Shown here piece after piece: positions 1-64,000 of a DNA stretch of 64,000 nt. Numbering within the stretch: the stretch's first letter is position 1; every line of letters starts with the position of its first letter. Origin of the DNA: Adineta ricciae. Taxonomy: Eukaryota; Rotifera; Eurotatoria; Adinetida; Adinetidae. The stretch is taken from positions 558,001-622,000 of the forward strand of contig CAJNOJ010000001.1 of NCBI GenBank assembly GCA_905250025.1, given 5' to 3'. Made by a program: the position numbers and the translations under genes. The notes beneath the pieces were generated by a model. That model saw only the letters and a program-made list of their open reading frames with translations. It had not been told where the DNA came from and did no database searches.

Positions 1-112
1 AACACTTTCTTTTTTTCCATGACGACTATCATCAATTTCTTATTTGCGATCTGAAACGGAGCGTTCTTTTGCAGATCTATGTACATATTGTATTCGAACA
101 ACCGACGATAAA

Positions 113-2597
113 ATGATCAATGGCGAACATGTCCCTGGAGTGTAAGTGTACAAATGTTGTTGTTGTTGTTGTTGTTGTGTGTAAACAAGAAAACATGTGT
201 TTTTACAGAATTTTGGAAGAAGATGATCAACATTCATCAATCTCGAAAAAGTTCGATCAGAAACGAATCAATCAAAGAGTAATTATACCGATAGTCGACA
301 TAGATAAATTCATCCACTTGTGTTTAGACTGAATTGACAAGACGTGCTGGAGATGCTCGAACTACTCGAACGCCTCTTCGAACGGATCAGTCTCATCCAG
401 ATGTAATCGGAGGTAAAGGTCCTATTTAACCTGTAGTTGACAGCCATGAACAAAGATTTGTGAAAGTGCTGATTGTCTTCATGTTAATTCTTTTCTAGGA
501 TTTGTAAACACTTCATTTTATCCCGATAATGATGAAGGAAACTCATTTAATGGTTCAGTACCAATATCAACTCAACCATTGCATCCGATACGCTGGAAAA
601 ACAATAACTCAGTAATGCATTTTTATTCTTTTACGAAAAAAAGTATTGATATTTCTCATTGTTAGAGAGACAGTCCGAATGATTCTCGACCATCTACTAG
701 TATGTCGATACAAACGAGAACAATCAATGCTTCGAAAGGTCCAATCCAACTTCTGAATGACGCGACTACAACGCATAGTACTGATGATGGTCTTGGTAGA
801 ACTGGTATGTAGAATAGTTCGGAAGTGAATGTGCTTTTAATATTGTTGCATAATTATTTGGACGAAAAAGTCATGTGCTTTTGTCTGTATACGCAGAATA
901 CAATTCCCTAACTGTCAATAATGACGAGCATCCACGTTCTGCGAAACAAGCTCGTCGTCAACAGCGTCGTGCTCGTAACAAACGAAATGCTTCTCCATCT
1001 CTGTCGCTTGATGTTCTCGATCGTAGCGATGATGTTGTATCTCAGACTGAAAACGAACCGGTATCTAACAATTCTCTTCGTCGTACTTCAGATTCAGATC
1101 TTGAAACTGAAACAACAGCTATCCGACCATGGACATCACATTCACACCAGGATAATGAAACGCCAATGCCTAATTCGGAAGATGCTAATAATAATGATGA
1201 TAATAATCAAAATTCTCCGGCATTAGCACTGGCTTTACGATCTCTATTTGAAATGGTTAACGAAGATTTAGATAAATTTGTTTATACACCAGCACCAAAC
1301 GGTATCGGTGATGTTCAATGTCGTATTACGCGAGATAAACGAGGCATGGAAAAGGGTCTTTTCCCAACGTATTACATGCACATTGAACGACCCGGTGATA
1401 GTAAAAAGGTATGTACGAATCGGCAAATTAAGCAAGCAAAAGATGAAGTTGAATTTAGTTCTTCGTTTTGGCGGGACGGAAGCGGCGGCGTAGTGCAACA
1501 TCAAACTATTTAATTTCAACTGACGCAACAGATCTATCACGTGATGGCGAGAGATTCATTGGCAAATTGAGGTAGATACAAACATTCATGAAAAAGTAAT
1601 CGTGTATTATACTACTTCTCTTTCAGAGCAAATATGTTGGGCACACATTTCACTGTGTATGATCAAGGCTCTAATCCGAAGAAGAATATGTAAATAAAAT
1701 TTCGATTACTGAAAGAAAATGCTTGTTGACCATTGCTTGTTTAGTCCGGTTGATCAACAAAGAAGAGAATTAGCAGCGATTGCTTACGTAAGAAATATTA
1801 AGGGCAAAAATAGTCTCAGTCATTACATTTGATTATATTTAGGAAACGAACATTCTTGGTTTTAAAGGTCCACGAAAAATGACAATCATCATTCCCGGTA
1901 TGAGTAGTGATCATCATCGAGTAGAAGTCCGACCGAAAAATGTAAGAAAACGATGGAATTCATCAGCAACAGATACTTATTCATCTTTTCAAAGGAATCG
2001 GAAAGCTTAATCGAACGATGGAAACATAATGACATGACTAATCTACTGGAATTACATAACAAAGCACCTGTTTGGAATGAAGGTAAGACCAACACGAGGA
2101 AATTTTCCATGTAAATCATTTCTTTCTTGTGATTAAGAAACTCAATCATATGTACTTAATTTTCACGGTCGTGTTACACAAGCGTCAGTGAAAAACTTTC
2201 AAGTTGTACATGATGACGATCGTAAGTCTCCTTTGCATTACAAACTAGAAGATAAAAAGCATTCTTACTTCCTAGCTGAATATGTATGCATGCAATTCGG
2301 ACGAGTTAGCGATGGTAAGTTAATGACTATTCTACTTGAAACATCGATACGCAACACAAGTACTTTTAGTTAAAGACGATATGATAGCAAGACACTAATT
2401 ATGTATGATAGAGTGCATAGGAAATGAGGACCAAGTAGATCGTTAGCATATCTTATTTGAGAGAAGAGTTTTTACAATTTCTTTATATTCGAACATGTTT
2501 AGATGTTTTCACTTGTGATTACAAATATCCGCTATGTGCTGTTCAAGCGTTTGGCATTGCATTATCATCGTTCGATGGTAAACTAGCTTGTGAATGA
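113..2597 (+). CDS. Tubby-like protein (TULP family)
   Basis: Tubby-domain protein. In the family this domain binds phosphoinositides, and TULP3-type members carry cargo into cilia. My model has 14 exons: 113-141, 209-278, 328-412, 499-611, 666-804, 897-1408, 1459-1571, 1627-1689, 1746-1788, 1843-1941, 1995-2082, 2138-2221, 2276-2314 and 2503-2597. They total 1572 nt, or 523 aa. The last ~260 residues are a full tubby domain: it opens with FVYTPAP and [19 protein letters not shown], continues with [16 protein letters not shown] and [10 protein letters not shown], and ends with the family's terminal signature ([10 protein letters not shown], then stop). The N-terminal half is Ser/Asn/Asp-rich, apparently disordered, with a basic [14 protein letters not shown] patch. 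The start is uncertain: the frame stays open upstream to a possible acceptor at 73-74, so a 5' exon may lie outside the window. The family call is firm; the start is not. Confidence 0.93.
152..178 (+). repeat. (GTT)n microsatellite in tubby intron 1
   Basis: A run of about eight GTT units lies inside the first intron (142-208) of the tubby-like gene, so it does not touch the protein. Confidence 0.8.
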
Positions 2598-3070
2598 TCT
2601 GCTCATCTCATCTTCAAGTCGTACGCATTGTTTCTCTTTATACTTCTCGAAATATTGGGCTTGGACATTCGCACACATGTATTTGTTTATTATTTCTCTT
2701 GTTTATTGTTCTCTATTTATATCTCTCTTCATGCGAATATTGCTGTGCACGCTTTTAAAATAAAAATAATAATAAAAATAAAGTTTAATTGCATAGATGA
2801 GCACGACACAGGCAAATGTACTTCTCTGTTATTGTCTGAGAACGTTTTCTTCACCAATGAAGATGTTCCGTTCTGTTTTCCCTTCTTTTCTCCGCCGTCA
2901 TTTCACGATTCGTCTTGTCAGTAGAATAATTATAGAGGGCTAAGCAAAGAAGAGCTGAATCATCGAATGTCTCCGTTTTCTCTTTTCTTGTTGATGGAAA
3001 ACGAGGAAAAACTCACAATATAAAACTCTAAGGAAAACAGCCAGTTGTCGACTTTTCTTTGAACCCGTAG
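2598..3070. other. Intergenic, tubby to PMP3-like gene
   Basis: AT-rich spacer with pyrimidine-rich tracts. The open frame in it has no recognisable protein content. Confidence 0.6.
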
Positions 3071-3074
3071 AACG

Positions 3075-3333
3075 ATGGGAGATTTCTGTGCCAAAATACT
3101 TTTATTAATTCTGAGCGTCTTTATTCCACCGGTAGCCGTATGGATTGCCCGGAATAAAGTCTGTAGCTGTACTGTGTCTGTCAATATTCTGTTGACATTG
3201 CTCGCTTGGGTACGTATCTTGTTTTTCTAAGAAAAAAAATACAAAATAAATCAACAACTCATTTCTTTTCAAGGTTCCCGGAGTGATTCATGCGTGGTGT
3301 GTTATATGTTGTTGTGATAATCTGGATGGTTAA
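3075..3333 (+). CDS. PMP3/UPF0057 small membrane proteolipid
   Basis: A 64-aa two-exon gene: 3075-3209 and 3274-3333, with a 64-nt intron. The peptide has the build of the PMP3 (UPF0057) family of plasma-membrane proteolipids: a first hydrophobic helix with the IPPVAVW core, then NILLTLLAWVPGVIHAWCVI forming the second helix, and a Cys-rich tail. In yeast and plants, relatives affect membrane potential and salt tolerance; that is family knowledge and not shown here. A TAG acceptor at 3068-3070 lies just 4 nt before the ATG, which fits a trans-spliced or very short leader. Confidence 0.9.
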
Positions 3334-3546
3334 TATTGAAGAGACGAAGTCAGCATTGCAACTTTGTGTTCATTTTTTTGCTTTTGTGCTCAGTAGATGT
3401 GTCTATGAAATAAAATCTCTTATTCTAATTGTGATTTGTCGACTAAAGGCATGACTGATGAGATTAATAGTTCCTTCGAAATTGATGAATATTGATTATT
3501 ATATTAAACTATCTGCACAAAGTACAAAACAAAAAAAAAAGAGTAT

Positions 3547-6500
3547 TTATAGATAGGTTGAAGTTGAATGACTACGTTGTCTTTGGAAAATCTTGTTTTT
3601 CTTCTTATCTTTTTTCTGACTTTTACCATTGGAATTTTCTTGTTTCGTGAGTGCATGTTCTTGCTTAATTTTGTCGAATCTCATTAAGATCTCTTTACAT
3701 ATGTCAACATTTAAGCCTGATTCATACGAAGCTCGATTTTCAGGCGAGGTACCATCGTAATCTACTGAGGAATGATCCGACGAGCGTCGACTTTCACTGG
3801 TATTCATTACCGACACTTGCCAATCAGGATGACTGCTACTACGACGATGTGTCACATTCTTCGCTCCAGCATAAACACCTCGACTTAACCAAGTGATTGA
3901 TGCAAGCGTACCGGCAATGGGTTTGATCACAGCATTCGGTAGAGCAACACATGCACCTCGCGCACCACCAGCAAGTCCATCACGTTGAAAACCAGCTCGA
4001 GGTTTACTCACCAAACCAGTGACACCATCTTTAAGTCCATACCAAACAGCTTGTCCAGCAGCTTTTGCGCCGGATTGAAAATCACCGACCTCAGGCCGCC
4101 TACGTTGATCAGTATCCGAATACGGATCGTATAATTTTGGCAAACGTTCCAATGCATCGGTAACATCACCATAGAATGAAAGACAACCAATTGAAGCATG
4201 TCCTATACCTTTACCTACACCTTTGACTAGACACCCGGCACCATCGCGTGCACCGATGAAGATGTTGTTTGAGTTTATTGCACGTTTGACATCTTTAGGT
4301 GTATCGATAAATAGATAGTTGAATGCTTTTTGACCATGTTTGATGATTCCGTGAGTGGGTAAATGAGGACGGGCATCGTCGGATAATTTGTTCCAACTAC
4401 AAGTTGAGTGCACACTCAATTGTGATTCTTCGATTGCTCCAGCAGCGACAAGTACTTGTGCAACGGGACGTGAAATGCGCAGATCATAATCCTTCAAATA
4501 AAAACAAGCAGCAAATGACGGCTCAAGGTCACTACGCATCTTTTTTAATGGCAAATTTGAATGAAAAAAATCGACAGCTACTTGGCAACCATTCTCATGT
4601 GCGAACGCCACCCGTAGTTTTTCTGCAGCTTCACGTGCGTCTGCTTGATGTACGATCTTAAATGCTACAGTCAGTTCTTCGGTATTTAAACGTTTACCGG
4701 GAATAGGCGGAGGACCAGCACCACTTTTCCAAATCATTGTTCCCCAAAAGAATTGGTCACCAAAAAATGGAACTATAATCGTCGGCTTACCAGCACGAAG
4801 GCCTGCAGCAGTTGTACCAGCACCACCGTGATGACATACCGCAGATACTAGAACAAAGAACAATATATATCTCTTCATGTTCTTCCTATAGTCAATCAGT
4901 AAGAAATTTTACCATGTTGAAACAACCAGTCGTGTGGACAATTATCAATTTTGAAAACATTTGCTGGTAATTGATCATCTTCTTTGGCTAGACCAGAGAG
5001 TAAAGCTCGGTAACCGGTTGCCTCCAGTGATTCTAATACGATTTGTAAAATTCGACGTGGATCATGACCTGTAATTGAACCAAAACCAATGTAGATTGGC
5101 GGAGGACCGGCTTTGAGAAATTGTACGAGAGCTTCGGCTGGTTGATAATTTGTTGCTAGATCGAGAAAGAAAAATCCGGAAACATTGATATACTCTGGCC
5201 AATCGAACGGTTTCGCAACTAACGATGGCGACCAACAATAAGTATGTGGAACACGTTCATCAATCATCGCACGAACTGCATCACGAGTATGCAATGGGGC
5301 AAGGCGAAGTGTTTTCTCACGAAATTCATTGATAATATCGCGCATTCCCGACCACGTCTAGAAGGACATATATCTGTCTATAAATTCTTTGTCGTCAAAT
5401 TCTTGACTTACCAACATTTCAATAACACTGTACGATAGTAGGTTAATTCGATCCGTCGGTCCAATGTCATAATTAACTCGGCAGAACGGATGTGCAAATT
5501 GAGTGGTTGGTGACCACGGCATAGTAAACATGATGTGGAGTGGAATTTGTAATCTTTGTGCGCAATGTATATGCCCATACGACGGAGGATTCGCAATGAT
5601 CGCTTCAGCTACAAAGGAAACACCTGTTTCATCATCATCTTCTATACACGCTTTCCATGTTGACCCAAGGATGTCGGCAATTATACGACGACTTTTGCCA
5701 ACATCACCAGCGACGATACTGCTTACTGATGGTAGGATGCCAGCGTTCTTAACCATGAATGACATTAGGTCGGCCGGATCTCCTGCTAACGGATAGAATT
5801 CGATTCCATTTTCACGAACGAATTTTCGAAATGTTTCATGTGTAGCAAGTCGCACACGATGACCGCAGGCAAGTAGTGTTTTCGCCAAAGCAATAAATGG
5901 CTGAACATCACCACGAGTACCGACAATAAGTATGACGATAGCAAGACGTGGTACATGACCGATATCTAATGCAACTTTCGCCTCGTTGATTTCACCATCT
6001 GAAACTTGAACCCAATCGGAATCTTCTTCTTCTTCTTCTGTTCGAGATTTTTGCAATGAATCAATGAAAACATCAATTATTCCGTCAGAATCATTAAAAC
6101 TGGCCGTATAATCAAGTGTACGTCGCGCTCGTTTCGAGTTGTTCTCTTTGTAATCATCATAGTTAACTTGACCGATGGATACCTTTGGCATCAGAATACG
6201 CGCATACAATGAAAGTGGATACCCATGCGTCGAACAAATAACAATGACATTATCCGAATTAGTCAATAGATATGGCGTAATCTCGATCTGTTGTTTCGGA
6301 AGTGATCCAGTATATAAGTGAATTTGATTCAACCATAGAATCAATCCAGATATTTTTACGTGTTTCGATGGCTCCTTTTCAGTTTCTGTCGCAGTAAAAT
6401 TCAGGTAAATATGCTGCTGATTAGTCTCTGGTTTATGTCTCCAATCGAATCGTTTACGATACCAGTACGTTGATGATTCATTTATAGTGTCATGATGAGG

Positions 6501-6653
6501 TAATTGAATTGTATTCCAATGGTTATCGTTATAATCGATAGGAACGTAATCGTTATCAGGCGATTGATTAATTAACTGTCTGACCTTCCAATCACGATCA
6601 AAATGTACAACCACATTCGAATCTTTATCATCGGTATTAATAATCGTCGACAT
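3547..6653 (-). CDS. Sterol 3-beta-glucosyltransferase-like fusion protein
   Basis: Three exons: 6653-5412, 5357-4913 and 4847-3547, giving 995 aa. Residues ~15-155 resemble the sugar-binding jelly-roll domain found at the N-terminus of GH2 beta-galactosidases (NHWNTIQLPHHD, YWYRKRFDW, LILWLNQIHLY, ITPYL). From about residue 238 a GT-B glycosyltransferase follows. It has VGTRGDVQPF (244-253), the NPPSYGHIHCAQRL region, and the donor-site HHGGAGTTAAGLRAGKPTIIVPFFGDQFFWG block near 568, all typical of sterol glucosyltransferases (UGT80/ATG26 type). These move glucose from UDP-glucose to a sterol. The C-terminal third has amphipathic Gly/Ala repeats (KGVGKGIGHASIG, GVTGLVSKPRAGF) like those at VPS13 C-termini and in fungal homologues. 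It may be laterally acquired. A leader acceptor lies at 6668-6667. The catalytic call is firm; substrate and N-domain role are inferred. Confidence 0.88.
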
Positions 6654-6666
6654 TTTTGTTTTCCTT

Positions 6667-9600
6667 CTAGAAGGACATGTGTTACATTTATATGGAATTG
6701 AAATAGAAGAAAACGAAAGAAACTTTGGATTATATTACGAACTAAAGAACGAAAAACAGTTTTTCTCTTTTTCTTTCGAATCAATTTAAACCTTTCGTCC
6801 TATCATTTTCTTCGTCTATTAGTATATAAAGTACTGGATGACAACATATGACTATTTGAAAGAAAAAAAAAAGATTAATATTTTTATCTCTTGTGTACTT
6901 TTTGATAAGAATTATCTTTTATACCGATGAGATTCTCAATTCTATCATTTAGAATTTTATTTGCTTTGTAAAGATGAAATCCTTAATCAATCTTTGAATC
7001 TACATGCCTGGCAAGCGTACAAAAAGTAATATCAGTGGAAGGAATTAGACTTGTCATGTCGTAACGCTCACGCTATTGTATTCTCTTTGAATAACAAATA
7101 TTAACATTAAGCAGGATATTGATGATAATGCGATTCTATGCGCGAAGAGTATATACACATCTATTAAAAGAATAGTAGATGGAAAACAACACGCGGCTTA
7201 TATTTCTGATGTTCGGTGCCATAACGTTAAGTTAATGAACTAAAATTTTCCATCGACTCGGCTCATTGGGTTTATTTCCTACTGACGATGTGTAGTGGCC
7301 CATTGATGTTAATATAACACATGAGAGTTCATATGTATCATGCCACGGAGTACAGAAGAAAACAGAGTAACGTTTATTTAGTATAATATATCAGCATATC
7401 AAGAAAATATGTCAAGTACGCATATACAAATGCACGGTAAAGTGTAGGGATATATTCATAAGAATAACAAGAAGAGAAAAAATAACATGAAATAAGTTCT
7501 TCAGACAGGAGTGGGGCAAAGCATTAGTCACAACTGCAGCTTTTGTAAGTATACTAGTGCATTAGAAATGACAAATTTATGTTTCTGAGCTTGGATAAGA
7601 CGACTTTTAGTCATGTATTCATGTTTTTTGGTAGGTCAAAACCCGAGACAAGCAGTTAGACAGGAACATCCGAAGGGTAGCATCAATTGAAGGTGTCTTT
7701 TCCACCCTCATACTAAGTACATAGATTCTTTTACAATGGAGTAAACTATTATTCACTATAATAATAGCAGAAAGTGTCTTCTTCAACTATCTTTTATGTT
7801 CTTTAAAATAGAGTTCAAATATTCATGAGCGCATATGATATGAAGAAGTATTCTTTTTTGTTGAAAACGAATTTTTTGCTAATCAAGTTCATCAGGTAAA
7901 AATAGTTCTACTTATCTATTCACCGAAAGAAGTTAAATCGAAATGCAACACGTTCATACTGACATTTTTTCATTAAAATCTGCGCACAAAAACGTGATAC
8001 ACTGTCACATGACAAATTCTTTTAAGCAATTATCGCATCAGGAAACGAGTATGGAAGGTATAAACCTTTTTTCAATGTTTTAATTTGACAGAAAGTCATA
8101 TTTCTCATTTGGAAAAGTATATTCAAGCACTTAAAATTTTCCCTCATTACAGCATTTCTCGGCAACAAGAATTGAGGTTTAAATTAATCTATTTACATGC
8201 CACAGCATAGGAAAACATAATTTAAGTAATTAGCTAAACTAAAAAATGAAACGACGTTACTTTTCTCTAAGCACATTGCTTATGAGCTTATCAGCCTGTT
8301 AAATAACCACAATACACAAGTAGAATGAATAGTTACCAACTGCAGAGGTTTTATTAACAGAGAACATGCTCACATGGTTTTCTTCTCTTATGTTGAAAGT
8401 ACCCGAAAAGCTTCTTTTTTTTAGAATATAAATATTTAGTGTTTTCACGAAATTCCACCGATACGTAGTTCCTTTTACTACAGTATATCAGTCTATGTAC
8501 GATATTGATACAATGGAAGTCCGAAATAACTATTATTATTCTGTAATTATTTATAAAAATAGACGAGCTAAAACACATTCTCGTTCGTCATCTTATTAGT
8601 GTTCAATAAATTTATATGTTGTGAAGACGTGCTTGCACACTTGCTGTTCAAAGATTATGAAAAATTGACGGAAAACTCATCAGTTTGTACACGTGTTGAT
8701 TTTGGTTAATCATTAAGTAATGGAGGCGGCCTTCACTTTCATTCTTTTGAGATCAAAGTTAGAAAAATGATTAATTCCCTGTCGCATAATCTGCGCTGTG
8801 TTAATATTGACTGAGCGCATTTATTGACATTTAAGCGTAGTAGATGAGAAACTCTGCTCGTCATCAATTAATAAATGAGAATCTATAGAGCAAACGCGTG
8901 GGCCTATCTACAACTTGTCGGAATTTAACCAATTATTGAGAACAAAATAGAGCACGTTGAATATTTTCTAAAGAAAGAAAACGTCGTTGGAAATAAGTGG
9001 TTCATTGTCAGGAATTTAACCTGCTCATCAGGTGTTTTTTATCAGGTATTTTGCAGTAACTATAAATTATTATTAAAAAATAATGATTCTTTGTTGAAAA
9101 CAGCACAGGATTCAAACGTGTTTTTTTTTCTTCTAATTTCCTATGCTGACATTCCGTAGATGACTATTGAAGCGAAAAGCTAATTAGTTGGTAGGTTAAC
9201 TTCTCTAAATTAGATATAAGAACGTTAATTTCTAATCCGAATTCAATGGTAAACATCCTGTTATTGTTGAAAGTTTGCAGCAAACAACTTTGTTTCAGAC
9301 ATTTTACTCGAATGGAAAGCGTAAGACTTTATCTAAGATCCCTTTCATTCACTAAACTTGAAATCAACCTCCTGGCAGTCTTCAGTAAAGAAATAATTGA
9401 CGCATATTTGTATTCGAACATGCTTCATTACATGGAATCAATAGAAATCTTTTCTGCAATGAAAATGTTCTGAACGAAACGTCTGCAAATGATGTGATTA
9501 ACATATTAGAAGACGTTGTTTATTTGACTGGGTATTTTTCATTTCCGTTCTAGTTTATCTCTATGCAAAGAACAGTAATCACCAACTGTCATCATTAGTC

Positions 9601-10449
9601 GTGTTTGTTTTTATTCATGATCATGTGAAACAGATTAATCATCTTAAATAGAAGAAAATAAGACTTCAGACCCAACGTCATACTTTACTGAATGAATCTA
9701 CTTTTGAATAGTTTTCTATTTATACGTGTACGACTGATGCTTATTTGAGACTAAATTCAATCAAGCGGATACCCTTAATTAGATTTCGGGGCGAATAATT
9801 GACCTAAACGTGATCTTTCGAGAATTAGGAAAACGAGATGTTCTATTTCTTTTATTCATCGATCTTATCAGAAATTCATAATTATCTTCGATGGCGTCAT
9901 ACGAGACGCAATATTTAATTCCTGCTTGCATCTGTTGCGACCATAAGTGCCGTCTGAAAAATGAAAACCTGTCGAGTTTTATTTTTATCTTATACGAACA
10001 AAAAAATCGGCTAATTTTCTACTTTTTGCCTAAGTTACTATACGATACGACGATGTTTTCGAAGTTTTATATTTAGAAACAAAAGATATTCGTGGATTAG
10101 TATTGATAATCAATGAAGACATGCACGCATATGTCAATAGGGTCTAGTAGTGCCGTCAGTTTCTTTGAAATTCTCAGGCGTGTATTAAAAATGCGGCTCA
10201 TTTCTTTGCGATTATCTTCAGTTAATTTCAGAAGCTGAAATCTTCTTCTTAAAGCACATGAAATCGCTCAAGACTCTTTCTTTCTTTCTTTCTCTCTCTC
10301 TCTCTCTTACAAAAGAATCATTGAAACCTAAATAGAATATTATCATTTCCTAAAGAAACGCAGAAAAGAACGCAATAAAAGACAAGAATTTCTTTTCTTT
10401 CTTTCTTTCTTTTTTTCATTATCATTTTATACTTCTCGTTAATATTCTT
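6667..10449. other. Gene desert
   Basis: About 3.8 kb of AT-rich DNA with stops in all frames. The few short open frames (8354-8578 minus, 9246-9473 plus, 9891-10076 plus) show no family motif and no supporting splice structure. I see no tRNA, transposon or tandem array, apart from the TTTC/TC microsatellites at its right end. Confidence 0.6.
10275..10308 (+). repeat. (TTTC)n/(TC)n microsatellite
   Basis: A pyrimidine tract that shifts from TTTC units into about eight TC units. A second TTTC run lies at about 10391-10415. Both are upstream of the GPCR at 10467 and together make a strand-asymmetric polypyrimidine region. Confidence 0.85.
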
Positions 10450-10466
10450 AGCACAAAGACTTCATC

Positions 10467-11783
10467 ATGGAATACCTTACTAAAACTATTGATTGGATTT
10501 GCGTTATTTTGTTTACCTTGGGCTTCATCGGCAATCTACTCGGTCTAGTCGTATTTTCGTCGCGTCGTTTTCGGTGTTGTTCGACGTATGTCATATTAGC
10601 ACTGTCATCATTTGCAATCAACTTAGTATGTATCGTACGTTACTCACTGCTGCTTCATTCGACAGCTCGACTTTGGTTGACAGTCAACGTTGTCGATAGT
10701 TATTGGTTAGCATGTAAATTCTTTCGCTTGTCTACATCATTTCGTGTTCTCTCTGCATGGGTGACGGTATTTTGGGTTATTGAAAGGTTTGTGTATGTGT
10801 CATCACGCCTGAATCTCTTACCAAATCCTGGTGAGAAGTTTCAATTCATTGAAAAGTACAAGTACCTGTGCATGACGTGTGCTTCATTCATGATGATAAT
10901 CATCGTGTCAGGGCCGATAACTTATTTTTATGCACCATATCCGAGCGGGTAAAAAAGAGATAGAAACCTTTTTTCTTCGTTTCATTTCAGTGTATTCTTT
11001 GCTTTTTATTCTAGTCCAAATGTAACAGAGTCGTCAACAAAATGTACGTTAGATATGGAACATACTTCAATCAAATGGAAAAAATACTTCACCATTGATT
11101 CATTTGGTTGCAATTACCATACAATAAGATTCTTATTTTCAGAAATTATTCCGTCGATTCTTGTTGGACTGTTTAATATTTGTATCATTATCTGCATCCT
11201 ACGCACGACTGCTCATGTTCGTCGACGACAAGAATTTCAGCATAATCAAATCTCCATGTCAATGGTAACAGGCACAACATCGAAATTATCTCCATCAAAC
11301 ATTTATGATTCTAATCAGCAACGTCATCCTGCGATGCGCCGTTGCTCATTCAAAGGCCCAGGAGCAACGATAGCTCCTATGACGAATGCACCTTTCGGAA
11401 AAATGTCCTGGATGAATATGATTTTAATTTTACACTCAATTCTGTTCTTTCTGTCATTCAGTGCTTCGTCGTTAGTTCATTTTTGGACATCCAACAAGGA
11501 ACTTTCATACGCGACGAGTATTATTATACTAGCAAGTTGTTCATTAAATTTCTATGTATATTGTCTGAGTGGAGCGCACTTTCGTACGGAATTAAAACGT
11601 ATCGCCAAACGTTATATTAGAAATTTACATAAGAAAATCCTTCGTCATTGCTATAAGCATCATCACCGCCGCCATTCAACTACACCAAACGGAAAAGAAC
11701 AACTCTACTTTGAACTTCCACTCAAACAAGATCCGCTGCCAACACATCTGCGACAGTATCAAACTATCGAACGTATGCGATGA
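10467..11783 (+). CDS. Rhodopsin-class G protein-coupled receptor (orphan)
   Basis: Two exons, 10467-10948 and 11015-11783, give 416 aa. Seven hydrophobic segments are readable. TM1 (ICVILFTLGFIGNLLGLVVF) carries the conserved GN. TM3 ends in an ERF variant of the DRY motif (VFWVIERFVYV). TM7 is SIIILASCSLNFYVYCLSG, a variant of NPxxY. The third intracellular loop is long (~90 aa) and Ser/Gln-rich. The tail is basic with His/Arg runs. The layout is that of invertebrate peptide receptors (FMRFamide-receptor-like), but no ligand can be assigned. A TTAG acceptor at 10448-10451 lies 15 nt before the ATG. Confidence 0.85.
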
Positions 11784-12316
11784 TCATTTGTGAATATACT
11801 TTTTGCCTATCACATTGTAATTAAAATACGAAAACGAATCAGAAGATTCTGTTCGACATATTCTTCAAAGAGGATTTTCATACATTTTCCAGATAAGAGC
11901 ATGCGATATTCCGTGATCTATTCTTCTTGTCTATCAACCTAAGACATGACACCTCTTGACGGAAGTCTTATTTTCTAGTAGGCATGATAACTGTTGGGGT
12001 TTGAAGAGGAAAGATCATGGTCGGATAACGGATATTTCCACCTAAATGAGTACAAAGCATTTTAGTCTGACAAGTGAAATGGTTTATCTGCGTTAAACAT
12101 GTCTGCCGGCGATTTCCGTTTGGATAAATGTTTACGTACATGATAATATTTTGTAAATCCCAAACTTGCTGAACTACTGACGTAACAGCTTGTATAAGCA
12201 AATGATTATCTGTTAGAATGTGTTCTTATTGTAAAGAAATTTTATTTCAAAAACTCGAATGAAACTGTTTTATATCATTGAAAGACAGAAGTACATCACT
12301 GAAGAAGGTGAATATT
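11784..12316. other. Intergenic between convergent genes
   Basis: This spacer separates the 3' ends of the GPCR and the cysteine protease gene. A 77-codon minus-strand frame (12201-11968) has several Cys residues but no recognisable domain or splice partner, so I do not call it a gene. Confidence 0.5.
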
Positions 12317-14607
12317 TTATTGAATAATAACATATGTTGCAGCTGTTGCGACACCACAGTTGTTGTTTTTACGTGACATAAGTACATAACCATCGTTACC
12401 CCAATAAGTTGACCATGAATTCTTGACAAGCCAGTAGTCTTGACCAAATAATGTACCATAACCAACAGCAAGTACAGCATGGTCTAAAGCTTCGGGTGTA
12501 TTTCCTAAAGAACAAAAATGAATTTAGCATTGTTAAGCGTTCGAGAAATGTCAGTCGTACCGCAATCAGGATCGTAGAAAACTGAAAACAAAGACAAAGA
12601 GTAGAGAAGATCGAATGTGTAGTTAAGAATTCTTACCTCCACTAGCATAAAACAAGAAACCCTTATGAGCAGCATCAATAGCTAAACGAGAAAAGACATT
12701 CCTGATTTCAATTGAAGACATATTGATATTCTAGCGTTTACCAACTGAAATTGGTCCTTTCGTCGCAATTGCAACTCGTAATGCTTCTTCATCACCTTCG
12801 GTAATGTTCACGTATCCAAGAATTTTCGCACCTTTGGTAGTATTGTCATGATGACAGAAACTATCTTCTTGTAAATATGGTCCATAAGCATCTTCTAAAG
12901 CGATGCCACCATGTTTCATAATATATTGATACGCACGGAAATCTTCGCCACCATCACAACCATTGTTACCAAAACCCCATGAACAATCGATTAAATCTAA
13001 TAAATATCAACATAGAAAACGATGCTTCTTGTACTGTTTCCTCTGAAATATCTGTTCGTACCTTGTTCCGATAGACGAATGATTGTTCCATGCTAATGAA
13101 TGGAAAGAGTTAAATTGTGTCTTTTTCAAATATCCGATTGAAAATAGTGTCGTATTTACTTTAACGAAATAGGCACCTTCGATTGTACCAGTTGTACCAA
13201 ACGACCAGCATGAGCCACAGATACCTTGATCTTTAACAGGTGTTACAGCTCCCATGATACGCCAATCAATAGAGTCTGGAATAGCAACATTGCTCTTGGC
13301 GAATTCTTCTTTTGGAAATGGAAGACCACCATTGTAGCCTGGTGTATAACGACGACCACGAAGTGCACGTAACTCATCATCCTGAATGCAGAAAGGCTAT
13401 TCTTTTTCATAAAGGTGCTTTATTTCGTATTTACTGTTCGATCAGCGAATTTGTTCAATTTCATTTTGTAAGGCAATGCTGCACGATTGCCTGTGTTGAT
13501 GTAACGAACATTACTTCGGAAGATTTTCAAACGAAGACGATGTTCATGTTCACTTTCATATTTATGTCCATGTTTATTTTTGAATTGTTCAAATGACGAT
13601 TCAAGATGTTCTTCACCATGACGATTGATATATTCACTCATAGGATTGAACAAAACACGTGGTGATGTATGTTCAAGACCAGGACCAGGGAAACCAGTGC
13701 AAGTTAATGCTGTAGGAAAACATCAATATATTATCGAAGTTAGTCTACTCTGAATACTTACAGTCAGTAATATGAAAAATACTGGGATCAATTGTATCTT
13801 CATCGTAATTGTAATAGTCAATGGTATATTTATCGAAATGTGAGCCAATCAACGAATCATAACCGAACATTTCATAGTGAACTGGATGTTTGGTAGCGGC
13901 ATTGATATAATAGGTATAAGTAGACTTTTTATCTCCAACTTGATCGATACTTTGATAGACTTGGCATTTTATTCCACGCCATTCACCTGGACCTAAATTC
14001 TAGAATGAACCGTTTCTTTCTATGAAATCAAATCATAATATAACCCATTACTTCGAATGTTGTCCAGTCAGGAAGTGTGTGTTGGACATCAACTAAATCT
14101 TCTTTTGTGCCATTGGCTTGAAAACAGCTGATCTTATTTAAAACTTGTTCATCTAATTTAAAAACAAAATCCAAATGATATTGAAAGTTCACATGACGTT
14201 GCGGCTTACCAGACATCGGGACGATTTTGTAATTAGCACCAAAATCTGCACCGCCACGTCCTTTTCGTTGGACAGTTTTGGCTGCGCCTGAGAAAACAAC
14301 ACGTTTCTGTGTCATCATTGAAGATCACTGACAAGAATGTCACTTACCGCCATAGTAATCAATACGTGAAAATCCTGCTTGAACATCGATCCATGATTCG
14401 AATGGTTCATTGATTTCAGCATAAGGTAATTGAATAACACCACTAACATGGTATCGCGATGGGAGACCATCGTTAAGTACTGGACTTGCATGAATCGAAA
14501 CGATCACAGCCAGTACTAAAGAAGAAAGAGCATCACTTTGCGTTCTAAAGAAATCAATTTTAAATTCAACACTTACAAGCTGAGAACAGCATTATGATTT
14601 GTCGCAT
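12317..14607 (-). CDS. Secreted papain-family (C1A) cysteine protease, digestive type
   Basis: Eleven exons: 14607-14577, 14515-14348, 14287-14052, 13999-13762, 13709-13435, 13381-13160, 13092-13062, 12996-12742, 12681-12637, 12581-12561 and 12504-12317. They total 1710 nt, or 569 aa. An N-terminal signal peptide ([20 protein letters not shown]) is followed by a ~200-aa N-terminal domain. The I29-type prodomain comes next ([21 protein letters not shown]). The mature protease follows, with the oxyanion Gln and catalytic Cys in [12 protein letters not shown], the His in [11 protein letters not shown] and the Asn in [10 protein letters not shown]. All catalytic residues are intact. The long N-terminal domain places it with the digestive cysteine proteinase/CFAD-like subgroup, not with short cathepsin L. 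Exons 7 and 10 are only 31 and 21 nt. A leader acceptor lies 12 nt before the ATG. Confidence 0.93.
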
Positions 14608-15976
14608 CTTACTACTAATCTAGAAAGAAAGAAGCACGTAGATACAGTTCTCTATTGTTTTGTTAGTTTTTCGTCTGATTTCAAGTTATTTTATGTGCTA
14701 AAGTTCTTATCTCTTGTTGTATGACCTTGGCGAACAGCTTCATCATGATGATAACAAACATTGTTATCATAAATGTTATACAAAGTTTTATCGTACATTT
14801 TCATTACATCGAAAACTTCTAGAATGTTAAATCATCGACACCTTGTATAAATGTATGCTTCGGTCGAGTAAAGTCAGCTGATAGGTAAATGCATACGTAG
14901 ATAAATGTGTCGAATGCTTTTGATTTTCATTCGCGAGTAACAAAACCAATCATCAAAAGAAAGAAAAATATGAGTAGATTTAATGTTAAATTCGAACTTC
15001 GACTAAATTGACAGTTGATTGTGCACTAAAACTTCTATGATCTACAACATGGATGACATTCAATTCTTTCTTCTAAAATGCTCTAATGAATAAGCACTTT
15101 TTCATTTCCTTCTTTCCATTACCAAAACAAGAAAGAATCTCGGTTACTACACAAGACCTCCATCCAATCTTGTATTGAGTCTAGTTGTTGTGTAACTCTC
15201 ACACTATCAGTTTGATAAGCACTGTCTGTAATTGTATACTTTTTGAAAATAGATATTCTTGTCATTATACATACTATTCATATCGCTTTTAGTTTCATGT
15301 TAAATTAATCTGTGTTTTTTTTAAATTCATACAAAAATATAACCTTTCAGGGTCATAGTATGTTATTTCAAGATTCAGTCGATCAAGCATGATATAATCC
15401 AAAAATAAACTTTCTCTAGCAAAAACTAATAAATACTTTATTCATAAATTTCACTTGATATTTCTTAATACCGAGAAGTCGAAACGAATTGTCAACGTGT
15501 TTACAACTCAAACGATATTTAAAAATTCAACGAGTACTTATACAAAAAGAATATGCATGTTTCTCAATAAGCTGAAATAATTGTTCCAACATTTAAACCC
15601 ACTAATTCATTGCTATTCACAAGTATCATCCGTACTTTACGCAACAGGATATGGATTTAATGAATAACTTACATAGATGATGTCGGATAGATGCGTGCTT
15701 ATTTGGATATTTACAAAAAGTTCATATGGGCTTCCAATAGGTAGACGCGTGTTCGACTGAATATGCCGGTCGGAATCAGACTGCATGAAGTATTAAAGTT
15801 TAAAAGTTATTCTTTCTCGTAGAGAAAAACAGCCCACCATCTAATCCTACGTATCGTCGTTCTTCTACTCGAATATACTATCTTTATCTTGTGTCTCATA
15901 TTCCGAAAACACTTTTTTCAGAATCAGTCATCATAATCATACTATACTTTTGAGTAGAAAGTAGTCCGAAGTCGTA
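14608..15976. other. Intergenic region
   Basis: AT-rich spacer between the divergent protease and GPCR genes. It probably holds both promoters. I see no coding content or structured RNA. Confidence 0.55.
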
Positions 15977-16012
15977 GTGCGGTGGTTTTACAAGAGAAAG
16001 AAAGCATTGACT

Positions 16013-16924
16013 ATGGTGAACTTCGACGATATATTTTCTTACCTTCGCATTATTCTCTTCGCACTAATCTTCTTTGTTGCACTAGTCTATGCTATTCCAA
16101 TCATATGTATACCTCAATTTCATCATTCGAATGCAATTCTGACTCTTAACATATGTCTGGCAACAGCCTGTTGTTCTCTCTATTGGTTTCTTTTTTACAT
16201 CATGTTGCTTGTACAACGTCAGAAAACATACAGGTTCATGGTTAATTCATGCGTATTTGTCTGCCTCTTTCCAACAATCTTAACATTAGCGGTACCTTTC
16301 AGTTTGATAACGGCGTCGATCAATCGTTTCTGTTGTGTTATGTATTACAATAAGACTACATATAAAAAGACACGATGGGTATTCGTTTGCATTTTAATTC
16401 AATGGATAGTCGCTACACTCTTTTCACTGCCGAGCTTGTTGGGCATTCAAACGGTAAGAGTTGATTTTACATAAGAGTTATCTTATTTTTCTATGTAGGG
16501 TTGCTCTCTTGCACGTTGGGTCGATACATATAAACTATTTGTTATCGTTGTTTTGCCATGCATCGTGTTTTTAATTACGAATAGTTTAATGTACCAAAAA
16601 GTTCGGTCATCTACACGTCATGTTCAACCATTAGCATCCGTTTCCCAACAGCAGTCTTCTAATGAGAAACAAACAAAAGTTAGTCGACGGGACATTCATT
16701 TACTAAGACATATGATTATTATGTTTTGCATTTTTCTCGGCGGATGGATCCCATTGTATGTTCTCCTTTCTGTTCAAAGTCAATTTACCGCGAATCCTGT
16801 TCTATTATCATGTTTGACTATTTGGTGTCAATTAGCCCTCCTGTCCGACATAATCGACCTTTTCTTGTACAATCATCAGCTGAGAAAATATCTGCAGATA
16901 ATACTGTCGCGATGTAGCTATTAA
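16013..16924 (+). CDS. Rhodopsin-like GPCR, tandem copy 1
   Basis: Two exons, 16013-16453 and 16499-16924, give 288 aa. An in-frame ATG at 15977 would add 12 residues. I prefer 16013 because exon 1 is then 441 nt, exactly the same as in the neighbouring paralogue. Seven hydrophobic segments are present. TM3 ends in an INRFCC sequence in place of DRY. The third loop is short (about 35 aa, QPLASVSQQQSSNEKQ), followed by SRRDIHLLRHMIIMFCIF. TM7 reads DIIDLFLYNHQLRKYL, lacking a classical NPxxY. A small, divergent receptor type with no identifiable ligand. The gene is followed after 253 nt by a sister copy. Confidence 0.82.
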
Positions 16925-17177
16925 GCATTTCATGTTGTTCTTCTTTTCAATAAATATCGTGTAAATTTGATCTTCTTTAATCTATATTTCGTACAATATA
17001 TGTAACGCACGACTCGTAATGAAATACGTGTCATCGTAATTCCTATTTTCTTTCCACTTAATTTCTACATCTCACGTAGTCACTAGCAAAAAGCTAACTT
17101 TAACATAAATCTATCCTCTAGAATCTCTTCAATGGCTCACTTTGTGTTATTATCTAAATTGGAATTGTTAAGGAAAC

Positions 17178-18087
17178 ATGAGTACTGCAGTGCATATCCT
17201 CTGGACTATTCAAATAATCATTGCAGTACTGATTCTATGCTTAGCTCTATTGTATTCTATTCCAGTAATATTCATACGACGACTTCATAAAAATAATACT
17301 CTGCTGACATTGAATCTGTCTTTAATTACAGCTGCTTCTGTCTGTTATTGGATTCTCTACTTTGCAATGTCCGAACGAAAGTCAAATAGAATTATATCGA
17401 AACGAGTTTGTGCTTTTATCAATGTTATCCGAATGTTGGCCACTATCCAAGTGATATTTAGCATCATTACAGTTTCAATTCATCGCTGTTTTCTAATTAT
17501 ATTTCACACGAAAGTGTTCTTTAGATCGAAGCGATGGATTATCACTTGTCTGCTGGGACAATGGATCCTCGCATTGATCGTATCCTTATTAACATTACTT
17601 AGTTTCAACAGTCGACCGGTAAAAGATAGATTTTTCTTGACAAATATTTCATTTGTATGAAATTTAGAGGTGCACGGAAGCCTATTGGCTAGTTGTCTAT
17701 CGACTAATAATGAATATGATCATTCCATTTATTTGCATTCTTGTAATTAATATTGCCATTATCCGTCATGTTCGGTTTTCATCACATCGTGTTCAACCCC
17801 AATTACAAACCGATCGAATCGTGCCGGTAAAAGAGCACAAGATAACTCGACGCGAGATTTACCTTCTCCGACATTTGCTTTTCATGTTTTGTGTATACAT
17901 TGTTGGCTGGACACCACTTGGTCTCATTCCACTGATTACCTATGGGAAATACGTTCCTAAGACAATCTATTTTTCAGTGTCTATTGTGAGTGAGCTGTGT
18001 TTGTTATGTGTGGTTATTGATCTGTTCTTTTATAATCACGGTGTGAGAAAATATCTAATAAATTTACTTCTTCGTCGTGCACATTAA
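17178..18087 (+). CDS. Rhodopsin-like GPCR, tandem copy 2
   Basis: Two exons, 17178-17618 and 17668-18087, give 286 aa. It is a clear paralogue of the upstream gene: same intron position and phase, same 441-nt first exon, and matching blocks (SIPVIFIRRLHKNN/LLTLNL, TRREIYLLRHLLFMFC, DLFFYNHGVRKYL). The DRY position reads IHRCF. Its last 74 coding bases overlap, on the opposite strand, the 3' end of the GTPase gene's CDS. Confidence 0.82.
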
Positions 18088-19900
18088 TATGCTGTAAACA
18101 TAGTCTGATCGCAGTTAAATGTAATAGCTTATCAACAGGGACCGAGAGAATCTTCAGTGGATTCGAATGGGTTAGTTGTTCGATTTCAGATTGAAGTTTA
18201 GAACGAAGTGTGGTCAGTTTTTCGATATCCAACTGTTGAGATGATCTGTAATATTCACATAATGTTAATAATTGTGCTGAGGATAAATAACATATGGAAT
18301 TTCCTTGACATCGTTGATGCAGTTCGTCAATCATCATAAAATGCTTTTTCAATAGTCGACCAGTTATATCAATTAACTGTTCAGTTGTACATTTCGCGTA
18401 CTTCGATGTTGATGATGAACTTCTCATTGGAGAATTACCGTTAGCAAGTAGTTGTAGTTCTTTAATCACTTTTCTTGTCCTTTCTATTGCCGATGTCGAT
18501 TTTATTGCTATTAGATCATTGTTTAGAAGTTGGATGAATGTATACAATTCCTCTACTAGATTAAAACTCTGACAATGAGTTTTCAGATGCAGACAGGTTT
18601 TACGAATTTTCTCGATTTGATTTTGCAGCAGTTGTTCAAGTAAATCTTTCGTTTGTTGAATTGTTCTACACTTTTCTTCAGTCGAATCATTTGATAATGT
18701 CGGTATCGTGTATTTTAATGTTCGAGAAACCGGCTTAATTAAACGGCAATCGTGATAATGCATGTCGCTTGAACAATGTCCAACACATCGTGTACATCGT
18801 CCACTATTCATCACGGTACAACGTCGAAAAGCGTTCGCACCTATTTGTGTCGTTTCCATCAGCGAGCATCGTTCATGACAAACAGTATTGCATTGTAAAC
18901 ATAAAGTATTATGATATGGTGTAAAAACAATTTCATTGACCTGGCAAAGGAATAGTTCGTCTATACTTATTGCTTATCAAGCTCGGACTCACTTGAATAG
19001 TTTTTGTTTGTGTTGTTTGTTTTTGGAGATTTACTGAGTGAATACGAGAGGTTTCTTCTAATGTAATCAATTCATCTTCAATCGATTGCAATTCTATCAT
19101 AGTCAGACGACTTTCATGGAGAATACTTCGAATCGTATCGCGATCACGTTGCATTTCGATCAAACATCGAGTAGCAATCGGTGTTAATAAAAGTAAGCAT
19201 TTAATAAATTCATTCATTGTGTCGATACCTCGCGTCCAATCATATTCGAGAATATCGAGTGTTTGCCTTGACCATGCTTGAGGATCAGATGAAAATGCTG
19301 AATTTTGCATATAGAATCTTGGCACATGTTGAAAGAATTTCACTGTATCGAAATTAACTGTATGCGATGTACAATGAGTCAGAATGACGATTAGATTTTT
19401 ATGAAATATATCGGGTATGTATTCATGAAAACGTTGAAGAATAGGTTTGATATTGATGGTTAATCGAGCTTGTGTTCCGTTCGCTACAAGTACTAACGCG
19501 GTCAGATGATCGAGTACTTTTAAGCATTGAAATATTTTCTCGAGATTATCATTCTCGACTGAATAGCCCGATGTATCATAGAAATTAAAATAAACTCCTT
19601 TCACTTTATACTGATATTTTCGACAATGATCTGTTGGATGGCATGCAATGTCATTTGTGCAATGTTCTGCTACATTCGATTGCAAATACTGTGTTGGAAT
19701 AGAGACTTTGAGATTTGTTAAAGAACCATTATGAAATAAATTCGTTAGATAATTGATCAGTGTTGATTTACCTAAAATAAGCAAGCAGAATTGTTTGTGC
19801 TTTATTTTCAATAGGAAATCTTACCGGAGCCAGTCTCGCCAAAGATGATAACGTTGATTTCGGTAGAAGTTTTATCGACGCCAGAAGTCATGTCTGGCAT
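18014..19900 (-). CDS. AIG1-like P-loop GTPase with Cys/His-rich segment
   Basis: Three exons: 19900-19825, 19771-18993 and 18940-18014, giving 593 aa. The G1 P-loop GETGSGKST is split by intron 1, and the G3 motif DTSGY follows about 75 residues later. A loosely matching G4 is ILTHC. This arrangement resembles AIG1/GIMAP and related dynamin-fold GTPases. After the G domain comes a predicted helical stretch, then a Cys/His cluster (CLQCNTVCHERC, then CTRCVGHCSSDMHYHDC) that could bind zinc, and a long helical C-terminus. The second intron (GTGAGT donor) removes an in-frame TGA. Function is unknown. The 3' coding end overlaps the tandem GPCR copy 2. Confidence 0.72.
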
Positions 19901-20247
19901 ATGACATTGAAAATAAGTTCGTTCGATCAATCGACTAACAGTTACAGTTACATTTCATTTTTTCCTCTTTCCAATGAAAAAGCGAAGCAATAAATCGTAC
20001 AGAATTGAATAAGGTCGATGACCTTGTCTGCAAAACATGTGACTGATGACGGAGAAAGAGAGAATTGAATTGTATGTGCAAACGAATGCTTTCTCATGAG
20101 ACCTTTGGAACATAAGTATTAAGTTGCATGATTCTCTACATGTTTAAACCATATCATTGACTTTTTTCCTTTGGATCAAATACAGAAGATGAAATGTACA
20201 AACATAAAGAGAGAAGGAAAAAAAATATCAAGAATGACACACGAAAT

Positions 20248-20931
20248 CTATCGTGTAGTAGATCCATCAGTTTGATTTAGTTTGGGTAATCGAACCCAAA
20301 AGGAGTGTTGTTCATAGAATTCAATAACAAGATTAGGACATTTCACATTTACGATTCGTGCCGGAACAAGATCAGCTTCGTCCGAATGACGCCATTTGAC
20401 TAGTAACATGAGTTCACCAGCTGAGTCGGTTGCACCTAACACTTTTTCGGCTTCAAAGCCTCGATCAAAACCACTGGGCGTGTTTGTAGATTGAAAACCT
20501 GGCCGTTTTTTCATACCACTATTCATTAATTCGTCCTAAGAAAAAATATTCATCGTTCAAGGAAAAGAAGCACAACGCTATGTAATGTCTCCTTACATTT
20601 CGACGTTTACTAGGCGATATATTATTATTATTATTATTATTCAATGGTGGTCTTTGTCCTGAATTACCTAATTTGTGTTGCTGTTGTTTGTTATACGCTT
20701 CGTACTCAGCAAGTAATTCCGATTCTTGTTCGCCTTCGATATTACTTGCTAGTCAAATAGAAAAACATACAAAATCGTTCGTGTTTAAATTTAGAATGAC
20801 TTACAGGGCTCCCACGTATTTTGACTGTCGGGGTAACCTCGCCATTTAATGAGATATTCCAATCGATCGTTACGATAGCGTTTGTCAACAATACGTTCTA
20901 TTTCGAAACGTTCACTACCTTCATCAGCCAT
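20248..20931 (-). CDS. HP1-like chromodomain/chromoshadow protein
   Basis: Three exons: 20931-20805, 20748-20597 and 20535-20248, giving 188 aa. The N-terminal chromodomain (residues ~9-45, [20 protein letters not shown] then [14 protein letters not shown]) keeps the aromatic methyl-lysine cage: F at the start, W30 and Y33. A hinge with a seven-Asn run and KRR follows. The C-terminal chromoshadow domain is [36 protein letters not shown], then [13 protein letters not shown]1 proteins read H3K9 methylation and compact chromatin. The size matches HP1 family members. A TTTAG acceptor lies 10 nt before the ATG. Confidence 0.92.
20621..20642. repeat. (ATT)n trinucleotide run encoding poly-Asn
   Basis: Seven ATT units on the plus strand encode the seven-Asn run in the hinge of the HP1-like protein. 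Triplet slippage here would change hinge length without shifting frame. Confidence 0.8.
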
Positions 20932-21299
20932 ATTTTACAATCTAAATATATGGAACAGATTAAGTCGAGAGAGACATTTCAAATGACTATTTCAACGTCT
21001 GCCTTTATACTCCAAAGTATCATTCGATCCTTGTTTATTAGTTTAATATTATTTTCCCTTAAAAATTGATTACAATTTCGATAATATACATGCATTTTTC
21101 TCCTCTGAAGTAGAACAAAGAATGACATATGCATACAACGTTTTTGTATTGGACGAACATGTGATAACCAATAGAAAGAAAGGTAAAGATAGAGGGATAA
21201 TCATACGATGAATGAAAAATGTGCAAAATCATAGAACGAGTTTGAAACTTCATTATTGCTGTGACTAGGTATACTCTCTATTTGGCGCTCAAACAACAG

Positions 21300-24200
21300 A
21301 TGGCAAATCCTTCAAATTCGATCGCTAGAGTTACTCAAGAAAATGATGGTGTCCATTCATCGCCAGCTGAAGTATCTATTTATTTCTAATTTCGGGTACT
21401 AATGTCGAAATTGTTTCGTCTAGTTTGTTGATACACCATCGAGTAAACCATACAAAGCTCTGCAAACGTTACAAAATGCTCAAATCGGCGTTCGATTGTC
21501 GAATCGACTATTGATACAAGCTGTTGATGAATACCTTAGATATCTACAGAATGAAAAAAAAGAAGTTCGTCATACATGTACATATATTGACGATAGAGAA
21601 CTTCATTTTTGTAGCAGTATGTAAAAAGCAATGAATTTTCCAACGGAATCGACGAATTAAAAACAAGATGTACTCCGCTATCGTTGACGACAGAAACTTC
21701 ACTCGGACAAACAGTAGAAGATATGTACGTATTCATTCAATTGTGATGAGCTTGCTGACTAAAACGATTTCTCGTCAGGGTAACGTTTGAATTCGTTGAA
21801 AAAGTTCGCAAATCGTTTACTGAAGCTGACACGGACAATACCGGTTACTTAGACGTGAGTGAATTCACGGCATTCATGCGGCAAACATATTCAGACATGA
21901 CTGATCGTGAAGCACAAATCATCTTTATGAAAGTACGAGTTTTCTCTAACGCAAACTAATCAATGGAATTCTTTTCGTTTTATCTAATTAGATAGGTAGA
22001 TACAAACTTTCGTTGTGCATGAATTTTCAACACGATCAATCCTTGGTTAGATACGAACTGTGATGGTGAAGTGGATCTTTCGGAATACTTGACTTATATC
22101 TTATTTGAACATCAAGAAAGAGAGATTATGTACGATATGTCCAAACCAATCCCGTATCCAACGAATCCTAGAGAATTTTCCTTGAGAAATCTCTCGCTTG
22201 ATCTCTACGTTGACGTAAAATAGATTTGATACTGGACTTTCAAACTTGTTACTTGTCTTTTTTTTTCAAATTAGTTCCAATTCTTTCCAGGACTTTCACG
22301 AGCTGGTGTTGCTCTGGATGAAATTGATTATACATACGGACGATGCATATCGATAACGCGAAATGGTCTTGTTTCACATTGGTCGACTTCGCTAAAACTT
22401 ATCCGAGAGTCGACTATCCAATCAAATCAGCAAAAGAAACAGTAAGAACACATCAAAATCAAACTTCATTCGAGTATTCAATCTTTCGATTAGAACTTTA
22501 CCATTATGGATCACCTGTATGTGTGTCCTACCGGATATGAATTATTTTGTTATTGCAACAACAGAGCGCAATGTGATCTTTTATGACGTCAATTCGCATC
22601 TATATACTGGTTCAATTATGATCAATTATTTTCCAGCGAGTTTAACAACGATATCCTACCGGATGAATATCAAAGACAGTTTTCAATCAGCACTATTTTG
22701 TGGAGATTCATTAGGGAACTTATTTGTTTTCCAAGCGAAAGATCAGCATAAACCAATGTTTCATATATCCGATCGAACGTATCAGATGCAAACAGGATCG
22801 ATGAGATACTTTTCATTTCCGCGTGTGGTTAATAACGAATATCTAACTGTGTCAGTGATAAACTTTTGTAATCTACATTATGATTGGATTGTTCAAGTGA
22901 AATGGATTTCCGATTTGGATTTATTTGTGTCATGTGCATTGACATCGAGAAGAAGTTTATACATTGGAGATTTACATAAGAAAACGGAGAAATACGCAAT
23001 GGCAAAGAAAGGATTTGGGGCGTTCGATTATTGCACGGTAAGGAGTTGTTCCACACGAAATGTTTACTTCGGCTTTTTGTTCAATGGTAAAGGGATATCG
23101 GTCGATCGTCACAGGTGGTAACGATGGTGTTATTCGTTTTTGGGATCCATTCGTGACAGAGAGAGCAGCTGCAATCTTACGTGGGCATTATTCTTCGATT
23201 ACACACCTAGTTGTTGACAATCAGGATGCACACGTTATCAGTATCGATAAGGGAAAAAGTGAGCTATTCTTCTTTTTCTGTGTTATACTCATCAAACACT
23301 ATTGAAATCACTTAGACATCATCGTTTGGGATATTCAAACATTGAGAATGATTCAACGTATATCTCACACAAACCTCGAGCTACCAAGTCAAGATTTAAC
23401 TGTGTGTTATCTGAATCCTACTCAGCAAAATTTAATCATCGGCAACAAAAAACTCCTATCACTATCACATACGAACGAGTCCTACGCTCACAATGAACGA
23501 ACATCACATCTATATGCAATCACACAAGTCCTATACAATTCGTTATTTGATGTACTTATTTCCGCAGACGAACATTCAACTATAAATATATGGAATGTTG
23601 TTACCGGTGAAAAGATTATGCATATTTTAAATGCACATGTGACACAATACGATGAGTACAATGAGCATGCAATCGAAATAACAGCAATGTGTTTCGATGA
23701 AGCAAAACGTCGTCTGATCACAGGTGCGCATGATGGTTCGCTGGCATTATGGAACTTTAACAATGGTCACAATCTTTACCGAATTAATTCGAATGGTGTT
23801 CATGCAAAAGAAATTACAGCCTTATTACATGAAAATGAAAGATTATTTGTAGCAGGATGGTCAAAACGTATACGAGTTTTTCACCTAGGAAAATCTGTTG
23901 TTATTCGACAAGGTTTGCTTATCGATTTTTCCCTACGATGTTATTTTTTTCAATATCAATAGTGGATGAGTTTCGTTCATTACATACCGATGATATTCTA
24001 TCGATGAGTATAGTCATGAACATTCTTGCTACGGGTAATAACTGTATTTTCATTTACCGATTGTCTTTATTCAAACATGCAGCTAGTTATGATGGTGATA
24101 TTATACTTTGGACAATTGAAACAGGAATGCCCTTTATGAGGCTGAATGCTTCGGAAGATGTCAAACCAAAACTGATATCACTTTCTTGGTTGTACAAACA

Positions 24201-26260
24201 GACGGTAAGTCTGAGCAAAACGCAAGCTTTATCTTTATTTGTTGTTAAACATAGACAAAGGGAGCGATTCAAGCAGTGTTTCCGAAGTATTTCTCACGTC
24301 AACGAACTCGACGGTTAAAGAGACGTCACGCCGATAATACTGAACGGTGACTGCATTTCAATTCCAAAAAAGCACGATTGAAATATTTCTTATATATAGA
24401 ATTCGTCAGTCATTGCTCACCCGTCTTCGATCCAACTATGAGACATCAATTGAAAATTTCTTGTTGGTTATCTATTTCGTCATTTTACTTTGTATTTAAT
24501 AGTATCCTAGGAAACCGAATCTCAACCTTCAATCACAGTCATCAACGATCTCGTCAGATTATCATCTAGATCAGTTACTTTTTCTTCATACACGAGAGAT
24601 CAGCCCATTGACTGCAACTCTCATAACAACAGGTAGTATGGGTTGGGTTTGGTGGTGGTCTATTCATGTGATTGGAAGCTTAATTGCTGTATTCAATGGT
24701 GCAAGGAGACCTCAAGGTTAGCTTCCAAAAGCTAACTTCTTGTAAACAATTCGGTATTTTTTAGAACACGTTCTAGCCGTATGTTTGGACGAGAAATGTA
24801 ATATTTTATTCACATGTATGCAGCACAGAGGATCTACTTAGGAAGTCGTGAATTTGAGTATGTATATCATTTAGGTGACACAGCTGGATATGTTGCACTT
24901 TGGTTTATTGGTGATTATGCTTGTAAACCATTGGATTCCAAAGAAAAACAATCGAAGCTATTGGAAGATAAAAGTCGGATATTAACAAAATTCTCCTCGA
25001 GCAAACATCCCACCACTATAGGTTCGTAGAACGACACTATCACAATCCATTAGCATTGCTTTCGTATAGATATCCAAGAGATGAAAAATCAATCCGAACA
25101 AAAACTACGTGATCATATGGGAACACCACGAATAGCAGCACTCAATCAAGATAGCGCTAGTTTTTTAATGAGCACTGTCGTTTATCCTCAACTATTGACC
25201 GCCTATCGCGCACACCTTCGACCTATTACATCGATCTGTTATGCCAATGACCGTGAAATTGTCATCACTAGTTCGATTGATTGTACGATACGATTGTTTA
25301 CTCTCACCGGTAGATATATTGGCTTTATGGGTCAATCAGTATCTTGGGGACCGCTGAGTTCGACAATTAGTTTGAAAGAGTAAATCCCTTTTTATATTGA
25401 AAATAATCCATACAATGGATGAGAATCATATTCTAGTTTACCGAAACGACTACCGGAAGACATACGTCGAAAAGGCTCGGCGGCAACACTCGAAACTCTT
25501 CGTGGGGATATTGGAAAACGATGGAAACTCTTAAAACATACAGTTGTAGCATGGACTTCATTGCCCATATTTCAATATTTTTGTAAGTTCTGTTTCATTG
25601 CATTGCTTATGACTCATTCAAGAAATTCAGATCACAATAACCGACCTGAAATTCACCAGTTAACGAATCCAAGTCAAGAAGTACCAAATCCATCCAATGA
25701 ATTCGCAGATTCTGTCAAACTGTCAGCACAAAAACAAGAAACGACCGTCACGAAAGAATGGACGCGGCGTCGCGAACGTATACATCGACTTATTGGCTTA
25801 GATCGTTTGGATGCTGTTCAAATAACTAAGAAACCCTCGATTGAATCAATGTTAAAACTACAACGCGATAATTTTGGTGTGACAATGCCTGTTCTAGGCC
25901 AATTCACACGAAACTATATGCATCATCGACCGAGGTCCGACTTCGAACGCGTTAAAATTTATGGCGGAAAAGTATGCAAACCTTTTGAATTATGTAAACA
26001 AATTGCACAAATATCTATCCTTTCAGGCAATTATTTATTCTCTTTTACCACTAGCAGTGTCATCCGATGTTCTTCCAGAAATGGCATTAGGTGTCAATGA
26101 CACTCAAAACAAGCTATCAACAGAATATTTCGATATAGATATACGTCAATTAGAAGAAAAGAAAGAAGGAGAGAAAAGTTTAATGGATGATCTAAACGAT
26201 AAACTATTTCGACTGAAGAAAAAACAAATCTGTTCATCACAAAAAAACAATCTCTTATAA
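21300..26260 (+). CDS. EF-hand and WD40-repeat protein (WDR49/WDR64-like)
   Basis: A large gene of roughly 18 exons, beginning at 21300-21371 and 21424 onward. The N-terminus has a helical region and an EF-hand pair (loops DTDNTGYLDVSE and DTNCDGEVDLSE). About 12 WD40 blades follow, recognised by blade ends such as IRFWDPF, IIVWDIQT, INIWNVVTGEK, LALWNFNNG, IILWTIETG, GYVALW and IRLFTLTG. The C-terminus is charged and helical. This order matches the WDR49/WDR64/EFCAB8 group, which is associated with cilia and axonemes; that role is inferred. Splicing was resolved by frame: for example 23038-23092 is a 55-nt intron, 24825-24880 is intronic, and a 4-nt micro-exon (21992-21995) is needed to join the second EF-hand. 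I did not fix every boundary in 24.2-26.1 kb. Confidence 0.82.
21992..21995 (+). other. Four-nucleotide micro-exon (ATAG)
   Basis: Upstream intron 21933-21991 (59 nt) and downstream intron 21996-22050 (55 nt) both have GT-AG ends and the local intron size. Including the four bases gives FMK-I-DTNCDGEVDLSEYL, a perfect EF-hand. Treating 21933-22050 as one intron breaks the frame. Confidence 0.75.
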
Positions 26261-26740
26261 CACAAGCGTTTTGATATTTTTGTCTAGGTAATATTAGTAC
26301 ATCTCTTCGTGAATAATCGTCATGAGATGTTGACTAAACGTTCAAGAACGATCAATTACAAACATGAAAACAGTCCTCACACACACACACACATACACCT
26401 TTGTTCATGTCATAGGTAATTTGTCAATAAAGAATAACTTCTCATCTTTCATGGCAATTCATCTATGTTTCAATACGTGTGTAAATATCCATAGCAAAGT
26501 GCTTGAATGTCATTCGCACATATTGACATATTCACATTGGTTCGATGCTTTTCCCACAACGAAAGAGAAGGGGAGAGAGAGAGAATTGTCAATTGATATT
26601 CACACAGTATGTGTGTGTGTGCATAAGCTACTTGATATCGTGGGAGAGAAAGAAGGAAAGAGAGAAAGAGACACATATATATATAAATGAAGAACAGAAA
26701 CGAGTGAACAATTCATTTGCACGTTGAACTAAAATAAACG
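26261..26740. other. Intergenic with CA and GA-rich simple repeats
   Basis: Holds a short (CA)n run near 26379-26395 and a purine-rich GA/GAGA stretch at about 26560-26680. There is no convincing gene; the frames here are low-complexity. Confidence 0.65.
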
Positions 26741-27368
26741 ATGGTGTTTATTCTTCAAAATATGTTTTTGATCACTGTTCCAGTGTCGACTTTATTAACA
26801 ACTGTTGCAATGCTATTACCTTATTGGTGGTCATCAGAGACACTACAAGTTGGTCTATGGAGAGCTCGATCAACTTCCTCGTCATGGTTACTTGTTGAAC
26901 CACAGCTTGAAACGGCGGAAGGTAAAAATTCTATATTGCTCGTCGATGAACTGAATATTCCAAATGCATTTTCTTCTAGGGCGCGTTTTATTTCTTCTAC
27001 AAATTCTCTCGTTGGCATCCGTTTTACTAGCCGATATCAGCGGTATCATATGGTTTGTCATTCTCGTTCGTCGTTATTCATCATCATTATCCTTCGCATC
27101 AATTTTATCACTTCTTATATTTACAATTCTTACTTATTTATCTTTATCGGTCATGATCTATTTCGTTTGGATAACTACGAAAGAATACATTCATTTAATA
27201 CAAATCTCATATTCATTCTATCTGGTCTTAATCATCGTTGTATTACATTCATTAACGCTAATTAGTCTGATTATTAACCTATTGAGATACCGAACGATGT
27301 ATCACTCAATTCAACCAACGCTGCTAGAGAAGAAACTTGCTTTTGCTTTTAATGAACCTATTGTATAG
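26741..27368 (+). CDS. Claudin/PMP22-like four-TM membrane protein
   Basis: Two exons, 26741-26921 and 26980-27368, give 189 aa. TM1 (FLITVPVSTLLTTVAMLLPYW) is followed by a short extracellular loop with PYWW...LQVGLWRA. That resembles the W-GLW signature of the claudin/PMP22 superfamily, but I see no conserved Cys pair. Three more hydrophobic helices follow (LFLLQILSLASVLLADISGI, SFASILSLLIFTILTYLSLS, FYLVLIIVVLHSLTLISLII) and a short tail. Membrane topology is clear; family membership is moderate because the loop cysteines are absent. Confidence 0.68.
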
Positions 27369-28344
27369 AACTGAACTTTATTTGTTTTTTTTTATTGACC
27401 CCGGTGTTCAAATATAAAAAAATATAATTATCTTCACACGATTTGTTTCCTGCTGAGAGCATTGCAAGATAAAAGACAAAAGATTAAATCATCTGATTGC
27501 TTTTCTCACACGGAGATTTCGTTTCCTTTTTTTGATGATTGTCTAGACATTATATTGATCATAAAAGAAATACCACCAACAGTGAAGTTCAAAGTAAAAA
27601 TGAATGTGATTGACAAATGTTAGAATATTCGAAATGTGAATGGTTTGCGTATTGGTTAAACACCTAGTTTGTTTTTTTAGGCGATTGTCGACACCTATTT
27701 TTTAGCAAATATTGAAGGTATTCTAATTGAGAGTTGAACTGTGAGTGATGTTCATTGAACTATAGATAATGAACAAAAATAGAAGTGCACTTGTGCGTCA
27801 CATGACGTCCGATAAGAAATTTGTTCACAACAGGTGATGTTCATTTCTAAATTGACTGGTTTGATCTTCGCGCAACTGTCATATGACTCTGATCTTTTGG
27901 TGCTTTCAAAAAATAAATAAACGAAAAATCTCTTCGAATATTAAAGAAATGAACCGAAAATTCTTGTCATGAAGTCAATTAGAGTGAACCTATTTGTTTG
28001 AAATTGTTTTGCTTTGCACACTATGATGAGCTAATGATGTTGACTGCTGCGTGAGCATCGTATACATATTGTGTAATTGATTCCAAACATTCATTTGCTT
28101 CTTTTTGATGGTCACGTCATTGTGAAGAATTGTTAGAAACAACCAAAAACAAAAGACGAACGCCCTTTTCTTATCGACTAGATTCATGCTTCATACAAAA
28201 GATAACAACAAGTATATTTTATGTCAGCCAAAGGCAGTACGACCGAACAATATCTGTATAAGTAGAACGAAAAGAAAAAAACACTGGCATACATTTTTAT
28301 AGATATGTCTTATCTCAACGAATGCGCACATTGTTGTGTTACAG
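27369..28344. other. Intergenic region
   Basis: AT-rich spacer upstream of the first monooxygenase. The 65-codon minus frame at 28187-27990 has no recognisable content. Confidence 0.55.
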
Positions 28345-28351
28345 TCCATAA

Positions 28352-30060
28352 ATGACATCCACATCACCATCTGCATTGCGTTTATTATTCTATCTTATAT
28401 GTAGCTATTCAGCATCGATTTTATCGATCCTAATTGGTCTTACAAGCCAGTTTATATATTGGTTTCTATTCGACTCGTTCGGTCGGCATGAAAAACGAAC
28501 AAGAAGAAAACTTAATTGGACCAGTCCTGAACGAGATGACGAATATAACGTCATCATCGTTGGTACAGGCTTTTCAGGCATTGGCACTGCCATTCGACTA
28601 AATCAACTTGGTATGAGCAACTACATTCTCTTTGACCGAAACGCACACGCCGGTGGTACGTGGTATGCCAACCAATATCCTGGATGTGCATGCGATGTTC
28701 CATCCAATCTCTACTCATTCTCATTCGAACCTAATCCAAACTGGTCATACTTTTTCAGTCGCCAACCAGAGATTTGGAACTATCTCGAACATTGTGCAGA
28801 CAAGTATCATGTCCGATCACATATTCGCTTCAACACAACGGTCACTCAGCTCAAGTGGATCGAAGATCAACAGCTCTGGCAAGTGACAACTGAGTCGAAC
28901 AATGAAGAAAAAGTGTACTACGGTCGATCAGTAGTACTTGGTACGGGTCCGCTGTCGAATGCAGCCTATCCGACCGATATCGATGGAATCGAAAAGTTCG
29001 AAGGTGAAATGTGTCACACAGCAAAGTGGAACAAGAACATTGACTTTCGAAACAAGCGCGTGGCAGTGGTGGGTACCGGTGCAAGTGCCATTCAAGTAGT
29101 GCCAGAAGTTCAGAAGATGGGCGTGAAACAACTACTTGTCTTTCAACGTACGCCACCGTGGGTCATACCGCGAATAGATCGACGTGTTACGAATTTTGAG
29201 AAATGGCTTTTTACTTGTTTTCCTATGCTTCAACGATTGATTCGACGATGCATTTATTGGTCACGTGAATCATACATACTTTCGTTCGTATATCGTTGGC
29301 CATTACGATACATGAGCGAGGAATTGGTTCTGCACAATCTTAACAGAGAAGTTAAAGATCCTCTATTGAGAAAAAAGGTCACACCAACATGGGAACTTGG
29401 ATGTAAGCGTACACTAGTGACAAGTGATTGGTACACGGCGCTACAAAAACCAAATGTGGAGTTAATTACAAATCGCATTCGAGAAGTGAAAGCACATTCG
29501 ATAGTGACATACGATGGTGATGAATATCCTGTTGACATTATCATCTGGTCAACAGGATTTGAAACGCAAAAGTTCGGAATTCCTGTCTATGGCAAAAATG
29601 GATGTTCCTTAGTAGAACAATGGTCTAAGACCATGGCGGTAATAATATTTTATATATATACACACAGTAAAACCATCATCTTTTTGGACATTTCTAGGCT
29701 TATCGTGGTGTTACGATTCCTAATTATCCGAACTTATTTCTTCTTTTAGGTCCAAATTCTCGTCTAGGTCATTCTTCAGTAATAGTTATGCTTGAAGCTC
29801 AATTGAAATATCTAGTGGAAATATTTGTTTATATGAACGAAAATAGCGTTCGATCTGTTGCAATCAAACAGAATGCACATGATAAATATAACCAGTGGCT
29901 GCAATCGAAATTAAAGAAGACAGTGTGGAATTTAGGCGGCTGTCATTCGTGGTATCAAAATTTTCAAGGAGATGTTACAACAATATGGCCTGATTTTACT
30001 TGGATTTACCGTTCCTTGCTCAAACGGTTTGATTCAGAGAACTATATTATTGAAAAATAA
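28352..30060 (+). CDS. Baeyer-Villiger-type flavin monooxygenase, copy 1
   Basis: Two exons, 28352-29638 and 29698-30060, give 549 aa. An N-terminal hydrophobic helix (residues ~9-40) probably anchors it in a membrane. The FAD-binding Rossmann motif is GTGFSG at 71-76 and the NADPH motif is GTGASA at 241-246. Between them lies FEGEMCHTAKW (216-226), matching the BVMO fingerprint FxGxxxHxxxW. GGTWYANQYPGCACDVPS is also typical. Such enzymes insert oxygen next to a ketone using NADPH and O2; the substrate here is unknown. BVMOs are common in bacteria and fungi, so lateral origin is plausible. An ACAG acceptor ends 7 nt before the ATG. A close paralogue follows at 33167. Confidence 0.9.
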
Positions 30061-30410
30061 TACGAATTAACACTAGAACTGATATGAAAAGAGACTTATT
30101 TCAAGATTCGTTTTTCTTTTGTTTACTACCGATATATCGAGATTCTTTTTTATATTAAATATTTTTCTGTCATCATTGAATGAAAAAGAAACATTAACAC
30201 AAGAGATCTGTTTTCATATCGAAAATTTCAAAAATAACAGCACCGAGACCTTATGTATCAGTTGTGACTGTTGCTAAGAGACTATCAACAACAACAGTCT
30301 TTAGACATTGAAATCCGATTTAGTTTTTTGATTTCTAAATCATTGAAAAACCAATTAGACAGTATTGCAAATCTCCATGAATTTATCATTTTAGCATTGA
30401 AAAAGTATTC
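30061..30410. other. Intergenic
   Basis: Spacer between the monooxygenase copy 1 stop and the F-box remnant. Nothing recognisable. Confidence 0.5.
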
Positions 30411-31776
30411 TTAGAAAGAATGTTCATATTTGAATTTCTCACATAAATATAATTTATTTCCTTTCATACAGTTAATTCGCATACTCTCTCGGGTGAAATT
30501 ATGCGTCGCTCGATATAAAAATTCATAATTAATGCGAAGAGCGATTTCCTTTACTAAATACGTTTTGTTATCGAATAGAACTTCTTCTATATAATGATCG
30601 TAGAAACCATTTTTGAATTCGTGTTCAAAAGGCTTTCCATCGAATATCGACACCGTACGGACATCTTCGTACATCCCATCTTGCAATTTATTTGTAACAT
30701 ATCCGTAATACTTCGTTTGAGATAGATATAAATAAAAGTGACATTGACCCTCGTTCGACTCGGGAGAGTAATCGAAATAAGCAATGATACGTTCACTTCA
30801 AAAATCAATTAACTTTTTCATCGAATTGACAATGTTTTCTCGCAGATAACGACTAGCAACAAATGTTGTTTCAGTATCGACCACAATGTACAAGCCCAGT
30901 CGCTCGAGATTCACCATTCGAAAAAAAAAACTGGAAGAATGGCCTTATTGTAACAAAATGTTGACATACTCTGTGATAAACAAAAATGCTTTAGATTCGG
31001 TAAGATACCCTAAAAAAAGTTTTGTCGCTTATTCAGGAAAGATTCTCTCGAGTAACTCGCTGGATTTTTTATTTCGTTTATGAAGTGAGGGTTAGGAACA
31101 TCAACAATGTATGTACGTAGTTGATTGAAATGACCGTCGAGAAGACAGAGACCATCTTCTAGTGATTGTACTTTGATACTCAAATATAAAAGTGTCGATG
31201 GACGAATTTTCCAAACCAATCGATCGTCAAAGTTTAATCGGCCATAATTTTTATCCGAAAACTCATGCAATAGTAAATACTTCAGATTCATAAATATGGG
31301 AAAAGTTCTTTTGAATACGTTGACTGTCGATAATAACATTCGAAAATCATCTTTGTTCGGCCTATACGCAAGAATGAGTATCGTGATTTGGTTTAAAAAT
31401 GTAAAAAACGAAAAAAAAGTTCGATTTGAACTGAAGAGCTAACAAAAGTTTTCGTCGACAAATTCCAAGTACTCTTACCTGACAGAAGGCTCCAAATTGA
31501 CCTAACATCGATGTGATAAGCTACAATACGATGCAAGTTAGAATATTCATCAGTGTGTAAAATACTCTTCATCAATGTTGACACAATACCCAAATATTCG
31601 ATATTACTACAAATGTTCGGTGAAATCTGCGTACAAAATGAATTTCGCACCATTTTATTTGAGAGAAGATCAAGAAATTCATCTTTCGATCTTTTTAATG
31701 GAACCCAAATGAGTGGTAAAACTTTAATATTGAATAAGTAGAAGAATTTCGTCAGGCAAGTCGTTTAGGCCAATAA
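30411..31776 (-). pseudogene. Decayed F-box/LRR-like family gene
   Basis: Reading on the minus strand from about 31776, an F-box-like start LNDLPDEILLLIQY runs into a stop. Other frames then continue with pieces typical of a large F-box-plus-leucine-rich family: NICSNIEYLGIVSTLM, YSNLHRIVAYHI, FPIFMNLKYLLL, QLRTYIVDVPNP, and a C-terminal tail near 30686-30411. Several frame changes and stops interrupt it, and not all can be removed by 55-nt introns, so I read it as a broken copy. The alternative is a heavily spliced gene that I failed to assemble. Confidence 0.5.
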
Positions 31777-32517
31777 TGGAGTACGCCACCTATTCGATAA
31801 ATCATTTGATTGATATATTTACATACTCGATTTGACCAGTATCGTTCGTCGATACAAACAGTTACATATTTTCCTTCTAAACAGAATGTTTTTTCATCGG
31901 AAGCAAAAAATCACATGATTTCTTTTCTCACTTGCATTTCGTGATGAAACAATCGAACGATGAATTTGACGAAGAAATCGATTTGATTTTTCAGTGATGT
32001 ACATTCTATCAAGCAAATATGATACTACGAAGATTTGAATCTATTTTGTTCATTGTCAAGTTCACTCGAATGCTTTATGATAAAAATTTACCGTTTTCTT
32101 TTTCGATTCTATTGGGGTACTTTCAACAGAATAAAATCAAGGTTTATTATCATTGAAAAATAACGTTATTCTGTGTAGAATAGCGATTGATAGTAGATTA
32201 GATCTTTATATCTTCGATAGGTAACTAATCTCTGTTCGTGTCAAGAAAACACATCTAAGTACCGAATGCTGTTCGCCAGTAGGGTCCAGATTACGTTTGA
32301 AGAACCTTCACTGATATTGGTTAATGAATGGAACGAAAAATAATTCTCGTCTATTGATATTGAACAACATGTCAGATGATTGTTAGACGGAATGCCTTCA
32401 AAACACATGTCGCCTCCAATTTGTTAATATTCAGAGAAGAAAGCAAGTAAGAACATAAAATATTTATAGATTAAATTGAAGCTATTTTTCCAATTGACTT
32501 ACTCAATCATCATTCAA

Positions 32518-32820
32518 TGGAAACTTTTCGTAAGGCACGTTCACAATTCGCTTCAGCTATTCGACAACCAAATTGGATTGTCAGACAAGCAGAACGAAAT
32601 TTCGATACCGTCTAGCAAATGAAAGAACATGTTCTGTAATTATTATATCTGAAATCGATTACTGAATCACGTACTAAACCAGTATCGGCAATATTTTCAG
32701 TATTTGAAATTATCTTTTGAACTAATCGTGCTGGTTCGTTAAAAATTTACACAAACATACTGTGCACCTATACAGATAATGATAAAAAGCCTGCACTCAA
32801 CTCAAGATACGTATCTCTTC
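32518..32820 (+). pseudogene. Broken coding fragment, family unknown
   Basis: Starting with an ATG at about 32518, one frame reads METFRKARSQFASAIRQPNW then IVRQAERNFDTV, a stop, QMKEHVL, a stop, LLYLKSITESRTKPVSAIFS, and a third stop. The reading is protein-like and stays in one frame through three stops. That suggests a recent relic of a coding exon. I do not recognise the family. Confidence 0.45.
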
Positions 32821-33166
32821 TATCACCAATCTAGTTCTGATTAGTTTTTACGTAGTCGCTTCATATCCAATAGGTGTACTTCATCTGATTCTATATATGT
32901 GAATCATGAGAGAAAACTCAATGGCAGCTGACCTCACATTACTTGAATTCATCTGTGTCTAAAATGTAAGTCCTTCTTCTCAACGGTTCCTGATAGAATA
33001 TTTACAAAAAACTTCTTATCATTGTTCTAGTCTTGTTGAGATTAGAAGCAAATGCTCGACAAATAGGAGATAAAAGAACGACAGTTTGTTGGCGGTGGCA
33101 AACATTTAAATATCCTCTTCTTTTTTGTTTTCTCAGCATTTTATTTATAGGTACAGACTGTGCAAA

Positions 33167-35037
33167 ATGAACAGCACAATACGATTTATAATATATGTGT
33201 TACCTCTGTTGTTATGTTCAGCCTCAGTGATGATAACATCGATTATAATTGGTCTCACTGGCCATTTTTTCTACTGGCTTCTATTTGATTCATTCGGTAG
33301 AGCTAGAAAACGAGCGAATAGGAAAGTTAAGTGGACCAATAGTCAAATAAATGACGAATATAACGTCATCATCGTTGGTACAGGCTTTTCTGGTATTGGC
33401 ACTGCCATTCGACTAAATCAACTTGGTATGAGCAACTACATTCTCTTCGAGCGTGATGCACACGTCGGTGGTACGTGGTATGCCAACCAATATCCTGGAT
33501 GTGCATGCGATGTTCCATCCAATCTCTACTCATTCTCATTCGAACCTAATCCAAACTGGTCCTACTACTTTAGTCGCCAACCAGAGATTTGGAACTATCT
33601 CGAACATTGTGCAGACAAGTATCGTGTCCGATCACATATTCGCTTCAACACAACGGTCACTCAGCTCAAGTGGATCGAAGATCAACAGCTCTGGCAAGTG
33701 ACAACTGAGTCGAACAATGAAGAAAAAGTGTACTACGGTCGATCGGTAGTACTTGGTACGGGTCCGCTGTCGAATGCAGCCTATCCGACCGATATCGATG
33801 GAATCGAAAAGTTCGAAGGTGAAATGTGTCACACAGCAAAGTGGAACAAGAACCTTGACTTTCGAAACAAGCGCGTGGCAGTGGTGGGTACCGGTGCAAG
33901 TGCCATTCAAGTAGTGCCAGAAGTTCAGAAGATGGGCGTGAAACAACTACTTGTCTTTCAACGTACGCCACCATGGATAGTGCCTCGAATAGATCGGCAA
34001 TTAACCGATTGGGAAAAGAANACATTGACTTTCGAAACAAGCGCGTGGCAGTGGTGGGTACCGGTGCAAGTGCCATTCAAGTAGTGCCAGAAGTTCAGAA
34101 GATGGGCGTGAAACAACTACTTGTCTTTCAACGTACGCCACCATGGATAGTGCCTCGAATAGATCGGCAATTAACCGATTGGGAAAAGAATATTTTGAAA
34201 CGTTTTCCAATTATTCAGAAATTGATTCGTGCCATGATTTATTGGGGAAGTGAATCTATAGCGTTGTCATTCGTCTATCGGTGGCCACTTCGCATAATTG
34301 ATCACCAGCTGGCCAGATACAACTTGAACCGAGAAGTTAAAGATCCTCTATTGAGAAAAAAGGTCACACCAACATGGGACCTAGGTTGTAAACGCACTTT
34401 ACTAACAAATGATTGGTATTCAACCCTTCAAAAACCGAACGTAAAACTAGTCACAAATCGTATTCATGAGGTGAAAGCACATTCGATAGCGACATACGAT
34501 GGTGATGAATATCCCGTTGACATTATCATCTGGTCAACAGGATTCCAAGTTCAGACATTTCCGCTACCTGTTTACGGTATCGATGGTCATTCGCTAAGCG
34601 ATGAATGGTCAAATACGATACAAGTATGAACGACTTCGCATCGAAATACATATACTATCATATTTTTCTTGTAGGCCTATCGAGGTGTCACCGTACCTAG
34701 TTTTCCAAACTTATACATTCTTCTCGGTCCCAATACAGGTCTTGGCCACAATTCTGTAGTCATAATGATCGAATCCCAAATAAACTACATCGCCGAAGCA
34801 CTTCTCTACATGGATCGATACAACCTACGGTCAATGGAAATCAAACGAGACGTTCATGTACAATTCAACAAGGAAATACAGTCGAAATTAAAGAAAACAG
34901 TGTGGCAAAGTGGTAAATGCCGGTCGGGGTATCAAGATAGTCAAGGTAACAATACTGCCATATGGCCCGATTGTACGTGGTTATATGTGTTATTGATGAA
35001 CAAATTCGATTATGAAAATTATATTGCTCGTAAATAA
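33167..35037 (+). CDS. Baeyer-Villiger-type flavin monooxygenase, copy 2 (interrupted by assembly duplication)
   Basis: Exon 1 is 33167-34623 and exon 2 is 34675-35037. As written, the frame breaks at the N (34021), because 33852-34020 is repeated at 34022-34190. Subtracting the 170-bp excess leaves exon 1 at 1287 nt, exactly the length in copy 1, and exon 2 is also equal (363 nt), so the real gene should encode 549 aa. FAD and NADPH Rossmann motifs and the FEGEMCHTAKW fingerprint are present. An ATG at 33125 would add 14 residues; 33167 aligns better with copy 1. A TATAG acceptor lies 16 nt upstream of 33167. The membrane-anchor helix is kept, though the N-terminal ~60 aa diverge. Confidence 0.88.
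33852..34190 (+). repeat. 169-bp direct duplication around an N (likely assembly join)
   Basis: The segment ending at 34020 is repeated directly after the single N at 34021. I see one base difference: C at 33854 against A at 34024. It breaks the monooxygenase frame, and removing 170 bp restores it. Confidence 0.9.
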
Positions 35038-35057
35038 CTGCTAATCAAACTCTATCT

Positions 35058-36451
35058 TTATTTCATAAACAAGAATGAAGTAAAAAAAAAGAAGAGATGG
35101 AAAGAAAAACATCTATTTTGTTTTCCTATATCAAAGGTTGTCGTTCGTGATGGGCGTTTGAGAAGACGTTTCCGAACGTTTTGTGTTCGTAGTGCACTCA
35201 TCATTGTTTCATTTTGATGATGAGCGGATTTGAGACGAGGCCAAGAAGCAACGCGCCGTGGCGGAACATCGATTATTTCCGTTAATGGAATCAAACTATC
35301 GTCTACTATGCTCGGTCGCATCTCGGCGATCAGCGAGGGCGAATAGCCAATTAGAAACGACGGTTGTTGATGAGATGGAACGAGAAATCGTCGAAAAAAG
35401 CGTTGCAACATACGGCGTCGTCGTCGATATGTTAATTGATTATTGGATTCAACTTGCTCACTTATTCGTGATTGAAGAAGACGATGTTGTTCTTGAAATT
35501 GAATAAGACGACGTTGCCGCCATGCATCCATAATCCATGCAGCAGTTGCCAATTCATTATCACGTGGTTTTTCCACAGGTAATTCGAGAAACGGTGAAAG
35601 AGCCTCACGATTTCGTTCGGCTTCTCTAGCTTCGAGTATATCGACTTGTTTCAACCAGTAATCTAGATCAAATTTTTTTGACGAAAGATGCGGATTGGCA
35701 ATATCAGATGATGATTCACGTAAACAACGACATAGACGAGAACGTGCTTTCCAGCATAAATAAACAACGACGAATAATAACATACCTATAATATCCAAAT
35801 ATTAATTATCGGAATGTCTGCCACGAGAAAATAATTTCTCGTACATCATCTTTAATTCTATCCAGATAATTTTCTTTCTACTGGAGAATCCGATCGGAAG
35901 TTTATTATCTACTGATTCCTATCATTTTCAAGTACATAGACTTCTTTTCTATTTCCATAGAATTCATTTCATTTTGCTGTTTTTCTCCAAACAATCTCAA
36001 TGATTATTGTCCTATTAGTTCTCAATCAACTCTTTCTCTGTCTGAAACGGCATAGTTTTGAGTTTTTCGATTATATTAAACGGAATATTTCCTTGTCAAT
36101 TAATGAACATTTCTGCTCGAATGAATTCATGAAAATCTTTTTTTAAGAAAATAAAAGATTTTCTTCTTGCATCTTTTATTTTATCAGAGACAACATACCG
36201 CCAAGAAGAGCTGCTGTCTTAATCCCTGTTTTCACGGAATAGGGTTCGTCAAATGAGATGTGTTGATATTCAGTAGTCGAAGCGGAAGTCGTATTTGAAG
36301 GCAGCGAAGTAATAGTAATAGAATTTGCTATATCTTGTCGTTTTTTTACTTGTTTACTACTGTTTAATAGACGATAGATAGAAGATGTTGAGATAATATT
36401 CAACGCGACGGGTGCTGCTAGTGATTTGTTGATACGATTGAATGGGAGCAT
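35058..36451 (-). CDS. Single-pass membrane protein of unknown function
   Basis: Two exons, 36451-36199 and 35785-35058, give 326 aa. The intron is 413 nt, unusually long for this window, and it splits the codon for a Gly within the single transmembrane helix (TAALLGG then MLLFVVVYLCWKARSRL). A Ser/Thr-rich N-terminus precedes the helix. After it comes a Cys/Arg patch (RSRLCRCL) and a long charged, Arg-rich cytoplasmic-type tail with a predicted coiled region (WRQRRLIQFQEQHRLLQSRI). I do not recognise a domain. The 3' end lies 20 bp from the stop of monooxygenase copy 2 on the other strand. Confidence 0.6.
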
Positions 36452-38638
36452 GATTAGCGATGTTGATGTTCATCATTGTTGTTTTTATTAATATTAATCG
36501 ATATTGTTCTTCTGGCCACTTATCGTCATCTACGAACACACGCATCAACTATTCTATACGTGTATAAGAATTGAAAACATACTGAAAGTAAGAGAAAAGG
36601 AAATCAACAGAAGTCATTAGAAATGTTTCGAAAGGAAATTTATTAAGATGTAAACACAATACAAACGAGAGAAAAAGGCGAGCGACAGAGAAGAACATGA
36701 AGTCGTTGGTATTATTAATGATCTGTTATATGTTTTTCTTTTCTTTCTTGTCTTTGTTTCTTCTATTTGTTAAGAACATACATGTATACATGAACACAAA
36801 TACTTCGAGGTCTTACTTACTTAGAAGTATTATTCTTTTTTTTTTCTCGACTTTTTCTCCTTTGCATTCTGTGACGAGGAATAGAAATGTTCTATCACAA
36901 ACTTACAAGAAGAGAAAGAAGAAGAAGAAAAAAAAACAGAGTGAAAGGAGATCAGATTCGCTGTGTAGTCTTTAGTTAATTAAGCTCTTTTTCTATTTTA
37001 GAAATAACAACGTATTTATTAGTCGCACACGATCAAATATTGACGATTATTTTTCTGTTCGATATAGTAAAAAATGACTAGACTTGTCTCAGTTACAAAA
37101 TACTCGGTGTAAGACGAGAGATTAAACAGAATATGATCTTCTTCTCTCATTTATCTCGACTAAAATGGTATTAGAAAGGCAAACTAGTAGGTATTGATAA
37201 TTATTAGATAGAAATAAGAAAGCGGAGCTAAACAAGACAAAAAAAAAACGAAGCAAACTTCCATCCAGAAGTCATCATTGATGTCTTCTGTCGTTGTTCT
37301 CTTTTTCTTTATAGATCTTAGATTAGAGAAAAAGACGATAAGGAGCGAAAATGATCGGTGCGGTTGTCGTTGTTGTTCTGTTCTTCTAGACTGAAAGACG
37401 TCGAGTTTTCTATGTGCTTTTTCCAACGGAACACAAAAAACAAACTCGATCTGCTAGCAATTAATGATGTACGTGTTCGTTCAATCATTCTCGATCCGAT
37501 TTATTCAAACATGAGCGATAAACGCGTGCAGATAGAGAAGATAAGAATTCACGCTCGTAATTCTATTGTAGAACCGAACAAATACAATTGACTCGTTTTC
37601 GAACGCATCTCATTGAGAGCAAACATTCTCTTTGTTTCAAATCGATTTTGTTTTTCAAGAACAACTTCTATTTAGTATACTTCATAGAACAGTTTTCACA
37701 GCTGAATGAGAGAAGTTCTGCCATTGGAAATTATATTTAACTAATGAGATACTTTTCACAATGAAATTCATTAAAGAATAACTAATTTGACTTGTTACTA
37801 ACCAATATGATCGTATTGAAACATTGCAATTAATCAAAATAACATCGCGTGATGTGTATTAATAATTTGACCATGACAATGCTTGATAATACACATGAGA
37901 ACGAGAGAGAGAGAAAGAGAAAACGAAAAAGTATAATTATATTGTGTAAAACAAATGCATGTATCAACTATATATTAGATGATTAAAAATCCTCGGAGAA
38001 GAATAACGAAACGTCAAGACAATTCATATGTTTATCTCAACTATTCCTATTTGCTAGTAAATAATGAACAAAAGCATATTTCCGAATGATTTTCTTCAAT
38101 ATAGAATAGATCAGAATTCCTCATAGATGTTTCTCTCTCCATAGTATAGACTGAATTGCATAGTTCATCATACTTGCTCATCGAAGGTCATCGCGTCGAA
38201 TAGAAATATTTTCACGAGAGTTGAATCTCTAATAAATTTTCCTTTTTATCATAGTTCTATCATATATGAACAATGACTTGCCGATTACGTTTGCTGTGCT
38301 ATTTGTCAATTATGGAATTTGTTATCGAGTTCTAGTTTGTAGTTAACCACGAAACATTAAAATTAATCAGACTAAGTGTTTCGCTTCTGTTCAACGAACA
38401 GATGTTAATCATACATCAATAGCGACTTGTTTTGCATTCGAATAACATATCCTTCATGTGCATACTAAATGTCAGAGACTTCTAAATGATTATTAGAGAC
38501 ATTGTCATTCTTTTCCGAGCAAGTATAATTAGATAGTTAAGATTGTGTCACATTGATCAATAGAAGAATAGATGGATTTACTTTTACTGATAAATAGAGA
38601 TAGAAAATGATTTTCGACCCAAGGTAGACCGAATGTGT
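36452..38638. other. Intergenic region with purine-rich stretches
   Basis: About 2.2 kb of AT-rich DNA. It includes purine-rich A/G blocks (36910-36945) and poly-T runs. No gene, RNA or repeat family is recognised. Confidence 0.55.
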
Positions 38639-40251
38639 TTAGTTAATAAAACTGAAAATGAACATCTTCGATGCGATTCGTTTATTGATCGGTGGTTTGA
38701 TTGTATAAATTAACTCGCCATTCATTGTAAGGTCAATATTTTGTATTGGATTGAATTCGGTGAGACAGGCGAGTATTTTTGGTGGGTCAGTTGCAATATC
38801 AACAATTAAAATTTCTTGTAACGAAGTCGACTGAGGTGTACGGATAAGAACAACTAAATTCGCGTATTTCGGTACTAACAATACTCGTTCAATACGCGAT
38901 ACACCTTCTCGATCAGTGTATTTCAGTGCATCTAACGGTGTGATTTTGTATTGATTATTTGTATAGATTAATAAACGATCTGTAGTCACCATATTTCCAT
39001 CATGGATAGCAAAACGTTGTTGTTCATCGATAGATATATCAATCGGATCGATTAGAGCATTTGCTACTGGTTGTTTGTAGTCTAATTGTCGTATTGGACG
39101 AATGTCTTTTGTTGACTGGTCTATTTGGAATTGAATACATTGGCGTTGTGAATGACTGCAGATCCAAAACTGATTCTTTGTTAAATAATCACAACGACTG
39201 ATCATTGTTGGTTCGTACATGAATCGCGAACGGATTAATAGTGCACCATGATATGTATGTAGTGTAATCGTATGCGTGTCACTTTCATAGGTAACCAGAT
39301 GATCTTGTGTGACAGTAAATGCCGAAACTAAACGAGTTATGGAAAGGTAAAATCGTTCGCTTAGCAATGGTTGTCGATGAAAGCGACTTGAGTATGAAAA
39401 AATGCGTATATCACCATCGACATTACAAAGATATATTCGACCGTCGAACGATGCAACAACCCATCTTGGACATATTTCTAAGTCGATTCCATAGAGCTTT
39501 TGAATGATCACATTGGGCAATGGAATTTTTGGAATCTTCAACGAACTACCACTTGGCTTTTTCGAAAGTTTACCCATTTGCGAAGTTTTATTTGTTATTT
39601 GATCAAGTGACGATTTAAATGGAGACTAAAGAGTCGATTTAGTGAAAGCAACCATATGTGCATTCCTTTACCTGTTTCAATTTTTGTGAGATCCGTCCGA
39701 GAACGTTTTCAACATCATTAATCAACGAATCTGTTTCGTGAATGTCCAAACTATTACCTTGCTGTAATGAACTACGAATGAGCATTCAATTTCAAGAGAT
39801 ACATTTGAGAAAAGCTTTGTCAATTTACTTCGGTGTTGATTGCATATATCTGCGTAATCCATTGATTCCAATGATTGATCTAAACCATGAAATATGTGAG
39901 AACAAACTCGAACATTACAGAGTGCTTTACTGTTGAGTATTCTGTTTGACCAGCTGATTACGTTTTTTCGATTGATCTCGTTGTTGGTGAAAATCATGAC
40001 AAAGTTCCAAATAAGTTTGTTCAATATCTTGGATTGTTGCATTGGATAGAAAAGATGAACGCGATAGTTTCCCATACAGAGTATCTAAGGGAGAGAGAAA
40101 AAAAGCAAAATTGAGATGTAAAACATGCATGATTTGATGATGATTTCGTACTTGCCCTTTGATAGAGTGCACGCATGCGAACATTATCTTGTCGATAATC
40201 ACTTCGACTTGAATTCAAGCTGAGACTATTTCTCATATAGGATGTTGCCAT
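38639..40251 (-). CDS. Coiled-coil plus beta-propeller-like protein, function unknown
   Basis: Five exons: 40251-40152, 40084-39931, 39879-39829, 39771-39672 and 39625-38639. They total 1392 nt, or 463 aa. Two internal introns are proven by frame, since reading through hits stops. The N-terminal ~170 residues look helical (YGKLSRSSFLSNATIQDIEQ; SLINDVENVLGRISQKLKQ). The C-terminal ~290 residues contain alternating beta-type repeats (WVVASFDGRIYLCNVDGDIR, DHLVTYESDTHTITLHTYHG, FWICSHSQRQCIQFQ). These suggest a beta-propeller, possibly NHL-like, without clear repeats of a named family. A CCAG acceptor lies 15 nt before the ATG. Confidence 0.65.
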
Positions 40252-40266
40252 TTTCGAGTGAAGGTA

Positions 40267-41291
40267 CTGGAAAGAATAACAAATAAAACAAATTTTCCTT
40301 TCTGAAAGAAAAAACGACAAAGGAAAATGTTTTGTTTCTTACATTGAGTATAAAAGTTACTAAAATATACAAAGCAATCTGCCGAGTTTCAATGAACTAA
40401 TTATGATAAGCTTAAATTAGACGACATGCAATGAAAATGTTCCGGAAAAGATTAGAACATTTTCAACTGATTGAATTCTTTCTCGGGAATAAATCGCATT
40501 GTATTCAGATGTTTTGCACTTAACGAAAGTTCTTTTCTCAAAGGATCATTCAAATCGAACAAGCGTACACTAGTCTCAGAATTCAATTTCGTACTGTTCG
40601 AGACTTCTGTATGATTTTAATTGATCTGATTTCAAGTTTGCATTTGCACAAGCTTAAATAACAGTTAGATACACAGAAAGAACAACATGATTGGAATTCT
40701 ACTAAGCATTTCTGCAGCGATTTGTGTTAAATTCTATCGCAAAACGTAAATATTGATCTCAATTACACATTCATAACAAATCTTTCTTGATGTTTTCATC
40801 TGCCATGAATTGCTCTTTAGCTGGCATTCAACCAACGATCTTCTGTAATACAACTAAGTAGTAGAGTTCTGAATTTTGTAGTTGCACTTGTATGTTCTAA
40901 GTAGCTCAATCCAAAGATTAATGATAATCCATCTAAACAACAGAGGTCATGGCTCTAGTAATGTTTTTACATCAGGGATGACAATTAAAAGTCTTTCTTA
41001 CACATGTTTTATGCATATCTGCTGGTAGAGAGATACCAAATACAATATAATGATGCTATTATACTCTCTACTAAATGTATATGAAGAACTAAATCATATC
41101 AGCTGCTGTGTCAATGGTAAAAACGTGTTTTATGAATGAAAAAGGAGAAAAGCTTTTTGCGTCTTTACATTTTTGTTCCTTCTAATGTTAATTATCTTAT
41201 CTGAGTCAATGTCGTCCATAGGCAATCGACGAGCTTCCAAGTATATATATATATATTCTAACGATGATTTCTCGTGTTATCGACATAATAA
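40267..41291. other. Intergenic region
   Basis: Spacer between divergently oriented genes, with a TATATATATATA stretch at about 41243-41256 upstream of the hydrolase start that could be a TATA-like promoter element. No coding content. Confidence 0.5.
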
Positions 41292-42179
41292 ATGCATTTC
41301 TTGTCAATATTTTTGATTTACGCCGGATATTTGGGTAAGCAGTTTTTCATACGCTAAAAATAAGGTTACTTTTATTCTTTACATGTAGTTGATTATTCTA
41401 TCAATGGATTATTATGGAATGAAACTTATCTCAAAGGTGACGTAGTACAAGTAGGCGATCTAAATGTGTATTCAGTTGGAAAGTCAGCGCTAAACTTCGC
41501 CGTGATCGTTATTTATGATGTTCGCGGCTTTAATATATCTCAAACGCGTGTGTTTTGCGACCGGTTAGCATCTGAATATTCTACTCGTGTAGTAATGCCC
41601 GATTTCTTTCGGGGTGGTGCCGCTCCATCGCGTGGAAACCTTTCAGCATGGGTGAGTATGGCTACTAATTGGTCGCGAGTATCGAATGATTTGACAAATA
41701 TGGCGGCTTGGTTACAAAAGAATGATTCAACGACTCGAATTGGTTTAATTGGATTTTGTTGGGGTGGACTACAAGTTGTTCGTGCTTGCTCTAATCTTTC
41801 TTCGCTCTTCTTCACTGGGGTTTCCATTCATGGCTCATCGATCACCGTCACTGAAGTTAGTCTATTGAAAAAACCGATGTTCTTCATTGCATCGGGAACT
41901 GATCCTGCACTTCGTCCGAATATATCCGATGCGATTGAACGAGCAAATCCTCAGATTAGTCAGCAATGTCAATATCAAACTTACGATAACATGGTGCATG
42001 GTTTTGCTTCTGCCGGTGCAAACTTTTCCAATCCGGCCAATGTAGCTGCCCTCAACGATGTACATCTCAATGTCACAAATTACTTTACTAAAGTCTTAAA
42101 CAATCCCGCTCCGTTCCTTTCAATGAATTCACAGCTTGCCTTTTTTTGTTTTTGTGTCACTTATATTTATGTGAAATAG
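41292..42179 (+). CDS. Secreted dienelactone hydrolase-like alpha/beta hydrolase
   Basis: Two exons, 41292-41334 and 41389-42179, give 277 aa. The first exon encodes most of a signal peptide (MHFLSIFLIYAGYL). The DLH fold is clear: IYDVRGFN, VMPDFFRGG, the nucleophile elbow GFCWGG with Cys in place of Ser, an Asp in SGTDPALRP, and the His in DNMVHGFA. This is the Cys-Asp-His triad of the family. Unlike cytosolic relatives it has a leader and a hydrophobic C-terminus (LAFFCFCVTYIYV), suggesting secretion and possibly a GPI-type anchor. Seven or more NxS/T sites also fit the secretory route. Substrate unknown. No leader acceptor is seen close to the start. Confidence 0.85.
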
Positions 42180-42209
42180 GATGACGACACTACAACAAAT
42201 ATGTTTCTA

Positions 42210-43382
42210 CTAGGGCGATGATGTTGAGACTAACGACGACGATAGAAATGATCGAGTAATGAGTCCGAGTTCCCACGCTTTGATATCGATCAACTGATCA
42301 GAATTTGGCAATGTTGATTGGACCGAAAAAAACCATGATTGAAAATTAATGGGTACACGAGGATTTCGAAGAAGAAAATCATAAAACCAATCAGTGGAGA
42401 TGTTTTCTAAGGGAACGTTTTGTGCATAATTGTCGAAAATGATTTCACAAACACGTTGTCGTGCTGTTTGTTCGCCAACGGCAAGTGATACGTCAGCTGG
42501 CAATCGTGCAATTATTTCGTTTGCTAAAGATTTCTCTTCCGTGCGTGTTAATGTTAGAGTGCCTGGATGAATTGATTCCGCTAGTTTGGGAATTTGCGAA
42601 GCAGCATTTGGCGATTCCGAGCTTGGTACTGTGTCTTCCATTCTGCCATTGTAAGACATAGGTTCCTAGAAAAGAGATCAGTGTTGTGTAAGAAAAAAAA
42701 AACAGATCGATCTTACAAATTCTGATTTCACTGAAGTATATACTGCTGTTTGCGCATCGTCATCAATAGAGAAATAAGTATGATGTGACTGAGAGTGAAC
42801 AAGCTCAGGTTTGCTCGTCAAACCCTAGAAGAAACAAAGATCTTCAGATAAACAGAACGATAGATGTGATACATTCATTCTTACGCCGTGATATTCAATA
42901 ACTTCGATTGAATTCTCATCCTCATGATAAACATCTTTCGATTGCACGCGAACTTGTTTTTCTTCTTGTGGGGATGATCGTTCATATTCATTTGATAGTG
43001 AATGTTTGTGAGAAGCAGACGCGATCTGTTGCGCTTTTAACGATGGAAAAATCTTATGAGCGTATGTTCGTTTGTATAAATGTGCTTTGTAGAAATGTTT
43101 CTGACAGAGAGAAGACCGAAATGCTAGATTTCGACATTCGCACCCATCTATTGATTGACACAACGGTCGCCATTGTTTACCATCGAATTTAAAACGTATA
43201 CCACGCGAATTGACTCGTATTGTATTCTTCAGAGGACGAGCATGAAGCAATGAATGCTGTTGTTGTTGTTTGCTTATCCAGAGTAGATCGTGAACAACTG
43301 GTCTATTCACGGCTGATAGTGTCGACATGGATGAAGATGGAAGAGTAAAACGTTTCATATGTTGACTTGGAATCTTATGCAT
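42210..43382 (-). CDS. Unknown protein with Cys/His motif
   Basis: Three exons: 43382-42885, 42824-42717 and 42665-42210, giving 353 aa. The only distinctive part is near residues 60-105: RGIRFKFDGKQWRPLCQ, DGCECRNLAFRSSLCQKHF. It has a Cys-Cys-Cys-His spacing that could bind zinc or DNA. The N-terminus has a four-Gln run. The C-terminal half is partly helical (KSLANEIIARLPADVSLAVG) and ends with a Ser-rich tail. I do not recognise the family. A TCTAG acceptor sits 1 nt before the ATG, so the cis or trans leader junction is almost at the start codon. Confidence 0.6.
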
Positions 43383-43385
43383 TCT

Positions 43386-45600
43386 AGAAAGATATAAAGA
43401 TTAGTTTTCTCGGATTCCACAATATGTCAAACAGTACACCGTTAATGACATGCTACTATAAAAAGTAACACGTTCAAAGAATTTCTGCTAGGATGACAAG
43501 GACATTTATAATGATGTCTTTCAATTAAAACTGCATTTAGTAGGCCAAACTTTCCCACTAACATTTATATGTGATGTTTTTGCCTATTATGGCATACTAC
43601 TGAATGTTACGCACGAAAAAAAAAATAAGAAAACAAGAGCACTGGAACTTATTTCTCTGACTGTATTGAGAATGTGTCTGAAAATTTCTTGATTTTCTCC
43701 GTCAGTGAGCTCAAAAACAGTAATTCGGAAAATGTGGACCTCTTTTTTCTTTTAGCATAAAAGTAAAGACTTGTCACATCAGAAAGGAGTAAAGAATAGC
43801 AAATGTAATAAAGTGGAAAGTCTGACCTTTGCCTGGCGTTTCTCTCGACAGTCAAGTAAGAATGTATCTGACTTCTACTTCTCATTTCTCTCTCTCTCAT
43901 CTTGTACTATTATATTTTACCTCTATGACGATCACTCTTCTCATCATTTTGTTTTATAGTTTCGGCAACGTTCTAATCTCTACTTGAATGCCTAACTGTC
44001 TCCATAAGAGAAATCTTTATTTCTATGTCTGTGTAAATGCTAGAGTGAGAAGATGAAGTTTTTACGAGCGTCTTCAATGAAGGAGAAGAGAAGTTTGTAG
44101 ACTGTTTCAGGTAATTCCTGACAGGTGAACAATTATAGTGCAGAGAAAGAAACACAAAGCGATTATCTGTTATCACTTGTGATCTTTCAATTAAATATTT
44201 ACAAAATTGTTTCATTGATTCCTTTCTAAAAATAATTAGTTTTATCAATGTGCTGTTGCTCAAATCTACCTGGAGTACAAAGAGTAAAAACGTTCTCTCG
44301 CTTTCTCGATGTCATCGATGGTTCAACTAACTTACGTTTGAGACAGAGAAAAAAAAACAAGTAAATGATATATATTAGCAACGAAAGAATAGTCTTCAAT
44401 ACGTCTGTCACACTGAAGAACCTTTCCTTCCGACTAAAGAATAAACTGAAGTATCATCTTTTATGTAACATGAAAAATTTAGAATAGATTGATGCCTATT
44501 TTTTGATAGCATCTCAATATTTTACAAAGTAGAAAATAAAATAAATGTATTTCGAAGTAGCAACGCAGCTGATAGATGACATGGCAAGTCATGAACTCTA
44601 TGAGACTCTCGAAACAAACAGCTTTAGCAAGACTCTGATTAGAAAGATTACGGATGTTTATTTGTATACCTTGCATAATCTGTAGATTAATCTGATGACT
44701 TCTATTTTAGATACCGAATACGAGCTAGTCTATAAGAGATATTTATATCTGAATAAAAGAGAGATCAATTCTAATTAGATCGATGATGAAGTTTAAAAGT
44801 TCACCGAACGCATTTTCAGACAACCTTAGAACGTCTTGTGAGTTATGTAACCGACGTTTTATTTATTCTTATGAATGATAAGAAGCCAGAATGAACTGAA
44901 TCCGTATCGAGTTTATGCAGTAGAATTCTTCTATAACGGCTAGCAAATATAAATTGAGCTATCAGTCTTTGAGATTAGGAAGGATTATGTCTTTCAGCGA
45001 TTTATTATGCTTTATATAATGCTCTGACGCACGCACGGATTCAAGCAGTGCACGTTTCATCACAACTTTTTGTAGCTGTTCAAATAAATTCAATCACGAA
45101 CATTACAGTGAATGACATTGAAATGTTTTCATTGTCTTCATTACACTTTTACAATTCTTACATAACAAAATTGTTTTTCTAAAGGGCAAAAATGAACTTT
45201 ATTTAAGCCACTGATTGTCAGTGAAAGAATAATACCATAACTAATGAATAAAGTTTTACATATTAAATGAGCTACCATGATTTGACTCAATCTATCAAAA
45301 ATTTATCATATTGACTTCATGTCAGCCGACAAAACTGACTAAAGATCGAATCAACGATCAAATTGCATTAATAATATCATTCAATAGCTTAATTTTTAAT
45401 CAATTTTATGTTCATATTCAAACAGAAAAGTAGTTGCAAAGAAAGCAAAACTCTTATGTGTAAACATGACATTATTCTCGTTGTGTATTCAGCCTACCAA
45501 TCGTTGAATGTGATTTTTTTTTTCTTTCTTTCATTTTTGTTAACAATTAATATTTTCAGTAGAACAAATATTCTGCTGTTGCTCCATATATTTATTTTTG
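43386..45600. other. Intergenic region
   Basis: About 2.2 kb between divergent genes. Short frames (43900-43649, 44263-43973, 44411-44226 and 44676-44479, all minus) are low-complexity or have no family features. No RNA or mobile element is recognised. Confidence 0.55.
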
Positions 45601-46497
45601 ATGTACTGTCGCGCTTGTTTACGCCGATTATTTGTTGGAGCAGTTCTCCTTCTGTTAATTTACTTTATTGTTTTCCGACGTCGTTCTTCACGCGTGTTTT
45701 TGACTGAAAGAGATCTGAATCATTTTTCAAGACAAACGGTTTCTCAACGCCGAATTCCACGCATCATCCATCAAACATGGAGAACACATCGTGTGCCTGA
45801 ACGATGGAATCGCACGGTTGAATCTGTACGTCGATACAATGCTTTGCAATTCGAATATCGTCTTTGGACTGATGACGATATTCATGAGTTTGTTCGTGAA
45901 AACGAAGCAGATTTCTATCAACATACTTTCGTAAAATATCCATTGAACATTCAACGCGTTGACGCGTTTCGTTATGTCGTTCTGTACCATCTAGGTGGGA
46001 TTTACATTGATATGGATAATGGTTGCTCTCAGTCGTTTGAAAGTCTTTTGGGTGCTTTGGAAGCACTCGATCCTCAATCAACGCATCTCGCAGCATTTCC
46101 TCGTACTAGTCCTATTGGTATTTCCAATGGTTTCATGATCTCAACACAAGGTCATCCATTATTCTACATTCTCATTTCACGTCTTTTGCTTTTCAACCAT
46201 AACTATCTCATTGATTATTTAACAGTAATGATGACAACTGGTCCAACGTATCTCTCAATCAATGAATTTTATTTTAGTTCAGAATCAGCTATTGTGCGCG
46301 TCATTGATGAAATTGTCTATTCATCTATATATACGTGGCATACACCAGGTAATTCCTGGCATGGGCGGGATGCGCAATGGATTCTGTATATTTATCATAC
46401 AATAAGAAAACTGTCTCGGACGAAATTGACTTGTGTCGTACTGATATTTGCTTTTGCTATTCTGTTAATTTTCTGTCGACGTCGCAAAAGTCGTTAG
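45601..46497 (+). CDS. GT32 glycosyltransferase (MIPC synthase/SUR1-like)
   Basis: An intronless 298-aa protein. TM helix near residues 11-26 (LFVGAVLLLLIYFIVF), then the GT32 catalytic core: IPRIIHQTWRTHRVPERW, RLWTDDD, NIQRVDAFRYVVLYHLGGIYID followed by MDNGC with the DMD metal-binding DXD, FPRTSPIGISNGFM, TGPTYLS, and the late GNSWHGRDA. A second TM helix (TCVVLIFAFAILLIFC) is followed by a basic tail. This matches the SUR1/CSH1 catalytic subunit that mannosylates inositol phosphoceramide in fungi. Relatives occur in protists and bdelloid-like animals. The acceptor lipid here is inferred. The stop is 24 bp from the DUS2 stop on the opposite strand. Confidence 0.87.
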   Translation: MYCRACLRRLFVGAVLLLLIYFIVFRRRSSRVFLTERDLNHFSRQTVSQRRIPRIIHQTWRTHRVPERWNRTVESVRRYNALQFEYRLWTDDDIHEFVRENEADFYQHTFVKYPLNIQRVDAFRYVVLYHLGGIYIDMDNGCSQSFESLLGALEALDPQSTHLAAFPRTSPIGISNGFMISTQGHPLFYILISRLLLFNHNYLIDYLTVMMTTGPTYLSINEFYFSSESAIVRVIDEIVYSSIYTWHTPGNSWHGRDAQWILYIYHTIRKLSRTKLTCVVLIFAFAILLIFCRRRKSR

Positions 46498-46521
46498 AAA
46501 TTGTTGATTACTTAAACAAAA

Positions 46522-48401
46522 TCATGATTTTAATTTATTTTCGTTCGAAAGACAGGCTTTTATATAATTAACTCCATATTTAGCTCGACTCGGATCGATA
46601 CCAATGGATTGTAAACAAACAATCGCACTGCCTTGTTCTGCCAATTGTTTATTTTTCTCCCTAGAAAAGCAACCGATGCTTCTTCACTGATAATTTTCAA
46701 ATTCAATGCACACATACCACGATGTCGTAGAATAACGTTGACCATTGAAATCAATTACTGTTCGGAATATTCGTTGAGGTTTTAATTCTTCCTGTTAGAC
46801 GACGAAAAAAAAGAATAAGATGTTCGCTTTTGTCCAAGTACACGAAAATTTACTGTATGGTAAACAGGTTTATCAACATGTGCTTGAATGCAATAGGCAT
46901 TTAAAATAGATTTTGGTGTCATCGTTGATGTATATTCAGATCTATTAAAAGAAGACAAAATTTAGTATTATAGTAATGACGATTGAGATTGATTCAAATC
47001 TCACCGAACAAATTTGGCTGACTTTTCGATGATATCAGACTCAGACGGTTTGTCAGATATGTTCATCAATCGATTCCTTAGTTTTTCACGCCACATTTGT
47101 CGTTGTTCATCTGATTGCTGTTCGTAGTCATTCTTCATACCAAACAAATCGCTAATTGATAATGATGATCATTCAGTATTCTAATCCAAGGCAAAAAAAA
47201 CTATACTTACTAGAGTTCCGCTTCTGTTTCGGTAGCAAGAATCTTCTCGTAAAACTCTATTTCATTATCAGCCACTCCAAACATCCGTTGAAGAACGTAT
47301 TTCATATTTGGCAATAGATTATCAAACTCCAAACTCTAGACATATCGAAGATTGCACGTGTATTAACATGCTCGAACTGTAAAATATACTATTTCAAGAA
47401 ATCGTTTGGCTACATCTCGAATCGGTAGGAGTCCTTGGCGTCGAAAGATACTTGGATTCCACATAGCGGCTTGACATAACATTACACCATGAGTTGGACC
47501 ACAACGCAGTCGAAACTTCTCAATATCTTCGTAGGACGATATCACGGTTGATCCTCCACTAAAGATTAAGGATATCGATCAATGGTTTCCAACGAAGAAA
47601 TGTTCTTACTTAGAAATAATAACAATATTCGGCAAATGTTCCTGAACGATGGCTTGAATAAATCCTTCGCGACATTGATCATTGTTACGTTCATCTCGTG
47701 TTCGACCATGAACTGTTATCGCATGAACGCCTGTTGTTGCAATGACACGTACGAGTGATAATGTTGCTTCTATTATCTATGAATAGCTAAAACGTGGTCG
47801 ATAGCATAAAATTCGATTTACCTATGGTCGGTAAACAACGTATTTTACATGAAACTGGAATTGAAAGATTATTGACTAAAGTTTCTAGAATCTGAACATG
47901 ATTCGAGTTAAAAAAATTAGATGAAACATTCTATTTTCATACTTGTTTAACTTTATCTGGATGGTCAAGTAATGCCGAACCCATTCCACCCTGAAGAGAA
48001 AACTTTTTTGGACATCCCATATTGATATCAATTCCGGCAACATCTTTTTCTACAAGTTGAGCAGCTTTCAATGCTCGTTGACCGTCTGATGTGCCTAATT
48101 GAACAACAAGGTGATTTTTTTCTCGAGTTTTGTGGATCTGTAACATTGCTCGATCTTCTCCCGGTACAACAAAATCAATTGTATCGAACAAGTCTAATAT
48201 AAATGAAAGATAATCAAACAATTCGTGTATATGATTTGTTCTAAGAATACCATTTTCTACTCGAACACACTGAGTGAGTCGGTAATCGATTAATTCCTCA
48301 GAGAAGACGACATCAGCTCCATATTCCAGTGTCAAAAGACGAAATGGAAGACTGGAGATTCGTACCATCGGACCACAGATGATTCGATTTGCATAGTCCA
48401 T
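46522..48401 (-). CDS. DUS2: tRNA-dihydrouridine(20) synthase, DUS2-like
   Basis: At least eight exons; the first four are 48401-48251, 48193-47943, 47891-47822 and 47769-47610. The TIM-barrel flavoenzyme core starts with ICGPMVRISSLPFRLLTLEY then GADVVFSEELID. It contains VVQLGTSDGQRALKAAQLVE, the catalytic-Cys block GIDINMGCPKKFSLQGGMGS, SIPVSCKIR, TGVHAITVHGRTRDER, ISNGGSTV and QAAMWNPSIF. The last exons encode a double-stranded RNA-binding-like domain (DFNGQRYSTTSW; RKNKQLAEQGSAIVCLQSIG), the mark of animal DUS2. The enzyme reduces U20 in the tRNA D-loop using FMN and NADPH. It terminates at TGA 46524-46522. A CATAG acceptor lies 2 nt before the ATG. Confidence 0.93.
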
Positions 48402-48405
48402 ATCT

Positions 48406-51262
48406 ATGAAAAGCAGAAGATGATATGATGATTACAATGAATTTGGCATGTTCTCGTAGGAATTGCAAGATGAAAATGACGACATGTTGAGCAATTTATC
48501 GATATTGGCTTCGACCAATTAACCCGTGAGAATTTGACGAAAGAGGGTGCTCAATGCCGGTCTCAGCTAGATGGAAGTTAACGCTACATACATATCATCT
48601 GATTTGAAATTCTGTTTACTTCAGCTTTACGTTAGGATACTATAACATCTAAACTATTGAATGCTTGTAAGTCTTTTTAATGACAGATTGAACATAAATC
48701 CTATAGACGCTGAAAAATTAATCTTACTAATAAGCATGATTTCAATTTTCTGTCATCTACGACTGAATTCTTCGGTATGAAGTAGGCTTGAAGCTTTTAA
48801 TCTGTATCCGTATTTACTGCTAATATTCGCATTACTGGATTTATGCTTTGTTTGCGTGATATTATGGCTGTATTCATTGTTGGAAAGTACTTAAACGAGC
48901 AATAATAGAAACATTTTGTCATCGTCATACAACAGGAACTGCTACTTCTACCATGTTTGTTCTCGAGTGCTGTAGATAAATTAGATTGAAGTAGAAAAAT
49001 CTATTTGTCATTAAACTAAAGATAGGTATAAAAGTAGATCGTATTTACGGCAGAGTAAAAGCAATTATTGAAGAAAATCAGGATTATATCCAACCAAGCA
49101 AATTCACCACCTACGCATTTGATTTGCACAGATTGTGGTGCATATATATACACGTTAATCTAGATCATAGGTAGATCGATATTTCATAGGCTATTTTGGA
49201 TCATCGTTGAATCACAATATCAAGTAATATGTGAGTATTCCCTATTATGTAACAAATTCACAGGATGCGCTTAGCATTGAGCGTATTCTGATGTTCGATA
49301 TTAAAACAAATGATCACGAACATACACTATTGTTAATGAACGTTTCTCATTCTCTAGTTAGTAATTGGTTAGTGAATGTTCTTTATTTCGATCCCGCAAA
49401 ACTTCGGTGATAATAACCCTTTTTTAAGAGTTAAAGATCCAACCTTTCTTCTTGAACTGTGATCTTTTTATGTTGTTTTTAGCTTTAACAAGATAATTAC
49501 ATCCTTTTGTTATCTATCTATCTATTGGAGTAGTTTATAGTGTCCTACATACTTCAGACAAGTTCTAATTATACGAGAATACACTGACATCAATTAGTCG
49601 AAATGAAATAGAAAATGTAGTGAGTTATTACGTACATAAATAAAACTCTGAAAGATCTGCAGATGAAATTAATCTTCATCCATTAAAAAAATTTTCAAAC
49701 AGGAAGTCATTTTTCTAGAAACATCATGTGAGATTTATTCACGCGTAAAAAACTTCGGAAAAAAGTTCATTGGAAATTATCGTTTCTATCAAATTCAATT
49801 TTCTCGGATTTTCCAATTAAGAATAAAATGGACGGGGGGGAGAATCAAGAAACAAGTGAACTAGAATAAACGTAAAAAAGAACTAGTCGAGCTGCCCTTT
49901 ACATAATACTTGCGCTACCTGAGGGTTTCTCGATACATCTGCCGCTACGATTAACAAGAGGCAATAGTATGACATTTTATTACACTTGACGCTGTTTTTG
50001 CTATGTTTCTCACGCGAGGTCTCAGGCGTATATATATAGCTTAATTTTCAATTTACTTAGCTTTTTGGGTTAACCCTGCGTTGTAAGTAACATTAGCGTT
50101 TCGCTCTTTTTGTTTTCAGCTTCAGTTATAGAACATTGACAACAAGTTAATGCCAAGACAACTGAGAGTTTTTTTTTCTAATCTCTTGATCATATGTCGT
50201 TTCGACTTACCCGCTTTCTAATCGAGGATCGCATTAAAAAATCAGGAAAATAACAATATTTGTCTAGGTAGATTTAAACGTATCAGAGTACGTGGAAGAA
50301 ACCGCTCATTTAAGAGTATATCGATTACAATCATTTGCCCGGATATAATTATACATGAACGAAGTCATGGTTTCAGCTTATCTATACTCCTTATTAAAGT
50401 GTATGAACATAACAATCAGGAGAAAATCATCTATGAAGAATGAGAATCTATGACTTTCACCGAATGTCACTCGATTCGACGACAGCATCAGGTCGATATT
50501 AAAGATTAGCATCTTTATTATGAGAAACTAATTACGCCCATAATGCAGAACGAGAAATATCGTAGTATGCACGTATAGACCAAGTGGATGCACTTATTTT
50601 TTTTTCATAGTTAAAAATATTACTACATCTATCAGTTAACACAGTATACAACACACCCACTGAAGAACAGGTGATTGTCATCGTGGAATAGTTTTTCTCA
50701 GTGAAACGAGACAAAGTTTTTTTAGGTAATATGGACTTGATTAGGTAACGCGTAAGCAATCGTTTGGATATGTACTTTGAGTGTTTTATGATTTATCAGC
50801 AGGAAATCCACCCCATTACATTAACAATTGTTCATGTTTTTCACCGTAGTCATTTCTCTTACACGTTACATAAAATTGGGTATGATACCTTGAAAACATG
50901 TGTGATAAAAGGTATATAACTAGGTTAGTTTTTCACAACTTAAATTCCCATTCTCTTCATAGTTAGTTATCACAAGAGGCACACCCTCAAGAAAATATGA
51001 TACTTTTTTCATGAGAATCTTGCTTTTTTGGAAGAATACATTGTTATTTTCATTCTTACCGCATGATGTAGGTGACTAGACGAGAAAATCCTGATATTTA
51101 AACTGTAACCGTCTATTTTCGACAGTAATATACGATATTCACTACGCGTCCTTCTTCCGCATAATAGAGTAATTAAAATGCTTCTACTATATATCAATTT
51201 GTATATTCCATTCTAACGTCTGTTACGCCAAAAGAAAATCAAATTCGACATCTATATTGTAG
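48406..51262. other. Gene desert
   Basis: About 2.9 kb of AT-rich sequence with dense stops on both strands. No open frame with protein character, tRNA-like boxes or repeats. Confidence 0.55.
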
Positions 51263-51276
51263 ATAGCTATACCATC

Positions 51277-51715
51277 ATGATCTCAACGAGCAAAATCACA
51301 TTAATTCTGCTAATCATCGTTTTGGCCGATTTGGCTCATGCAACATTCACTAATGTGCCAGGTAAAGTCTTGAATCTCAACTGAGAAACTTCAATGAATT
51401 GTTGTCGTTTGCTCGTTCCAGCGCCGCCAAAACGTCCAGGACATTTTCGTACTAAAAACGAATTGAAACAATATTTACAAAAAGTAAGATTATCTCTTCC
51501 GAAGAGTTGACCGGTGCATGTCGATTGCATTCTAGCTTCATGAATATCATTCTATACTTGGTCGATGGCGTGTTCGACGACATTCCGATGAACAACTGTT
51601 TCTACCCAGCTCAAATAACGATTTATTCAAGTTTTTCGATATCAATCACGATCATATCATAACGAAATCCGAGTTCAATCGGCGCTTGAACTCCAGCAAC
51701 GAAAATATTCAATAA
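51277..51715 (+). CDS. Small secreted EF-hand protein
   Basis: Three exons: 51277-51361, 51422-51483 and 51536-51715, giving 108 aa. A strong signal peptide (MISTSKITLILLIIVLADLA, cleavage likely after HA) is followed by a short Pro/Lys segment, a helix (TKNELKQYLQKLHEYHSILG), a basic WRVRRHS stretch, and one EF-hand whose loop is DINHDHIITKSE. Positions 1, 3, 5 and 12 of the loop are D, N, D and E, so calcium binding is plausible. No homologous family is recognised. It sits alone in a 5.8-kb gene-poor stretch. A TGTAG acceptor lies 14 nt before the ATG. Confidence 0.78.
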
Positions 51716-54239
51716 TATGCTTATTTCTCTATTCAAAATGGCTAAACAGAGAAGACATTGAAGTACTAGTTGTCTGCAGATTCTGTTCATTTTTAATTCG
51801 ATTAAAAAAGGATTGAATTAAAGAAAAACTGGTTACTTCTGTATTTTCTCTGTAAAAGAGATTTTTCAGAAAAACATTGTGAATGTTTCGTATGTAGAGT
51901 TTACAGGTTAATTTTCATTAATAAAAAATTTTCCAGATGTGACGAAAATGTCAATTACTTCGCCATGTTTTTTACCACTCAACTAATATGTAACTAAAGA
52001 GAGTGTTGTTTATGAGCTTGTCTACTTGGTGATTGGTACGTGAAATCACAAAGTAGACAGTCGCTTGAATGTCTTCTACCTAGACGACGAGGTTGTGTAA
52101 ATTTTGGATAATTGCTGATAACTTTGAGAAAAATTTTTCTGCTCATAGTTAAATCTCGTTTGCCTTTTTTCTCTGATAAATAATTGATGTAATGAAGATC
52201 AATTGATTTTGATTAGAAAAGTTCTTTTTTTTTCACGTTTATCCTTGACACAAGCACAATCGTCACGCTAATGAGAATATTGGGCGGCGTCATTATTACC
52301 GCTTGGCATCTCCCTCGAGATATCGTCACAATGATTGTTTCTTTCCAACATTGAGCTTAACTCCAGCTGAACAATGAGAAACTTATGTAAAATTACATAC
52401 GCGGAACGCGACGAGTCTCCGGAGAAACAAACAATAATGAATGGACAAGCGAAAAGACAAAAAAAAACGAGAGAAACTCAAAGTATAACTATGTATGGAA
52501 GCAGTACTGACGAAACTAGATTACATCATCTTCAAGATCGATTGTACTTAAGAGATAGAGAAGAAAATTTGTATCGAACGACATTCTCTCGTATTTGCAC
52601 TTAGTTTTCTAATTGAAGAACATGTATAGTTGAGCAAAGTAGCAAGATTGACATGCATAACAACTGTTCGTTTCTTCTTTTTTTAATAACAACATCATCA
52701 ATGTACAATTAGAACATGTTCATCTATCATCATGACGAGAACAGCAGCAGTCATTCGCAGTCAGTTAGAATATAGACAACCGAGATCGATTCGGAATGAT
52801 ACATAAAGAACAAAAGGGAATCTTGATTGACTCAATTCATGATCAGAACAGAAATCATAATTGAATAGAAATCTGCCCGATTAATTGAACTTTCTCAACT
52901 GTGTCGCCCGATGGCAATGACAAGTAAGTAGACTAATCGGATTTTCATGTCTATTTCGGAGGAAAAAGGAGCGATCGACGGAAGTCGTTGATTTTTTTTC
53001 TCTTCTTCTCCTTTCTTGTTTTATTTGTCTCATGCTAAATTGATGATATCGACATTTGTTATTCTTTCTTGTCAGAACAATATAGTCATCGTGACTAAAC
53101 TTGTCAAGATACAATTACATTCTGTTTTGGTTATTTCATACATTCAATATATATATGTTTTCTTCGAGATAATCTTCTTGTCTTAAGTTGATAGGCGCGA
53201 TTGCATCATCGGCAATAACGATTGAAAACGTTGAGTATTGAATATCAATATTACAGTTGTTGGCTTTACTTGTATGAAGATATGTTCAGTTGAATCTCGT
53301 CTTGAGTTGAGAAAAAAAAACAGCAAAGTTTTCAGATAGTTTGATGAAAGTATACACGCGTTTAGACTCTTCTATATTCTTTGTTGATTCGATTAGTCTT
53401 CTCAATCCGAGCAACTATATGTGGACATACAAAAGTAGGTAAGAGTGTGAAAAAAGAATGTTTGCGACATCTTAAAGGCGAAATTTGTCATCGACACAGT
53501 CGTCGGGTAGGAAAGTATGTCATTCAGATGTAGATGAAAGAAAGACAAAGTTTCTAATTGAATCGTCTTCATCCTATCGTAGAGAATAGAATGTCTGCGT
53601 ATATATGCGAAGACGTTCATACTACACACCTTTTTATTTCTTTCTCATTCGTTCGATCAATATTATTCGAGATGAATAGGAAAGAAATGAGGTAGTCGCT
53701 TATTGATTGTCGCTCATTCGAGACGATGATTTCTAAATCCCTGAAGCAATAAGTATCATTCTATATTATAGATCAATTAATAATTATTTTCCTTCTTTCT
53801 TTCTTTCTTCACTTTAGACTATATTTATGTCTCCGTTTTTTCATTCTCGAGAAGAGATTAATCTGACTATGACAATAGTAAATAATTGTTGAGATAACTA
53901 CGTCGTTTTTAGAAAAGAAAAACGGAAGACATCATACGAGGACAAATCTAATGAAAGGCAAACATCATCGAATACTCTTGTCTTTGTTTGCTGTTTGATT
54001 GATCACATCCGTGCGACATACAATCGAACATCTGTCATNCTCTTCTCGAACTAATAATAATGTGTGTAACATGATCATCGATATGATAGACAAATACGAC
54101 TGTTTGACTATTTCCGGATAGACAGTCTAATTGTCAATCTCGTTTGAAATGATGAACTTGAGGTATTTTCTTTCTTCTCTTTTCTAGAATATTCAAATAA
54201 TGGTATGATTGTAGTTTGTTCGATTTCTCTCATCATGCC
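51716..54239. other. Intergenic region with an N at 54039
   Basis: About 2.5 kb with no convincing gene. The frames at 52374-52604 (+) and 53114-52881 (-) are biased in composition and unspliced. A TTTC microsatellite lies at about 53791-53809. A single N at 54039 marks another unresolved base or join. Confidence 0.55.
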
Positions 54240-57200
54240 ATGCCTTCGATCGCCTTTAATCTCTCTTTGTTTGCTATCTTGACAATGTTCTTTTGTTGTT
54301 TTTGTCAACAACAAGAACATTTCATTATTCGTACATTGGAAAAACTGCCAGTTCACAGCGAAGTTATTAACCTTCGACGTCTTTTGTTATCAAAGAATGT
54401 TTCCGACAGTCAAAATGTAGACTTTACTCTGGCTAAACGCGATGACTTTCCCTATATGTTCTTTTTGATCAATCACTCGACACGTGGAATCTTAACCATA
54501 CGTAAGGAAATCGATCGTGATGATCTATGTCGTTTACGTCGTTGCCGTTGTGATACATGGTGTGATTTGGAACTTGAAATCTTCGTTAATAGTGATCAGT
54601 TCAACATCGAATTGATCACGATACGTATATTGGATCAAAATGATCACAGTCCACAGTTTTTAAGTGTAAATAATCAATTGAATTTAACTATTGTCGAAAA
54701 TGCACCTATTGGAGCGATGATTAAACTCGAACCAGCCGTTGATCATGATCAAGGAGAGAACGGAATTATTGGTAAGAAAATCGAACTGTTTTTCTTGTCG
54801 ATGCATTGACATCGAAGTTCTTTTTCAGGTTATTCGATTACATCAGCAACTGCGCTTCCGTTTTCACTTCGGTATGATTTATCACGTGGTGATTTATCCC
54901 TGGTAATCGAAGAAAACCTCGATCGAGAACGTGTTTCATCGTATTCATTCGATATTATTGCTCACGATGGCGGAAACCAAACAGGTCTTCTACATGTTAA
55001 TCTAAATATCGATGACGTGAATGATTCGCCACCAAAATTCGATCAATCGATATATACTCTGCAGAATATTAGCGAAAATCTTCCAATGAATTCGATTCTC
55101 ATGCAAGTTCATGCTACTGACGATGATCAAGGCATCAATGGTGAAATCACTTATCATTTACTCAATCGAGATAATTGTTTTCAGATTGATCAAATAACTG
55201 GTAACGTACGAGTTATTTGTCAATTGGATTATGAAATGAAAACAAATTATCAATTAGAAATTGAAGCAAGAGATGATGGTGAAGGTGTGAAATCCGACTT
55301 CTGCACGTAAGTTCATCGAAACACTTGTTAACTCATATTTCATAAAACGTGCGTTTTTACAGGATAATCATCAATCTCATAGATGAAAACGACAATTATC
55401 CTCTGATCGATATCTACCCGAACGATATTCAGAATGATTCAAACAACGTACATCTTTTCTTAAGTGAATCTTTACCTATCAATTCGTTAGTGTTGTCTCT
55501 ATCAGTAACTGATCGAGATTCTGGCGACAATGGACGTGTAACTTGGCGTCTCGATCAATCAACGTCTTTACCATTCGAATTGATCCGCCTAACAGAAACG
55601 ACAGGCGAAATACGTACGAAGCGTTTACTCGATCGCGAATACGTCTCGGAGTATAACGTCAAGTTCGAAGCACATGATCATGGCAAACCCAAAGCGAAAT
55701 CAAATCAATTGAATATTCATGTGACTATCGTGGATGAAAATGATAATGCACCGAAATTTCGACAAAATGATATTCACGTGACATTGAGTGAACATGTTCA
55801 AGTTAATCATCCGAATGGGTATGAAATCTATCAAATCCAAGCTGATGATTTCGATCAAGACCAAAATGGCGAAATCAGTTACTCGATTCTAAATCCAAAG
55901 AATAAATTCTTTGAAATCGACTCACAGACAGGAATTATTCGTGCAATGGTTGAATTCGATCGAAAACAACAAGATGTTTATATATTGAATATCCAAGCAA
56001 GCGATAAAGGTATAACGAAGTAAACTCATCAAGTCAGAATCACTTGTATCACTATTCTATAGGTACACCGTCATTATCATCAAACGCAACAGTAACATTC
56101 ATTATTATTGCCCGTAATGAACACCCACCGAAATGCAATATTGAGAAAAACAGTGCCTCGCTATTTCTCAAGGAAAATAGTAAACAGGGAACGATCATCA
56201 GTACGATATCATGTCACGATGATGATAAAGATGCAGAAAATGGACAGATGAGTGTCCATGCAAATTGGTGGTTCGATCGCGTAGAAACAAATCAATTGAA
56301 AACAAATATTCCATTTGAAATTATGACGAAAAACAATGTATCGGAGGTAAGAATGTAATCGAATTTACTAGAGATTTCTTAATTATATATGATAATTGAT
56401 TGAGCATTCGTCATCATGCAATTTCTTCTCAAGAATACTTAAAGATTTGATTAATATCTACATATATTCTTCTTGATTATTTGAGCCATGTAAACTATTT
56501 CTCTTTTGTATTATAGTCCATCCTTCAAGTGATAATTATTGTCAACGGATCAATCGATCATGAATTGATATCTTCCTACCAACTATTACTTACCATATCT
56601 GATAATGGTAATCCTCCTCAATCAACGAATATTTCATTTTCAATTGAGATTCTCGATGAAAATGACAATTGCCCTCAATTGCATATTGAATCATCTTTCA
56701 TAATGATCAATCGTGATATAACACAACAGAGTTTTCTAATGCATCTCATCGCTTCTGACAATGATCAAGGTCCAAATGGACAAATCACTTTTGAACTTTC
56801 ATCATCAACAGCACCACCCTTTGTTCATCTGTATTCTAATGGAACTTTAGTTGTGCAGACAAATTCAAGTCTGATCGAAGTTGATTCGTTGACTGTTTTA
56901 CATGTACAAATCAGTGATCATGGACAGCCAACACCATGTCTGATCGTCGAAACATTACGTATATTTCTAGGTTCGAATCGAACAGATTGGTTAACTGTTT
57001 TAAAAAATAACGATCAAATATCATCGGTAGGAAAATTATTCGTACAAATGGACGTTTAAAAAAGCATTGTCGCTGTCTTTTGTTTAGAATCTTATTGTCG
57101 AACAGTTTCAACAGGGTAAACGAATGGCTTATGGATCATCAATTCAATCGACTCCTAAGTCTTCTCATATATTCAAATCATCAATATATTCCTTAGCAAG

Positions 57201-57672
57201 TCGTAAACAACTGTTTATCATAGCTATTGGTTTCGTTATACTTTTTACAATTGTGATCGTCTCCTTAAGTATCTGTTTTGTTGATCGTTTACATAAGAAA
57301 AACAACAAGAGAAGGCCTTTGATTCGGCCCAATGGTCTCAGTAGTTGTCCATACAATTTAGCCAACGGGAAGCGTATTGCTAGTTCGTCACCATTGAAGA
57401 CACGAATATGTTACGAAGATGATTCTCCAACGCATCATTATACGAATTTAAAATCAACGAAACCAATTATCGTTGTCGGTGGCCTATCAAGTCAATCGTC
57501 GTCATCCGTAGATTCAACAACACGTTCAAACACAGCTCGAAATCGTTCATTCAATGCCACGTATTCATATACACCTATCGGTACAAGTGAGGAATTGACA
57601 CCTGTGGATTTTGACGATGAGCCCAACGATGGAGTACATAGTGGTGTTGAATTAATGATGACGACTGTTTAA
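54240..57672 (+). CDS. Protocadherin-like adhesion protein
   Basis: Six exons: 54240-54771, 54829-55306, 55363-56009, 56063-56346, 56517-57026 and 57088-57672. They total 3036 nt, or 1011 aa. A signal peptide (AFNLSLFAILTMFFCCFC) precedes six or seven cadherin repeats. Calcium-binding motifs recur: ILDQNDHSPQF, IDDVNDSPPKF, LIDENDNYP, IVDENDNAPKF and ILDENDNCPQL, together with DxDQGENG/DDDQGING/DRDSGDNG and LDRE/LDYE. A single TM helix (LFIIAIGFVILFTIVIVSLS) is followed by a ~130-aa Ser/Asn-rich cytoplasmic tail without a beta-catenin-binding site that I can see. This is the protocadherin arrangement. Repeats are uninterrupted by EGF or laminin modules. Confidence 0.92.
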
Positions 57673-58527
57673 TGTATTGATTTATGTAGAATACTTCCTT
57701 CATGAGTGTATTTTTTTAACTCAATTCTTTGACGAAATCAAATAAATTCACATCGAACGATTCATTTACGTTCACATGCCATTGTATCTTGTTATTTGTT
57801 CTCAAGTAACCCAAATACGCACTTTAATACATATATTTAACCAAATACGTCTTCGTGGAAATTACGCGCGAATAAGAATCGGTTTAGTATCATCAGTCAT
57901 GTCTATGCAGACAAATGCATTCTTTGTTATCAGTGATCAACAGCGTACGTTAAGCATTTGAATTATTAAGTTCGTTTATCAATTGTAACGTAATATCAGA
58001 CACGTGATATAAATGCGGATTATTTATTTTATTTCTTAAAACTGACGTCACGTATATGTGTATATAATATAATGGTGGAACTATTTCATTTGAGAAGTAC
58101 TAGACTAAAAATGAATGTTACCGCTGGGTACGTTTCGAATTTGATCCAATTTCATTGCGTGACCAGAGACAGATGTAATTTAAATACTTTTATACATTCT
58201 TTTGTGTTGATTTTTTGTAATTATTGTTTACATAAGTGTCTTCTTTCGTGCAGTCCGAAAATTCAGCGAACGGTAGATGTCAGGATAGCTCAATCACGTT
58301 ATATCACATAGATAAATATCCAATCATGTCATTAGAAAATGAAAGAAAATGTATCTCGATTCATCTTTCAATCATTCATCCATTTTCGTATTTCTATACA
58401 AGATCGTCGTCATTATGATTGTTTCGTCTCGTGATCAACGAAAACATGTATTGTTTTTATTTTAAGATAAAATGTGGTTTCTATGAAACATATTCTTTGG
58501 ATGTCTAATTTAAGAAGTACATCATAG
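57673..58527. other. Intergenic region
   Basis: Contains the protocadherin 3' flank, with AATAAA at 57742-57747 as a candidate polyadenylation signal, and the ARL5 upstream region. No coding content. Confidence 0.55.
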
Positions 58528-58536
58528 CTAAACACG

Positions 58537-59183
58537 ATGGGTTTCTTATTTTCAAAACTTTGGACATTATTCGGTAAGTGTAAAACGGACTCGATGAAGA
58601 CAAAACTAAACACATTCGTATGATGTAGGTGATGAAGAACATAAAATAATCATTGTTGGCCTAGATAATGCTGGTAAGAAGACAATGAAATAGAATCTTT
58701 TTATTCACTTTTTCGTATTGATATTCAGGTAAAACAACGATACTTTATCAATTTCTAATGAACGAGGTTGTGCACACGTCGCCAACAATTGGTTCGAATG
58801 TCGAAGAAGTTGTTTTCAAAAACATACGTTTTCTAATGATGGATATCGGTGGGCAAGAATCGTTACGTTCATCGTGGCAAACGTATTTCGCCCACACGGA
58901 ATATGTTATACTTGTTGTTGATAGTACCGATCGTGAACGTTTGTTAATAACTAAACAAGAACTATTTCGTATGCTTCAGAGTGAAGAACTACGTACAGCG
59001 TCTGTTTTGATCTTCGCCAATAAACAGGACATCAAAGACGCAATGACCTCAGCGGAAATTTCCAAACAACTATGCTTGACATCCATTAAAGATCAAGCCT
59101 GGCATATACAAGCTTGTTGCGCGTTGACAGGAGAAGGCTTATATCAAGGATTAGATTGGATTGCGTCGCGGGTTAAACGATGA
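58537..59183 (+). CDS. ARL5: ARL5-like small GTPase
   Basis: Three exons: 58537-58573, 58629-58673 and 58729-59183, giving 178 aa, about the family length. Gly2 (MGFLFSKLW) is available for N-myristoylation. G motifs: GLDNAGKT (split by intron 2), the switch I Thr in [20 protein letters not shown], and a CALTG at the G5 position. The PTIGSNVEE switch and [12 protein letters not shown] are characteristic of ARL5, which acts at the trans-Golgi to recruit the GARP tether. It leads a run of five co-oriented genes. A CATAG acceptor lies 9 nt before the ATG. Confidence 0.93.
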
Positions 59184-59398
59184 GATTATTTTCCTCTCTT
59201 TTCGTTCTTTTTCTATATAAATATACATATATATATACGTTTCTTTGTGAAGACAAACAAGTCTATAGGGGATTCCAGCTTTGTTGAAACGAATCGTTCT
59301 CTCTTTTTTTTGTATTCGTATCTTTAGGAGTGCACGCGAAATTGGCAAGAATGAAATAATGTTGCAAAACTTTCTATTTTTAGATATTCATTGTGAAA

Positions 59399-59743
59399 AT
59401 GCCATCTAAAATGGTTGTACGTGTGCGTGACGATCTGCACAGAAGAAATGCTGATGGTATTGAATATGATCTATGGCGTCGGGAGAACGATTCTACTCGT
59501 GTTAAAATCAAACACGATACGATAACAAATGAGCATCCTGAGGTAGTTCTACATGCAAACAATGAAGACGAACTTGGTAATTTTGAAATAGTTCTCTTCG
59601 TCAAAGATTATTTTGAACGTTTCGATGAAAATATCAACGTGCGAGATAGTCGATTTAACATCTCGTTTGGTATGAACGCAATCAATACGGAAGAACAACT
59701 GAGTATTTATATTAAACCCGACAGTTATACATGTACTCTTTAG
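59399..59743 (+). CDS. Small protein of unknown function
   Basis: A single-exon 114-aa frame lying 215 nt after the ARL5 stop and 157 nt before the ENT start. It reads as ordinary protein: MPSKMVVRVRDDLHRRNADG, EYDLWRRENDSTRVKIKHD, FEIVLFVKDYFERFDENINV, and it is rich in charged residues and beta-type stretches. I recognise no domain. A TTTTTAG acceptor at 59377-59383 precedes the ATG by 15 nt. Codon use resembles its neighbours, which supports it as a gene. It could instead be a non-coding leader region. Confidence 0.55.
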   Translation: MPSKMVVRVRDDLHRRNADGIEYDLWRRENDSTRVKIKHDTITNEHPEVVLHANNEDELGNFEIVLFVKDYFERFDENINVRDSRFNISFGMNAINTEEQLSIYIKPDSYTCTL

Positions 59744-59900
59744 GAATGAAGAGTATCAATGAAAAGAACACTCTTTGCATGCATCAAATTTCATTAAAGC
59801 TATTTTTTAATCTGAACATTCTATTAATCTCATAATTTATCTACATCTAATTTGTATACGTTAACCAAGTCACCGCTTTTGCTTCTATTTTCTAGATTAA

Positions 59901-61611
59901 ATGGATAGTTCATTGCATTCGCCGAGAGAACCGAGTACATCGGTACCAACGGTTGTCACAATTGATGGACACAGTTGGGCTTATTGGGCGTTCGTTTGGC
60001 TAGGCCTTGGATCTTTATTACCAATCAATTTTTTCATCACAGCTGATCAATATTTTCGTTATAAACTACACGATCCAAGTATGCCGAACTCAACTGCATC
60101 GCGTTTGGAATTAGCATATGAGAATGCGGTAACTCTCTCAACATCATTACCAAATTTAGTTACTACAATGTTAGTAACATTCGTTTGTGTACCATTCATT
60201 CACAAATATCGTATCTATACGTCATTAAGCGGTATAACCATTTGTTTATTGATATGTTTTTCGTTGATTTTCGTTGATGTTCATCAATGGCGTGAAATCT
60301 TCTTCATGATTACAATGATACTGGTGATGTTTCAAGGTGTGCTGTCTGCTATTCTTCTCAATTGTTTCTTTTCTCTAACATCAACATTGCCAAGTCAATA
60401 CATTCAAGGTGAGTTGAAAATCTCGATTGATTCTCATTTGAAATGTATTTTTAATGGCAGCGTCGTGTAATAAATTTATCTGTAAGTATCGAGCTGTGCT
60501 AGCTATATGTTGAACATAAGATAAGTTGATACTTTGTATTTCTGTCGAAGAGAACAGAGGAGTATTATCATATGCTGAATGATAAAGAATTACAAACTGA
60601 ATTATTAATAAATACTGCGTTGTTTAGGATTTGTTGCTGGTCAAGCACTCGGTGGTGTCTTTGTAGTAATATGTTCCATAGCATCAATCTTATTTTCAAG
60701 CGATATTTCAACATCCGCAGCAATTTATTTTCTACTTGCTATATTCGTCTTTCTTTCGAATATAGTCACATATTTCTATCTGGAAAGATCTCATTTACTA
60801 CAAGTTTATTCGTCATCAGTTCAACAGATCAATAATGAAAACGAACCATTACTTCGTTCAACATCTATCGACGATCCTACTGATACAATCGATATGACAA
60901 CATTAGCATTGCGTCAACGTTTACTAGTTGCTTATAAATATACCAAATGGAACTTTTTCGGTGTTCTCTTAACATTCATTTGTACATTATCACTTTTTCC
61001 AGCATATATGTCGAAAATTCAACCGGCTCATCCGACTACAGATTATCCAAATACAATTTGGAGCGAGCGTTTGTATGCTCAAGTAATGACATTCTTGCTC
61101 TTCAACGTTGGTGATACACTTGGTCGTATGATATCATCCAAAGTTCATGTTCCATCGTTATTACATCCTCGCCTTCTGTTCTGTTTATCTGCTTTACGAT
61201 TTGTATTTATTCCACTATTCGGCTTCTGTCATTTTCCAAACACAAATGGATATCCATACATATTTAAGAATGACTTTATTTATGGTTTCATTGTTCTGTC
61301 TTTTGCCACATCACATGGCTACTGCAATTCTCTTAATATGATGTTCGCACCGAAACGTGTTCATGCTCAATTGAGTAGCACAGTTGGAGCATTAATGCTG
61401 ATGGTAAGTTGTAAGATGAGCTCATTTTCATTTCGCATACACAGAGGATTTTTCTTTCACGATTATTTCTATTTTGATAATTGTTGACTAAAACAAATGT
61501 TTTTTGATTTAGGCACTTACTCTTGGCATTTTTCTCGGTTCTGTGTTGTCGTATGGTGTAGTAGCTATGTACGGTGATGCAAAAGCACCTGACAATGAAT
61601 ATTTTCAATAG
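59901..61611 (+). CDS. Equilibrative nucleoside transporter (SLC29-like)
   Basis: Three exons, 59901-60408, 60628-61403 and 61513-61611, give 460 aa. About eleven TM helices are readable. Family signatures: FVWLGLGSLLPINFFITADQ YF in TM1, the FMITMILVMFQGVLSAILLN region, GFVAGQALGGVF, then, after a long cytoplasmic loop, LSLFPAYM, FLLFNVGDTLGR, RFVFIPLF and GYCNSLNMMFAPK. ENT proteins move nucleosides across the plasma membrane by facilitated diffusion. The first intron (219 nt) is long for this window. A TTCTAG acceptor at 59890-59895 leaves only 5 nt before the ATG. Confidence 0.92.
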
Positions 61612-61956
61612 TTTATTTGATTATTCCTTCAAGGAGCAATAAATTATTCTTGCACATATTTCGTTTTTCTCTTCTTGACTTACTTTGTACTATGTATGTT
61701 AATAAAGCATGCTTTAGAACTAAAATGAGATATTTTTATCAGAGAAATACATTGATATTGACGCAAGTTTGTCATTGGTTGAATTATATGCTGTTACTCC
61801 ATCTTCGAACGAAGCCTCCGATGTCGTAAAAGAGAAATGACTCACATTTTTTTAAAAAGTGGTAAATACTTGCAAGGGCACGTTCTGTTTCGCATCCACT
61901 CAAAAATCTTATAGATAATATACATTTTGTCGTTGTCGAAATACCGACTGCAGACA

Positions 61957-62964
61957 ATGTCGGAAGCAGAAAATTCGGCAACAGTATTGATTCCTGACAA
62001 AAACAAGAAGAAAACACTCTGTGGAAGTTGTGAAATTGAACTCGAACCCGACCATCCGGGAATACAATGTATTCAAGCTCATCATTATTGTGTCGAGTGT
62101 TCAGCTCGAATCGTGAATTTATTTTTCTCTGAACCACAACATTATACGCCTTTACGTTGTGTTCAATGTCATGTAGAATTGATTCCTGAGGTCTTCGAAC
62201 GTCAATTAACACCAGAACAACTTGAATTCTACCTTCAACATATGCTCGTGCTACTTTGGGCGAAGGAAGTTGTCGGAGAAGATGAACGTTTGGACAGATG
62301 CCCATTTTGCAATTATGCTGTTGTTCGAAAAATCGATGATGTAAAATTTATTGATTGTCGTCATTCTGAATGTGGAACTTTTTCATGCTTAGTCTGCCGC
62401 AAAGCTTGTCCTAGATATACCAGTCCATATCTAACCGATGAGCAGTTTGCCGAACTCGATCATCACTTCAAATGTAGCAGATTGCATGATAATAAACAAG
62501 AATTCGAACGATATTTAGAAGCAGGTCAGAAAGTTCCATGTCCTAATTGTGGCCTTGCTGGAATGAAAGATGATTCGTGTACGCATATGACTTGTCCGCA
62601 ATGTTCACAATTGTGGTGTTATTTCTGTGGAAAAAAAGTTGAAGATTGTGATAAAGCAAGGAATGGAACGAATGGGATCTACGATCACAATCTACGATGG
62701 GAAACGAATCTTCAACGTTGTCCGATGTACCTCATTCAATTGAATGATGTTGATAAGCGTTGGGAAGTTGATGAAGATCAATGCTTAGCTTTGTTTCATC
62801 GTCTTCGTTTGTTACGATTACTACGCGAAGCATTTGAGAAAATTGGCAGAGAAGATATTGATGAACTCGATAGGCATTTCAATATCGTTAGCACATGTGG
62901 TTTTACAATCGATGAGATTCTTCATGAAGATTTGACATTAATCCGCAATCGACCTGCTCAGTGA
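61957..62964 (+). CDS. RBR/IBR-type zinc-finger protein, possible E3 ubiquitin ligase
   Basis: An intronless 335-aa protein. A RING-like CGSCEIELEPDHPGIQCIQA HHYCVEC segment at ~20-50 is followed by CVQCHVEL. An IBR-like region follows (RCPFCNYAVVRK; CLVCRKAC), then a RING2-like block CPNCGLAGMKDDSCTHMTCP with QCSQLWCYFCGKK. The CxHM Cys sits where RBR ligases have their catalytic Cys. The C-terminus is helical (LFHRLRLLRLLREAFEKIG). RBR architecture is likely but the spacing is divergent, so catalytic competence is uncertain. A TATAG acceptor lies at 61910-61914, 42 nt before the ATG. Confidence 0.78.
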   Translation: MSEAENSATVLIPDKNKKKTLCGSCEIELEPDHPGIQCIQAHHYCVECSARIVNLFFSEPQHYTPLRCVQCHVELIPEVFERQLTPEQLEFYLQHMLVLLWAKEVVGEDERLDRCPFCNYAVVRKIDDVKFIDCRHSECGTFSCLVCRKACPRYTSPYLTDEQFAELDHHFKCSRLHDNKQEFERYLEAGQKVPCPNCGLAGMKDDSCTHMTCPQCSQLWCYFCGKKVEDCDKARNGTNGIYDHNLRWETNLQRCPMYLIQLNDVDKRWEVDEDQCLALFHRLRLLRLLREAFEKIGREDIDELDRHFNIVSTCGFTIDEILHEDLTLIRNRPAQ

Positions 62965-63549
62965 GAATCGTCTTCAAATAAACGCAGTGTTAACCAATGA
63001 AAATAATCTTGCTCCATTTACTACACATTGGAACAAAGTTTTTTTTTGTATTTATTCAAGATTTTACTATCGAAATTGTCAGAGAATGTCTCATGAAAAT
63101 CACAGAATTAACTTACAATAAGCCAATAAAAATATTTTATCGATTTATCTCTGTACACGTTGTTGATTATAGCAGCTATAATCACGAAAAAGATGATTAA
63201 TATTTATAGTTGTTGTTGTTGTTATTGTCGCTATTACTATTCCTTCGTTCTATCTATTCTGTATTTTTCCCGTTTTGTTTTGAGGATAAACTCGGGCTGT
63301 CTATTTATCTTTCAGTAATAGTTGGATGTTTTTGTATGTGTGATACGATGATTTTTTTCCTTCTCCTTTCTACACGAGTATGGTTTCAGGAGAAAGAAAA
63401 AGCAAAAAAAAAGTGTCATGATGAATCTCGCATCATACAGCATTTCGTTGAAAGAAAAAAAAGGAGAAAACAACGCCGACCTTGTAACATCGTCCGACAA
63501 GAAGTTTGTTTTTTCTTATTAAAGATTTTCTAAAGCACAAACTATCTAC
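62965..63549. other. Intergenic with simple-sequence tracts
   Basis: T-rich and GTT-containing (63209-63225) spacer between the RBR gene and the next start. The short frames here are low-complexity. Confidence 0.55.
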
Positions 63550-64000
63550 ATGGCACTTCAATTAACTTTATCATGTGATTTGGACAAATCACAAACTGGT
63601 CCTACTCTCATTCATTCGACTGGAGTACAACACTACAAGATCCCACCAGAAGTGGTATGCTTTTAATTAGAAAATAAAACAAGAAGGAATTTATACTAGC
63701 GTAGATTCAAATTTTGCAACAAAATCTTTCTAACGATCGATTATCGGATGATTCCGAAGGCGTCCTTTGTCAAGACAATCCTCAACGTGTTCTTGGTGTT
63801 CTCCGAAGCAATGGATTTACTTTGCAAAAACAAACTACGGATACCAATAAAGCATTGTGGACATTAGTACAAGGTGGCGGTAGCGGCGGCCATCCTGCTC
63901 CTCCACCTCCAACTGACGAAAACAATGCTGATACTGGAGCAGAAGATCAAGGTGAAAATAATGAAGAAGGAGGCGAAGGGGAAGGGGAAGGAGAAGGAGA
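63550..64000 (+). CDS. Unknown acidic protein, truncated by window end
   Basis: Exon 1 is 63550-63654 and exon 2 runs from 63705 off the window. The intron is 50 nt with a GT-AG pair. The readable part begins MALQLTLSCDLDKSQTGPTL and later contains LSDDSEGVLCQDNPQRVLGV, VQGGGSGGHPAPPPPTDEN, then a Glu/Gly-rich tract (EEGGEGEGEGEG) at the edge. No family is recognised; the rest lies outside. Confidence 0.55.

Follow-up and report, generated by a model that had tools for sequence, protein, structure and literature searches.

The window (the whole 64,000-nt stretch of DNA analysed here, probably from a bdelloid rotifer) holds a series of genes with a putative splice acceptor shortly before the start codon. 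These sites are given below, with the percentile of each acceptor, that is, its rank among the acceptors of 136 introns predicted in the same DNA.

3054..3074, plus strand: PMP3-like gene, ATG 3075 separated from the acceptor by a 4-nt leader (percentile 0.18)
6654..6683, minus strand: UGT gene (Glyco_transf_28, Pfam), ATG 6653 separated from the acceptor by a 13-nt leader (0.18)
10435..10466, plus strand: GPCR-like gene, ATG 10467 separated from the acceptor by a 15-nt leader (0.26)
14608..14636, minus strand: papain-family protease (Pfam Peptidase_C1), ATG 14607 separated from the acceptor by a 12-nt leader (0.93)
20932..20958, minus strand: HP1-like gene (chromo and chromo shadow, Pfam), ATG 20931 separated from the acceptor by a 10-nt leader (0.44)
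28328..28351, plus strand: FMO/BVMO-like gene 1, ATG 28352 separated from the acceptor by a 7-nt leader (0.25)
33134..33166, plus strand: FMO/BVMO-like gene 2, ATG 33167 separated from the acceptor by a 16-nt leader (0.60)
35784..35802, minus strand: 35783 gene, acceptor 2 nt before ATG (0.37)
40252..40283, minus strand: 40251 gene, acceptor and 15-nt leader (0.57)
43383..43400, minus strand: 43382 gene, acceptor and 1-nt leader (0.60)
48402..48420, minus strand: DUS2-like gene (Pfam Dus), ATG 48401 separated from the acceptor by a 2-nt leader (0.53)
51246..51276, plus strand: small EF-hand gene, ATG 51277 separated from the acceptor by a 14-nt leader (0.21)
54171..54239, plus strand: protocadherin-like gene, strong acceptor separated from ATG 54240 by 52 nt (1.00)
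58511..58536, plus strand: ARL5-like gene, claimed 9-nt leader between acceptor and ATG 58537 (0.00)
59367..59398, plus strand: 59399 ORF, acceptor and 15-nt leader, no good donor (0.62)
59879..59900, plus strand: ENT-like gene, ATG 59901 separated from the acceptor by a 5-nt leader (0.86)
61862..61956, plus strand: IBR-like gene, GT at 61862, AG at 61913-61914, 42-nt leader, ATG 61957

The names GPCR-like, small EF-hand and ENT-like are those of a preliminary description, which did not list the 35783 gene and missed the protocadherin-like gene; the first exon of the GPCR-like gene has no Pfam match. Starts used in the counts below are predictions of our own gene finder, which chose the next in-frame ATG (14592) for the protease and in-frame ATGs at 33230 and 54285 for FMO/BVMO-like gene 2 and the protocadherin-like gene. 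Absent from its calls are the small EF-hand gene and the 59399 ORF, the latter an orphan with no other match in the genome. FMO/BVMO-like gene 2 has a second AG at -30 (percentile 0.89).

The leader lengths in the preliminary description are accurate, with AG and ATG at exactly the spacing given in all 14 sites for which a length was stated, and 13 of these 14 acceptors rank at percentile 0.18 or above. Proximity of an AG is by itself at chance level, and we rejected it as evidence: some AG lies within 16 nt of 34 of the 53 predicted starts, against 1756 (61%) of the 2877 intergenic ATGs (p=0.38), and with TAG or CAG the figures are 24 of 53 against 34% (p=0.058). One explanation of the sites, that they are chance AGs or internal coding exons taken for starts, draws on this high background, on the low acceptor scores of the ARL5, PMP3, UGT and EF-hand genes, and on the 35783 gene, whose start may be an internal exon: the acceptor lies at -2 in both homeologous copies (percentile 0.31 in the other copy) and a donor of percentile 0.24 lies 59 nt upstream. 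We nevertheless consider this explanation very improbable, as acceptors of good quality are in excess before starts. Those scored at 0.59 or above and within 16 nt precede 16 of 53 starts against 7.9% of intergenic ATGs (p=2e-6).

With a scored acceptor defined as one of at least the 10th percentile located 0-19 nt before the ATG, the intergenic baseline is 385 of 2877 ATGs (13.4%), and the window has such acceptors at 11 of its 22 predicted starts (p=4e-5). The homeologous region gives a weaker excess (9/31, p=0.017), and at other loci the difference is not significant (3/7, p=0.055); this third set left out starts lying no more than 120 nt from the end of a locus, as well as those already counted in the window or homeolog, so that 7 remained. 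Pooled, the three sets have scored acceptors at 23 of 60 starts (p=1e-6). The homeolog is a weak replicate: at a 25th-percentile threshold it has 4 of 31 starts against 6.0% (8 of 22 in the window), and its excess has no peak at the start (consecutive 20-nt bins hold acceptors for 9, 8, 6 and 5 of the 31 starts).

Gene by gene, each of the two homeologs (proteins about 60-76% identical) has a clear acceptor in the case of the protease (homeolog acceptor at -9, percentile 0.68), FMO/BVMO-like gene 1 (AG abutting the ATG, 0.61), the ENT-like gene (-27, 0.88) and the protocadherin-like gene (-44, 0.75). Some homeologs thus keep strong acceptors despite a different leader length, which argues against chance AGs. 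In-frame stops lie between AG and ATG in the HP1-like, FMO/BVMO-like 1, ENT-like (also in its homeolog) and protocadherin-like genes, and therefore an upstream coding exon is ruled out for these four. The homeologous starts of the PMP3, 40251, ARL5 and IBR-like genes have no good acceptor; nor does one of the two UGT copies, whereas in the second copy an AG of percentile 0.74 lies at -12. The homeolog acceptor is weak for the GPCR-like gene and for the 43382 gene, where it is also at -1 (percentile 0.06).

Predicted introns in this DNA are short (median 57 nt, 136 introns), and in 0.85 of them the acceptor is preceded, at a distance of 38-80 nt, by a donor of the 10th percentile or better. We applied this donor test to 23 sites (the 14 of the preliminary description, 61914, and 8 added for having acceptors), with the 14 also counted separately. 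Only 1 of the 14, the 40251 gene, has such a donor, below the background of 0.26 among 416 strong intergenic AGs, in agreement with the earlier observation that no matching donor is evident. No GT at all is found 38-80 nt upstream in the PMP3-like, GPCR-like and protease genes, and no good donor at that distance in the protocadherin-like gene. These results bear on the alternative raised in the preliminary description, namely short cis-spliced introns in the 5' UTR, in which a non-coding first exon upstream is spliced to the AG. Such introns predict a donor that the other listed sites do not have, and we consider them an unlikely general explanation, although they fit 61914, where a donor of percentile 0.67 lies 53 nt away, a distance typical of introns in this DNA, and possibly 40251 (donor percentile 0.53 at 76 nt). 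Longer cis introns are possible, because donors are present 80-400 nt upstream of many sites.

The earlier claim of acceptors just before the ATG in about fifteen genes is thus borne out by the excess of scored acceptors, but not for every gene. We reject ARL5 as a spliced-leader (SL) site on its acceptor percentile of 0.00, and likewise 61914, where an acceptor of percentile 0.01 is combined with a good donor and the sequence from 61862 to 61914 better resembles a short cis-spliced intron of the 5' UTR. The PMP3, UGT and small EF-hand sites are weak candidates for SL acceptors.

Searches of the genome for nucleotides 2-23 of the published 23-nt bdelloid SL exon (PMC3795323, Table 1) found 41 exact places and 3 with one change, with GT directly after the exon in 44/44 (0 in a reversed control). 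Including a two-change copy at C6:248897, the sole exception, GT follows 44 of 45 exon matches; none of the 45 is an SL-bearing retrocopy, a class of sequence that we had considered as genomic proof of trans-splicing and set aside. The window has no exact match to the exon, and the genome searches gave no place on contig C1.

Structure and promoter were studied in 30 of the 44 canonical places (loci L009-L038). These copies align to about position 109 with covarying hairpins, as would fit a predicted small structured RNA of about 100 nt. Alignment A1 has 25 cells with changes on both sides of a pair against a shuffled mean of 7.3 (reached by 0/500 shuffles); 28/500 shuffles had at least as many pairs with both-sided changes, and 420/500 at least as many pair types. 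Alignment A3, which combines 6 canonical genes with 11 of 15 variant genes (leaving out L048 (+), L055, L058 and L062), gives 10 pairs and 34 cells against shuffled values of 5.4 and 11.9 (0/500). Within the RNA, UUACC of the exon can also base-pair with GGUAA at the donor.

Upstream, 28 of the 30 SL genes carry a GTGTRRRGAC-like element at -46 to -48, a pattern drawn up after viewing the sequences. The same element lies at -48 in both U2 genes that adjoin SL genes (Rfam finds U2 in 2 of 8 sources searched and nothing in the window), while the entire window, read on both strands, contains it a single time. It is a candidate snRNA-type promoter element common to SL genes and U2. The rotifer Sm motif AAYUYUGA, as published (PMC2606063), is present in 15 of the 30 genes. 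A canonical AU4-6G Sm site is absent from positions 24-112 in 28/28 distinct copies, and AT3-6G starting at positions 24-105 occurs in 0/28.

In light of these genes, what might join the acceptors of the window? Outron 3' splice sites used in SL trans-splicing are, we believe, very likely the best account of most of the listed sites, which fit it because dozens of gene copies for a small RNA able to supply the leader are present in this genome. The primary transcript would begin upstream of the AG and lose its 5' part, the outron. A separate SL RNA, about 105 nt long, would provide the donor (AAGAG|GT) that the spliceosome links to the AG. This RNA would be made by dozens of genes of snRNA type, which are spread over several contigs and often arranged in head-to-head pairs. 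The mRNA would then begin with a common leader of 22-23 nt (GCTTATTACAACTTACCAAGAG) followed by 1-16 nt of the gene's own sequence. The SL signature proposed in the preliminary description accordingly gains from a genome that encodes the published bdelloid SL in SL-RNA-like genes and from window acceptors without donors at intron distance; that the SL is joined at these particular AGs we infer. The reading is supported for most, but not all, of the listed sites, with ARL5 and 61914 unsupported and 40251 having a possible cis donor. If it is true, gene prediction in this genome should anticipate start codons that closely follow an acceptor without an upstream exon, and the listed sites are direct predictions for RNA-seq.

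SL trans-splicing in bdelloid rotifers was reportedly described by Pouchkina-Stantcheva and Tunnacliffe in 2005. Nematode SL1/SL2 trans-splicing has outron acceptors before the ATG, as proposed for this stretch, and the nematode SL exon can pair with its own donor, parallel to the pairing predicted here; no operon-specific SL is evident in the present data. Ciona has one dominant SL, as here, and a non-canonical Sm motif, as may be the case here; the many head-to-head SL gene pairs are unlike Ciona. Its motif is given as AGCUUUGG (PMC2606063), and its exon in Table 1 of PMC3795323 is unrelated to ours. According to the same source, C. elegans SL RNAs have the AU4-6G Sm site, in contrast to the copies here (PMC3795323). 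Bdelloid trans-splicing itself is already known (PMC1925144), and the SL as published (PMC1925144; PMC3795323) has the same exon from nucleotide 2 on, the same donor GT and, by alignment, an RNA of about 100 nt, and is expected on many genes, as here. The base before GCTTATT is T in 44/44 places, whereas the published exon has G; possibly that first G was copied from the cap. Further differences from the published bdelloid SL are that AAYUYUGA is found in only half of the genes examined here, and that 15 further genes have exon variants.

The ARL5-ENT-IBR cluster is a candidate place for a rotifer operon. The 59399 ORF ends 156 nt before the ENT-like ATG, and ARL5 and ENT are 288 nt apart in the homeolog. 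The operon reading is a lead only, because convergent neighbours in this DNA also sit as close as 4-30 nt. Rotifer operons are unreported according to one paper (PMC7986045); a 2025 paper counts rotifers with the lineages in which both trans-splicing and operonic transcription occur (PMC12460157).

The 15 SL-RNA-like genes with altered exons lie beyond the canonical set; their variant exons are on C94, C99, C16, C64, C112, C8 and C43. They come from a core-pattern search that gave 64 places, of which those outside the studied canonical genes were taken as 16 stretches, leaving out single matches (C2:1187935, C4, C69 and C83) and canonical-like places on C76, C79, C99 (23-26 kb) and C146. We tentatively raise a diversified bdelloid SL family, in which the altered-exon genes might make minor leaders and the SL RNP might be independent of the AAYUYUGA motif. 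The SL gene inventory makes it testable whether bdelloids have more than one leader, and what replaces the canonical Sm site. Most of the examined SL genes without AAYUYUGA keep the surrounding hairpin, and the variant exons include a duplicated head-to-head pair on C94, a pair on C16, and four C99 genes with a 25-nt exon.

Here, we propose that the AG acceptors lying just before start codons, which the preliminary description had read as the signature of spliced-leader (SL) trans-splicing, are supported by sequence as predicted SL acceptors at roughly twelve of the 14 junctions with a stated leader length, although at differing strength. The strongest predicted SL sites are those of the protease, ENT, 59399 ORF, BVMO2, 43382, DUS2 and HP1-like genes. 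The mechanism is already known in bdelloids: one report describes a 23-nt SL, from RNAs of ~100 nt, on over 50% of transcripts in two species, with no SL found in Brachionus (PMC1925144).

The genome comprises 130.5 Mb in 1033 contigs, and its spliced leader points to a bdelloid; the window corresponds to C1:558001-622000 and has a GC content of 33.5-38.6% (4-kb steps). A colinear homeologous region lies on another contig (C13, ~361000-446000), with matches spanning window positions 3123 to 62930. A simple gene finder trained on both regions, in which acceptors before the start were not scored, gave 22 genes in the window, 31 in the homeologous region, and 136 introns (median 57 nt) with donors near AG/GTAAGT and T-rich acceptors mostly ending in TAG or CAG. 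PMP3-like, EF-hand and the 59399 ORF are not among its 22 window genes, and its ATGs for the protease, BVMO2 and protocadherin-like genes are in frame but later than those analysed here. Among ten proteins scanned, Pfam agrees with the names UGT, protease, HP1-like and DUS2, places BVMO1 as FMO-like and ARL5 in the Arf family, and has no match for the GPCR first exon, the 59399 ORF or the ENT first exon; the last gene, IBR-like, matched two IBR models just under the curated cut-offs. The BVMO2 model (33230-35037) contains the segment VAVVGTGASAIQVVPEVQKMGVKQLLVFQRTPPWI twice, across its first intron, perhaps a local duplication or an assembly error.

An AG and an ATG at the described spacing are present at all 14 junctions. 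This alone is no evidence, since intergenic ATGs have an AG within 16 nt as often (1756 of 2877) as predicted starts (34 of 53; p=0.38). Scored acceptors, defined as reaching at least the 10th percentile of the matrix scores in predicted introns and lying 0-19 nt before the ATG, precede 11 of 22 starts in the window, 9 of 31 in the homeologous region and 3 of 7 at other loci, as opposed to 13.4% of intergenic ATGs; at the stricter 25th percentile the values are 8/22 (window), 4/31 (homeologous region) and 6.0% (background). In the window the count drops to 4/22 in the following 20 nt. The homeologous counts fall slowly over successive 20-nt bins (9, 8, 6, 5, 2), and the excess there is thus spread over ~60 nt. 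Overlooked upstream coding exons could mimic such a signal, but not at HP1-like, BVMO1, ENT and protocadherin-like, because in-frame stops lie between AG and ATG (in the homeologous region, at ENT and protocadherin-like).

Comparison of homeologous starts (window/homeolog, nt from AG to ATG) identified a clear acceptor in both copies of protease (-12/-9), BVMO1 (-7/0), ENT (-5/-27), protocadherin-like (-52/-44) and the 35783 gene (-2/-2). For UGT (-13/-12) it is found in one of two homeologous copies, and for 43382 (-1/-1) and GPCR the homeologous acceptor is weak. The homeologous starts of PMP3-like, 40251, ARL5 and IBR-like show no clear acceptor, and HP1-like, DUS2, EF-hand, BVMO2 and the 59399 ORF, having no separate homeologous start, fall outside the comparison.

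Could these acceptors instead belong to cis-spliced 5'-UTR introns? Introns are short in both regions, and a cis intron should therefore have a donor within ~80 nt. Within that distance, 85% of the 136 predicted introns and 26% of 416 strong intergenic AGs have a donor that reaches at least the 10th percentile. As the preliminary description held, matching donors are generally not evident: only one of the 14 sites (40251) has an adequate donor within ~80 nt. Across all 23 examined sites there are four, which differs from predicted introns (p=7e-9) and not from background (p=0.73). One of the four, 61914, also has a poor acceptor and fits a cis intron better. Longer cis introns might still lie upstream of the listed acceptors.

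The rotifer SL exon is published as GGCTTATTACAACTTACCAAGAG (PMC3795323, Table 1). A genome search with this exon and the donor GT returned 44 places, GT following every one, and the reversed exon, as control, returned 0. The published exon starts with G, whereas all 44 genomic places have T. Allowing up to 2 changes gives 45 matches to the 22-nt exon, 41 of them exact. In fourteen head-to-head pairs the match starts are separated by 152-155 bp (~130 bp between exon 5' ends), and in three further pairs by 372 or 468 bp.

Thirty copies, no two identical across promoter and RNA together, are alignable to ~position 109 with an invariant exon. Exon UUACC is able to pair with GGUAA at the donor, and the exon word ACUUACC resembles the U1 snRNA 5' end. 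Hairpins 29-34/39-44 and 71-81/86-96 carry both-sided changes, and a 5-pair helix (1-5/99-103) and a rival helix (52-56/101-105) fit equally well. RNAalifold, on the same alignment, predicted the rival helix and the 71-96 hairpin and omitted 29-44, which was not formed in the fold of one C43 copy either; single folds of four copies gave z-scores of -1.95 to -5.12.

The rotifer Sm motif is given as AAYUYUGA (PMC2606063). In 15 of 30 SL genes it occupies positions 34-41, covering the loop and 3' arm of hairpin 29-44. It is missing from the other 15; by our reading, 12 of them retain this hairpin with different bases, unlike the three C43 copies. AT3-6G does not start anywhere between 24 and 105 in any of 28 copies, and no T run there exceeds 2; ATTTG occurs at 106 in one copy. 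Either AAYUYUGA is not the Sm site, or the RNAs of half the genes would be unable to bind Sm that way; an Sm site is said always to be present, in exon or intron (PMC3795323).

In 28 of 30 copies a GTGTRRRGAC-like element is located at -46 to -48; the pattern, drawn up after inspecting the sequences, has a single occurrence when both strands of the 64-kb window are counted. Two U2 snRNA genes (L022:884-1079 on C8 and L034:890-1085 on C43), each with its closest SL gene ~190 bp away, have the same kind of element at -48, which would mark the SL genes as snRNA-class genes. In one SL gene on C6 (L018, minus strand, index 520), by eye, a degenerate U2-like stretch and an N directly upstream replace the usual promoter element.

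A variant search with the intron part and GTTGCRATGACGAAA found further places, and sixteen stretches were then examined. Fifteen candidate SL-RNA-like genes (in stretches L048-L055, L058, L059 and L062) have other exons followed by GT, with the 3' hairpin and upstream element kept, as judged by eye.

Candidate SL-RNA-like genes with variant exons, by contig
C99: four genes, exon with two extra bases
C8: one gene, exon with one base missing
C112: two genes, variant exon
C43: one gene, variant exon
C64: one gene, variant exon
C94: four genes, variant exon
C16: two genes, variant exon

Three of the sixteen stretches hold truncated copies, and L063 is apparently unrelated. For C16 and C94 the 3' end of the exon was chosen by us, and their upstream elements have diverged further. 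On C94 the genes are arranged as two head-to-head pairs with 90% similarity across 413 bases, and one C94 exon occurs genome-wide, with up to 3 changes allowed, in just these two copies. In an alignment of 6 canonical and 11 variant introns (rows L048 and L009 appear misaligned in the first hairpin), 10 pairs changed on both sides, with 34 covariation cells vs 11.9 when shuffled (0/500 shuffles); pair types were matched by 40/500 shuffles. Two results count against function: seven variants folded more weakly, with z-scores from -1.40 to -2.70, and the exon-donor stem did not form in folds of the C94 exons. No title among the literature matches listed concerns SL variants in bdelloids.

ARL5, the 59399 ORF, ENT and the IBR-like gene lie in tandem on the plus strand (58537-62964), with stop-to-ATG distances of 215, 156 and 345 nt, and represent a candidate SL-resolved cluster. 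According to PMC7986045, operons are unreported in rotifers. The 59399-59743 ORF (114 aa) has a good acceptor and no second match anywhere in the genome. The homeolog retains the ARL5-ENT-IBR order, with spacings of 288 and 357 nt. Both regions together contain 12 divergent neighbour pairs, each at least 625 nt apart.
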